From contig JAICYC010000018.1 of the NCBI GenBank assembly GCA_025934395.1, forward strand, positions 1 through 47,675: a stretch of DNA of 47,675 nucleotides, read 5' to 3'. The DNA comes from Solirubrobacteraceae bacterium. GTDB taxonomy: Bacteria > Actinomycetota > Thermoleophilia > Solirubrobacterales > Solirubrobacteraceae. Both the position numbers and the translations under genes were made by a program. Shown in pieces: positions 1 to 47,675 of this stretch. The notes under the pieces are model-generated. The model did no database searches. It saw only the letters and a program-made list of their open reading frames with translations, and was not told the origin of the DNA. How positions within the stretch are numbered: the first letter of the stretch is position 1; each line of letters starts with the position of its first letter.

Positions 1-116
1 GCCAGCACAATCCGGCAGCGCAGCGCCAGCGCCTGCGCGCTGCTCGGCCGCCGAGCCCACCGCTCGAGCACCTCCTGCTCATCTCCTGAAAGCACGACCT
101 CCGCAAGCTGCGCCAT
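1..116 (-). CDS. IS630-family transposase, N-terminal fragment (cut by window edge)
   Basis: Minus-strand reading from an ATG at 116 gives 38 residues beginning MAQLAEVVLSGDEQEVLERW and continuing into an RRPSSAQALALR segment, open to the window edge. This start, with the 'LERWARRP..AQALALR.RIVLA' pattern, matches the N-terminal helix-turn-helix of IS630/Tc1-like transposases, which insert at TA dinucleotides and use a DDE/D nuclease. Only the first helix region is visible; the catalytic domain would lie outside the window. The call rests on pattern recognition of a short piece, so it could also be another HTH-23-type protein. No Shine-Dalgarno sequence is obvious before the ATG. Confidence 0.65.
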   Translation of the reverse strand, partial: MAQLAEVVLSGDEQEVLERWARRPSSAQALALRCRIVL

Positions 117-199
117 GGCTGCCCCCAATCGTCGCGGTCCACGACAACGGATTCGCCGCACCCACCAAACAGCCTGCGAACTACCGACTCAGGTCACTA
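1..199 (-). mobile_element. Probable end of an IS630-type insertion sequence
   Basis: The transposase fragment reads away from the rest of the window, so its upstream side should contain one IS end. A CTAG at 197-200 is a plausible TA-containing target, since IS630 elements duplicate TA. Sequence beyond it changes to a signal-peptide-like frame on the same strand. The second end is outside the window, so terminal inverted repeats cannot be matched and the boundary is a guess. Confidence 0.35.
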
Positions 200-210
200 G
201 CGCCCGAGCG

Positions 211-333
211 TCACCCCGACGGCGCTGCCGGCGGGCAGCGACCGGCCGGTCCGGCCGCCGCCGCCCCCGCCCAGGCGGGGATCAGCAGCGCGCCGAGCGC
301 GGTGGCGCCGATGATCGCCGCGCGTGGCGGCAA
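211..333 (-). pseudogene. Signal-peptide-like remnant, possibly a secreted-protein gene cut by the IS
   Basis: From a TTG at 333, 27 nt after the aldehyde dehydrogenase stop, a 40-codon frame has a basic start (PPRAA), a hydrophobic core (IIGATALGALLIPAW) and an Ala-rich cleavage-like region, then stops at 211. That is what a secretory signal peptide looks like, but no mature domain follows before the presumed IS boundary near 200. A truncated secreted-protein gene is one reading. Chance coding in GC-rich DNA is another, because no Shine-Dalgarno sequence supports the TTG. Confidence 0.25.
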
Positions 334-359
334 CGCTCGCCCCGGGCGCGGGGTGCTGC

Positions 360-1934
360 CTACGCGCGCTTCCCGCGCCCGTACATGAACTTGAAGAAGC
401 CGGCCAGCATCTTCGAGGTGCGGCTCTTGTACGGGTACATGAACACTTCCTTCTTCATCGCCATCCTGGGCGTCACGACGATCGCCTGCTGGGAGCAGTA
501 CTTGCGGATCCCGCCCGCGCCGTGCCGCGAGCCGAGGCCCGAGGCCTTGGCGCCGCCCATCGGCAGCTCCAGCACGGTGTAGTTGATCATCGCGTCGTTG
601 ACGTTCGCGGCGCCCGCTTCGATCTGCCGCGCGACCTCCTCGCCGCGGGCTGTGTCACGCGAGAACACCGACGCGCCGAGGCCGTAGGGCGAGTCGTTGG
701 CGAGCCTGACCGCCTCCTCGGTGTCGCGCACCTTCATGATCGGCAGCGTCGGACCGAACGTCTCCTCGGTCATGCACTTCATCGTGTGGTCGACGTCCAC
801 GAGCACCGTGGGCTCGAAGAAGCGGCCCGCTCCGGGCGCCTCGTTGCCGCCGACGAGCACGCGGGCGCCCTTCTGAACGGCGTCGGCGACGTGGTCCTTG
901 ATGATGTCGAGCTGCGGCGGGAACGTGATCGCGCCGACCTCGACCGAGCCGGGGCCTTCGGGCTTGCCGACGCGCAGCTCGCGCACTTTCTCGGTGACTT
1001 TCGAGACGAACGCGTCGTAGACCGGCTCCTCGACGTAGACGCGCTCGATCGAGATGCACGTCTGCCCCGCGTTCTGCATCGAGTAGTACGTGGCGAAGTT
1101 CGCCGCGCGCTCGACGTCTGCGTCGGCGAGCACGAGCATCGGATCCTTGCCGCCGAGCTCGAGCGAGGCGGGGATCAGCCGCCTGGCGGCCGCCTCGGCG
1201 ACCTTGCGGCCGGTGCGGGTGGAGCCGGTGAACATGATCATGTCCACGTGCTCGATCAGCGCCGCGCCGGTCTCGCCGCGGCCGGTGGCGATCTGCAGCA
1301 CGTTCTCGGGCAGGCCGCACTCGAGGAGCCCTTCGGCGAGCAGCAGCGAGGTCAGCGGTGTGACCTCTGACGGCTTGAGGATCACGGAGTTGCCCGCGGC
1401 GAGGGCGGGGATGCAGTCACCGAAGGAGTTCGTGAGCGGGTAGTTCCACGGACCGATCACGCCGATCAGCCCGAGCGGGCGGAAGCGGTTGATGATCTTC
1501 TTGCCCAGCACGAGCTTCTGGCTGGTCTTGACGCGTTCGTCGGCGAGGTAGTTCCCGGCCTCCTTGGCCCAGAACCCGAACGCGTTGCCCGCGTAGCCGA
1601 TCTCGGCGAGCTCGGCGTCCTCGAAGGTCTTGCCCGTCTCCGAGCAGATCGTCGAGACGATCTGCTCGGCGTTGTCCATCACCCACTTCTGGGCGCGGAG
1701 CAGCACGCGTGCGCGGCCCTCGAAACCGTGCGCCTCCCAGCCCGGCTGGGCGGCGCGCCCGCGGGCAGCCATCTCGGCCACTTCCGCGGGGCTCATGTCG
1801 GGGACGGTGGCGACGATCTCGCCCGTGGCAGGGTTCTCCACGGGAATCCCGGGGGACTGCGCGAGCGGCTGCTCCTGGGCGGCCGGTACGCCGCTCTCGG
1901 TGGACTCGGGTACGCGCTGCTCGACCGTGGCCAT
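360..1934 (-). CDS. NAD(P)-dependent aldehyde dehydrogenase
   Basis: A 524-residue protein of the ALDH superfamily, expected to oxidise an aldehyde to the acid with NAD(P)+. Visible hallmarks are the GPWNYP substrate/cofactor motif (Asn164), the LELGGKDP motif with the general base Glu259, the NAGQTC motif with catalytic Cys293, and EETFGP near residue 400. The first 30 or so residues are a poorly conserved Gln/Pro-rich extension. The last 30 residues, after the ALDH fold, are basic and aromatic (KKEVFMYPYKS, FFKFMYGRGKR) and could contact the membrane. The ATG at 1934 is chosen because it follows AGGGGAGAG at Shine-Dalgarno distance; the open frame runs further upstream but without support. 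A -10-like TAGTCT lies at 1979-1984, giving a leader of about 38 nt. Substrate is unknown; similarity is to succinate-semialdehyde/broad-range enzymes. Confidence 0.93.
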   Translation of the reverse strand: MATVEQRVPESTESGVPAAQEQPLAQSPGIPVENPATGEIVATVPDMSPAEVAEMAARGRAAQPGWEAHGFEGRARVLLRAQKWVMDNAEQIVSTICSETGKTFEDAELAEIGYAGNAFGFWAKEAGNYLADERVKTSQKLVLGKKIINRFRPLGLIGVIGPWNYPLTNSFGDCIPALAAGNSVILKPSEVTPLTSLLLAEGLLECGLPENVLQIATGRGETGAALIEHVDMIMFTGSTRTGRKVAEAAARRLIPASLELGGKDPMLVLADADVERAANFATYYSMQNAGQTCISIERVYVEEPVYDAFVSKVTEKVRELRVGKPEGPGSVEVGAITFPPQLDIIKDHVADAVQKGARVLVGGNEAPGAGRFFEPTVLVDVDHTMKCMTEETFGPTLPIMKVRDTEEAVRLANDSPYGLGASVFSRDTARGEEVARQIEAGAANVNDAMINYTVLELPMGGAKASGLGSRHGAGGIRKYCSQQAIVVTPRMAMKKEVFMYPYKSRTSKMLAGFFKFMYGRGKRA

Positions 1935-1978
1935 GTGTGACTCTCCCCTGCTCGTTTTTGCCGCGAAGTGTGGGTAAC

Positions 1979-1984
1979 AGACTA
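1979..1984 (-). promoter_or_regulatory. -10 box of the aldehyde dehydrogenase gene (leadered)
   Basis: TAGTCT on the minus strand, 44 nt before the ATG at 1934. A start site about 7 nt downstream would give a short leader that includes the AGGGGAGAG ribosome site. No clear -35 box is visible. Confidence 0.4.
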
Positions 1985-2029
1985 CTCCCACCGGCGCGCC
2001 GTGGCGGACGCGCAGCCCGCGCCCGGCGC

Positions 2030-2485
2030 CTACTCCGAGACGCTGAGGGAGTCGATGCCGACCGGCTCGACGGGACGGTCGCCGCCGTCGGTGGCGACGC
2101 CGTCGAGGCGATCGACCACGTCCATACCCTCGGTGACCTCGCCGAACACGGTGTGCTTGCCGTCCAGCCACGGGCACTCGGAGGCCGTGACGATGAAGAA
2201 CTGGGAGCCGTTGGTGTTGGGCCCGGCGTTGGCCATCGCGAGCGCACCGCGGACGACCTTGTGGTCGTTGATCTCGTCGTCGAACGTGTAGCCGGGGCCG
2301 CCCGTGCCGGTCCCCTGCGGACAGCCGCCCTGGATCATGAAGTCGGAGATGATGCGGTGGAAGGTGAGGCCGTCGTAGAAGCCCTCGCCGGCGAGCTTGC
2401 GGAAGTTGGCGACGGTCTCGGGGGCGTCCGCGTCGAACAGCTCGAACGTGATCGTCCCCTCGCTGGTCTGCATCGTGGCTTTCAT
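2030..2485 (-). CDS. Cyclophilin-type peptidyl-prolyl cis-trans isomerase
   Basis: A 151-residue single-domain cyclophilin that would catalyse proline isomerisation during protein folding. Recognisable segments are [13 protein letters not shown] (catalytic Arg within FHR), the GSQFFIV strand, and the [11 protein letters not shown] loop. There is no signal peptide or lipobox, so a cytoplasmic location is expected. The ATG at 2485 follows AGAGGA in the usual position; a second in-frame ATG at 2473 would clip the first strand. A TAAGGT box at 2541-2546, overlapping the stop of the helicase gene upstream, may drive its own transcript. Confidence 0.95.
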
Positions 2486-2538
2486 CGGCTGATGTCCTCT
2501 CTGATGGGTGCCCGCAACCGCCTGCGGCGGGCCTGGGC

Positions 2539-3975
2539 CTACCTTACCGGCGCTCGCGCGACCCCCAGCGAGGCGTCGGCGTCGCCGATCGGACCGCCGT
2601 CGAGCCGGTCGATCACGCGGTCGGCGTCCGCCGCGGGCACCGACAGGAACGAGAAGCGGTCGAGCACGAGCACGTCGCGGACCGCCTCCCCGTCGAGCCC
2701 CGCGCGCGAGGTCACCGCGCCCACGATGTCCGCGACCGTCAGGCCCGCTCGGCTGCCGCCGCTGACGACGAGCTTCGCGTAGGGCTCCTCCGCGTCGCGC
2801 CGCGAGATGCGGGGCTTGGAGTGCCTGCGCGGCCGCTCGCGCACGGGCGTCGGGGGCGCGATCGCGCCCTGCTCCCACGTCGTTATCTCGGTGCCGATGT
2901 GCCGTTCGATCGCCTCCAGCTCGCGCTGCTGGCGGTCCTCGACGAACGTGATCGCACGCCCCGAGCGGCCGACGCGCCCGGTGCGGCCGATGCGGTGCAC
3001 ATAGGTGTCTGGGCTCGTGGGGACGTCGTAGTTGATCACGTGGGTGACGGTCGAGATGTCGAGGCCGCGCGCGGCGACGTCGGTGGCGATCAGGATCGGC
3101 ACCCGCCCCGCCTTGAACGCCAGCATCACGCCGTCGCGCGAGCCCTGGCTCATGTCGCCGTGGAGCGCGCGCACGTTCATGCCGCGGTCGCGCAGCGTCC
3201 GGAAAAGCTGGTCGCAGCGGACCTTCGTGCGCACGAACACGATCGCCTGCTCGGGCGCCTCGGCCCGCAGCACCTCCACGAGCATCTCGGGCTTGCGCCG
3301 CGCCTCGACGGGGACCTGGAACTGGGCGACCGTGTCGATCGTCAGCGTTGCCGCCTCGACGCGGATCACCTCGGGGTCGTACATGTAGCGGTCGGCGAGC
3401 TTGCGGATCGGCGGCGGCATCGTGGCGCTGAACAGCGCGGTCTGGCGGCTCGAAGGCGTGAGCGCGAGGATCCGCTCGACGTCCTCGAGGAAGCCCAGGT
3501 CGAGCATCTCGTCCGCCTCGTCGAGCACCACGAAGCGGCAGTCGTGCAGCATCAGCGAGTGGCGCGAGATCAGGTCGAGCACGCGCCCGACGGTTCCCAC
3601 CACCACGTGACCGCCGGCGCGCAGTTGCGCCTGCTGGCCGCGGATCGGCGCGCCGCCGAACACGGCCACCACGTCCACCCCGCTGTGCGAGCCGTAGCTG
3701 CGCAGCGCCTGCGTGACCTGGATGCAGAGCTCGCGCGTGGGGGTCAGCACGAGCGCCTGCACCGACTGCTCGCTCGCGTCCACGTACTCCATGATCGGCA
3801 GCCCGAACGCGGCGGTCTTGCCGGTGCCCGTCTGCGCCTGGCCGATCACGTCGCGGCCCTGCAGCAGCGCGGGGATCGCCTGCTCCTGGATCGGGCTCGG
3901 CGACTCGTAGCCGACGTCGCGCAGCGCGGCGAGCACGTGCTCGGAGAGTCCCAGCTCTGTGAACGAGGCGCTCAA
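2539..3975 (-). CDS. DEAD-box RNA helicase with DbpA-like C-terminal RNA-binding domain
   Basis: A protein of about 478 residues with every DEAD-box motif in order: Q motif (SPIQEQAIP), [40 protein letters not shown] and HRIGRTGR. A basic linker leads to a final stretch of about 75 residues ([21 protein letters not shown], then RFSFLSVP) typical of the DbpA/CsdA RNA-binding domain. The role is likely RNA remodelling in ribosome assembly or cold adaptation. The chosen TTG start at 3975 shares a TTGA overlap with the stop of the oxidoreductase gene, implying translational coupling; no Shine-Dalgarno sequence is evident, and a start a few codons later is possible. Confidence 0.92.
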
Positions 3976-4925
3976 ATCGTGGGGTCGAGCAGGAGCTTGC
4001 CCGTCGTGCGCCGCGCGCGCAGGTCGATCTGCGCCTGGGCGGCGTCCGCGAGCTTGTAGGTGTTGCCGACGATCACACGCAGCCGGCCGCGTTCGGCACG
4101 GGCGAACAGGTCGGCGAGCGCTTCCGCGAACATGCCCGGCCGCTGCAGGCAGTGGAACACGTAGAAGCCCACGACCGCACGCGAGTGGCGCAGCAGCGAG
4201 CCCGTCGAGAGCGTGTTGGCTTCGGTCGTGGAGATCCCGCAGACGATGATCCGCCCGAACGGCGCGAGCGCGCGGTAGGAGGCGTCGAACATCTCGCCAC
4301 CCGCCATCTCGAACACCACGTCGACCGGCTCGCCGCCGTTGGCCTCGAGCAGGCGCTCGGTCAACCCCGCGGGCGCAGGGTCGACGGCGGCGTCGGCGCC
4401 GAGCTCGAGCGTCAGCGCACGCCGCTCCTCGCCCGAGGCGGTCGCGATCACGCGGCCCGCGCCGAGCTGATGCCCGAGCTGCACCGCGAGCGAGCCCACG
4501 CCGCCTGCGCCCGAGTGCACCACCACACACTCCCCGTCCGCGACGCGGCCCGCGGTCCGGTACATGTGCCACGCGGTCGTCCCCTGGATGACCATCGCCA
4601 ACGCGACCGCGTCGTCGAGGCCAGGGGGGATCGGGAACACGCGCTCGGCAGGCGCGGTGGCGTATTCGGCGTAGCCGCCGTCCCCCACGAGCGCCACGAC
4701 GCGTTCCCCGGTGTCCTCGCGCACGCCGGCGACCTCGCCGCCGGGAACGAGCGGCAGGGTTGCCTTCTGGACATAGGAGTTGGTGCGTGTGTGGGTGTCG
4801 GCGAAGTTCAGGCCCGCGCGCGTCACGCGGATCAGCACCTCGTCCGCCGCGGGCTCGGGCACGGGGAGCTCCACGAGCTGGAGGACCTCCGGTCCGCCGA
4901 ACTCGGTCATCTGGACGGCACGCAT
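3972..4925 (-). CDS. Zinc-free quinone oxidoreductase (MDR superfamily)
   Basis: A 317-residue medium-chain dehydrogenase/reductase. The N-terminal GroES-like part carries [11 protein letters not shown] as in quinone reductases, and the Rossmann part has [14 protein letters not shown] for NADPH. The Cys/His zinc ligands of alcohol dehydrogenases are absent, so it should reduce quinones or enones using NADPH. It is the first gene of a two-gene unit with the DEAD-box helicase. The ATG at 4925 sits 6 nt after TAGCCT with no ribosome site, suggesting a leaderless message. Confidence 0.92.
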
Positions 4926-4931
4926 GCGCCG

Positions 4932-4937
4932 AGGCTA
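4932..4937 (-). promoter_or_regulatory. Leaderless-type -10 box, quinone oxidoreductase
   Basis: TAGCCT ends 6 nt before the ATG at 4925, so transcription would begin at or next to the start codon. No Shine-Dalgarno sequence intervenes. Confidence 0.55.
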
Positions 4938-5002
4938 TCGGAGGAGCGTCCGCCGGGTCCGGGCGGGGTCCGATCCGGCCGCAGCCGTCCGTCTGGTTGC
5001 TC

Positions 5003-5008
5003 TATGGT
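5003..5008 (+). promoter_or_regulatory. Leaderless-type -10 box, PfkB kinase
   Basis: TATGGT ends 8 nt before the ATG at 5017. The intervening GCGCGCCC has no ribosome-binding character. Confidence 0.55.
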
Positions 5009-5016
5009 GCGCGCCC

Positions 5017-5979
5017 ATGCCTATCACCGTGGTGGGATCGATCGCCTTCGACACGGTCAAGACGCCGTTCGGAGAGCGCGAGCGGATGCTCGGCGGCGCA
5101 GCGGTTCACTTCGCTCTCGCAGCGGCGTTCTGCGCCGAGGTCCACGTCGTCGGGCCCGTGGGCGACGACTTCGGCGAGACCGAGCTCGACGTGCTGCGCA
5201 GCCGCGGCGTGGACGTGAGCGACGTCGAGCGGATCGACGGCGGGCGCACGTTCTTCTGGGCGGGCGAGTACGGCTGGGACCTGAACTCGCGCGAGACGCT
5301 CGACACCCAGTTGGGCGTGTTCGAGGGCTTCCAGCCGAAGCTCTCGGACGCCTCGCGGGCGAGCGACGTGCTGTTCCTGGCCAACATCCAGCCGGAGCTG
5401 CAGCTCGACGTACGCGCGCAGCTCCCCGCCGCGCGCTTCGTCGCGCTCGACTCGATGAACCTCTGGATCGACATCGCCCGCGAGGAGCTCGCGCGCGCGA
5501 TCGCGAGCGTCGACTGCGTGATCCTCAACGATGCCGAGCTGCGCCAGCTCACGGGCAAGCCGAACCTCGTCTCCGCTGCGCGCGAGGTGCTCGGCTGGGA
5601 CGCCGCCGAGGGCACGCGGGGGCCGAGCGTGATCGTCGCCAAGCAGGGCGAGTACGGCGCCGCGCTCATCACGCGCGAGGAGTTCTTCGCGCTGCCCGCC
5701 TACCCCCTCGAGACCGTGATCGACCCCACGGGGGCGGGCGACACGTTCGCGGGCGGCTTCGTCTCCTACATCGCCGCGCACCCCGAGGAGGAGACCGCAG
5801 GACCCCTGCTGCGCCGCGCGATGGCGCACGCCACCGTGCTCGCGTCGTTCAACGTCGAGGAGTTCGGCACCGAGCGCGTGCAGCGGCTGACGGGCGCGGA
5901 GATCCGCAGCCGCACCGACGAGCTCGGCGCGATGACACGCTTCGAGGCGGGCGCGTCGGAGCTCTCGCTAGGCGCCTGA
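5017..5979 (+). CDS. PfkB-family sugar/nucleoside kinase
   Basis: A 320-residue ribokinase-like kinase. The N-terminal GG element is present (LGGAAVHFA, sugar binding), and the second PfkB signature DPTGAGDTFAGGF starts at residue 236, with catalytic Asp242 and the anion hole GAG. The family phosphorylates sugars or nucleosides; this member resembles adenosine-kinase/ribokinase-type proteins, but the substrate cannot be fixed from sequence. The start is the ATG 8 nt after a TATGGT box; upstream in-frame codons overlap the divergent promoter of the oxidoreductase and are unlikely to be translated. Confidence 0.9.
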   Translation: MPITVVGSIAFDTVKTPFGERERMLGGAAVHFALAAAFCAEVHVVGPVGDDFGETELDVLRSRGVDVSDVERIDGGRTFFWAGEYGWDLNSRETLDTQLGVFEGFQPKLSDASRASDVLFLANIQPELQLDVRAQLPAARFVALDSMNLWIDIAREELARAIASVDCVILNDAELRQLTGKPNLVSAAREVLGWDAAEGTRGPSVIVAKQGEYGAALITREEFFALPAYPLETVIDPTGAGDTFAGGFVSYIAAHPEEETAGPLLRRAMAHATVLASFNVEEFGTERVQRLTGAEIRSRTDELGAMTRFEAGASELSLGA

Positions 5980-6039
5980 GCGAAGCGGACCGCACCCGCT
6001 CCCATCGCGCAGCGGGTTGTGCCGCGCCGAGACCGGGTA

Positions 6040-6045
6040 TACGAT
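6040..6045 (+). promoter_or_regulatory. Leaderless-type -10 box, small membrane protein
   Basis: TACGAT ends 8 nt before the GTG at 6054; it supports that GTG over the ATG at 6072. Confidence 0.4.
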
Positions 6046-6053
6046 CGTCATCA

Positions 6054-6326
6054 GTGGACGTCTGGACCTTCATGTGGCTGATGCTGTTTCTGAAGATCCC
6101 GATCGTCGCGCTGTTCCTGATCGTGCGCTGGGCCGTCAAGCAGACGCCCGAGACCGCGGAGGGACAGGACGGCGGGATCGGTCCGAGGCCGCGCCCGCAG
6201 CACCCGCACCACCCGCGCCCGCGGCTGCCCAGGACGCCGCGCCGCGGCCCCCACGGAGCGCCCTCGCCGCCCTCGCCTGCGCGCGTGCGGGCGATCTCGG
6301 CGCGGCAGCGCCTCCCGCGCGCTTGA
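6054..6326 (+). CDS. Small single-pass membrane protein with Pro/Arg/His-rich tail
   Basis: A 90-residue frame from GTG with one strong hydrophobic segment at residues 5-27 (FMWLMLFLKIPIVALFLIV), then RWAVKQTPE and a cytoplasmic-looking tail rich in Pro, Arg and His (RPRPQHPHHPRPR). It belongs to no family I recognise. It lies between the PfkB kinase and citrate synthase genes and has its own promoter-like box. The membrane segment looks real; the low-complexity tail could reflect GC-rich drift, so the 3' end of the functional protein is less sure. Confidence 0.55.
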   Translation: MDVWTFMWLMLFLKIPIVALFLIVRWAVKQTPETAEGQDGGIGPRPRPQHPHHPRPRLPRTPRRGPHGAPSPPSPARVRAISARQRLPRA

Positions 6327-6369
6327 GCGCGATCCGCCGATGCCCGCGTGCTCACACGCGCGCGTCGCT

Positions 6370-6375
6370 CATAAT
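6370..6375 (+). promoter_or_regulatory. -10 box of citrate synthase (leadered)
   Basis: CATAAT lies 39 nt before the ATG at 6415, with a Shine-Dalgarno sequence (TAGGAG) between. This contrasts with the leaderless genes on either side. Confidence 0.45.
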
Positions 6376-6414
6376 CGATCTCAGAGCCTTCGCAACCGCC
6401 GATAGGAGAAGCCG

Positions 6415-7797
6415 ATGAGCACGCCCACACAGCCCGCCTCCGGCACGACCGCCGTGGGTGCCGCCGGCGACCGCGCAGGCGCCGGCAGCGGCACGGGCAA
6501 GGCCGATCAGGCAACGCTCAGCGTCACCGACAACCGCACCGGCCGCACCTACGAGCTGCCGATCGACGACGGGACCGTGCGGGCGATGGACCTGCGCCAG
6601 ATCAAGACCGACCCCGACGACTTCGGCCTGATGGCGTACGACCCCGCCTACACGAACACCGCGTCGTGCCGCAGCGCGATCACGTTCATCGACGGGGAGG
6701 CGGGGATCCTGCAGCACCGCGGCTACCCGATCGAGCAGCTGTGCGAGCACTCCAGCTACCTCGAGGTGGCCTACCTGATCATCAAAGGCGAGCTGCCCAC
6801 CAAGACGCAGCTGGAGGACTGGGTCCACGAAATCACGATCCACACGTTCGTGCACGAGAACGTCAAGGAGTTCATGCAGGGGTTCCGCTACGACGCCAAC
6901 CCGATGGGGATGCTCGTGGCCTCGGTGGGTGGCCTGTCCACGTTCTACCCAGAGGCGAACCGCATCCACGACGTGGAGGTGCGCGACATGGAGATCATCC
7001 GCCTGCTCGCGAAGATGCCGACGCTCGCAGCGTTCGCGTTCCGCCACAACATGGGCCAGCCGTACGTGTACCCCGACAACGACCTCGCCTACGCGGGCAA
7101 CTTCCTCTCGATGATGTACAAGATGACCGAGCTGAAGTACGAGCCCGATCCGCGGCTCGAGCGCGCGCTCGACGTGCTCTTCATCCTCCACGCCGACCAC
7201 GAGCAGAACGCGTCCACCAGCGCGGTGCGCTCGGTGGGCTCCACCCAGGTGGACCCCTACTCGGCTGTCGCGGCCGGCGTGGCTGCGCTGTACGGCCCGC
7301 TGCACGGTGGCGCCAACGAGGCAGCGCTGCGGATGCTGCGACGGATCGGAAGCGTGGAGAACATCCCCTCCTTCCTGGACGGGGTGAAGGCGGGGGAGGA
7401 GCGCCTGATGGGCTTCGGGCACCGCGTCTACAAGAACTACGACCCGCGCGCACGGATCATCCAGAAGCACCTCGACGCGGTGTTCGAGGTGCGCGGCAAG
7501 AGCCCGCTGCTGGAGGTGGCCACCGAGCTCGAGAAGCGCGCGCTCGACGACGACTACTTCACCTCGCGCAAGCTCTACCCGAACGTGGACTTCTACTCGG
7601 GGCTGATCTACGAGGCGCTGGGACTGCCCGTGGCGATGTTCCCCGTGATGTTCGCGATCGGCCGCACCAGCGGCTGGATCGCGCAGTGGCTGGAGATGGT
7701 GGAGGACTCCGAGCAGAAGATCGCCCGGCCCCGCCAGATCTACACGGGCGGGCGCGATCGGGACTACGTCCCGATCGACCAGCGCCAGAGCGCCTAG
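6415..7797 (+). CDS. gltA: Citrate synthase
   Basis: A 460-residue type II citrate synthase that condenses acetyl-CoA and oxaloacetate, the entry step of the TCA cycle. The catalytic residues are visible: His in GPLHGGANEAAL, His in MGFGHRVYKNYDPRA, and Asp in PNVDFYSGLIY. The first 35 residues are a Gly/Ala/Thr-rich extension before the conserved LSVTDNRTGRTYELP. The ATG follows TAGGAG at good spacing. Pyruvate kinase, aconitase and 2-oxoglutarate dehydrogenase are in the same window but not in one operon with it. Confidence 0.97.
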   Translation: MSTPTQPASGTTAVGAAGDRAGAGSGTGKADQATLSVTDNRTGRTYELPIDDGTVRAMDLRQIKTDPDDFGLMAYDPAYTNTASCRSAITFIDGEAGILQHRGYPIEQLCEHSSYLEVAYLIIKGELPTKTQLEDWVHEITIHTFVHENVKEFMQGFRYDANPMGMLVASVGGLSTFYPEANRIHDVEVRDMEIIRLLAKMPTLAAFAFRHNMGQPYVYPDNDLAYAGNFLSMMYKMTELKYEPDPRLERALDVLFILHADHEQNASTSAVRSVGSTQVDPYSAVAAGVAALYGPLHGGANEAALRMLRRIGSVENIPSFLDGVKAGEERLMGFGHRVYKNYDPRARIIQKHLDAVFEVRGKSPLLEVATELEKRALDDDYFTSRKLYPNVDFYSGLIYEALGLPVAMFPVMFAIGRTSGWIAQWLEMVEDSEQKIARPRQIYTGGRDRDYVPIDQRQSA

Positions 7798-7812
7798 CGC
7801 CTGCGTGCAGCC

Positions 7813-8223
7813 CTAGGAGCCCGGCGTGCTGGCGACGCGCTCCACCAGCGTTTCCAGCAGCGGCCAGGCGACCTCGGGGTGCTCGGCCACGAACGCTCGG
7901 AAGTTCCATGCGGCCATCGCGCCGACGCGCACGTCGGACCTGGCGCGCACGGTCGCGGTGCGCGCGAGGTCGGGTTTCACGAGCGCGAGCTCGCCGAAGT
8001 GCTCGCCCGGGCCGAGCGTCCGGCGCTCGGCGCCGTTGACGATCACGGTCGCCTCGCCGTCGAGCAGGATGAAGAACGCGATCCCGCCCTGTCCCTGCGT
8101 GGTGATGTCCTCACCGGCATGCGCCTCGCGCACCTTCATCGTGTCGCCCAGCCGGCGCAGCTCGCGGTCCTTCAACGGGGCGAGGAAGCGCACTTTGCGC
8201 AGCGTCTCGACGTCCACGGCCAT
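7813..8223 (-). CDS. Stand-alone cyclic-nucleotide-binding (CRP-like) domain protein
   Basis: A 136-residue cNMP-binding beta-barrel. The phosphate-binding cassette reads FGELALVKPDLARTATV, including the Glu and Arg that contact cyclic nucleotide. There is no helix-turn-helix, so it is not a CRP-type transcription factor; it could act as a sensory subunit or protein partner. The start at 8223 is 6 nt from a TAGGTT box. Its 3' end faces citrate synthase, 15 bp away. Confidence 0.85.
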   Translation of the reverse strand: MAVDVETLRKVRFLAPLKDRELRRLGDTMKVREAHAGEDITTQGQGGIAFFILLDGEATVIVNGAERRTLGPGEHFGELALVKPDLARTATVRARSDVRVGAMAAWNFRAFVAEHPEVAWPLLETLVERVASTPGS

Positions 8224-8229
8224 GCGGGA

Positions 8230-8235
8230 AACCTA
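8230..8235 (-). promoter_or_regulatory. Leaderless-type -10 box, cNMP-binding protein
   Basis: TAGGTT ends 6 nt before the ATG at 8223. Confidence 0.5.
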
Positions 8236-8263
8236 CTACCGGATGCGCCGCGCCGACTGCCGC

Positions 8264-8929
8264 TCAGAGCGCGAGCGTTGCGCCGTTGCGCCGAAGCCAC
8301 TCGCGGTCCTCGCGGTAGCTCGGCCAGCGCCCGCGGAGCAGGCGCCAGAACGCGGGCGAGTGATCGAGCACGTCGAGGTGGCAGACCTCGTGCCACACGA
8401 CGTACTCGAGGATCCGCTCGGGCGCGAGCAGCAGCCGCCAGTTGAAGCTCATGCGCCCGCTCGGCGAGCACGACGCCCAGCGCGTGCGCTGCGAGCGGAT
8501 GTCGAGACCCGTGTACCGGCTGCCCACGAGCGCCGTGGCGCGGTCCAGGCGCGGCGCGATCTCCGCGCGCGCCGCCCGCCGGTAGAAGCGTTCGATCGCC
8601 TCGCGCGGGTCGCCGGCGGGGACGAGCAGCTGCTCGCCGCGCCGGTGCGCGCGGGTGCGCCCGGGCTGGGCGAGGAGCTCGAGCGAGCCGTCCAGGTAGG
8701 GCAGACGCGATCCCCGCGCTGCGATCTGCTCGCGTATGGCGGCCGCCTCGCGCAGGCGCCGCTCGATCCACGGCCGCAGCTCGCTGACGGCCGCGGCGGC
8801 GGCGCGCTCGGGCGCGCGCGCGGGCAGCACGACCTCCACACCGGCGTGCGCGCTGACGTTCACCCGCACGCGGCGCGCCCGCTCGGAGCGGCGCACGACG
8901 TAGTCGATCCCGTCGGGGTGCACAGGCAC
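8264..8929 (-). CDS. YgjP-type (DUF45) zinc metallopeptidase-like protein
   Basis: A 221-residue protein. The zinc-binding HEXXH motif occurs in VVWHEVCHLDVLDHSPAFW, with a downstream His as third ligand, and the family signature QRTRWASCSPSGRMSFNWRL precedes it. The family is related to M48 peptidases; the physiological substrate is uncertain. A TACATT box at 8938-8943 lies 8 nt before the GTG at 8929 but only 2 nt before the alternative TTG at 8935, so GTG is chosen. It is divergent from the LOG gene. Confidence 0.88.
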   Translation of the reverse strand: MPVHPDGIDYVVRRSERARRVRVNVSAHAGVEVVLPARAPERAAAAAVSELRPWIERRLREAAAIREQIAARGSRLPYLDGSLELLAQPGRTRAHRRGEQLLVPAGDPREAIERFYRRAARAEIAPRLDRATALVGSRYTGLDIRSQRTRWASCSPSGRMSFNWRLLLAPERILEYVVWHEVCHLDVLDHSPAFWRLLRGRWPSYREDREWLRRNGATLAL

Positions 8930-8937
8930 GGTCAATG

Positions 8938-8943
8938 AATGTA
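8938..8943 (-). promoter_or_regulatory. Leaderless-type -10 box, YgjP-like gene
   Basis: TACATT ends 8 nt before the GTG at 8929 and decides between that codon and the TTG at 8935. Confidence 0.45.
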
Positions 8944-8983
8944 GGGGGCCCGCCGGGCAACATCGGCGGACGGCGGCTCGGGC

Positions 8984-8989
8984 TATCGT
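8984..8989 (+). promoter_or_regulatory. Leaderless-type -10 box, LOG family gene
   Basis: TATCGT ends 6 nt before the GTG at 8996. Confidence 0.5.
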
Positions 8990-8995
8990 GGGCGC

Positions 8996-9736
8996 GTGAG
9001 CTCCCAGGGCAGCCGCGCCGAGGCGATCGGGACCTTCGACGAGCACCTGCTGGGTTGGCTGGGCGACGAGCCCGACGCGGTCGGCGACGCGCGCCGCATC
9101 CGCGAGATCGCCGAGGAGTTCGCCGAAGGTTTCTCCACGCTCGCGACGATCGGACCCGCGGTGACCGTGTTCGGCTCGGCGCGAACGCCGCGCGACCATC
9201 CCGACTACGCGCTGGCGCGAGAGGTCGGCGCGTGCCTCGCGCGAGCGGGCTACGCGGTGATCACGGGCGGCGGCGGTGGGGCGATGGAGGGCGCCAACCG
9301 TGGCGCGCGCGAGCAGGGAGGGGTGTCGGTGGGCTGCAACATCGAGCTGCCGCACGAGCAGGCGCTCAACGACTACGTCGACATCGGCATCCGCTTCCGC
9401 CACTTCTTCGCGCGCAAGGTGATGTTCGTGCGCTACGCGAGCGCGTTCGTGATCTGCCCCGGTGGGTTCGGCACGCTCGACGAGCTGTTCGAGTCGCTCA
9501 CGCTGATCCAGACCGGCACGATCCGCCACTTCCCCGTGCTGCTCGCGGGCGACGGGTGCTGGGAGGCGATGCTCCGGTGGCTGCGCGAGACGGCGCTCGC
9601 GGGCGAGCGGATCGACCCCGAGGACCTCGACATCATGCGCGTCGTGCCCGACCCCGCGGAGATCGGCCCGATCGTCGACGCGGCATACAGGCGCCAGCAG
9701 GCCGAGCCGCGCACCAAGCCGCTGCCGGGCGCGTAG
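8996..9736 (+). CDS. LOG family protein (TIGR00730-like nucleotide phosphoribohydrolase)
   Basis: A 246-residue Rossmann protein of the LOG/'lysine decarboxylase-like' family. The signature PGGFGTLDE and the ITGGGGGAMEGANRGA nucleotide-binding stretch are present. Family members cleave nucleoside 5'-monophosphates to free base and ribose 5-phosphate; the name lysine decarboxylase is historical. The first 50 residues form an extension before VTVFGSART. The GTG start is 6 nt after a TATCGT box. Confidence 0.9.
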   Translation: MSSQGSRAEAIGTFDEHLLGWLGDEPDAVGDARRIREIAEEFAEGFSTLATIGPAVTVFGSARTPRDHPDYALAREVGACLARAGYAVITGGGGGAMEGANRGAREQGGVSVGCNIELPHEQALNDYVDIGIRFRHFFARKVMFVRYASAFVICPGGFGTLDELFESLTLIQTGTIRHFPVLLAGDGCWEAMLRWLRETALAGERIDPEDLDIMRVVPDPAEIGPIVDAAYRRQQAEPRTKPLPGA

Positions 9737-9739
9737 GCT
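9734..9739 (+). promoter_or_regulatory. Leaderless-type -10 box overlapping the LOG stop codon
   Basis: TAGGCT begins with the TAG stop of the LOG gene and ends 7 nt before the ATG at 9747, so the next gene may have its own leaderless transcript. Confidence 0.45.
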
Positions 9740-9746
9740 GGCGCGG

Positions 9747-10025
9747 ATGGCGCGCTCGCTCGTGCGACTCCCACCGGAGGTGCGCAGCCCCTACGAGGTG
9801 TTCGTGAACGGGGTTGCGCAGGAGCTCGGCGTGGACTACAACCTCCACGAAGGCGTGCTCGTGTTCGACCGCGAGCTGCGCAAGGACAGGATCAGCGGCT
9901 GGCGCTGGCTGCTGGGCGCGTGGGGCGTGGGCACCTATCGTCAGAACGACTCCGTGGACGTCCGCTACGAGGCCCGCGACGGCTCGCCGCGCCTGGCGGA
10001 GGGCCTGGAGATCGAGCCCGGATAG
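9747..10025 (+). CDS. Small protein of unknown function
   Basis: A 92-residue protein; no family recognised. It has a mixed alpha/beta look: a SPYEVFVNG turn, LHEGVLVFDRELRKDRISG, then GTYRQNDSVDVRYE, a pattern seen in small beta-rich cytoplasmic proteins. No signal peptide or membrane span. It starts 10 nt after LOG and probably is co-expressed with it as well as from its own box. Confidence 0.75.
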   Translation: MARSLVRLPPEVRSPYEVFVNGVAQELGVDYNLHEGVLVFDRELRKDRISGWRWLLGAWGVGTYRQNDSVDVRYEARDGSPRLAEGLEIEPG

Positions 10026-10057
10026 CAGCGCCGGCGGCCGCGTGGGCGGGGCCGCCC

Positions 10058-10948
10058 TCAGGCGGCAGCGCGCTCCCACGGCCTGGCGAGCTTCAGCGCG
10101 CTCACGATCGCGCGCGTGGCGGGCGAGCGGTTGAGCGTGTAGAAGTGCACCCCGGGGGCGCCGCGCGCGAGCAGCTCCTGGCACTGCAGCGTGGCGTAGG
10201 CGACGCCGAAGTCGAGCACCGCCTCTGCGTCCTCGCCGCGGGCGTGGAGCTCCTCACGCAGCCCGTCGGGGATCTTCGATCCGCACATCTGCGCCATCCG
10301 CTCGACCTGGCCCACGCGCGTGATCGGCATGATGCCGGGGATGATCGGCACGTCCACGCCCGCCGCGCGGGCGCGCTCGACGAACTCGAAGTAGTAGTCG
10401 TTGTCGAAGAACATCTGCGTGATCAGGAAGTCGACGCCCGCGGCGACCTTCTCCACCAGGTGCGCCAGGTCGTCCTCCGCGCTGCTGGCGTGGATGTGCG
10501 TCTCCGGGAAGCACGCCGCACCGATCGCGAACGGGTAGTCGGCCGAGATCAGCTCGACCAGCTCGCGCGAGTACTCCAGGCCGCCGTCGGTCTTGGTCCA
10601 CGAGTCCTGCCCGCCCGGCGGGTCGCCGCGCAGGGCGAGCACGTTCTCGATGCCTACGCCGAGCATCTCGTCGAGCGTCTCGCGCAGCTGCGGGACGGTC
10701 GCGCCCACGCACGTGAAGTGCGCCATCGCCTCCAGGCCATGCTCGTCCTTGATGCGCTTGACGATCTCGATCGTGCGTTCGCGCTCTGAGCCCCCCGCCC
10801 CGTAGGTCACCGACACGAACGACGGCTCGAGCTCCTGGAGCTCGGCGAGCGCCTCATAGAGGTTGCGCTCGCCCACGTCGGTCTTGGGCGGGAAGAACTC
10901 GAACGAGAACGCGGGGCCGTTGCGGCCGAGGATCTGGTCGATGCGCAT
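10058..10948 (-). CDS. metF: Methylenetetrahydrofolate reductase
   Basis: A 296-residue FAD TIM barrel that reduces 5,10-methylene-THF to 5-methyl-THF for methionine synthesis. Evidence is the SFEFFPPKTDVGE start, SVTYGAGGS, HFTCVGAT, LALRGDPP, and DFLITQMFFDNDYYFEFV, in family order. The ATG at 10948 is preferred over the upstream GTG at 10981 because the family begins just before FSFEFFPPK and because CATAAT ends 6 nt upstream. It follows the MBL gene by 7 bp, and that CATAAT overlaps the MBL stop codon. Confidence 0.96.
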   Translation of the reverse strand: MRIDQILGRNGPAFSFEFFPPKTDVGERNLYEALAELQELEPSFVSVTYGAGGSERERTIEIVKRIKDEHGLEAMAHFTCVGATVPQLRETLDEMLGVGIENVLALRGDPPGGQDSWTKTDGGLEYSRELVELISADYPFAIGAACFPETHIHASSAEDDLAHLVEKVAAGVDFLITQMFFDNDYYFEFVERARAAGVDVPIIPGIMPITRVGQVERMAQMCGSKIPDGLREELHARGEDAEAVLDFGVAYATLQCQELLARGAPGVHFYTLNRSPATRAIVSALKLARPWERAAA

Positions 10949-10954
10949 CGACCG

Positions 10955-10960
10955 ATTATG
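10955..10960 (-). promoter_or_regulatory. -10 box of metF embedded in the upstream stop codon
   Basis: CATAAT on the minus strand contains the TAA stop of the MBL gene and ends 6 nt before the metF ATG. Confidence 0.45.
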
Positions 10961-11948
10961 CAGCCCAGCGCTCGGGCTCACCGGCGATCCGCGTCACGCC
11001 GCCGGTGCTCTCGAGGTGGGTGAGGTACCCGAGGGTCTGGGAGAGGAGCCACTGGCCGTTCTGCTGGGAGAGCTCCTCGCCGTAAACACGGCCCACCACG
11101 TCGAACGCGGTGAGCGGCTCCTCGCCGACGGCGGTGAGCACCTTGTAGAGATGGTCCTCCACGAGCGCACGGTTGCCGTGGATGTGGGCGTGGACGTCGG
11201 CGAAGGTACGGCCGTGCCCGGCCAGGCACAGCCGCGCGCCGAGGCGCTCGACGACATCGAGCGAGCGCAGGAACTCGCCCACCGGGTTGGACGAGTAGCC
11301 GTACTCGAAGTACAGCGAGATCCGCCCCAGCAGGTGGTCGCCGGAGATCAGCAGCCGCCGCTCGGGCTGGAACAGGCACACGTGCGACGGCGCGTGCCCG
11401 GGTGTCTCGTAGGCGATCCACTCGCCGAGGTCCGTCTGCACGGTGACGCCGTCGACGAGCTCGCGGTCGGCCTGCAGGGGACCCACGATCAGCGGCTCGG
11501 AGTTGCCGCGCTGGGCGGCGTAGCGCCGGAGGGGCTCCTCGGGCACCCCGCTCTGGCGCGCCACCTCCAGGCGCCGCGCGAGCACAGCCTCGGGGTCGTC
11601 GACCATGCGGCTCATCAGCTCGTGGCTGGGATGCATCCACAGCTCGCATTCGGCCCGCTGGACGATCGGCACCGCCTGGCCGCAGTGGTCGGAGTGGGCG
11701 TGGGTGCACACCACGAGCCGCACGTCCGCGATCGAGAGCCCGCACATCGCGAGCGCCCGTTCGAGCTGCTCCATCGAGTGCTCGTCGTGTACGCCGGTGT
11801 CGACGAGCACGAACCCGTCCCCGGCCTGGAGCGCCCATGCGTTGCAGTGCGGGACGCCCGGCCAGGGGAGCGGCAGACGCAGCCTGTAGACCCCGCGCAG
11901 CACGCGCTCGCCACGGCCCAGCTCACGCTTTGCGGTCGCATCGGGCAC
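10956..11948 (-). CDS. MBL-fold hydrolase with C-terminal helical domain (LACTB2-like)
   Basis: A 330-residue metallo-beta-lactamase-fold protein. Metal ligands appear in THAHSDHCGQ (HxHxDH), ETPGHAPSHV, ISGDHLLG and LAGHGR. After about residue 235 comes a helical stretch (VHAHIHGNRALVEDHLYKVL, then LGYLTHLESTGGV) like the winged-helix tail of LACTB2/RNase-related proteins. Substrate is not predictable. The GTG start at 11948 is 7 nt after TAGTCT. It lies directly upstream of metF and likely is co-transcribed with it. Confidence 0.87.
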   Translation of the reverse strand: MPDATAKRELGRGERVLRGVYRLRLPLPWPGVPHCNAWALQAGDGFVLVDTGVHDEHSMEQLERALAMCGLSIADVRLVVCTHAHSDHCGQAVPIVQRAECELWMHPSHELMSRMVDDPEAVLARRLEVARQSGVPEEPLRRYAAQRGNSEPLIVGPLQADRELVDGVTVQTDLGEWIAYETPGHAPSHVCLFQPERRLLISGDHLLGRISLYFEYGYSSNPVGEFLRSLDVVERLGARLCLAGHGRTFADVHAHIHGNRALVEDHLYKVLTAVGEEPLTAFDVVGRVYGEELSQQNGQWLLSQTLGYLTHLESTGGVTRIAGEPERWAA

Positions 11949-11955
11949 GGCGCGC

Positions 11956-11966
11956 AGACTAGACTA
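11956..11966. promoter_or_regulatory. Overlapping divergent -10 boxes
   Basis: One short stretch reads TAGTCT on the minus strand (11956-11961, for the MBL gene, 7 nt from GTG) and TAGACT on the plus strand (11960-11965, for the SnoaL-MBL fusion, leadered). A second minus-strand TAGTCT overlaps at 11961-11966. The two polymerases could not bind at once. Confidence 0.45.
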
Positions 11967-11995
11967 CGCGCCCTGAGTCGATGAGGGAGGAAGGG

Positions 11996-13288
11996 ATGTC
12001 CGAGCAGGAGACGGGCGCGGGTAGCGAGGTCAGCGCGAAGGTGCAGGAGGCGGCGGCGAGCCTTCAGGCAGCCGCTCCGCGGAAACGCATCTCGGGCGGC
12101 AAGGGCCAGACCGAGGCGGTCGCGCGCCGGTACTTCGACGCGATCACGGCACACGACGTCGACACCGCCACCGCGCAGTGGGCGCCCGACGGCCTCGACC
12201 GCGTGCACGGGCGCTTCGAGGTGCAGGGCCCCGAAGGGGTGCGCGGCTTCATCGAGAGCCTGTACGGCGCGATGCCCGATGCGCGATTCGAGATCCTCTC
12301 GACGACGACCGAGGGCGAGCGCTGCAGCGTGCGCTGGCGCCTGCGCGGCACGTTCGTCGGCCCCGGCAGCTTCGACGGCGTAGCCCCCACCGGCAGCCCG
12401 ATCGACCTCGAGGGGATCGACCTCGTGACCGTGCGCGACGGGTTGATCGTGAGCAACGACGCGTACACGGACGGGATGACGTTCGCGCGCCAGGTGGGGA
12501 TGGTGCCCGCGAAGGACTCCGGCGGCGAACGGCGGATGCTGGGCGCGTTCAACGCGCGCACACGCCTGGTGGAGCGCCTCTCCCACGGCGAGCCGGGGCT
12601 CGTTGCCGAGGGGGTGTGGGTGGTGCAGGGGCAGCCCGCGCGCTGCAACGTGTACCTGATCGAGGACGACGGCGGCGTGACGATGTTCGACGCGGGCGCG
12701 CGCACGATGGTCCGCTCGGTCGCCTCGGCGGCGGCGAAGCTCGGCGGGCTGAAGCGAGTGGTGCTCGGACACGGCCACACCGACCACCGCGGCACCGCCC
12801 CGTACCTGGGCGTGCCCGTGTTCTGCCACCCCGACGAGGTCGAGGACGCGGAGGGCAGCGGCGGCTTCCGCTACTGGCCGCAGGGGCTCGAGGGTGTACC
12901 GGCGCCGCACCGCCAGCTGCACATGCTGCTGCACCGCCGAGCGTGGGACGGCGGGCCGGTGAAGATCGCCGGCACGGTCTCCGAGGGCGAGGAGGTGGCG
13001 GGCTTCAAGGTGATCCACATCCCGGGCCACGCGCCCGGCATGATCGCGCTGTGGCGCGAGAGCGACCGGCTCGCGCTGACGAGCGACTGCTTCTACACGC
13101 TCGACCTCTGGGGGCGCAACTGCGACCCGGTGGTGCCGATCGCGACCTACAACTACGACACCGAGCAGGCCCGCGAGAGCATTCGCAAGATCGCGGCGCT
13201 CGAGCCCGCGGCGGCATGGCCGGGACACGCCCAGCCCGTCACGGGCGACGTGCGCGCGGCGCTCGAACGCGCGGCCGACACCACCTGA
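11996..13288 (+). CDS. SnoaL-like/NTF2 domain fused to an MBL-fold hydrolase
   Basis: A 430-residue two-domain protein. Residues about 45-165 form a SnoaL/NTF2-like cone (ARRYFDAITAHDVDTATAQW, then RGFIESLYGAMPDARFEI). Residues about 185-420 form an MBL domain with LGHGHTDHRGT (HxHxDH), HIPGHAPGM, LTSDCFY and AWPGHAQPV. The first domain type usually binds or isomerises small hydrophobic compounds; the second hydrolyses esters, thioesters or amides. The function of the pair is unknown. The ATG at 11996 is chosen over that at 11981 because GAGGGAGGAAGG lies directly before it. Confidence 0.87.
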   Translation: MSEQETGAGSEVSAKVQEAAASLQAAAPRKRISGGKGQTEAVARRYFDAITAHDVDTATAQWAPDGLDRVHGRFEVQGPEGVRGFIESLYGAMPDARFEILSTTTEGERCSVRWRLRGTFVGPGSFDGVAPTGSPIDLEGIDLVTVRDGLIVSNDAYTDGMTFARQVGMVPAKDSGGERRMLGAFNARTRLVERLSHGEPGLVAEGVWVVQGQPARCNVYLIEDDGGVTMFDAGARTMVRSVASAAAKLGGLKRVVLGHGHTDHRGTAPYLGVPVFCHPDEVEDAEGSGGFRYWPQGLEGVPAPHRQLHMLLHRRAWDGGPVKIAGTVSEGEEVAGFKVIHIPGHAPGMIALWRESDRLALTSDCFYTLDLWGRNCDPVVPIATYNYDTEQARESIRKIAALEPAAAWPGHAQPVTGDVRAALERAADTT

Positions 13289-13289
13289 A

Positions 13290-13649
13290 GTGGCCAGGCG
13301 CGGTCGCGGCAAGGAGCGGCTGCGCGCACCGAGCAGCGACTACACCGACGCGGACGGCAACGTGCTCACCCTGCGCGGCTCCCTGACGCCGGGTTCCCGT
13401 CGCAGCTATGCGGAAGCGCTCGCCGGGACAGGTGCGCCGGTGGCGAGCATCGAGGACTCGTGGGCCCGCGCCGGGGAGCTGCTGTTCGAGCGGCTCGCAG
13501 AGCGCTGGGTGATCGCGGGGGTGCCGGTGGAACGCCAGCGCGAGCTGCTGGGACGCCTGCGGATGGCTTCCCCGCAGGAGCGCGCGTTCGTGCGCGCTGC
13601 GCTGCGGGAGCATTGCGCCGCCCACTTCCCCGACGTGCGAGCGCCGTGA
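13290..13649 (+). CDS. Small basic protein of unknown function
   Basis: A 119-residue protein starting at a GTG one base after the stop of the SnoaL-MBL gene, so very likely co-translated. The N-terminus is basic (ARRGRGKERLR), followed by SSDYTDADGNVLTLRGSLT and three predicted helices with the phrase RWVIAGVPVERQRELLGR. No family is recognised. Position suggests a partner of the fusion protein. Confidence 0.7.
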   Translation: MARRGRGKERLRAPSSDYTDADGNVLTLRGSLTPGSRRSYAEALAGTGAPVASIEDSWARAGELLFERLAERWVIAGVPVERQRELLGRLRMASPQERAFVRAALREHCAAHFPDVRAP

Positions 13650-13659
13650 CCCGCGCCGC

Positions 13660-13893
13660 TCAACCCTGATCGAGCAGCTCCAGCCGCGGCCCGCCCGCGG
13701 CACCGTCGAGCGCGAAACGGGCGGTGGCGGGGTTCAGCAGGAACGCGAGCAGCTCGCCCCCGGCGGTGCGCACGCGAAGCGTGCGCCCCTCGTCCTCGAG
13801 CGCGACGATCGTGCCGGGTTCCGCGGAGCCGCCGAAGTGGATGATCCGCACGCGGCCTCCCACGCGCGGCAGCGGACGCGTTGGACCGAGCAT
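13660..13893 (-). CDS. Small beta-barrel-like protein of unknown function
   Basis: A 77-residue protein with a GGRVRIIHFGG strand, EPGTIVALEDEGRTLRVRT and GELLAFLLNPATARF, a strand pattern like small SH3/PilZ-type barrels. Its function is unknown. The start at 13893 is 7 nt from TAGCAT, and its stop converges on the previous gene 10 bp away. Confidence 0.65.
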   Translation of the reverse strand: MLGPTRPLPRVGGRVRIIHFGGSAEPGTIVALEDEGRTLRVRTAGGELLAFLLNPATARFALDGAAGGPRLELLDQG

Positions 13894-13900
13894 GCAACCG

Positions 13901-13906
13901 ATGCTA
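13901..13906 (-). promoter_or_regulatory. Leaderless-type -10 box, 77-residue protein
   Basis: TAGCAT ends 7 nt before the ATG at 13893. Confidence 0.45.
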
Positions 13907-13948
13907 GGGCCGGCGCGCTCGACGCGCCCGCCGCAGGCCCGCGCGCGG

Positions 13949-13964
13949 GGCCTCCCGGGAGGCC
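13949..13964. repeat. 16-bp perfect palindrome upstream of pyruvate kinase
   Basis: GGCCTCCCGGGAGGCC is self-complementary; its right half is repeated directly downstream (CCCGGGAGGCC at 13966-13976), and a further GCGGCCGC palindrome ends at 13990, just before the pyk -10 box. It may be an operator, or a bidirectional structure separating the divergent genes. Confidence 0.5.
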
Positions 13965-13990
13965 GCCCGGGAGGCCGCTTCCGCGGCCGC

Positions 13991-13996
13991 TACGTT
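13991..13996 (+). promoter_or_regulatory. Leaderless-type -10 box, pyruvate kinase
   Basis: TACGTT ends 6 nt before the ATG at 14003. Confidence 0.5.
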
Positions 13997-14002
13997 GCGG
14001 GC

Positions 14003-15412
14003 ATGCGCCGCACGAAGATCGTCGCCACGATCGGCCCCGCCTCCCGTGACCCCCACACGCTCGTGCGGATGGTGGAAGAGGGCATGGACGTGGCGCGCGT
14101 GAACTACTCGCACGGCACGCTCGAGGAGCACGCGGAGACGGTCCGGCGGGTGCGCGACGCGGCGGGCCAGGTGGGGCGCCCGGTGGCGATCCTCCAGGAC
14201 CTGCCCGGCCCGAAGCTGCGGATCGGGCCGCTGCGCGAGGACCTGGTGGAGCTGACGCCGGGCCAGAAGCTCACGTTCGTGTGCGGCCTGGAGGAGATCG
14301 ACGGCGACGCGCAGCGGATGAGCATCTCCTGGGCGGGATTGCCCGATGCGGTGAGCCACGGCTCGACGCTGTACCTCGCGGACGGGACGGTGCGCCTGTG
14401 CGTCACCGACGTGCGCCCCGCCCAGCACGAGGTGGAGGTGGAAGTCGAGGTGGGTGGCGCGGTGGCCTCGCGGCAGGGGCTCAACATCCCCGGGCCGGTG
14501 GCGGCGCTGCCGGCGGTCCCCGAGGAGGATCTCGCGATGCTCAGCCACGGCGAATCGATCGGCGTGGACATGGTGGCGCTTTCGTTCGTGCAGCGGCCGG
14601 AGGACGTCGAATACATGCGCGACCACACGCGACTGCCGCTGATCGCGAAGATCGAGAAGCCGCAGGCGGTGGAGCGCGCCGACGAGATCCTGCGAGCAGC
14701 CGACTGCGTGATGATCGCGCGCGGGGATCTCGGCATCGAGCTGCCGATCGCACGCGTGCCGATCGTGCAGAAGCAGCTGCTGCAGCTGGCGGGCTGGCTC
14801 GCACGGCCCGCGATCACGGCGACGCAGATGCTCGACTCGATGGTGCACACCTCGCGCCCCACGCGCGCCGAGGTGGCCGACGTGGCGAACGCGATCCTCG
14901 ACGGCACCGACGCACTGATGCTCTCGCAGGAGACGGCGGTGGGCGCCCACCCCGTCGACGCCGTGGCGATGATGGCGGGCATCGCCGAACAGGCCGAGGC
15001 GATCGCGCCGTACGAGCGGTGGAACGAGTCGCGCGTGCGGCGCACGGAGTTCGACCCGGCGCACACGATCGCGCACAACCTGTGCGACGCCGCCCGCGAG
15101 CTGCGCCTCGACGCGCTCGTGATCCCGACGCTCTCGGGCCGCTCCGCGCGGCTCGTCTCCGCGCACCGCCCGACGGTGCCGATCTACGCGCTCTCTCCCG
15201 GCCGCGAGACCGTTCGCCGCTGCGCGCTGATGTGGGGCGTCGAGGCGGCGTCGATCCCGCGAGCCGAGACCACCGAGGACCTGATCGCAGACGCTGCGAA
15301 GCGTGTGGTGGAGCTGGGCTGGTGCAAGCGCGGTCAGCGGGTGGGCATCACCGCGGGGCTGCCCTCGGGGCGGCCCGGCACGACGAGCCTGATCCAGATC
15401 CAGACGGTGTGA
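14003..15412 (+). CDS. pyk: Pyruvate kinase
   Basis: A 469-residue enzyme converting phosphoenolpyruvate and ADP to pyruvate and ATP. Landmarks: RRTKIVATIGPAS start, DVARVNYSHG, DLPGPKLRIG, the catalytic Lys region LIAKIEKPQAVE, MIARGDLGIELP, ATQMLDSM, and the C-terminal allosteric domain with IPTLSGRSARLVS. The ATG at 14003 is the only start that fits the family N-terminus; the frame extending upstream crosses the palindromic intergenic region. It converges on the STAS-HATPase gene with 4 bp between stops. Confidence 0.97.
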   Translation: MRRTKIVATIGPASRDPHTLVRMVEEGMDVARVNYSHGTLEEHAETVRRVRDAAGQVGRPVAILQDLPGPKLRIGPLREDLVELTPGQKLTFVCGLEEIDGDAQRMSISWAGLPDAVSHGSTLYLADGTVRLCVTDVRPAQHEVEVEVEVGGAVASRQGLNIPGPVAALPAVPEEDLAMLSHGESIGVDMVALSFVQRPEDVEYMRDHTRLPLIAKIEKPQAVERADEILRAADCVMIARGDLGIELPIARVPIVQKQLLQLAGWLARPAITATQMLDSMVHTSRPTRAEVADVANAILDGTDALMLSQETAVGAHPVDAVAMMAGIAEQAEAIAPYERWNESRVRRTEFDPAHTIAHNLCDAARELRLDALVIPTLSGRSARLVSAHRPTVPIYALSPGRETVRRCALMWGVEAASIPRAETTEDLIADAAKRVVELGWCKRGQRVGITAGLPSGRPGTTSLIQIQTV

Positions 15413-15416
15413 GCGC

Positions 15417-16172
15417 TCAGGTGCGCTGCAGCGGCAGCTCGAACCACACCACGGTGGCGCCGTCGGACTCCACGCCCCACGCGCTGGCAGCCTTCTCGAG
15501 CAGGTACAGCCCGTAGCCGCCGTCGAGGCGCTCGGGATCGCGCTCGATCGGCACGAACCCCTCGCCCGCGTCGCTGACCGTCACGCGGAGGGTCTCGGGG
15601 GCCACCTCGGCGCTCAGCTCGATCGGAGCTTCGGCGGGCCCGCTGGAGTGCAGGACCGCGTTGCTGACGACCTCCGAGGCGAGCAGCAGGAGCGTCTGGC
15701 GCACGCCTCGATCGACGTCCCGCTGATCGCACAGTCTCGACAGCGCCGCGCGGGCGGCGCCCGGGGCCTCGACGTTGCGCGCGAGCGCGACCGTCAGCTC
15801 GGCGAGCGCACCGGAGCTGTCGGGCGGCCGCGTGATCATGCGGCTCGGCGAGTCTCGGAACGGCAGGTGCTCCGCGGCGCGCGTGAGCTCGAACACCTCC
15901 AGCGGCGGGCCGTTGGGCTTGACGAGCGACAGCGTCCAGCCTTCGCGTTCGGCTGCGTGGTGCAGGCTGATGACGAGGCGCAGCCCCGACGAGTCCATGA
16001 ACGTGAGCTCGCGCAGATCGATCTCGATCCGGCCCGCGCCGGCCGCGCGCGCCTCTTCCACCGCTCGCTCGACGCGGCCGAGCGACGCGATGTCGAGCTC
16101 GCCGCTGACGTGAACGGTCGCGCGCTGCGAGAGCAGCTCCATACGGACGTGAAGCGGCGCAGCTCCGATCAC
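15417..16172 (-). CDS. STAS (anti-anti-sigma) domain fused to HATPase (anti-sigma kinase) domain
   Basis: A 251-residue fusion of the two opposing halves of a partner-switching module. Residues 12-105 are a STAS domain with the phosphorylation motif FMDSSGLRL (Ser61/62). Residues about 120-248 are an RsbW/SpoIIAB-like GHKL ATPase with N box ASEVVSNAVLHS (Glu167, Asn171), G1 motif DAGEG (201-205) and GYGLYLLEKAA. Usually these are separate proteins, the kinase phosphorylating the STAS serine. Both active sites look intact. It follows the PP2C phosphatase gene by 30 nt. The GTG at 16172 is used; an ATG at 16142 is possible. No sigma factor gene is adjacent. Confidence 0.88.
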   Translation of the reverse strand: MIGAAPLHVRMELLSQRATVHVSGELDIASLGRVERAVEEARAAGAGRIEIDLRELTFMDSSGLRLVISLHHAAEREGWTLSLVKPNGPPLEVFELTRAAEHLPFRDSPSRMITRPPDSSGALAELTVALARNVEAPGAARAALSRLCDQRDVDRGVRQTLLLLASEVVSNAVLHSSGPAEAPIELSAEVAPETLRVTVSDAGEGFVPIERDPERLDGGYGLYLLEKAASAWGVESDGATVVWFELPLQRT

Positions 16173-16202
16173 CTTAGCCTTGTACCCCGGAAGACATGGT
16201 TT

Positions 16203-17897
16203 CTAGCGGTGCATCGCGTCCACGTCCGGCATGCCGACGTAGCGCATGATCACAACTGCTGTATCGTCAGCCTGGGGCCCAATCTGAAATCGATCGAGCG
16301 CGTCGACCACGACCGACCGCACGCGATCCGGCGGCTGAAGGCGGGTTCCGTGCAAGATCTCTTGCAGCCGGGCGGCCCCGAAACGCTCGCCGTCGCGCCC
16401 GATCGCGTCGGTGACGCCGTCGGTGTAGGCCACGAGAGTCTCCCCGGGGTTCAGCTTCACCGACACCTCCGGGCAGATCAGTTCGGGGAACGCGCCGAGG
16501 AGCGTGCCGTACTCGCCCACCTCGGAGATCCCGTCGGCGGCGAGGCGCAGCAGCGGCGGATGCCCGCCGCACGCGACCTCCACCCGGTCCCCGGCGATCC
16601 GCGCGCAGAGCGCGGTGCAGACGGTCATCGCGGGACGGCGCTTGAGCGCGGCGTCGACCCGCGCGAGGATCTCCGCGGGCTGCTCCTCGAAGTCGGGCGC
16701 CGCCGAGGCGGTGTGGCGCACGAGCGAGGTGACGGTGGCCGCGCCCACGCCCTTCCCGGTGACGTCACCGATGATCATCATCCAGCTCCCGTCCACCTCC
16801 CAGAAGTCGTAGAAGTCGCCGCCCACGTCGCTCTCCTCACCGGCGGGGCGATAGAGCGCGGATATCTCCCAGCCCGGGACCTGCGGCAGCGCCTCGGGCA
16901 GCAGGCTGTTCTGCAGCGTCCTCGCGATCCCGCGGCGCAGCGTGTAGAGACGTGAGTTCTCGACCGCGAGCGCCGCGCGATCGGCGATCTGCTGCGCGAA
17001 GCCGACGTCGCTCTCGTCGAAGGAGCGTGCGGACTCCGAGCTGACGAGCGTGAGCGCCCCGAACGTGCGCCCGCTGACGCGCATCGGCACGATCACCACG
17101 GAGCGCAGCCCGACCTCGCGCAGCAGCTCCAGGTGCTGCTCGTCGAGCGCGGCCGCCACCAGCATCTCGTCCGGGATCTCGAGGTAGAGCTGGGGTTCGC
17201 CGGTGCTCCACACGCGTCCGAGGCCGCGCTCGGGGTCGAGCCGGTCGGCCTCGTAGGTGCGCAGCTGCGCGGCGGTCCGCAGCTTGTCGGGATCCAGGTG
17301 GGCGACCGCCACCGGCTCGCGCGCACCGCGCTCGTCGAACAGATCGACGGCGCACCAGTCGGCGATCTGGGGGACGACGAGCCCCGCTACGTTGCGAAGC
17401 GTCTGCTGGTGGTCGAGGGAGGACGCCAGCACGCTCCCAACACGCACCAGGAACTCGCTGCGCAGCGCGGCGCGCTTGGCCTCGGTGACGTCCTCGATGA
17501 TCGTCACGGCGGCCTCCTCGCCGCCGACCGCATCGGCGACGAGCGCGGCCTTCAGCAGCACCCACTGCTCGTTGCCGGTCTCGCGGTGCACCGAGCGCAG
17601 CAGCAGCGGCTCCGGGTCTTCGCCGCGCAGCACGCGCACGGAGGGCAGGTCGTCGAGGCGCACCGGCTCGCCGTCCTCTCCGAACGTGTCGTAGGGGTCC
17701 ATCAGCTCCTGGGGGTCCGACGCGCGCAGCTCCTCCAGCGAGCCGATGCCGAGGCGCTCGAGCGCGGCCTGGTTGGCGTAGAGCAGCCGGTTGTCGCGCC
17801 CGCGGATCGTGACCGCGTCGGCGAGCGCGTTGACCACGGCGATGAACGCGCTCGGCGCGAGCTCGGGAATGATCCGCTCTCGCTGCGCCCTCTCCAC
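16203..17897 (-). CDS. PAS-GAF sensor PP2C (SpoIIE/RsbU-type) serine phosphatase
   Basis: A 564-residue cytoplasmic sensor phosphatase. It has a PAS domain (about 15-125, with RDNRLLYANQAALERLGI and TIIEDVTEAKRAAL), a GAF domain (about 150-310) and a PP2C/SpoIIE domain (about 335-555) whose metal-binding motifs are SDVGGDFYD, IGDVTGKG, AYTDGVTDA and ADDTAVV. It should dephosphorylate a STAS-domain serine, and the STAS-HATPase fusion encoded 30 nt downstream is the obvious partner. The GTG start at 17897 lies 6 nt after GATAAT; an ATG at 17945 is an alternative. Confidence 0.9.
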   Translation of the reverse strand: MERAQRERIIPELAPSAFIAVVNALADAVTIRGRDNRLLYANQAALERLGIGSLEELRASDPQELMDPYDTFGEDGEPVRLDDLPSVRVLRGEDPEPLLLRSVHRETGNEQWVLLKAALVADAVGGEEAAVTIIEDVTEAKRAALRSEFLVRVGSVLASSLDHQQTLRNVAGLVVPQIADWCAVDLFDERGAREPVAVAHLDPDKLRTAAQLRTYEADRLDPERGLGRVWSTGEPQLYLEIPDEMLVAAALDEQHLELLREVGLRSVVIVPMRVSGRTFGALTLVSSESARSFDESDVGFAQQIADRAALAVENSRLYTLRRGIARTLQNSLLPEALPQVPGWEISALYRPAGEESDVGGDFYDFWEVDGSWMMIIGDVTGKGVGAATVTSLVRHTASAAPDFEEQPAEILARVDAALKRRPAMTVCTALCARIAGDRVEVACGGHPPLLRLAADGISEVGEYGTLLGAFPELICPEVSVKLNPGETLVAYTDGVTDAIGRDGERFGAARLQEILHGTRLQPPDRVRSVVVDALDRFQIGPQADDTAVVIMRYVGMPDVDAMHR

Positions 17898-17903
17898 ACG
17901 GCG

Positions 17904-17909
17904 ATTATC
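17904..17909 (-). promoter_or_regulatory. Leaderless-type -10 box, PP2C phosphatase
   Basis: GATAAT, the best match to TATAAT in the window, ends 6 nt before the GTG at 17897. It would let the phosphatase and the STAS-HATPase gene be transcribed apart from the ABC1-type kinase gene. Confidence 0.5.
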
Positions 17910-17962
17910 CCGCACCCGGGCCCGCGCGGCGGACAGGAGTCTCATTCGGGGCGGTGCGAGCG

Positions 17963-19366
17963 TCAGCTCGCGCGGAGGCCGCTGTGCCCGTAGAACCGGG
18001 CCTCGGCCCGCCCCAGCTCGGTCACCGGCGGCTCGCCGTAGATCCACTCGCGCGCGATCCGGTGCCAGTTGGCGCGCGCGTGCAACTGCGAGAGCACAGC
18101 GAGCGTGAGCATCTCCATGCGCCTGCCGAACAGGTGCTCGGGGCGCATGTCCTGATGGCGCATCTCGCGGAAGTGGCTCGAGCGCGGGTCGGAGCTCTCG
18201 ATCATCACCTGGGTGGCGATCTCGGGCGTGAGCTGCACTGGTTCGTCGGCGGTGGTGTACCACCAGATCGCGTCGCGCACGAACGCGAGCAGGTTCGCGG
18301 GGTCCACGCGCTCCGGTTCGGGCAGGAAACCGGAGCCGGCGAGCAGCGCGTGCAGCGCGTCGGCGTCGCCCTCCACGACCGCCCGCTGGGCGGCGAGCTC
18401 GAGCTCGACCGGCTCGGGCTCCAGCCGCTTGAACAGGCCGAAGTCGAGGAACGCCACGGTGCCGTCCTCGAGCACGAGGAAGTTGCCCGGATGCGGGTCG
18501 CCGGAGAACTGCCGGTGGCGGTACAGGCAGCCGAGGAAGAAGCGGAAGATGATCTCGCCGACGCGATCGCGCTCGGCCTGCGGGTGTCCCTTGAGCTCCT
18601 CGAAACCGGTGCCCTTCACGTATTCGCTGACGAGCACGTGCTCGTGCGAGAGCGAGGTCACCACGTCGGGCACGCGGATGAACGGATGGCCCCTGAAGAT
18701 GCGCGACAGGGAGCGCTGGTTCTGCGCCTCGAGCTCGTAGTCGAGCTCCTCGGAGATGCGCTCGCGGATCTCCTCGGCGACCGCCTTGACGTCCATCCCG
18801 GGCGTCATCCGCTTGATCAGGCGCATGATCATCTCGAGGTTCTGCATGTCCGCGCGCACCGCGGCGGCGACGCCGGGGTACTGCACCTTGACCGCGACCT
18901 CGCGCCCGTCGTCTGCGAGCGTGGCGCGGTAGACCTGCCCGATCGACGCGGCTGCGATCGGCTCCTGCTGGAACTCGGAGAAGACGTCGTCGATGTCCTC
19001 TTCGAGGTCCTCCTCGATCACCCGGCGCATCTGCTTGAAGGACACGGTCGGCGCGGCGTCCCGGAGCTTGGCGAGCTCGCGCTGGAACTCGTCGCGATGC
19101 TCCTCCGCGACGAGGCCCACGTCGAGGAACGACATCACCTGGCCGAGCTTCATCGCGGCGCCCTTCATCGTCCCGAGCACCTGCACGATCTGCTTGGCCG
19201 TCTCGAGCTGGCGGCGTGACATGGCCTCGTGCGAGGCCTCCTCGTCGCGCGCGATGTTGGCGGCGCGGGTGCCGAACTGCTTGACGGCCTCGCTCGCGGC
19301 GAGCGAGGCGACGGTCGCGGTGCGGCGCACACGCGAGGTGGGGATCTTCTCGTTCTCGCGCGGCAT
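17963..19366 (-). CDS. ABC1/AarF/UbiB-family atypical kinase
   Basis: A 467-residue member of the UbiB/ABC1 protein-kinase-like family. The diagnostic KxGQ helix is MKLGQVMSF, the Ala-rich loop replacing the P-loop is AAASIGQVYRA, the ATP lysine lies in VAVKVQYPG, and the active-site motifs are GDPHPGNF and FLDFGLF. There is no C-terminal membrane span. Family members support isoprenoid lipid or quinone homeostasis; the target here is unknown. The start is 7 nt after TAGCAT. Confidence 0.9.
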   Translation of the reverse strand: MPRENEKIPTSRVRRTATVASLAASEAVKQFGTRAANIARDEEASHEAMSRRQLETAKQIVQVLGTMKGAAMKLGQVMSFLDVGLVAEEHRDEFQRELAKLRDAAPTVSFKQMRRVIEEDLEEDIDDVFSEFQQEPIAAASIGQVYRATLADDGREVAVKVQYPGVAAAVRADMQNLEMIMRLIKRMTPGMDVKAVAEEIRERISEELDYELEAQNQRSLSRIFRGHPFIRVPDVVTSLSHEHVLVSEYVKGTGFEELKGHPQAERDRVGEIIFRFFLGCLYRHRQFSGDPHPGNFLVLEDGTVAFLDFGLFKRLEPEPVELELAAQRAVVEGDADALHALLAGSGFLPEPERVDPANLLAFVRDAIWWYTTADEPVQLTPEIATQVMIESSDPRSSHFREMRHQDMRPEHLFGRRMEMLTLAVLSQLHARANWHRIAREWIYGEPPVTELGRAEARFYGHSGLRAS

Positions 19367-19373
19367 CGCGTAA

Positions 19374-19379
19374 ATGCTA
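19374..19379 (-). promoter_or_regulatory. Leaderless-type -10 box, ABC1-type kinase
   Basis: TAGCAT ends 7 nt before the ATG at 19366. Confidence 0.5.
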
Positions 19380-19417
19380 CGAACCGTGCCTGCGCGCTTG
19401 CGTGCGGCTCAGAGGGC

Positions 19418-20236
19418 TCAGGAGCCGGCGCGCTGCACTTTCGAGCCGGGCACGATGTCGTCGCTGCCGTCCTCCCACCGCACCCACGCCTTCGTACCGC
19501 CGTCGTAGTCGGCGCCGAGCAGCACGAGCGTGGCGGGCTGCTCGGACACCGTGCACGGCTCCGAGCCCTCCGGGTCGAGGCCGCGCCACACGCGGATGAA
19601 CGCGTTCTCCTCCCACTCGCGACCGACCGTGGTGGTGTCGGCGTGCCCCGGATAGATCACCGTTGCGGGGTTGAGTTCCATGAGCGTGCCCATGATCGAG
19701 TCGCGCAGGTCCGCGTAGGTGGTGTGGCCGGGTGCTTTCACGCCGCCCACGGAGCCCTTGAACAGCGTGTCGCCCGTGAACACGCCGACGCTGCCGTCCT
19801 CCCCGTCGGTGACGAGGAACGAGAGCATGCCGCCGGTGTGCCCGGGCGTGTGCAGGGCACGCACCCGCAGGCCGCCGAAGCTCAGCTCGTCGCCCGCCTC
19901 GATCGCATCGATGTGCCCCTCGCCGGCGGCGCCGTGCTCCTGGCCCGCGGCGACGGAGGCGTCGGCGAGCAGCAGCTGCTCGCGTTCGCTGAGGAGCACC
20001 GCGATCGCGGGCCAGCGCTCGCGCAGCGCGGGGACCTCGCTGACGTGGTCGTAGTGGTGGTGGGTGAGCAGCACGTGCGACGGCTCCAGCCCGTGCTGCT
20101 GCGCCGCCTCGAGGAGCCCCTCCAGCGGTCCGCCCGCGTCGATGAAGAACGCTGGGCCGCCGCGGCCGTCGGCGACGAGGAACGTGTTGGATACGAAGTG
20201 CGGATGGGTGGCCTGCTCGACGAGCACCGCGGCCAT
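19418..20236 (-). CDS. Glyoxalase-II-like MBL hydrolase with C-terminal beta extension
   Basis: A 272-residue MBL-fold protein. Metal-binding motifs are LTHHHYDHVSE, HTPGHTGGM, FTGDTLF and IYPGHADTTTV, closest to GloB-type thioesterases. The last 45 residues (ATLVLLGADYDGGTKAWVRW, then EDGSDDIVPG) look like an added small beta-barrel. It lies 19 nt downstream of purD and is presumably co-transcribed; glyoxalase I is encoded divergently on the other side of purD. The ATG at 20236 is preceded by a short AAGG; the open frame extends upstream only into purD. Confidence 0.87.
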   Translation of the reverse strand: MAAVLVEQATHPHFVSNTFLVADGRGGPAFFIDAGGPLEGLLEAAQQHGLEPSHVLLTHHHYDHVSEVPALRERWPAIAVLLSEREQLLLADASVAAGQEHGAAGEGHIDAIEAGDELSFGGLRVRALHTPGHTGGMLSFLVTDGEDGSVGVFTGDTLFKGSVGGVKAPGHTTYADLRDSIMGTLMELNPATVIYPGHADTTTVGREWEENAFIRVWRGLDPEGSEPCTVSEQPATLVLLGADYDGGTKAWVRWEDGSDDIVPGSKVQRAGS

Positions 20237-20255
20237 CCTTGCACGAAAGCGCGGG

Positions 20256-21590
20256 TCAGGCGGGGTTCGACAGCAGCGGGGCGTGGGCGAGGCGCTGCAG
20301 GTAGGCGAGGTCGCCCACATCGCGCCGCCACTCGAGCACCGAGACCCCCGCGGCGGCCTCGGCGACCGTGGCGCGCGCAGCCTCCAGCGTGGGCGCGGTG
20401 GCCACGAGCGCCACTGCGCGCGAGGTGCCGACCGTGCGGTAGGCGCGCTCGCCGGCGCCGACCGCCGCGGAGAAGTAGACCTCGCAGCCGCGTGCGGCGA
20501 GCGCGTCTACGTCGAGCGCGAACTCGTAGGCGCCGCCCTTGCGCAGCGCGTAGTCGGGCGAGACGAGGTACAGCACCACCGACGCGTCGCCGCGCAGCCG
20601 CACGTCGGCCGCGCCGAGCTCGCCTGCGGCGATCGCGCGCATCACCTCCGGCCAGCTGCAGTCCAGCAGGGTCATGATGTTCATGCACTCCGGATCGCCG
20701 AAGCGAGCGTTGAACTCGATCACCTTCACGCCCTCGGCGGTGGCGAAGAAGCCGCTGTTCATCACGCCGCTGAAATGGCGCCCTTCGGCCCCGAGGCGCG
20801 CGATCACGCGCTCGATGATCGAGCACGCCTGCTCGTAGTGCGCGCGGGTCATGAACGGCAGGACCGCGCCGGGCATCGTGAGCGAGCCCATGCCGCCCGT
20901 GCCGGGGCCCTCGTCGCCGTCGTAGCGGTAGGGGTAGTCGTAGGTGGAGGGCGGGAAGAAGACCGTGCGCCCGTCGCTGATCGCCTGGATCGTGAACTCG
21001 GGGCCGTCGATCCGCTCCTCGACGAGCACCGTGCCGCCGTCGCCCCGCTCGAGCAGCTCGCGCGCGTACGCGCGCGCGTCCGCGTGGGTGTCGAGGTGCG
21101 GGCCCATCACCTTCACGCCCTTGCCGCCGGTGAGCCCGGAGGGCTTGACGACCACGGGTGCGTCGCCGAACGAGCCCACCGCAGCGTCGACCTCGTCGCG
21201 CGCGCGCGCGATCCGCAGCCGCGGCACGGCCTCGGGCGCGACCTCGGCCAGCAGCTCGCGCGCGAACGTCTTGTTCCACTCGATCTCCGCGCCCGCACGG
21301 GTGGGGCCCACCGCGCTCACGCCCGCCGCCTGGAGCGCATCCACCACCCCCGCCTGGAGGGGTTCGTCGGCGCTCACCATCGCCACGTCCACCTCGCGCT
21401 CGCGCGCGAACGCGCTCACGGTGCCGGGGTCGCAGACGTCGCCCAGCGTGAAGGAGCCGCCCGAGCGCTGCACCGCGCCGAGGATCGTGGGGTTCTCGTG
21501 GCCCACGACCGCGTGCACCTCGCTGTGCTCGGCCATGCGCAGCGCAAGCGCGCTCTCGCGCCCACCGTGGCCTACGACGAGGGTCCGCAC
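20256..21590 (-). CDS. purD: Phosphoribosylamine-glycine ligase, archaeal-like type
   Basis: A 444-residue ATP-grasp enzyme of purine synthesis that joins phosphoribosylamine and glycine. Family marks are VVGHGGRESALA at the N-terminus, KPSGLTGGKGVKV, DGDEGPGTGGMGS and EFNARFGDPE. Several positions differ from common bacterial PurD: GLTGGKG instead of GLAAGKG, RES for REH, and a DYPYRYDGDEGP loop instead of the QDHKR loop; these resemble archaeal homologues. The GTG at 21590 is 7 nt after TAGACT and is chosen over an unsupported upstream extension. Confidence 0.92.
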   Translation of the reverse strand: MRTLVVGHGGRESALALRMAEHSEVHAVVGHENPTILGAVQRSGGSFTLGDVCDPGTVSAFAREREVDVAMVSADEPLQAGVVDALQAAGVSAVGPTRAGAEIEWNKTFARELLAEVAPEAVPRLRIARARDEVDAAVGSFGDAPVVVKPSGLTGGKGVKVMGPHLDTHADARAYARELLERGDGGTVLVEERIDGPEFTIQAISDGRTVFFPPSTYDYPYRYDGDEGPGTGGMGSLTMPGAVLPFMTRAHYEQACSIIERVIARLGAEGRHFSGVMNSGFFATAEGVKVIEFNARFGDPECMNIMTLLDCSWPEVMRAIAAGELGAADVRLRGDASVVLYLVSPDYALRKGGAYEFALDVDALAARGCEVYFSAAVGAGERAYRTVGTSRAVALVATAPTLEAARATVAEAAAGVSVLEWRRDVGDLAYLQRLAHAPLLSNPA

Positions 21591-21597
21591 GCGCGCC

Positions 21598-21603
21598 AGT
21601 CTA
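21598..21603 (-). promoter_or_regulatory. Leaderless-type -10 box, purD
   Basis: TAGACT on the minus strand ends 7 nt before the GTG at 21590. Confidence 0.5.
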
Positions 21604-21669
21604 GGGAAGAGGGCTGTGGCGGCGGCCGCACCGCGCGAGCGGGTGGCCGACGGGCCCGGGCGCTGCGCA

Positions 21670-21675
21670 TAGACT
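21670..21675 (+). promoter_or_regulatory. Leaderless-type -10 box, glyoxalase I
   Basis: TAGACT ends 7 nt before the ATG at 21683. The same hexamer and spacing serve purD on the opposite strand. Confidence 0.5.
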
Positions 21676-21682
21676 GCGCGCC

Positions 21683-22063
21683 ATGGCACTCATCCACACC
21701 TGCTATCGCATCACCGACATCGACCGCTCGGTGGCCTTCTACGAGGCGCTCGGCTTCCAGGAGGTCGGTCGCCTGCCGATCAAAGACGAGGCGATCAACG
21801 TCTTCATGAACCAGCCCGGCGACGGCGACATGCCGCGCCTGGAGCTCACGTACAACTTCGGAGTCGACTCCTACGAGCTCGGCACCGCCTACGGCCACAT
21901 CGCGATCACCGCGAGCGACCTCGACGGGACGCTCGCGAAGCTCGCCGACCAGGGGATCGAGCCGGAGAAGCCGCCCTACTCGGTGCGCGAGGGCGGGTCG
22001 CGGCTGTGCTTCGTCAGAGACCCCGACGGGTATCGAATCGAGCTGATCGAGACGTCCGGCTAG
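21683..22063 (+). CDS. gloA: Lactoylglutathione lyase-like VOC protein (glyoxalase I)
   Basis: A 126-residue vicinal-oxygen-chelate protein. Two beta-alpha-beta-beta-beta units carry the four metal ligands expected of glyoxalase I: His in HTCYRITD, Glu in RLELTYN, His in YGHIAI and Glu in RIELIET, plus the CFVRDPDGYRIEL signature. It should isomerise the thiohemiacetal of methylglyoxal. Actinobacteria often use thiols other than glutathione, so the cofactor thiol is open. Its 3' end overlaps the SnoaL gene by 4 bp, tail to tail. Confidence 0.93.
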   Translation: MALIHTCYRITDIDRSVAFYEALGFQEVGRLPIKDEAINVFMNQPGDGDMPRLELTYNFGVDSYELGTAYGHIAITASDLDGTLAKLADQGIEPEKPPYSVREGGSRLCFVRDPDGYRIELIETSG

Positions 22064-22455
22064 CCACCCCCGACCGCAGCCAGCCCCTCGGCACGATCGA
22101 GGTAAGCCCGGACGCGGACGATCAGACCGTCCCGGAACTCGTACAGGAACGCTGGGCGCTGGTCGACGCCGACCCCGCTGCTCGTTCCCCTGGCCGTCTC
22201 GTGCAGGAGCGCGAGCACCCGGTCGCCGAGATCCCGCAGCTCCTCGACCTCGAAGTGGTGATCTGCCATCGCCTCGTGAAAGCTCTTGAGGTACGTGAGG
22301 ATCTCCTCGCGACCGCGGAAGACAGCAGCCTCCGGGAACGCGGGGTCCTCCTCGAACTCGACGTCGGCGGCGGCATCGGCCAGGAAGGTCTCGAGATCAC
22401 CGCGGTTGAACGCCTCCCAAGCTCGGCGCACGGCTCCTACGTTCTGCGCGGACAT
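22060..22455 (-). CDS. SnoaL-like/NTF2-fold protein
   Basis: A 131-residue SnoaL-like protein: VRRAWEAFNRGDLETFLADA, VFRGREEILTYLKSF, then FLYEFRDGLIVRVRAYLD are the usual elements of this fold. Members are small enzymes or ligand binders; nothing identifies a substrate. It lies 39 nt downstream of a methyltransferase gene on the same strand and likely belongs to that transcript, though TAGTGA 6 nt before its ATG could be a weak own promoter. Confidence 0.85.
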   Translation of the reverse strand: MSAQNVGAVRRAWEAFNRGDLETFLADAAADVEFEEDPAFPEAAVFRGREEILTYLKSFHEAMADHHFEVEELRDLGDRVLALLHETARGTSSGVGVDQRPAFLYEFRDGLIVRVRAYLDRAEGLAAVGGG

Positions 22456-22494
22456 GGCTGCTCACTACCCGGCCGGTAGCGTCCGGATCAACCC

Positions 22495-23355
22495 CTAGCG
22501 CGAGCCCGACGCGATCAGCGTGACCCCCGGCAGCTCGATCGAGTCTCCGTTGCGATAGCCCTCGATGGCCGCGGCCGCACGCGCACGGATCGCCTCGACG
22601 CCCTCCTCCGGCAGCGCGGCGAGGAGCCCCGAGACGGGGCCCGCGAGGGCGCACGTTCGCGTCCACCAGTCGTCGAAGTCCTCGACGCGAACCGACACGG
22701 GCTCATCGTCGACGGCAACCTCCGACCACCCCGCCTCGGAGAGCAGCGACTCGAGCGCTCGGGGGTCCGAGAGCGAGAACGGTCCGGGCACGCCCGGCGG
22801 CGGGACCTGCGCGCCCAGCTGCTCGCCGATCGCGTCGAGCAGGATCGTCAGCCATGGGTTGCGCTCGCGCGCGGCCCAGACCGCAACCGCGACCCGCCCG
22901 CCCGGGCGGAGCACGCGCCGGATCTCGCGGGCGGCGCGCGCGTGGTTGGCCGCGAACATCATCCCCTCGCGGCACACGACCGCGTCGTAGGACTCCTCGG
23001 GCTCGTCGATCTCCTCCAGGTCGAGCACCTTGGTGGTGACATTCGAAAGCCCTTGCTCGGCAGCGCGCGAGGCGGCGATCGCGGTCATCTCGCGCGCCAC
23101 GTCGGAGCAGACCACCGCGCCCTCCGCACCGACCCGCTGAGCGGCAGCGATGCCCACGCTGCCCGGCCCGCAGGCGAGCTCCAGCACGCGCATGCCGGCG
23201 CCGACGCCGGCGGCGTCGAGCAGCCGCTCGGTGATGTCGGAGCTCCGCGCGTCCACGTAGTCGGCATGCTCGGCCCAGCCGGGCGCCACCGAGGCCCACA
23301 TGCCGTGAAGCCCCTTGCGCAGCTCGCTGTCGTTCGCTTCCGCCGCCATCGTCAC
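22495..23355 (-). CDS. Class I SAM-dependent methyltransferase (UbiE-like)
   Basis: A 286-residue methyltransferase. Motif I is VLELACGPGSVGIAAA, motif II VVCSDVAREM, then LSNVTTKVLDLEEI, and a post-core VLRPGGRVAVAVW, all typical of the Methyltransf_11/UbiE type. Substrate is unknown. The start could be GTG at 23355 or ATG at 23349. The SnoaL-like protein encoded next may act on the same small molecule. Confidence 0.88.
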   Translation of the reverse strand: MTMAAEANDSELRKGLHGMWASVAPGWAEHADYVDARSSDITERLLDAAGVGAGMRVLELACGPGSVGIAAAQRVGAEGAVVCSDVAREMTAIAASRAAEQGLSNVTTKVLDLEEIDEPEESYDAVVCREGMMFAANHARAAREIRRVLRPGGRVAVAVWAARERNPWLTILLDAIGEQLGAQVPPPGVPGPFSLSDPRALESLLSEAGWSEVAVDDEPVSVRVEDFDDWWTRTCALAGPVSGLLAALPEEGVEAIRARAAAAIEGYRNGDSIELPGVTLIASGSR

Positions 23356-23398
23356 CCCATCTCTTTGTTGATGCGTTGAGCGGGTCGCCCGGTCGCCC

Positions 23399-23422
23399 GG
23401 GGCGGCGGGCAGCCGCCGCCCC
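23399..23422 (-). terminator. Strong hairpin downstream of the small secreted protein gene
   Basis: GGGGCGGCGG and CCGCCGCCCC form a perfect 10-bp stem with a GCAG loop. It lies about 55 nt past the stop of the secreted-protein gene and before the methyltransferase gene. No T-run follows, so it may need a factor. Confidence 0.45.
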
Positions 23423-23476
23423 CGGCGAGGGAACAGCTCGTGTCGGTCACCGCGCCAGGTGCCGACGCCGTGCGAA

Positions 23477-23821
23477 CTAGCCTCGTTCGAAGTTGCTGCC
23501 GCCGTGGCAGGCTTCTCCGGGCACGCCCGGAGGGGTGTTGCCGAGCCTGTGTTCGGTCCCTGGCGACTGCACGATCACTTCGATCTGGCCGTTTTCTTCG
23601 CGGAAGTCGTTCAGACCCGAGAACGCACAGATCGAGTTCGCATGTTTCGGCGCAGCGGTGTTCTGTTCAGAACCCGAGCCGAAGACCCCCGGCGTACCTG
23701 GAGGACCCTTCACCTCCCCCGCGACCGCGCTGCTCGCGCCGTAGCCCGCTACGACCGCAGTCGAGATCACCGCAGCGAGCGTCGACCGTCTGCCAAGCGT
23801 GTCCATCCCGAAAAGCATCAC
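23477..23821 (-). CDS. Small secreted protein with two cysteines and PGxPG motifs
   Basis: A 114-residue protein with a clear signal peptide: RR at 11-12, hydrophobic core LAAVISTAVVAGYGASS, and an AVAG cleavage site near residue 34. The mature part has Gly/Pro-rich ends (PPGTPG, PPGVPG) around an HANSICAFSGLND core and a second Cys in GEACHGG. The SxCAFSGL...PG.xC layout resembles exported proteins I have seen in soil actinobacteria, of unknown role. The two Cys could form a disulfide. The ATG at 23821 follows AAGGAGGT, the strongest Shine-Dalgarno sequence in the window. Confidence 0.8.
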   Translation of the reverse strand: MMLFGMDTLGRRSTLAAVISTAVVAGYGASSAVAGEVKGPPGTPGVFGSGSEQNTAAPKHANSICAFSGLNDFREENGQIEVIVQSPGTEHRLGNTPPGVPGEACHGGSNFERG

Positions 23822-23904
23822 TACCTCCTTGTATCTGCTTTATCGCACGCGGTCGCGAGCCTAACAGCAGCGAAGCTGCTGCGCGCGGCGCCCTCGGCCG
23901 GCGC

Positions 23905-23910
23905 TACTCT
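23905..23910 (+). promoter_or_regulatory. Leaderless-type -10 box, 110-residue unknown protein
   Basis: TACTCT ends 9 nt before the GTG at 23920. Confidence 0.35.
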
Positions 23911-23919
23911 CTCCCGTGG

Positions 23920-24252
23920 GTGTCCAACACCGGCAAGATCGCGAAGAACCTCGAGCGCTTCGCCCAGGCGGTGGCAGCTCACGATCGCGAGAACCCCACG
24001 CACACCGCGTGGGGCATCGGGCTCGCGCATTTCGACATGGAGCGCCTCGGCTTCGAGGAGGGCGAGGAGATCCTGCCCGGCATCACCGTCCACGGCGACA
24101 GCGGCGTGACCGGCAACTTCAGGGTGCTCTGCGACGGCGAGCACGACGAGCAGCTCGAGGCCGAGGAGCAGGAGGTCGTGGAGGCGGTCGCCCAGCAGAC
24201 CGCACCGGAGGGCCAGCCCCTCCGCGAGGCGCCCCGGCCGCGCGAAGTCTGA
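23920..24252 (+). CDS. Protein of unknown function, acidic C-terminus
   Basis: A 110-residue protein from GTG. It opens with a helix (SNTGKIAKNLERFAQAVAAH), followed by HTAWGIGLAHFDMERLGFEE, a segment with EILPGITVHGDSGVTGNFRV, and an acidic Glu-rich tail with Pro at the end. No family recognised. Several aromatic/His residues (AWGIGLAHFD) look conserved in style, suggesting a real domain. It converges on the PanE-like gene, 15 bp away. Confidence 0.7.
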   Translation: MSNTGKIAKNLERFAQAVAAHDRENPTHTAWGIGLAHFDMERLGFEEGEEILPGITVHGDSGVTGNFRVLCDGEHDEQLEAEEQEVVEAVAQQTAPEGQPLREAPRPREV

Positions 24253-24267
24253 GCCGACGGGCCGCGG

Positions 24268-25197
24268 CTAGGCGGCGGCGCGCGGCGCCGGGACGCCCGC
24301 GCGCGCCGCGATCACGCCGGCGAGGCGGTCGATCGTGGGACAGCTCAGCCCATGGCGCGCCGCTGCGCGCAGCACCGAGCCCGGGATCGCGTCCAGCTCG
24401 GGCTCGCGGCCTGCTGCGATGTCGCGCTGCATCGAGCTGCCGAGCGTGGCGTGCGCCTGCTCGAGCTCGTCGAGCGCGCGCGCGGGGTCGGCTTCGAGCG
24501 CGCCGTCGGCCTGCGCGGCGGCGCACGCCTCCTCGATCGCGCCCTCCAGGTCCGCGCGCAATGCAGGCGTGTCGCGGATCTCGCCCAGCAGCTTGTCGTA
24601 GGCGCTCGTGGTGCACGCAAGCGCGTTCAGGCGAACGAGCTTCGACCACATCACCTCCGCCTCGGAGCGCTGCGAGATCGGCCTGCGCACGCGCACGGGC
24701 ACCTCGGCGGCGAGCAGCTGCTGCTCCAGCGCGTCGAGCGAGCCTGCGGCGGACTCGTACGCGGACGCCATGCTCACGAGCAGGAACGGGCTCGTGTGGA
24801 CGACCACGCCGGGCTCCGGGCGGTCGGCCTCGACCCTGATCGTCCCTGCGAGCACCGTCTCGGGCGCGAAGCGCTCCCGCAGCAGCGCGATGTGGTCGAG
24901 TCCGTTCAGCAGCGGCAGCACCCCGTGCGGCGGGGTGGACACGCGCTCCAGCGCCGACGCCATCCCCGCGGCCTTCGTGGCGACGATCAGCGCATCGACG
25001 GGCTCGCGCAGCTCGTCCACCGCCCGCGGGCGCTCGACGAGCTCGCCGAAGATGACGCTCTGCACGCGCACGCCGTGCTCTGCGATCGCCTCGGCGGTGG
25101 ACGGGCGCGCGACCACCACCACCTCCGCGCCCGCGCGCGCCAGGGCCGCGGCTAGCAGGCCGCCAACGCCGCCAGCGCCGAGCACGGCGATCTTCAT
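24268..25197 (-). CDS. Ketopantoate reductase-like (PanE/ApbA) dehydrogenase
   Basis: A 309-residue protein of the PanE family, which reduces 2-dehydropantoate with NADPH in CoA synthesis. It has the Rossmann motif VLGAGGVGG, VATKAAG with the catalytic Lys, LLNGLDH with the conserved Asn, and SSMQRDIAAGREPELDAIPG in the C-terminal helical domain. Many paralogues of this family act on other 2-keto acids, so panE itself is not certain. The ATG overlaps the stop of the FAD oxidase gene as ATGA, so translation is coupled. Confidence 0.85.
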   Translation of the reverse strand: MKIAVLGAGGVGGLLAAALARAGAEVVVVARPSTAEAIAEHGVRVQSVIFGELVERPRAVDELREPVDALIVATKAAGMASALERVSTPPHGVLPLLNGLDHIALLRERFAPETVLAGTIRVEADRPEPGVVVHTSPFLLVSMASAYESAAGSLDALEQQLLAAEVPVRVRRPISQRSEAEVMWSKLVRLNALACTTSAYDKLLGEIRDTPALRADLEGAIEEACAAAQADGALEADPARALDELEQAHATLGSSMQRDIAAGREPELDAIPGSVLRAAARHGLSCPTIDRLAGVIAARAGVPAPRAAA

Positions 25198-26783
25198 CGC
25201 GGATCGACCAGCACGCCCGGGTTCATCACGCCGGCCGGGTCGAGCGCATCCTTGGCGGCGCGCAGCCCCGCCGCGAACGCGTCGGGGCGCTGGCGGTCAT
25301 ACCACGGCCTGTGATCGCGCCCCACGGCGTGGTGATGGGTGATCGTGCCACCTGCAGCGACGATCGCCTCGGAGGCGGCGCGCTTGATCGCCGTCCACTG
25401 ATCCACCTCCTCGCCCCGCCGGGCGGGCGCGATCACCGTGTAGTAAGGCGCGGGGCCGTTGGGGTAGACGTGCGTGAAGCGGCAGAACACGTGCCCGCCG
25501 CCGCAGACCTCGCGCACAGCCTCGGTCGCGGCCGCGCGCACGCTCGCGTGGAAGCCGGGAAAGCGCTCCCACGTGATCGCGGTCTCGAACGTCTCGCTCA
25601 GCACGCCCAGCGCGACGAACGAGTCGCGCACGTAGGGGGCGCCCAGGAACGCCTCACGCCAGGAGCTGACCGCGTCGCCGCCGTCGCCGGAGCGCTGCTC
25701 GCTCGAGGATCCCCCGTGCTCGGCGCAGATCTCCAGCGCCCGCCGCATCGAGTCCTCGATCGTGCCACCGGTGGACTCGAAGCCCAGCACGAGGAGCGCA
25801 TGCGTGCCGTCCCCCGCTTTCGTGAGCGCCGCCTCGCCGGGGTCGAGCAGCCTGCAGTTGGACGGGTGAAGCCCCGATTGGGAGAGCTCGCGCACGCACT
25901 CCGCGCCGGTGAGCAGGTCGGGGAAGCGGACCCCCGCCGAGCTGCGATGATCGGGGCGCGGCTGCACCCGCACCCATGCCTCCGTGATCACCCCGAGCGC
26001 ACCCTCGGAGCCGATCAGCATCCTGTCGGGGCTGACGCCCGCACCCGAGCCGGGAAGCCGCCGCGACTGCCACTCACCCGCGGGCGTGATCGCGCGCACC
26101 GACTCCACGAAGTCGTCGATGTGCGTCCACAGCGTCGCGAAGTGCCCGCCCGCGCGCGTGGCCACCCAGCCGCCGAGCGTGGAGTACTCGAACGACTGCG
26201 GGAAGTGGCGCAGGGTGAAGCCGTGCTCGCGGAGCTGCGCTTCGAGCGCGGGCCCGAGCGCGCCCGCCTGGATGCGAGCGCTGCGCGAGACGTCATCGAC
26301 CTCCGCCACGCGGTCGAGCGCGCCGAGGTCGATCGAGGCCGCGCCGTTGTACGCGCTTCCCACCCGGGGGGTGACACCGCCCACCACCGAGGTCCCCCCG
26401 CCGTATGGGATCGCCGCGACGCGGTCGGCCGAGCACCACTCCAGCACCTGCTCCAGCTCGGCCTCGGAGGTGGGCCGCAGCACCGCGTCGGGCGCATGCT
26501 CGAAGCGGCCGTTGAAGCCGTCGACGACGTCGCAGTAGGACTTTCCCAGCGCGTGCGAGGCGCGTGCGTGGTCGCCCGCGTCGCTGATCTGCGCGAGCGC
26601 CGCCGGCGCGGCGATTCGCGGCTCGGGCAACTGCGCCTGCGCGAGCGGGACGGGCGCGTGCGGCTCGCACACCTCCACGCCCAGAGCCTGCGCGATCGTC
26701 GGCGCCGCCTCCCGCAGCTGCTCGACGGTCGGCTGCTGGTCCTCCCAGCCCCACCCCCAGTGCTTGCGCCGCCTGCTGCTCAC
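25194..26783 (-). CDS. FAD-binding oxidase, alkyldihydroxyacetonephosphate synthase-like
   Basis: A 529-residue flavoprotein of the vanillyl-alcohol-oxidase fold. The FAD_binding_4 region reads VAAIPYGGGTSVVGGV, then FPQSFEYSTLGGWVATRAGG as in AGPS enzymes, and the His loop ITHHHAVGRDHRPWY matches their active site. AGPS exchanges the acyl chain of acyl-DHAP for a fatty alcohol to make ether lipids; bacterial relatives also include D-lactate/glycolate-type dehydrogenases. The start is GTG at 26783, 7 nt after TAGACT; the long upstream frame is spurious. It is followed by the PanE-like gene. Confidence 0.87.
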   Translation of the reverse strand: MSSRRRKHWGWGWEDQQPTVEQLREAAPTIAQALGVEVCEPHAPVPLAQAQLPEPRIAAPAALAQISDAGDHARASHALGKSYCDVVDGFNGRFEHAPDAVLRPTSEAELEQVLEWCSADRVAAIPYGGGTSVVGGVTPRVGSAYNGAASIDLGALDRVAEVDDVSRSARIQAGALGPALEAQLREHGFTLRHFPQSFEYSTLGGWVATRAGGHFATLWTHIDDFVESVRAITPAGEWQSRRLPGSGAGVSPDRMLIGSEGALGVITEAWVRVQPRPDHRSSAGVRFPDLLTGAECVRELSQSGLHPSNCRLLDPGEAALTKAGDGTHALLVLGFESTGGTIEDSMRRALEICAEHGGSSSEQRSGDGGDAVSSWREAFLGAPYVRDSFVALGVLSETFETAITWERFPGFHASVRAAATEAVREVCGGGHVFCRFTHVYPNGPAPYYTVIAPARRGEEVDQWTAIKRAASEAIVAAGGTITHHHAVGRDHRPWYDRQRPDAFAAGLRAAKDALDPAGVMNPGVLVDPR

Positions 26784-26790
26784 GGCGGCG

Positions 26791-26796
26791 AGTCTA
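26791..26796 (-). promoter_or_regulatory. Leaderless-type -10 box, FAD oxidase
   Basis: TAGACT ends 7 nt before the GTG at 26783. Confidence 0.5.
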
Positions 26797-26842
26797 TGCG
26801 CCGCGGGCGTCCGGCACCGGGGCCGGGCAGCGCCCCATTGAC

Positions 26843-26848
26843 TAGCCT
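26843..26848 (+). promoter_or_regulatory. Leaderless-type -10 box, NUDIX protein
   Basis: TAGCCT ends 8 nt before the GTG at 26857. Confidence 0.5.
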
Positions 26849-26856
26849 GCACGCCA

Positions 26857-27531
26857 GTGTCCACCGCTCCGCTCCCGAGCCAGGCACCCGAGATCCTCGC
26901 CCGCGGGCCGTGGCCGATGGAGCGCATCACCGCACGCTGGCTCGAGAAGCACTTCGAGCCGCCCGCCACACACGTCGCGGCGGCGGATGCGGCGATCAGA
27001 GAGCTCCAGGACCGTGGCTCGCCGAGCCACGACGGGATCGCCGCGCGCCTCGTCGACTTCACCGCCAGCGCGGACGGGATCGCGATCGAGCTGCAGCCGC
27101 TGCGCTGGGCGCTCCGGCTCGTCCCCGAGGACGCCTCGCTGAGCGTCGCCGCGCTGTGCGTGACGCGCTCCGCCGACGGTCGCTGGCTCGCGGGCCGGCG
27201 CGCGCCGTGGGTGGCCTCGTGGGCAGGGCGCTGGGCGCTCGGCGCCGGCGGCTCGGTGGACCTCGGCGAGAACCCCGCCGAGACGCTCGTGCGCGAGCTG
27301 CGGGAGGAGTGGGCGGTCGACCCCGAGCGCGTGCAGGGCGAGGCTTTGCTGCGCCTGCCGCACAGCCTCGTGATGTTCGTTGGCCAGGCCTGGCTTCCGA
27401 GCGGTGCGGAGGCCGAGGTGCAGATGGACGCCGAGCACGACGAGTACGCGTGGTGGCCGCCCGAGGTCGACGAGTGGCCGCCCGAGGCCGGCGATGCCCT
27501 GCCGCGGATGGCGCGCTGGCTGCAGGGGTGA
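26857..27531 (+). CDS. NUDIX hydrolase
   Basis: A 224-residue protein. The Nudix box GGSVDLGENPAETLVRELRE continues with EW and matches Gx5Ex7REUxEE, the Mg-binding catalytic helix of diphosphate hydrolases. The first 85 residues are an extra N-terminal domain (WPMERITARWLEKHFEPP and so on). The preferred nucleotide diphosphate is unknown. The last codons overlap the DUF3817 gene as GTGA. Confidence 0.9.
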   Translation: MSTAPLPSQAPEILARGPWPMERITARWLEKHFEPPATHVAAADAAIRELQDRGSPSHDGIAARLVDFTASADGIAIELQPLRWALRLVPEDASLSVAALCVTRSADGRWLAGRRAPWVASWAGRWALGAGGSVDLGENPAETLVRELREEWAVDPERVQGEALLRLPHSLVMFVGQAWLPSGAEAEVQMDAEHDEYAWWPPEVDEWPPEAGDALPRMARWLQG

Positions 27532-27872
27532 GCCACGAGCTGCGCGCCGGCGCGGGACCCCTCACGTTCGCGCGGCTGAAGTGGACGTCCTTCACCCACT
27601 CGTGCGTCTACATCGCGCTGCTCCTCAGCGCCTTCGCCGCGGGCGGGCCCCAGCCGCTGACGTTCATCCTCGGCCTCGCGCACGGGGTCCTGTGGATCCT
27701 CATGTCGCTCGCGTGCATCGCTGCCGCACGCCTTCGCGTGGTCACCCTGCGCACGGCTGTCGCGGTGGCGGTGCTGGGCGGCGTGGGGCCCTTCTTCGGC
27801 AGCCTCGAGTTCGTTCGTGAGCAGCGGCGGCGCACGCGGTCAACAGGGTCCAGCCGCTCGATAGAGTTGTAG
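27528..27872 (+). CDS. DUF3817 integral membrane protein
   Basis: A 114-residue protein with three likely membrane spans (about 21-39, 42-65 and 71-90) and the family marks GLAHGVLWI and GGVGPFFGSLEFV. Members are small actinobacterial membrane proteins of unknown role. The GTG start overlaps the NUDIX stop by four bases; the stop is 4 bp before the ATG of the 2-oxoglutarate dehydrogenase gene. Confidence 0.85.
   Translation: MSHELRAGAGPLTFARLKWTSFTHSCVYIALLLSAFAAGGPQPLTFILGLAHGVLWILMSLACIAAARLRVVTLRTAVAVAVLGGVGPFFGSLEFVREQRRRTRSTGSSRSIEL
27862..27867 (+). promoter_or_regulatory. Leaderless-type -10 box, 2-oxoglutarate dehydrogenase fusion
   Basis: TAGAGT lies inside the last codons of the DUF3817 gene and ends 9 nt before the ATG at 27877. 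Read-through from NUDIX-DUF3817 is also possible. Confidence 0.35.
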
Positions 27873-27876
27873 GCGG

Positions 27877-30800
27877 ATGGCTACGGAGACGACGACGCAG
27901 CAAACGGTGGACGTCGTGACCCCGGCCGCGGGGGAGTCGGTCACCGAGGGAACGATCCTCGAATGGCGTGTCAAGGTCGGCGACCCGATCAAGGTCGACG
28001 ACACGATCGTCGAGATCTCCACCGACAAGGTCGACGTGGAGCTGCCCGCGCCCGCCACCGGCACCGTCAGCGAGATCCTCGTCGCCGAGGGCGACACCGT
28101 CACGGTCGGCCAGGTGATCGCGCGGATCGCCGTCGGCGCGGGGTCCGCAGCGGCGCCCGCCGAGCCCGCGCCGTCCGAACCCGCCCAGACGGACGCGAAC
28201 GGGGACGCAACGCCCGCAGAGGACGCCGCGCCCGCTCCCCCTGCTTCCCCGGCGCAGGCGTCCGCCGATCACGCCCCCGACAGCGACGGGCTCGCAGCCG
28301 CTGGAAGCGTCGTCGACGTGCTCACCCCTGCGGCCGGCGAGTCGGTCACGGAGGGCACGATCCTCGAATGGCGCGTGGAGCTGGGTGGGTCGATCAAGGC
28401 CAACGACACGATCGTGGAGATCTCCACCGACAAGGTCGACGTCGAGCTGCCCGCGCCCGCCACCGGGACCGTCAGCGAGATCCTCGTCGCAGAGGGCGAC
28501 ACCGTCACGGTCGGCCAGGTGATCGCGCGGATCGCGGTCGGCTCGGACGCCGCCCCGAGCGCCCCGGCCGCGTCTGCGCCGGCGCCGGCGCCCCAAACGG
28601 CGATCCCCGACGGCGCGCGCGTATCGCCCGTCGCAGCGCGCGCTGCGGCGGCCAAGGGCGTTGACCTCGCTGCGGTTGCCGGGAGCGGGCCCGCCGGGCG
28701 CATCACGAAGTCCGATGTGCTCTCCGCCGCGGGAGGCGAGAGCAACGGCGCAGCGGCCACCGTCGCAGCGCCCGCCGCGCGCGAGGCGAGCTCCGAGCCG
28801 CTGCGTGGCGGCGCGGCCGCGCTCGCGCGTTACATGGAGGCCTCGCGCGAGATCCCCACCGCGACGAGCTTCCGCACGATCACGGTCACGATGCTCGCGG
28901 GGCGCCGCGCGGAGCTCAAGGCCGCGGGCCAGCGCGTGTCGTTCACCCACCTGATCGCATACGCGATCGCGCGGGCAGCGCAGGAGATGCCCGTGATGGG
29001 CACGCACTTCGCCGAAGTGGAGGGCAAGCCGCACCGCATCGATGACGGCCAGGTGAACCTCGGGCTCGCTGTGGACGTGGAGAAGAAGGACGGCAGCCGC
29101 ACGCTGATGGTGCCCGTCATCCGCAACGCAGCAGCGCAGCGCTTCGACGGCTTCCTCGCGGCCTACGACGCGCTCGTGGAGAAGGCTCGCACGAACACGC
29201 TCACCGCGGACGACCTCACCGGCGCCAACATAAGCCTCACGAACCCCGGCGGCCTCGGCACGGTCGCGTCGGTCCCCCGGCTGATGAACGGCCAGGGCAC
29301 GATCATCGCCACCGGCTCTATCGCGTACCCGGTGGGGCTCGAGGGCGTCGGCGCGCAGGTGGGCGCGGAGAAGGTCATGACGATGACCTCAACCTACGAC
29401 CACCGCATCATCCAGGGCGCGGAGTCGGGGCGGTTCCTCGCCCGGATCGAGGCGCTGCTGCAGGGCGAGGACGGCTTCTACGAGGACGTGTTCGCGGCGC
29501 TCGGCGTGGCGCTCGGCGCTGCGCCGCAGGCGCCCGCGCCCACGACGCCGCTGCCCACCGCTGCGCGCAGCACGGGAGCGCCCGAATTCGCCGCCAGCGA
29601 GGATCTGCTGAAGGGGGTGCAGGCGGTCACCACGTTCGTGAGCCGCGTGCGCGGCCACGGCCACCTCGCCGCCAAACTCGACCCCCTGGGATCCGAGCCG
29701 GAGGGCGATCCCGGCCTCGACCCGGTCGCGCTCGGCCTCACGCCGGAGATCGTCGCGAAGCTCCCCGCGGACATCTTCCAGATGTACGTGTCCGGCGCGA
29801 CGCTCGCCGATGCGCTGCCGCACCTCGTGGACACCTACTGCGGCACCAGCGCGTACGAGATCGAGCACATCGCCTCGCACCGCCAGCGGATTTGGCTGCG
29901 CGAGCACATCGAGTCCGGCGCGTTCCGCCACGCGCTCACCAACGACGAGAAGCGCTCGCTGTTCCGCCGCCTGATCGAGGTTGACGCGCTGGAGCGCTTC
30001 ATGCACAAGGCCTACCTCGGCCAGCACCAGTTCTCGATCGAGGGCCTCGACATGACCGTGCCGATGCTCGACGAGATGATCCAGCTCTCCGCCGCGCACG
30101 GCGGCCAGGAGGTCGTCGTGGGCATGGCGCACCGCGGGCGCCTCAACGTGCTCGCGCACAACCTCGGCCGCGCCTACGACACGATCTTCGCGGAGTTCGA
30201 GGGCGCCTCGACGCTGGAGGCGATCACCACGATCCCGCAGGGCGGCACGGGCGACGTGAAGTACCACCACGGCACGCAGGGCACCTACGAGCTGCCCGAC
30301 GGGAACACGATCCGCGTGAACCTCGAGTCCAACCCGAGCCACCTCGAGTTCGTCTCCGCGGTGGTCGAGGGCGCGACGCGCGCCGCGCAGACCTCGCGCC
30401 GCGGGATGCACGCGATCCAGGACACCGACGCCGCCGTGCCGATCGTGATCCACGGCGACGCGTCGTTCCCGAGCCAGGGCGTGGTCGCCGAGACGCTCAA
30501 CCTGCAGGCGCTCGACGGCTACAAGGTCGGCGGCACGATCCACCTGATCATGAACAACCAGGTGGGGTTCACCACCGACCCCGACGACGCCCGCTCCACC
30601 CGCTGGGCGTCCGACCTGGCCAAGGGCTTCGACGTGCCGATCATCCACGTCAACGCCGACGACGTCACCGCGTGCATCGCAGCGGTGCGGCTCGCGTTCG
30701 CGTTCCGCAAAGAGTTCGGGCACGACGTGCTGATCGATCTGATCGGCTACCGCCGCTTCGGCCACAACGAGTCCGACGAGCCCGCCTACACGCAGCCCGA

Positions 30801-32253
30801 GATGTACGCCACGATCAAGAGCAAGAAGCGCGTCTCGGAGCTGTGGGCCGACCGGCTCGTCGCCGAGGGGGTCCTCTCCCAGGAGGAGGTCGACCGCCAG
30901 GGCCAGGAGGTCTGGGACAACCTCACGCTCCTGCACCAGCGCCTGAAGGCCAAGATCGAGGCCGCAGCCGAGCACGACAACGGCCACAGCACCGGGGAGT
31001 ACCAGCTCGACCGGTCCCCGAGCCCCGACGTCGACACCGCCGTCCCCGCGGTGCGCCTGCGTGAGCTCGGCGAGCAGCTCCTGCGCGTGCCGGACGGCTT
31101 CACCGTCCACCCCAAGCTCGTCAAACAGCTCGACCGCCGGCGCGAGGTCCTCGCCGACCCGGACGCGGGCGTCCACGGGATCGACTGGGCACACGCGGAG
31201 GCGCTCGCGTTCGCGTCGCTGCTCACCGAGGGCACGCCGCTGCGGCTGACCGGCCAGGACACCGAGCGCGGCACGTTCAGCCAGCGCCACATGGTGCTGC
31301 ACGACGCCAAGACCGGCCAGACGATGTGCCCGATCCAGTCGTTGCCCGAGGCGCTCGCGCCGATGGAGCTTCACAACAGCCCGCTGTCCGAGCTCGCGTG
31401 CATGGGGTTCGAGTACGGCTACAGCCAGGAGGCCCCAGAGACGCTCGTGCTGTGGGAGGCGCAGTTCGGGGACTTCGTCAACAGCGCGCAGGTGATCGTC
31501 GACCAGTTCATCGTGTCGGGCCTTGCGAAGTGGGGGCAGACCTCTCGCCTCACGCTGCTGCTGCCCCACGGCTACGAGGGTTCCGGGCCCGAGCACTCCT
31601 CCGCGCGGCTCGAGCGGTTCCTCGCGCTCGCCGCAGAGGGCAACATCCGCGTGGCGAGCCCCACCACGCCCGCGCAGTACTTCCACCTGCTGCGCCGTCA
31701 GGCGCGGATCGCCAAGCAGCGCCCGCTGATCGTGATGACGCCCAAGTCGCTGCTGCGCCTGCCCCAGGCGGCGAGCTCGATCGCGGAGATGGCCGAGAAC
31801 ACCCGCTTCCACCCCGTCCTTCCGGAGCCAGGGATCGACGACTCCAAGGTCACGCGCATGGTGCTCTGCACGGGCAAGATCTACTACGACCTCGTGGGCC
31901 ACTCCGAGCGGCCCTCGCACGTGGGCCTCGCGGTTGCGCGCGTCGAGCTTCTCTATCCGTTCCCCGAAGGCCAGATCCTCGAGCTGATGGCGCGCTATCC
32001 GAACCTGCGCGAGGTGCTGTGGGTGCAGGAGGAGCCGCGCAACATGGGCGCGCGCGCACACATGTTCCCGCGCCTCATGCAGATCATGCCCCCCGAGATG
32101 CACTTCGGCTACATCGGGCGACCCGAGCGCGCGAGCCCCGGCGAGGGCTACCCCGCCGCCCACGCGATCGAACAGAACCGGATCGTCACCACCGCGATCG
32201 ACCTGCGCCAGCCGATATCCCAGTACCCGCGCAAGACACCAGGCGAGCGCTGA
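27877..32253 (+). CDS. kgd: Fused 2-oxoglutarate dehydrogenase: two lipoyl domains, PSBD, E2o and E1o
   Basis: A single 1458-residue chain carrying most of the 2-oxoglutarate dehydrogenase complex, which converts 2-oxoglutarate to succinyl-CoA in the TCA cycle. Domains: lipoyl 1 (11-87, lipoyl-lysine Lys51 in STDKVDV); Ala/Pro linker; lipoyl 2 (146-222, Lys186); Ala/Pro linker; peripheral-subunit-binding domain (about 249-283, VSPVAARAAAAKGVDL then GPAGRITKSDV); E2 catalytic domain (about 310-540, with TSTYDHRIIQGAESG, His509); E1 (about 574-1458) with YHHGTQGTYELPDG, the ThDP-type GDASFPSQGVVAET, NNQVGFTT and YRRFGHNESDEPAYTQP. The E2-E1 part is like mycobacterial Kgd and corynebacterial OdhA, which lack lipoyl domains; here they are built in. 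E3 (lipoamide dehydrogenase) is not in the window. The ATG is 9 nt after TAGAGT. Confidence 0.95.
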   Translation: MATETTTQQTVDVVTPAAGESVTEGTILEWRVKVGDPIKVDDTIVEISTDKVDVELPAPATGTVSEILVAEGDTVTVGQVIARIAVGAGSAAAPAEPAPSEPAQTDANGDATPAEDAAPAPPASPAQASADHAPDSDGLAAAGSVVDVLTPAAGESVTEGTILEWRVELGGSIKANDTIVEISTDKVDVELPAPATGTVSEILVAEGDTVTVGQVIARIAVGSDAAPSAPAASAPAPAPQTAIPDGARVSPVAARAAAAKGVDLAAVAGSGPAGRITKSDVLSAAGGESNGAAATVAAPAAREASSEPLRGGAAALARYMEASREIPTATSFRTITVTMLAGRRAELKAAGQRVSFTHLIAYAIARAAQEMPVMGTHFAEVEGKPHRIDDGQVNLGLAVDVEKKDGSRTLMVPVIRNAAAQRFDGFLAAYDALVEKARTNTLTADDLTGANISLTNPGGLGTVASVPRLMNGQGTIIATGSIAYPVGLEGVGAQVGAEKVMTMTSTYDHRIIQGAESGRFLARIEALLQGEDGFYEDVFAALGVALGAAPQAPAPTTPLPTAARSTGAPEFAASEDLLKGVQAVTTFVSRVRGHGHLAAKLDPLGSEPEGDPGLDPVALGLTPEIVAKLPADIFQMYVSGATLADALPHLVDTYCGTSAYEIEHIASHRQRIWLREHIESGAFRHALTNDEKRSLFRRLIEVDALERFMHKAYLGQHQFSIEGLDMTVPMLDEMIQLSAAHGGQEVVVGMAHRGRLNVLAHNLGRAYDTIFAEFEGASTLEAITTIPQGGTGDVKYHHGTQGTYELPDGNTIRVNLESNPSHLEFVSAVVEGATRAAQTSRRGMHAIQDTDAAVPIVIHGDASFPSQGVVAETLNLQALDGYKVGGTIHLIMNNQVGFTTDPDDARSTRWASDLAKGFDVPIIHVNADDVTACIAAVRLAFAFRKEFGHDVLIDLIGYRRFGHNESDEPAYTQPEMYATIKSKKRVSELWADRLVAEGVLSQEEVDRQGQEVWDNLTLLHQRLKAKIEAAAEHDNGHSTGEYQLDRSPSPDVDTAVPAVRLRELGEQLLRVPDGFTVHPKLVKQLDRRREVLADPDAGVHGIDWAHAEALAFASLLTEGTPLRLTGQDTERGTFSQRHMVLHDAKTGQTMCPIQSLPEALAPMELHNSPLSELACMGFEYGYSQEAPETLVLWEAQFGDFVNSAQVIVDQFIVSGLAKWGQTSRLTLLLPHGYEGSGPEHSSARLERFLALAAEGNIRVASPTTPAQYFHLLRRQARIAKQRPLIVMTPKSLLRLPQAASSIAEMAENTRFHPVLPEPGIDDSKVTRMVLCTGKIYYDLVGHSERPSHVGLAVARVELLYPFPEGQILELMARYPNLREVLWVQEEPRNMGARAHMFPRLMQIMPPEMHFGYIGRPERASPGEGYPAAHAIEQNRIVTTAIDLRQPISQYPRKTPGER
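28000..28137 (+). repeat. Lipoyl-domain DNA repeat, copy 1
   Basis: Codons 42-87 of the fusion gene. By hand alignment this differs from copy 2 at only 5 of 138 bases, all synonymous. Confidence 0.85.
28405..28542 (+). repeat. Lipoyl-domain DNA repeat, copy 2
   Basis: Codons 177-222 of the fusion gene; encodes the same 46 residues as copy 1. Confidence 0.85.
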
Positions 32254-32324
32254 TGGGCGCGCTGTGGCGGAGGTTCCGGCAGATCATGGCCCAGCGCCGG
32301 CGCAGACGGCGCGCGCGGCGCTGA
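32253..32324 (+). CDS. Arg-rich 23-residue ORF coupled to the 2-oxoglutarate dehydrogenase gene
   Basis: The ATG shares one base with the stop of the fusion gene (TGATG), a termination-reinitiation layout. The peptide begins MGALWRRFRQIMAQ and ends in nine residues of which eight are Arg; about half of all residues are Arg. Such a peptide could bind RNA or membranes, or the ORF could be translated only for coupling. Chance is possible in DNA this GC-rich, but the exact overlap is suggestive. Confidence 0.4.
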   Translation: MGALWRRFRQIMAQRRRRRRARR

Positions 32325-32341
32325 GCGCCTCGCCGAGGCGC
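32325..32341 (+). terminator. Hairpin directly after the Arg-rich ORF
   Basis: GCGCCTCG and CGAGGCGC pair perfectly around a single C, starting at the base after the stop codon. There is no T-run. Part of it (CTGAGCGCCTC) recurs 29 bp downstream. Likely the end of the kgd transcript. Confidence 0.4.
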
Positions 32342-32405
32342 GCGCGGGGCTGAGCGCCTCCTCGTGCCGCCCGCCGGCGGGCGTCCGTCGGCTGGGCGTC
32401 GGCGG

Positions 32406-32497
32406 GCGTGTGGTGGGTGCTCACCGGCAAGAGCGCGCGATTGTGTGACTGTCTCACACAGTCGACCCCTCTCGGACGCCGCCCCCCCACCACACGC
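32406..32497. repeat. Nested inverted repeat; possible structured RNA
   Basis: Outer arms GCGTGTGGTGGG (32406-32417) and CCCACCACACGC (32486-32497) are exact complements over 12 bp. Inside, CGATTGTGTGA (32438-32448) and TCACACAGTCG (32454-32464) form an 11-bp stem with one G-T pair and a CTGTC loop. The inner stem is much less GC-rich than its surroundings. Confidence 0.55.
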
Positions 32498-32693
32498 GCG
32501 CTCTCACGGCGATGCCCGCCAGCCAAAGGGCCCCCGCGACGACGTCGGCTTCAGCCCGAGCGCAAGGTTCGCGTGCGCCCGTCTCAACCCGACGCACTAC
32601 CACCAAGCCTGCCCGGCGCCGCGCTGGGGCCGGTCCGCAGAGGCGGAGCCGTGCCCCGACGGCTCCCGCGCGAAGCGCCGGAGCCTTCGGGGC

Positions 32694-32714
32694 GGGGCGC
32701 AGCCTCAGCGCCCC
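32694..32714 (-). terminator. Hairpin downstream of the crotonase gene
   Basis: GGGGCGC and GCGCCCC pair over 7 bp around a 7-nt loop, about 35 nt past the crotonase stop. No T-run. Confidence 0.35.
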
Positions 32715-32748
32715 ACCCACAGGGCGAGCCCCGGGCAGCGCCCAGCCC

Positions 32749-33540
32749 TCAGCGTCCTTTCCAGACCGGGTCCCGCTTCTCCTTGAAGGCGCTCGCGCCC
32801 TCCTTGGCGTCTTCGGAGGCCATCACGGGGCCTGCGATCTCGCCCTGCTTGGCCCACATCTCCCCGGTGGACCAGTCGAACTGCTCCTGCAGGATGCGCT
32901 TGGACGCGGCGAGCGCGAGCGGCCCGTTGGCGGCGAGGCGGGCGGCGAGCGCGAGCGCGTCCGACACGGCCTCGCCGGGCTCTGCGACCTGGTTGACGAG
33001 CCCCAGCTCGTGGAAGCGCTCGGCCGGCATCGGGTCGCCCGTGAGCGCGAGCTCCATCACCACGTGGTAGGGCATCCGGCGCGGGAGGCGCAGCAGCGCG
33101 CCGCCGGCAGCGACCAGCGAGCGCTTCGCCTCGGGGATGCCCATCTTCGCGCCGCGCGCAGCCACGATCAGGTCGCAGGCGAGCGCGATCTCCATCCCGC
33201 CCGCCACCGCGAAGCCCTCGATCGCTGCGATCAGCGGCTTGCTCGACGCGCGCTGGGCGATGCCGGCGAACCCGCGGTCGCCGTACCACGGCGACTCGCC
33301 CTTCACGAACGCCCCGAGGTCCATCCCGGCGCAGAAGAACCCGCCCGCGCCGGTGAGCACGCCCACAGAGAGCTGGTCGTCGCCGTCGAGCTCGTCGAGC
33401 GCGTGCGCGACGCCCTCCGCGAGCGCCGCGTTGACCGCGTTGCGCACCTCGGGCCGGTTGAAGGTGATCACGAGCACGTTGCCCTGGCGCTCTGTGAGCA
33501 CGGGCTCGGTCGAAACGGCGGTGGCCTCTCCGGGGGTCAT
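32749..33540 (-). CDS. Enoyl-CoA hydratase/isomerase (crotonase family)
   Basis: A 263-residue crotonase-fold protein. The oxyanion-hole segments are GGFFCAGMDLGAF and IEGFAVAGGMEIALACD, the latter with a catalytic-type Glu; AKMGIPEAKRSLVAAGGALL follows as in mycobacterial-type EchA proteins. Substrate chain length cannot be told. The ATG at 33540 follows GAAGGAG, and a TACGCT-type -10 lies further upstream, so the transcript should have a short leader. Confidence 0.9.
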   Translation of the reverse strand: MTPGEATAVSTEPVLTERQGNVLVITFNRPEVRNAVNAALAEGVAHALDELDGDDQLSVGVLTGAGGFFCAGMDLGAFVKGESPWYGDRGFAGIAQRASSKPLIAAIEGFAVAGGMEIALACDLIVAARGAKMGIPEAKRSLVAAGGALLRLPRRMPYHVVMELALTGDPMPAERFHELGLVNQVAEPGEAVSDALALAARLAANGPLALAASKRILQEQFDWSTGEMWAKQGEIAGPVMASEDAKEGASAFKEKRDPVWKGR

Positions 33541-33589
33541 CGGCTGCTCCTTCGTCGGTCGCGGGCCCGGAGCGTATCCGGGCGCGCGC

Positions 33590-34282
33590 TCAGGCGGCGA
33601 ACAGGGTCAGGTCGGGCTCGCGCTCGCCGCGCAGCAGCTCCGGATCGACCTCCACGCAGGCGATCCCCCGCGAGAGCGCGAGCACGCGTGCCTGCGGCTT
33701 GATCGTCTCCGCAGCGAGCACCCCGCGACACTCGCCCAGCTCGGGCTCGCAGCGGATGCGCTCGAGGTAGCGGGTGAGCTGCTCCACCGCGTCGATCGTG
33801 CCGACGCGCTTGATCTCCACCGCGATCCAGCTGTCGCGCTCGTCGCGGCACATCAGGTCGACGGGGCCGATGTCGGTGGGCCACTCGCGCCGCACGAGGC
33901 GCAGCCCCTCGCCGCACCACTGCGGCGCGTCGGCGAGCAGCTCCTGCAGCTCGCGCTCAACGCCGTGCTTCTCGAGCGAGGCATCGGCGTCGAGCTCGTG
34001 CTCGGTGTCCGAGATGACCTCGGTGATCGCCAGCTCCAGTCGCTCTTCTCCGCGCCTGCGGCGGACGAGGAGCGCGTTCAGCTCGCCGTCCTCGCCGCGC
34101 TGCTCCTCGACGACGGTCGGCGGCGCCATCCAGTTCAGCGGCTTCACCGCGGCGCCACCGCCGTCGGCCCACACCATGAACGTGCCGTCGGGCTTGAGCA
34201 TCAGCAGCCGCACCGCCTCCGGGAGCACGGTGCTGAGCCGGCCCGAGTAGGACACCTCGCAGCGGGCGACGATCAAGCGCAT
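33590..34282 (-). CDS. nucS: Mismatch-specific endonuclease NucS/EndoMS
   Basis: A 230-residue NucS. The N-terminus MRLIVARCEVSYSGRLSTVL is the actinobacterial form; the RecB-like nuclease site is IGPVDLMCRDE followed by WIAVEIKR (Asp, Glu, Lys). It cuts both strands at mismatches and replaces MutS/MutL in most actinobacteria. Its start is 6 nt after TACCGT. Confidence 0.95.
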   Translation of the reverse strand: MRLIVARCEVSYSGRLSTVLPEAVRLLMLKPDGTFMVWADGGGAAVKPLNWMAPPTVVEEQRGEDGELNALLVRRRRGEERLELAITEVISDTEHELDADASLEKHGVERELQELLADAPQWCGEGLRLVRREWPTDIGPVDLMCRDERDSWIAVEIKRVGTIDAVEQLTRYLERIRCEPELGECRGVLAAETIKPQARVLALSRGIACVEVDPELLRGEREPDLTLFAA

Positions 34283-34288
34283 CGCGCG

Positions 34289-34294
34289 ACGGTA
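34289..34294 (-). promoter_or_regulatory. Leaderless-type -10 box, nucS
   Basis: TACCGT ends 6 nt before the ATG at 34282. Confidence 0.5.
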
Positions 34295-34325
34295 CCCGCC
34301 GCGCCGGACCTACCGGTGTGTCGCT

Positions 34326-34526
34326 TCAGCCGGCGTCCGGGGGAGGGTCGGGCGCGCGCTGCTCGGTGTTGTGCGCGGCGTCGCTCTCGCCGCCGGCGAT
34401 CCCCTCGCGGAACTCGCGGATCCCTTTACCCACCGCGCGCGCGAGCTCGGGCAGCCGTTTCGGCCCCAGCACGAGCAGCGCGACCGCGCCGAGGAACAGG
34501 AGATGAACGGGATTCTCGATGCCCAT
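34326..34526 (-). CDS. tatA: Twin-arginine translocase subunit TatA/E
   Basis: A 66-residue protein with the TatA layout: a short membrane helix (VHLLFLGAVALLVLG), the hinge GPKRLPELARAVGKGIREFR amphipathic helix, and an unstructured acidic/Pro tail. It forms the pore for folded Tat substrates. tatB and tatC are not nearby. The start is 8 nt after TAGCGT. Confidence 0.92.
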   Translation of the reverse strand: MGIENPVHLLFLGAVALLVLGPKRLPELARAVGKGIREFREGIAGGESDAAHNTEQRAPDPPPDAG

Positions 34527-34534
34527 CGTGGTGA

Positions 34535-34540
34535 ACGCTA
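34535..34540 (-). promoter_or_regulatory. Leaderless-type -10 box, tatA
   Basis: TAGCGT ends 8 nt before the ATG at 34526. Confidence 0.5.
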
Positions 34541-34584
34541 GCGCGCGGCGGGCACGGGCAGCGGAACCCCGCCGGGGCGCCGCG

Positions 34585-34590
34585 TACGCT
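34585..34590 (+). promoter_or_regulatory. Leaderless-type -10 box, five-span membrane protein
   Basis: TACGCT ends 9 nt before the GTG at 34600. Confidence 0.4.
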
Positions 34591-34599
34591 CTCGGCGAG

Positions 34600-35280
34600 G
34601 TGAGCGCTCAGCCGTCCGCGGCGGTCCCGGGCCGCCCCTACCCCCCGCCCGCGGCGCCCGAACCGCTGTGGCCCGTGCTGGCGAGCGTGCTCGCCACGAT
34701 CGCGCTGCAGCTCACGCTGCCCGAGCGCATCACGGTGGGCCCGTTCTGGCTGCTGCCGGGGCTCGAGGGAGCCCTCGTGCTCGGGCTCGCCGTCGCCTCG
34801 CCGCCGCGGTTGGAGGAGGAGCACCCCCGGCGCAAGCGCTGGGCCGTCGCGATGATCGCGCTCGTCAGCGCGGCCAACATCTACGCGCTCGCGGCGCTGA
34901 GCAAACATCTGCTGCACCACCACGTGCAGAACGGTCACAGCCTGATCCTCGCGGGCGTCGTGATCTGGCTCACGAACGTGATGATCTTCGCGCTCTGGTA
35001 CTGGGAGATCGACAGGGGCGGCCCGGGCGTGCGCGCCGCCGGCCACGACCAGCCGCCGGACTTCCTCTATCCCCAGATGACCGACGACCGGATCGAGCCG
35101 ATCGCGTGGCGCCCGCACTTCATCGACTACCTGTACGTGTCGCTGACCAACGCGACCGCGTTCTCGCCCACCGACACGATGCCGCTCACGCCGACGGCGA
35201 AGTCGATCATGGGCGTCCAGTCGCTCGTGTCGCTCGTGACGCTGGGCCTGATCGTCTCGCGCGCGGTGAACATCCTCTAG
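34600..35280 (+). CDS. Integral membrane protein, about five spans, unknown function
   Basis: A 226-residue membrane protein. Hydrophobic segments occur near residues 22-42, 46-64, 79-102, 112-134 and 202-222. Between the last two lies a conserved-looking [20 protein letters not shown] segment and a re-entrant-like [18 protein letters not shown], a layout that recalls two-helix ion channels, though no K+ selectivity motif is present. No family assignment is made. A longer frame from 34519 lacks start support. It converges on the J-domain/TPR gene with 4 bp between. Confidence 0.8.
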
Positions 35281-35284
35281 CGAG

Positions 35285-36337
35285 CTAGCTCGCGCGCGCG
35301 ATGCCCGGCTCGATCGCGAGCGCCTGGGCGATCAGCTCCGGCACGTCGCCGTCGGCGCCGAGCTTGCTCGCCCGGCGCAACGCGCTCAGCGCCCCCTCGC
35401 GGTCCATCAGGCTCAGGCGCAGGCGGCCGAGCCGCTCCCACGCGCCCGCGTCGCCGGGGCCACGCTCGGCGGCCCGGGCGGCGGCCTCCTCGGCGAGGTC
35501 GACCGCGCCCATGTCTTCGTAGATGCGCGCCGCGAACCGGTGCGCGGCGGGCCGGTCGCCGTCGACCCTCGCCCAGTCACGGACGGCGCGCGCCGCCTCC
35601 TCGAGCTTGCCCGCGTTCCAGAACGCGAGCGTCATCAACCGCAGCACGGCCACGTTGCGCGGTTCGGCATCGCGCGCGTAGATCAGGCGCTGGGCGGCGA
35701 GCTCGTACTCGCCGTCCGCCATCGCCCGTTGGGCAGCCAGCATGAAGCGCTCGACGCGCTCCTCGGCGGGGTCGGGTTTGGAGAAGTCGACGAAGCGCAT
35801 GCTGCCCGCGGGCACCGTGCGGATCCCGTGGCTGAATTTCACGCGCGCCCATTGCTGGGTCTCGCCGCCATCGGGCGCGTCGGTGAAGTAGATCCCCGCC
35901 ACCGTGCCCACCCCCCACTCCGGGTAGGACTGGCAGCGCGCGTAGCGGTGAACCACCGAGTGGTCGGGAACCCGGCTGCCGAACGGGTCGTGCTTGGCGC
36001 GATCCTTGGCTTCGGCGCGGGCGCGCTGCTCGGCTTCGTATGCGCGCCTGCCCGCCTCCTCGCGCGCGCGGCGAGCCGCGGCGGCGCTCACTTTGACGGC
36101 ATTCTGGGAGACGCGGCCGCCACGCGAGGACTCCGCCAGGCGCTCGAGCTGGTCGGCGGCCTCGTTGATCGCCTTGAGATGGCGCTCGTGCTCGTACTGG
36201 CGCCCCTGCGGCGCCACGTCGGGGTGCCAGCGCTTGGCCATCTTGCGCCGGGCGAGCTGGACGTCGCGCTTGTCGAACGGGGCGTCGAGCTCGAGCAGGA
36301 GCAGGTGCTGCTCGATATCGAGGACCGGACCAGGCAT
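35285..36337 (-). CDS. J-domain-like protein with SH3-like insert and TPR repeats
   Basis: A 350-residue protein. Residues about 5-65 resemble a J domain, with [13 protein letters not shown] including the HPD tripeptide needed to stimulate DnaK. A charged coiled segment ([20 protein letters not shown]) follows, then a beta-rich region ([11 protein letters not shown], then [18 protein letters not shown]) like a small SH3/KOW barrel, then about four TPR-type helical pairs from residue 190 on. It may be a DnaK co-chaperone or scaffold. The ATG at 36337 is chosen because a TAACGT box lies 10 nt upstream and the J-like region starts right after it. Confidence 0.75.
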
Positions 36338-36347
36338 AGACCCGTCA

Positions 36348-36353
36348 ACGTTA
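36348..36353 (-). promoter_or_regulatory. Leaderless-type -10 box, J-domain/TPR gene
   Basis: TAACGT ends 10 nt before the ATG at 36337; looser spacing than the others. Confidence 0.3.
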
Positions 36354-36371
36354 GCGACCGGCACAACGTCC

Positions 36372-36377
36372 TATCCT
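36372..36377 (+). promoter_or_regulatory. Leaderless-type -10 box, ettA
   Basis: TATCCT ends 8 nt before the ATG at 36386. Confidence 0.5.
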
Positions 36378-36385
36378 GCGTGCGG

Positions 36386-38033
<1,648 letters not shown>

Positions 38034-38041
<8 letters not shown>

Positions 38042-38888
38042 GGAGGACGCCCCGGAGCCGGGGCGCTTCGACCGCGACACCGCCGTCCGTGCCGAGGACG
38101 GCGAGGGCGCGGTGCGCACGTTCGGCGCTGTGGTCTCGGGCGAGTGGCGCGCGGGCCGCGGACCGCACGGGGGCTACCTGGCGGCGATGATCCTGCGCGC
38201 GCTGATGCTCGCGGTGGACGACCCCGGGCGCGCTCCGCGGTCGCTCACGATCCACTACGCCCGCCAGCCCGAGGATGGCCCCGCGAGGATCATCACCACG
38301 GTGGAGCGCGCGGGGCGCTCGCTCAGCACGCTGTCCGCGCGAATGGAGCAGGACGGGCGGATGATCGCGCTCGCGCTCGCCGCGTTCTCGGTGCCGTGGA
38401 GCGGCGGGCCGGACGTCAGCGAGATCGCGATGCCGGAGGTCGCGCCGCCGGAGCCCGGGCGCGAGCCCGGGACGCTGTTCAAGGAGGGCGCGCCGCCGTT
38501 CACCCGGTTCATCACGATCCAGCCGCGGATCGGCGGGCGGCCGTTCCCGCCGGAGCCCGGGTCGATGGAGCTCGGCGGCTGGCTCGGGCTCGCCGAGCCC
38601 CGACCGATCGACGCGCTGTCGCTGGCGTTCTTCACGGACGCCCTGCTCCCGGCGCCGTTCATGCGCCTGCCCGCGCCGACCGCCGCTCCCACGATCGACC
38701 TGACGATCCACTTCCGCGAGCCGATGCCGCGCGTGCCGGACCCCGACCCCGCCGAGCTCGTGCTCGCGCGGGTGCGCGGGGGCGTGATCCATCAGGGGTT
38801 CTTCGAGGAGGACGTGACGCTCTGGGCGCAGGACGGCACCGTGCTCGCGCAGTCGCGGCAGCTCGCGCTCCTGCTGCCGATGATCTAG
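38034..38888 (+). CDS. Acyl-CoA thioesterase, TesB-like double hot-dog
   Basis: A 284-residue protein of the TesB/thioesterase-3 type. The first hot-dog half has [20 protein letters not shown] and [15 protein letters not shown], the second [12 protein letters not shown] and [20 protein letters not shown], typical of actinobacterial thioesterase-family proteins. It should hydrolyse acyl-CoA. The GTG start lies inside the end of ettA, so expression is coupled. Confidence 0.87.
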
Positions 38889-38911
38889 ACGCGGCAGCTG
38901 CCGACATGTTC

Positions 38912-38917
38912 TAGGGT
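38912..38917 (+). promoter_or_regulatory. Leaderless-type -10 box, cupin protein
   Basis: TAGGGT ends 6 nt before the ATG at 38924. Confidence 0.5.
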
Positions 38918-38923
38918 CAACCC

Positions 38924-39307
38924 ATGGCTGACTACACCGCGAAGCGCATACAGGACATGGAGGCAGGGTTCGGCGGGGGCTTTGTGAAGGCCCGTGCCGA
39001 GCTGGGGGTGTCGGCATTCGGATTCCAGGTGATCCAGCTGCCGCCCGACTACGACGAGTACCCCGAACACGACCACTCGGAGACCGGCCAGGAGGAGGTG
39101 TTCCTGGCGCTCCAGGGCTCCGGATACCTCGACATCGAAGGCGAGCGCGTCGACCTCGACACCGACACGATGGTGCGTGTCGGCGCAGACACCAAACGCA
39201 AGGTGCACTCCGGGCCGCAGGGACTTCGCATGCTCGTGATCGGCGGATCCCCCGGGAAGGTCTACGAGATCAACCCGATGACCGAGCTGGAGGGCGCGGC
39301 GAACTGA
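38924..39307 (+). CDS. Cupin-domain protein
   Basis: A 127-residue single cupin. Motif 1 reads YDEYPEHDHSETGQEEVFLAL (His, His, Glu metal ligands) and motif 2 TMVRVGADTKRKVHSGPQG with the His. The short spacing suits a small beta-barrel metal binder; the substrate is unknown. It has its own leaderless-type promoter box after the thioesterase gene. Confidence 0.88.
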   Translation: MADYTAKRIQDMEAGFGGGFVKARAELGVSAFGFQVIQLPPDYDEYPEHDHSETGQEEVFLALQGSGYLDIEGERVDLDTDTMVRVGADTKRKVHSGPQGLRMLVIGGSPGKVYEINPMTELEGAAN

Positions 39308-39313
39308 GGGCGT

Positions 39314-39357
39314 CCGCCCGCGGGCAGCGTCGCGGACCGGCGCCGCCCGCGGGCAGC
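39314..39357. repeat. 15-bp direct repeat, each copy with a 10-bp palindrome
   Basis: CCGCCCGCGGGCAGC occurs at 39314-39328 and 39343-39357, between the converging cupin and M42 genes. GCCCGCGGGC inside each is self-complementary, so it may act as a bidirectional terminator. Confidence 0.5.
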
Positions 39358-39383
39358 TCCGCCCGCGCCTTAAGCGGGTCAGC

Positions 39384-40504
39384 TCAGGGCGCGAGCTTCG
39401 AGCGCGCCGTGAGCGCGAGCGCCGCCGCGGCGACGAGCCTTGCGGTGTTCTCGATGTCGTCGAGCTGGACCAGCTCGACGGGGGAGTGCATGTAGCGAAG
39501 CGGCACGCTCACTAGCGCCGTGGGCACGCCGCCGCGGCTGAGGTGCACCGCGTCGGCGTCGGTACCGGTCGCGCGCGCGGTCGCCTCCAGCGTGAACGGG
39601 ATGCCCTCGGCGCGTGCGGCGTCGTGGATCACCTCGAACAGCGCGTCGCTCAGCGTGGAGCCACGCGCGATCACGGGCCCGGAGCCGAGCTCGTGGCTGC
39701 CCGCTTCCTTGACATCGATCCCGGGTGCGTCGGTCGCGTGCGTGACGTCGAGCACGATCGCCGCATCCGGCTCCAGCGAGAACGCGCTCGTGCGCGAGCC
39801 GCCGAAGGTGGTCTCCTCCTGCACGGCAGCCACCGCGGCGACCTCCCACGCGCCGCCGCCCGCGACCGCCACCAGCCGGGCCGCCTCGAGCGCGACGTAG
39901 GAGCCCACGCGGTTGTCGAGCGCGCGCGAGACGATGCGCCCGTTGGGCAGCACGAGCGGGTCGGAGTCGATCACGGCGACGTCGCCGATGCGCACCATCC
40001 CGCGCGCCTGCTCGCCGTCGCGCGCGCCGACGTCGATGTGCATCTCGCGGACCGCTGCGACCTTCTTGCGGTCGTCCTCGCGCAGGAGATGGATCGGCTT
40101 GCGTCCCACCACCCCGCGCACAGGGCCGCCCTTCGTGTCGAGCACGACCCGCTGCCCGACGAGGATCTGCGGGTCCCAGCCGCCGACTTCCCTGAACCAC
40201 AGGAATCCGTCGTCGTCGATGTGGGTCACGATCAGGCCGATCTCGTCGATGTGCCCCATCACCAGCAGGCGCTTGGCCGTGCCCGCGCGTCCTTTCCTCG
40301 GGCTGACGAGCGCGAGCGGCGTGCCGACGACGTCGGAGCTCGCCTGCGCGAACTCCGCCGCCGCGCGCAGCCACGCACCGCGGGCAGCGCCCTCGTAGCC
40401 CGACGGGCCGCGCGCGGCGAGCAGCTCGAGCAGCAGCGCCGGCGGCTGGGCATCGCGTTTCCCGCGCGTCCGGGAGGGCGCGCTGCGTTTGCGCGCGGCG
40501 GGGC

Positions 40505-40508
<4 letters not shown>
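39384..40508 (-). CDS. M42-family aminopeptidase
   Basis: A 374-residue dinuclear metallo-aminopeptidase of the FrvX/PepA-glutamyl type. Ligands fit [10 protein letters not shown] (His), SRALDNRVG (Asp), QEETTFGG (catalytic Glu pair), [12 protein letters not shown] (Asp) and YMHSPVE (His). Such enzymes form large tetrahedral complexes and trim peptides. The first 20 residues are basic and probably disordered. The GTG start overlaps the aconitase stop as GTGA, so translation is coupled to aconitase, an unusual pairing. Confidence 0.9.
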
Positions 40509-43372
<2,864 letters not shown>

Positions 43373-43401
43373 CGGCTCTCCCGCGTTCGTGGTCTCTCTT
43401 A

Positions 43402-43435
43402 CAGCGGCAGTCTCGCAGAGTCACCGCTGCGAGAC
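43402..43435. promoter_or_regulatory. Two mutually exclusive dyads upstream of aconitase
   Basis: GTCTCGCAG (43410-43418) pairs with CTGCGAGAC (43427-43435). CAGCGG (43402-43407) pairs with CCGCTG (43424-43429). The right arms overlap, so only one can form. They lie 30-63 nt before the aconitase ATG, in its promoter or leader. Confidence 0.5.
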
Positions 43436-43481
43436 CGCGGATCGGGTAAGCATCAGGACGACGACCGATGAGTTCGTCGGG

Positions 43482-43495
43482 TGGGACCGGTCCCA
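43482..43495. promoter_or_regulatory. 14-bp operator-like palindrome upstream of DUF899 gene
   Basis: TGGGACCGGTCCCA is a perfect palindrome 84 bp before the DUF899 ATG, in the 206-bp divergent region shared with aconitase. The rest of that region shows no gene. Confidence 0.5.
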
Positions 43496-43578
43496 TCAGC
43501 GAAGGTCGTGGGCGACGATCGCCGCATCAGAACGGACGAGCGCGCACACGACACGGCGCACGCGAAAGGAGGGCCACG

Positions 43579-44337
43579 ATGTCCAGCCACACCACAGGTA
43601 CACGAGAGGAATGGCAGGCCGCGCGCGAGGAGCTCGCCAACCTGGAGGCCGAGCACGCGCAGCTGGGCGAGCGGGTGACCGAGCAGCGCCGCGAGCTGCC
43701 CTGGGTCCCGGTGGAGCGCGAGTACGTGTTCGACACCGAGGACGGCAAGAAGACGCTCGAGGAGCTCTTCGAAGGCCGCTCGCAGCTGCTCGCCTACAAC
43801 ATCATGTTCGGCCCCGACTACTCGCGCGGCGCCTGCCCGGGCTGCACGAGCCTTGGAGACGAGTTCAGCATGCCGCACCTGCACATGGGCCACCGCGACG
43901 TGACCCTGATCTGCTTCTCGCGCGCACCGATCGACCGTCTGATCGCCTACAAGCAGCGCATGGGCTGGGAGTTCCCGTACGTGTCGACCTACGGCAGCGA
44001 GTTCCCCTTCGACTTCGGGCTCGCGTTGACGCCCGAGCAGGCTCAGCAGATACCCGAGCTGCAGGGGATCCTGGCCGATCCGCCCGTCTGGATGACCGAG
44101 TGGAGCGAACAGGTGGGCGCGAAACTGGAGGATGGCCTGCGCGAGATGCCGGGCTACGTCGCCTTCGCGCGCGAGGACGGGCGCGTCTACCACACCTACA
44201 CCGTCACCGCTCCCGATCCGTTCGTCTCGCCGTTCTTCTCGTTCCTGCTCAAGCGCACACCCAAGCCCGGCCCCGCCGAGCCGCGCTCCTGGCGCAAGGA
44301 CGAATACCCGGAGAGCTCTAGGTCGGCGCGCGCGTGA
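43579..44337 (+). CDS. DUF899 thioredoxin-like protein
   Basis: A 252-residue DUF899 protein. The family core reads LPWVPVEREYVFD, LLAYNIMFGPDYSRGACPGC and ICFSRAPIDRLIAYKQRMGW. The fold is thioredoxin-like, with a CPGC motif in the usual redox position; the function is unknown. The ATG follows AAAGGAGG six bases upstream, so the longer frame from 43468 is rejected. It overlaps the 3' end of the GGDEF gene by 20 bp, tail to tail. Confidence 0.88.
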   Translation: MSSHTTGTREEWQAAREELANLEAEHAQLGERVTEQRRELPWVPVEREYVFDTEDGKKTLEELFEGRSQLLAYNIMFGPDYSRGACPGCTSLGDEFSMPHLHMGHRDVTLICFSRAPIDRLIAYKQRMGWEFPYVSTYGSEFPFDFGLALTPEQAQQIPELQGILADPPVWMTEWSEQVGAKLEDGLREMPGYVAFAREDGRVYHTYTVTAPDPFVSPFFSFLLKRTPKPGPAEPRSWRKDEYPESSRSARA

Positions 44338-45337
44338 CCCGGCCCTTGCCCTGGCGCTTGGCGCGCAGCAGCGCCTGATCGCAGGCGGCGAGCAGCTCGT
44401 CGGTGCTCATCGACGACTCCCACTGGGAGGCGCCGACCGAGGCCGACACGCCCACAGCGCCCTCGACGGCGACGCGGCGCAGGCGCTCCAGCGCCCGGTT
44501 GGCGGCCGCCGTGGCGGCTTCGAGCGTGGCGTTCGGCAGGATCACCACGAACTCGTCTCCGCCGTAGCGCGCGACGCGATCGAAGGCGCGGAACTCACCG
44601 ACGAGCGCGCCCACCACGCCGCGCAACATCGCGTCCCCCGCCGGGTGGCCGTGCCGGTCGTTCATCGCCTTGAAGTCGTCGAGGTCGATCAGCAGGCACG
44701 ACAGCGGCGCGCCGCTGCGCATCGCACGCCCGATCTCCTCATCGAGCCGGCGCCGCATCGCGCGGTGGTTCATCGCGCCGGTCACCGCATCGGTGCCTGC
44801 TTCGGCGCGCGCACGGACGAGCGCGAGGGCTGTGCCCGCCTGCTCGACCAGCGCGCTCGCGATCGAAACAGCCGACTCGTCGAACACCGAGCCCTCGCGC
44901 CGAACGAGCGTGACGACCGCTTCGACGCCGCCGCGGCCGGCGAGTGGGAGCAGCAGCGCTGCGGCCATCGCGCCCGTGTCGGCGAGGCGGGGCATGCTGC
45001 TCGCGAGCTCCTCGCTGTCGCCCGCGAGGAAGCTGCGTCCGGTGCCCGCCACCCAACCCACCCCCGGCGAGCGCTCGCTCCGCGGCTGCAGGTAGCTGAG
45101 CCGTCCCGCCGCTCCCGGGAGATAGACCATCACCAGGTCGTCCTCGCGCACTCCGAGACGCTGGACGTGGACCTCCTGGGCGCCCGGCGCCGAGATCAGC
45201 TCGGCCGCGAGCGCCGCGAAGATCGTCTCGGAGTCCACAGCCGACTCGGCGAGCGCGCTCAGGCGCCGGATCCCCGCAAGCAGTCGCTCCATCCCCCCGG
45301 ATGACGCGTCGGCATCCTTACCGGCTACGACCTCCAT
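44318..45337 (-). CDS. GAF-GGDEF diguanylate cyclase
   Basis: A 339-residue cytoplasmic protein. Residues about 20-175 look like a GAF sensor; residues 180-335 are a GGDEF domain that makes cyclic di-GMP. The active site is RYGGDEFVVIL (GGDEF 259-263), the metal Asp lies in IDLDDFKAMND, and an RxxD inhibitory site (RAFD, 250-253) is five residues upstream, so product inhibition is expected. No EAL domain is attached. The ATG is 6 nt after TAGATT. Confidence 0.93.
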   Translation of the reverse strand: MEVVAGKDADASSGGMERLLAGIRRLSALAESAVDSETIFAALAAELISAPGAQEVHVQRLGVREDDLVMVYLPGAAGRLSYLQPRSERSPGVGWVAGTGRSFLAGDSEELASSMPRLADTGAMAAALLLPLAGRGGVEAVVTLVRREGSVFDESAVSIASALVEQAGTALALVRARAEAGTDAVTGAMNHRAMRRRLDEEIGRAMRSGAPLSCLLIDLDDFKAMNDRHGHPAGDAMLRGVVGALVGEFRAFDRVARYGGDEFVVILPNATLEAATAAANRALERLRRVAVEGAVGVSASVGASQWESSMSTDELLAACDQALLRAKRQGKGRVTRAPT

Positions 45338-45343
45338 ACAGAG

Positions 45344-45349
45344 AATCTA
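45344..45349 (-). promoter_or_regulatory. Leaderless-type -10 box, GGDEF gene
   Basis: TAGATT ends 6 nt before the ATG at 45337. Confidence 0.5.
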
Positions 45350-45406
45350 CGGCATAGGCGGGACGCTGAGAAGAGAGGGCGCCGGCTATCGGCCGCCAGA
45401 AGCGGG

Positions 45407-45434
45407 GGTGGGGTGGCCCCGAGGCCACCCCACC
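45407..45434 (-). terminator. Perfect 12-bp hairpin terminator of the surface protein gene
   Basis: GGTGGGGTGGCC and GGCCACCCCACC pair without mismatch around a 4-nt loop (TCGG on the transcribed strand), 9 nt after the stop at 45444. There is no T-run, as is common in high-GC actinobacteria. Confidence 0.65.
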
Positions 45435-45443
45435 TTCCTCCCG

Positions 45444-47675
45444 CTAACGGCGGAACTTGACGGTGGTGTGGCTGCTGGACTTGCCCACCGACCTGGTTTT
45501 CGGCGTGAAGCCCACCGTGACCTTCACCTTGAAGGGACGGTGCCTGTTGCGGCCGGCTTTGGAGAGCGGCACCTTCAGGGACACCGCGTTGTGCGCGGAG
45601 CCGAGCTTCTTGGAGACCGTTCTCAGGCTCCGGCCTTTGGCCCTGATCGTGCCGGCGGCGAACGTCTTGACCGTCAGGAAGAGGGTCTTCCCGATCACCT
45701 TCCGCCCGACGATTTTCACGCCGCAGCCGGTCACGTTGATCTTCGTGTTCTGCTTGACCACCGCGCCGTTCTGGCCGGTGATCGTGGTGGGCATGAACAG
45801 CGGGCTCCTGCACAGGTCACCGAACGCCGCGAGCGCGGAGTGCGGGCCGGTGGGCAGGTTCACCGTGATGCTGGACACGGGCACGTCGGGCGTGCTCGCG
45901 AACGTGGTCGTGGTGATGCCGTTTTTGATGTCGGTGTTGCCGACGAGGATGATCCGCACGCCCGAGCCTTCGAGCACGAGGTCCAGGTCGGGGAAGGCCG
46001 CGCCGCCGTGCGAGACGAGCACCGCGATGCCCTTCATTTCGCCCGGCAGGGTCGGCGTCACCGCGTTCACCGTGCCGACCACGGCCGTTTCGGCGCAGCC
46101 CAGCGGGTTGGCCGCGAACGTCGCTTCGAGGCACGCTTTCTGGAGCGTCGTCAGTCGCGACGGCAGCTGCTTGGGCAGCGTCACCAGCACGGACTTAACG
46201 TTCGCGCCGTCGTTCGGCATCTTGAGCGTCGTCGAGAGGCTCGCGCCGTTGACTTTCGACGTTTTCGACGTGCTCGTCGCCGAGAATGCCGGTTTGAACG
46301 GAAGCGAGCTGCAGCCTTCGACCTGGAACGGCGTCGAGAGGTTTTCCTGCGTGCTGCCGAGCGTCGACGTGAGCGCCGAGATCGTCGCCAGCTGGCCGCA
46401 GTTGGTCGGGTTGAACAGGAAGCCCTGCCTCGTGACTTCCACGTTCAGCGACCGCAGCCGGATCGGGATGCCGCCCACGATCGTGGGCAGTTCGCTCGTG
46501 GCCGTCACCTGACCGGTCGTCTGGTTGACGCTGATCGTGGCGCGGGTCACGATCGTGCCGAGGTTGAACGGCCCCGCGACCGCCGGCACGGCGACCGAGA
46601 GACCGAACGGCGCCCCGTTGTACGGACCGGTCATGTAGACGGGCCCGGAGAACGTGAACGGCGAGGTCCCCGCACCCGCGGACACCCGCGCCGTGCCGAT
46701 CCGGCTCGCGCTCGAGCACGTGCCTGCGGCCGCCTGCGGTTCACCGCACAGCGTGACCGCGGGAATCGCGCCCACGAGGCCGGGCGGCAGCGTTGTGCGC
46801 ACCTTCTTCAGGTACTGCTGGCCGTCTTCGCGCCCGAGCGTGAACGTGAAGGAGGTGTGGCCGCCGGCTTTGGCCGATTCGTTGGAGATGCCCTGCGACA
46901 GCGAGAACGGCAGCGGAGCCGGGCACCCGTTCACTTCGAACGGGGCCGTGGGCGACTTCGGGGCCGTGCCGCTGAACGGCGTGAATTCGGTGCTCGCCGT
47001 CGTCGATTCGCATTTGAGGTTGTTCGCGAGCGACGTCAGCGGACCGTCGTTCATGTGCAGGATCAGTTTGCTGAACGGCTGTTCGGGGTTTTTCTTGAAG
47101 GTCGCCGTGAGCTGGCCGGTGGACGGATCGGGCGAGACTTCGCCTTCGAGGCGCACGACCACGCCGTAGCGTTCTGATTCGGCGGAGACGAACAGCGTGT
47201 ACGGAGGCGCCGTGATCGGACCCGAGGCTGGGCCGCCGAGGTAGGCGCTGCCCTTCAGCGAGCCGTCGGGCAGGCCGGGGACATCCAGCGTCACCGAACC
47301 CACTTTCGAGCCGGAGGGGCAGTCGATCGGGTTCTTGGTGCCGATCCCGAACTGTTCGACCGTGCAGTCCTCCAGGCCCGCTGCAGCGGACGGGTTCAGC
47401 GTGATGCCTTCGGGGAGCCTGACGACCGCGGTCTTGACCTGCGAGTCGTCGATCCCTTCGTGGTCTTCGTTGTGCGCGAGGCTCAGTTCGGTCGTGAGCG
47501 CGTCGGGCGAGTCGAACGCCGACGTGCTCTCGGCCAGGGCGAACCCGGGATTGAAGGGAACGAGGTCGCATTTTTCGCTGCCGATCGGCGGCGAGTACTT
47601 GGCTTCGGCGTGTTCGCCGTTGGCGAATTTCAGCTTCAGCGTCGTCGTCGTCTGTTCGCCCGTGCCCGTGCACGA
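45444..47675 (-). CDS. Large secreted repeat protein, C-terminal part (start outside window)
   Basis: The frame is open from the stop at 45444 to the window edge, 743 visible residues, so the N-terminus is missing; the internal GTG at 47303 is not the start. It is built of long imperfect units: a PFEVNGC/PFQVEGC cysteine turn, LPFKPAFSATST-type strands, LKKVRTTLPPGL, CGEPQAAAGTC, VYMTGPYNGAPFGLSV, AGPFNLGTIVTRA and LPTIVGGIPIRLRSL, ending FLFNPTNC. The composition is Thr/Ser/Gly-rich with paired Cys, as in exported beta-rich proteins. The last 100 residues are basic (KIVGRKVIGKTLFLTVKTF, HRPFKVKVTVGF). The type is familiar from Solirubrobacterales; its role is unknown. It uses GAA and TTT-type codons more than its neighbours. 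Confidence 0.85.
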   Translation of the reverse strand, partial: SCTGTGEQTTTTLKLKFANGEHAEAKYSPPIGSEKCDLVPFNPGFALAESTSAFDSPDALTTELSLAHNEDHEGIDDSQVKTAVVRLPEGITLNPSAAAGLEDCTVEQFGIGTKNPIDCPSGSKVGSVTLDVPGLPDGSLKGSAYLGGPASGPITAPPYTLFVSAESERYGVVVRLEGEVSPDPSTGQLTATFKKNPEQPFSKLILHMNDGPLTSLANNLKCESTTASTEFTPFSGTAPKSPTAPFEVNGCPAPLPFSLSQGISNESAKAGGHTSFTFTLGREDGQQYLKKVRTTLPPGLVGAIPAVTLCGEPQAAAGTCSSASRIGTARVSAGAGTSPFTFSGPVYMTGPYNGAPFGLSVAVPAVAGPFNLGTIVTRATISVNQTTGQVTATSELPTIVGGIPIRLRSLNVEVTRQGFLFNPTNCGQLATISALTSTLGSTQENLSTPFQVEGCSSLPFKPAFSATSTSKTSKVNGASLSTTLKMPNDGANVKSVLVTLPKQLPSRLTTLQKACLEATFAANPLGCAETAVVGTVNAVTPTLPGEMKGIAVLVSHGGAAFPDLDLVLEGSGVRIILVGNTDIKNGITTTTFASTPDVPVSSITVNLPTGPHSALAAFGDLCRSPLFMPTTITGQNGAVVKQNTKINVTGCGVKIVGRKVIGKTLFLTVKTFAAGTIRAKGRSLRTVSKKLGSAHNAVSLKVPLSKAGRNRHRPFKVKVTVGFTPKTRSVGKSSSHTTVKFRR

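What the first reader, a model, noticed from the sequence alone, without database searches (positions are those of the whole stretch)
4926..45349. Window-wide leaderless promoter signature: TAnnnT 6-10 nt before the start codon
About 25 genes on both strands have a TAnnnT-like hexamer (or TATAAT-like GATAAT/CATAAT) ending 6-10 nt before the start codon, without a Shine-Dalgarno sequence. Examples: 4932, 8230, 8984, 9734, 13901, 13991, 17904, 19374, 21598, 21670, 26791, 34289, 36372, 38912, 45344. A second class (aldehyde dehydrogenase, cyclophilin, citrate synthase, SnoaL-MBL fusion, small secreted protein, crotonase, aconitase, DUF899) has a clear Shine-Dalgarno sequence and, where seen, a more distant -10. 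Since a -10 box lies about 7 nt before the transcript start, the first class should be leaderless. Leaderless genes are known to be common in actinobacteria; the regularity here looks genome-wide and corrects several starts.
Basis: partly seen in the sequence, partly recalled or inferred. Interest (0 to 1): 0.72.

Follow-up and report, generated by a model that had tools for sequence, protein, structure and literature searches.

The report
Leaderless gene promoters in an actinobacterium
About a quarter of this uncultured actinobacterium's genes carry a promoter box so close to the start codon that their messenger RNAs should begin at or within a few bases of the start codon, a known habit of actinobacteria that is shown here for another lineage.

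Summary
All 15 listed hexamers stand at the stated coordinates, 6-8 nt before a start codon. With a gene caller blind to upstream motifs, TANNNT ends 6-10 nt before the start in 18 of 42 window genes (shuffle mean 0.7) and in 98 of 407 genes from 448 kb of the same genome (shuffle mean 6.0), against 9 of 9673 ATG/GTG triplets inside genes. With starts revised and GATAAT/CATAAT allowed: 25 of 43. Such genes lack Shine-Dalgarno pairing (3 of 99 against 67 of 308). Same-genus orthologs keep the hexamer in 78 of 96 cases, against 10 of 75 for other genes. No -35 is visible. The M. smegmatis ortholog of one window gene, nucS, is leaderless by 5'-RACE (PMC12649562); its box stands in 30 of 30 near and 24 of 27 wider nucS loci read. 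A new lineage, not a new mechanism.

The parts
4932..4937 (-). -10 box TAGCCT, spacer 6 to ATG 4925 (zinc alcohol dehydrogenase family)
   Evidence: kept in 5 of 5 same-genus orthologs
5003..5008 (+). -10 box TATGGT, spacer 8 to ATG 5017 (PfkB kinase)
   Evidence: 4 of 5 orthologs
6040..6045 (+). -10 box TACGAT, spacer 8 to GTG 6054 (90 aa, weak coding score)
   Evidence: 4 of 4 orthologs
8230..8235 (-). -10 box TAGGTT, spacer 6 to ATG 8223 (cNMP-binding domain)
   Evidence: no ortholog passed the filter
8938..8943 (-). -10 box TACATT, spacer 8 to revised start GTG 8929 (YgjP-like metallopeptidase)
   Evidence: 5 of 5 orthologs have a TA-led start, shifted by 1-7 codons
8984..8989 (+). -10 box TATCGT, spacer 6 to GTG 8996 (lysine-decarboxylase-like/SLOG protein)
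   Evidence: no ortholog passed the filter
9734..9739 (+). -10 box TAGGCT, spacer 7 to ATG 9747 (92 aa, no Pfam match)
   Evidence: 0 of 4 orthologs have TANNNT in range, the four carry CATAAT instead
10955..10960 (-). -10 box CATAAT, spacer 6 to ATG 10948 (MTHFR)
   Evidence: 4 of 5 orthologs have CATAAT or TANNNT in range
11956..11961 (-). -10 box TAGTCT, spacer 7 to GTG 11948 (metallo-beta-lactamase fold protein)
   Evidence: 5 of 5 orthologs
11960..11965 (+). TAGACT, proposed distant -10 box of the leadered SnoaL-MBL gene (start 11996), overlapping the box of the divergent gene
   Evidence: spacer 30; sequence printed
11985..11995 (+). GGGAGGAAGGG, Shine-Dalgarno sequence of the SnoaL-MBL gene, start ATG 11996
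   Evidence: orthologs have AAGGAG- or AGGAGG-like sequence before a nearby start
13901..13906 (-). -10 box TAGCAT, spacer 7 to revised start ATG 13893 (77 aa)
   Evidence: 4 of 5 orthologs
13991..13996 (+). -10 box TACGTT, spacer 6 to ATG 14003 (pyruvate kinase)
   Evidence: 5 of 5 orthologs
17904..17909 (-). -10 box GATAAT, spacer 6 to GTG 17897 (GAF/SpoIIE domain protein)
   Evidence: no ortholog passed the filter
19374..19379 (-). -10 box TAGCAT, spacer 7 to ATG 19366 (ABC1 kinase family)
   Evidence: 5 of 5 orthologs
21598..21603 (-). -10 box TAGACT, spacer 7 to GTG 21590 (phosphoribosylglycinamide synthetase)
   Evidence: 3 of 3 orthologs
21670..21675 (+). -10 box TAGACT, spacer 7 to ATG 21683 (glyoxalase superfamily)
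   Evidence: 4 of 6 orthologs
23905..23910 (+). TACTCT, spacer 9 to GTG 23920 (weak case)
   Evidence: only 3 of 7 orthologs in range
26791..26796 (-). -10 box TAGACT, spacer 7 to GTG 26783 (FAD-linked oxidase)
   Evidence: 7 of 7 orthologs
26843..26848 (+). -10 box TAGCCT, spacer 8 to GTG 26857 (NUDIX)
   Evidence: 6 of 7 orthologs
27862..27867 (+). TAGAGT, spacer 9 to ATG 27877 (2-oxoglutarate dehydrogenase E1-E2 fusion)
   Evidence: 4 of 6 orthologs in range
34289..34294 (-). -10 box TACCGT, spacer 6 to ATG 34282 (nucS)
   Evidence: 30 of 30 loci of own genome and near relatives, 24 of 27 in a wider draw; M. smegmatis ortholog leaderless by 5'-RACE (PMC12649562)
34305..34308 (-). TCCG box, 10 nt upstream of the nucS -10 box
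34535..34540 (-). -10 box TAGCGT, spacer 8 to ATG 34526 (TatA/B/E)
   Evidence: 7 of 9 orthologs
36348..36353 (-). TAACGT, spacer 10 to revised start ATG 36337 (TPR protein)
   Evidence: 8 of 9 orthologs have a TA-led start at the matching codon
36372..36377 (+). -10 box TATCCT, spacer 8 to revised start ATG 36386 (ABC ATPase, two ABC domains)
   Evidence: 9 of 9 orthologs
38912..38917 (+). -10 box TAGGGT, spacer 6 to ATG 38924 (cupin-like, just under the Pfam cut-off)
   Evidence: 5 of 7 orthologs
45344..45349 (-). -10 box TAGATT, spacer 6 to revised start ATG 45337 (GAF-GGDEF)
   Evidence: 6 of 6 orthologs have a TA-led start, 4 of them at the aligned start

Best explanation
The hexamer is the -10 element of promoters that need no conserved -35, most likely those of the housekeeping sigma factor. 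It is placed so that RNA polymerase starts at, or within a few nucleotides of, the first base of the ATG/GTG. The mRNAs are therefore leaderless or nearly so, and are translated by direct recognition of the 5'-terminal start codon rather than by Shine-Dalgarno pairing. Leadered SD genes coexist with them. Shown here: the position-specific enrichment over a genome sample, its conservation, the lack of SD pairing and the absence of a visible -35. Inferred: the sigma factor, the transcript starts (measured only for the M. smegmatis nucS ortholog) and the translation mechanism (known from mycobacteria).
For: 98 of 407 genes against shuffle mean 5.98; sharp spacer peak at 6-9 with 0-4 elsewhere. 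Non-operon genes 87 of 284, all genes 99 of 407 at spacer 5-10; operon-internal 12 of 123 at spacer 5-9. SD duplex at or below -9 kcal/mol in 3 of 99 hexamer genes against 67 of 308 others, Fisher p 2.4e-6. Orthologs: 78 of 96 against 10 of 75. The 16S tail of one same-genus and five same-order relatives has an intact CCTCC, so SD-led translation is open to the lineage and not used by these genes. In nucS the upstream TCCG columns stay in register with the TANNNT box (T 29, C 30, C 26, G 28 of 31) while the box-to-start distance varies from 6 to 10, so the box goes with the promoter and not with the ribosome site. M. smegmatis nucS starts transcription on its start codon, with TANNNT and no -35 (PMC12649562, passages). 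M. tuberculosis: TANNNT centred 7-12 bp upstream of 73% of primary transcript starts, no conserved -35, 26% of genes with a primary start leaderless (PMC3898074, passages). Five named actinobacteria run through the same pipeline show the peak; E. coli K-12 with annotated starts does not (3 of 47, 6.2 expected).
Against: No transcript start is known for this organism. Spacers of 8-10 nt (42 of 98) may mean leaders of 1-4 nt, whereas in mycobacteria a start codon right at the 5' end is what leaderless translation needs (PMC4633059 abstract). The lack of SD is partly mechanical, because the hexamer fills 6 of the 18 nt scanned. Three of 12 unnamed comparison genomes show little or no excess (G083 3 of 87 and G173 3 of 75 with 1.0 expected each, G071 8 of 89 with 5.7 expected). 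One of these, G083, is of a genus whose NucS is 93-96% identical to that of a Streptomyces, where Zheng et al. did find the signal, so either my 100-kb samples undercount or the trait is uneven. The gene at 9747 has CATAAT rather than TANNNT in its 4 orthologs.
Confidence: 0.93

Rival explanations
1. The hexamer is an A/T-rich, unstructured translation enhancer in a leadered mRNA, like the A/T-rich non-SD ribosome sites reported for the FCB group (PMC9581028, passages), and the promoter lies further upstream.
For: It lies where a ribosome site would lie, and hexamer genes have no SD.
Against: Only TANNNT is strongly enriched; one-off variants among the remaining genes are near or little above background: [ACG]A...T 33 against 30.3, T[CGT]...T 34 against 25.8, TA...[ACG] 28 against 19.0. 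The clearer exceptions are [GC]ATAAT (6 against 0.2), as expected of a -10 box, and TT...T (11 against 3.2). In nucS the box keeps its distance to an upstream element and not to the start codon. The measured nucS transcript in M. smegmatis starts on the start codon.
Confidence: 0.03
2. Artefact of start calling: TAG/TAA stops just upstream of a start are favoured because an open frame must be closed there.
For: 59% of 94 boxes begin TAG.
Against: Boxes out of frame with the start (spacers 7 and 8: 47) are as common as boxes in frame (6 and 9: 47). TANNN followed by another base than T is only 28 against 19.0. Orthologs in other genomes repeat the box.
Confidence: 0.01
3. The boxes are real promoters, but many of these genes also have an upstream promoter giving leadered mRNAs, so leaderless transcripts are a minor form for them.
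For: M. tuberculosis has 47 genes with the option of both (PMC3898074, passage); 12 of 123 operon-internal genes here carry the box.
Against: Hardly any SD is left before these starts for a leadered mRNA to use (3 of 99).
Confidence: 0.15

Closest known systems
TA-led (leaderless) genes of Actinobacteria, Zheng et al. 2011 (PMC3160421; abstract and passages seen)
   Same: TANNNT about 12 bp before the start counted from the first T (spacer 6), genome-wide, middle three positions weakly informative at high G+C, alongside SD-led genes.
   Different: Lineage only. My strict fraction, 24% (99 of 407), lies within their actinobacterial range of 2.3-29.8%, mean 19.2%.
Leaderless transcriptome of Mycobacterium (PMC3898074 passages; PMC4633059 abstract and section 8)
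   Same: TANNNT -10, no conserved -35, ATG or GTG starts, no SD in the leaderless class, about a quarter of transcripts.
   Different: There transcript starts and N-termini were measured; here they are inferred.
GeneMarkS-2 class of bacterial genomes with mixed leaderless and leadered transcription (recounted in PMC9581028; passages seen)
   Same: Leaderless transcription in part of the genes, up to 40% of transcripts.
   Different: GeneMarkS-2 itself was not run here, and its own paper was not seen.

Membership tests
TA-led / leaderless genes of Actinobacteria | TANNNT at a fixed short distance from the start, above shuffled sequence | tested here: met
   98 of 407 against 5.98 +- 2.37; spacer peak 6-9
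TA-led / leaderless genes of Actinobacteria | No Shine-Dalgarno sequence in these genes, SD present in others | tested here: met
   3 of 99 against 67 of 308; 16S tail of one same-genus and five same-order relatives intact; own 16S not found in the assembly
TA-led / leaderless genes of Actinobacteria | Transcript starts at the start codon | not testable with these tools
   No RNA data; only the M. smegmatis nucS ortholog has a measured start (PMC12649562)
TA-led / leaderless genes of Actinobacteria | Mycobacterial-type promoter: no conserved -35 | tested here: met
   94 box promoters: at most 0.09 bit per position from -35 to -9 relative to the first T of the box, 0.16 at -8, 0.12 at -7, 0.23 at -1; no TTGAC-like excess at any spacing
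TA-led / leaderless genes of Actinobacteria | Organism is an actinobacterium | tested here: met
   The tool places genus g66 in the window's phylum, and NucS of five g66 loci is 93-96% identical to that of Streptomyces sennicomposti. Class not determined.
TA-led / leaderless genes of Actinobacteria | A start codon at the 5' end suffices for translation | not testable with these tools
   Known for mycobacteria (PMC4633059 abstract)

The most novel reading that the evidence does not exclude
In this lineage leaderless initiation is the leading mode: box genes exceed background by about 23% of the sampled genes, SD genes by only about 11-15% depending on the energy cut-off (my estimate). It is also an old, selected feature of particular genes: nucS, the mismatch-repair nuclease gene, would be leaderless in most actinobacteria that have it, and in this order it carries an extra TCCG promoter box that would be the site of an unknown regulator.
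Probability: 0.35. Interest if true: 0.42.

Novelty: new member of a known kind. Interest (0 to 1): 0.22.

Why it matters
It confirms that a promoter signature can be read from raw sequence of an uncultured genome and used to set start codons: at least four starts in this window change against a motif-blind call, with ortholog support. It adds another actinobacterial lineage to those with many leaderless genes, and points to nucS as a gene whose leaderless start appears to be kept over long distances.

Tried and rejected
Rejected: a stop-codon artefact (no frame preference of the boxes); general A/T-richness (one-off variants near background); loss of anti-SD in 16S (intact in the six relatives whose 16S end was read; own 16S not found). 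Looked for a -35 or another shared upstream element in 99 own box promoters and 67 from five relatives: none convincing; the scattered enriched 4-mers include GTCC at -15 (5 against 0.89, own and relatives pooled). Asked whether the nucS TCCG box marks a regulon: 18 sites in the own genome against 6 for the reversed pattern, but only 3 of 99 sampled own box promoters have it at that offset, so not settled. My gene caller is home-made; it mis-set at least five window starts (8923, 13863, 35960, 45292 and 11981, revised) and dropped the TPR gene starting at 36337 because of an overlap. Fractions for the 100-kb comparison samples (40 and 60 kb for Corynebacterium and Mycobacterium) are rough. By a simple SD pattern count, two of the three same-genus or same-family comparison genomes show no SD excess (G002 13 against 12 in the control stretch, G035 12 against 11; G031 18 against 7).
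Full report
The window is contig C103 of a 3.0-Mb, 151-contig genome (91.3% complete, 16S gene not found). The class was not determined.

I wrote a gene caller based on codon usage alone, so that starts were chosen without any upstream motif, and ran it on the window and on 20 stretches of 20 kb from the same genome (447,675 nt, 418 genes). 11 genes were dropped for lack of upstream context. In the remaining 407, the distance from the last T of TANNNT to the start codon peaks at 6, 7, 8, 9, 10 nt (25, 31, 16, 22, 4 genes); the other distances from 0 to 49 hold 0-4. Spacer 6-10 occurs in 98 of 407 genes against 5.98 +- 2.37 in 200 dinucleotide shuffles; in the window 18 of 42 against 0.72. ATG/GTG triplets inside genes, any frame, have it in 9 of 9673 cases. 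The box is commoner before divergent genes (49 of 134 at spacer 5-9) and same-strand genes with a gap of 25 nt or more (34 of 150) than inside operons (12 of 123).

With five starts revised and one dropped gene restored, 25 of 43 window genes carry TANNNT or [GC]ATAAT at spacer 5-10. That count is informed by the motif and by orthologs. The [GC]ATAAT form is itself enriched at this place (6 against a control mean of 0.2). In the sample, 20 of 197 non-operon genes without the box have it before another in-frame start within 20 codons, against 4 and 1 in the two wrong frames, so further starts are probably mis-set. For the revised window starts, orthologs in same-genus stretches have a TA-led start in 5 of 5 (8929; all shifted by 1-7 codons), 4 of 5 (13893), 9 of 9 (36386) and 6 of 6 cases (45337; 4 aligned, 2 shifted).

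Genes with the box lack SD pairing: duplex energy with the 16S tail at or below -9 kcal/mol in 3 of 99, against 67 of 308 of the rest. The scanned stretch includes the box, so part of this is mechanical. The 16S tail of one same-genus and five same-order relatives is the usual GGATCACCTCCTTTCT. No -35 motif is visible.

Conservation: 171 ortholog pairs in stretches of 11 same-genus genomes passed the filters (coverage at least 60%, identity at least 45%, alignment starting by residue 12, a start codon within 12 codons; pairs failing them were not counted). Where the window gene has the box, 78 of 96 orthologs have it at spacer 5-10; where it has not, 10 of 75. The genomes are related, so the pairs are not independent. 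Several genes switch class between species: cyclophilin is SD-like here and TA-led in both orthologs; the cupin-like gene is TA-led here and SD-like in at least one ortholog.

The nucS gene gives the best anchor. Its box is present at spacer 6-10 in 30 of 30 loci of the own genome and near relatives and at spacer 6-9 in 24 of 27 further loci of a phylum draw. Only the 30 best loci of each search were held, of 35 and 59 genomes with matches (three loci of the second were already in the first). Of 11 nucS loci in genomes with named loci, 10 have it; that of Luteimicrobium has not. In M. smegmatis the nucS transcript start coincides with the start codon, with TANNNT and no -35 (PMC12649562, passages). 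In 31 loci of this order a TCCG box sits 10 nt before the TANNNT box (columns T 29, C 30, C 26, G 28 of 31), while the distance from TANNNT to the start varies from 6 to 10. The TANNNT box therefore goes with the promoter.

The excess over background was about fourfold or more in 9 of 12 and weak or absent in 3 of 12 (G083, G173, G071). G083 belongs to the Streptomyces-like genus g66, so its low count (3 of 87) sits badly with the published signal in Streptomyces; my samples may undercount. Five named actinobacteria gave 8-24%, about fourfold or more. E. coli K-12, with annotated starts, gave 3 of 47 with 6.2 expected.

What is known: Zheng et al. 2011 (PMC3160421; abstract and passages) describe TANNNT about 12 bp before the start, call such genes leaderless, and find them in 86 of 89 actinobacterial genomes, 19.2% of genes on average (2.3-29.8%). 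Cortes et al. 2013 (PMC3898074, passages) and Shell et al. 2015 (PMC4633059, abstract and section 8) measured it in mycobacteria. A search for 'leaderless' with 'Thermoleophilia' found one paper, seen in passages only; since the class of this organism is unknown, this says little. A search for 'nucS' with 'leaderless' listed five papers, of which only PMC12649562 deals with nucS by its title; the other four were not opened.

Verdict: real, correctly interpreted, and an instance of a known actinobacterial trait.

Noticed in passing
34305-34308 (-) and loci L109-L139: nucS promoters of this order share a TCCG box 10 nt upstream of the -10 box (T 29, C 30, C 26, G 28 of 31 loci); rare at that place in other box promoters (3 of 99). 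Possibly a regulator site.
   Followed up: partly
genomes: nucS is patchy within the order: no match in the 9 searched genomes of family f3 and the 5 of family f4, a match in 27 of 37 of f1 (own included) and a strong one in 7 of 10 of f2; some absences may be assembly gaps.
   Followed up: no
11948-11996: Divergent pair with overlapping boxes: TAGTCT (-, 11956-11961) for a leaderless gene and TAGACT (+, 11960-11965) for an SD-led gene, sharing two base pairs.
   Followed up: partly
36337-36386: Divergent TPR and ABC-ATPase genes with starts 49 bp apart, both with a -10 box near the start, kept in 8 of 9 and 9 of 9 same-genus orthologs.
   Followed up: partly
window 2485(-), 38924(+), 43372(-) and orthologs: Orthologs switch between TA-led and SD-like starts within one genus, as Zheng et al. 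described between genomes.
   Followed up: no
27877-32253 (+): E1-E2 fusion of the 2-oxoglutarate dehydrogenase type, 1458 aa, with two lipoyl/biotin-type matches.
   Followed up: no
11996-13288 (+): Fusion of a SnoaL-like domain to a metallo-beta-lactamase fold domain, found also in stretches of five same-genus relatives.
   Followed up: no
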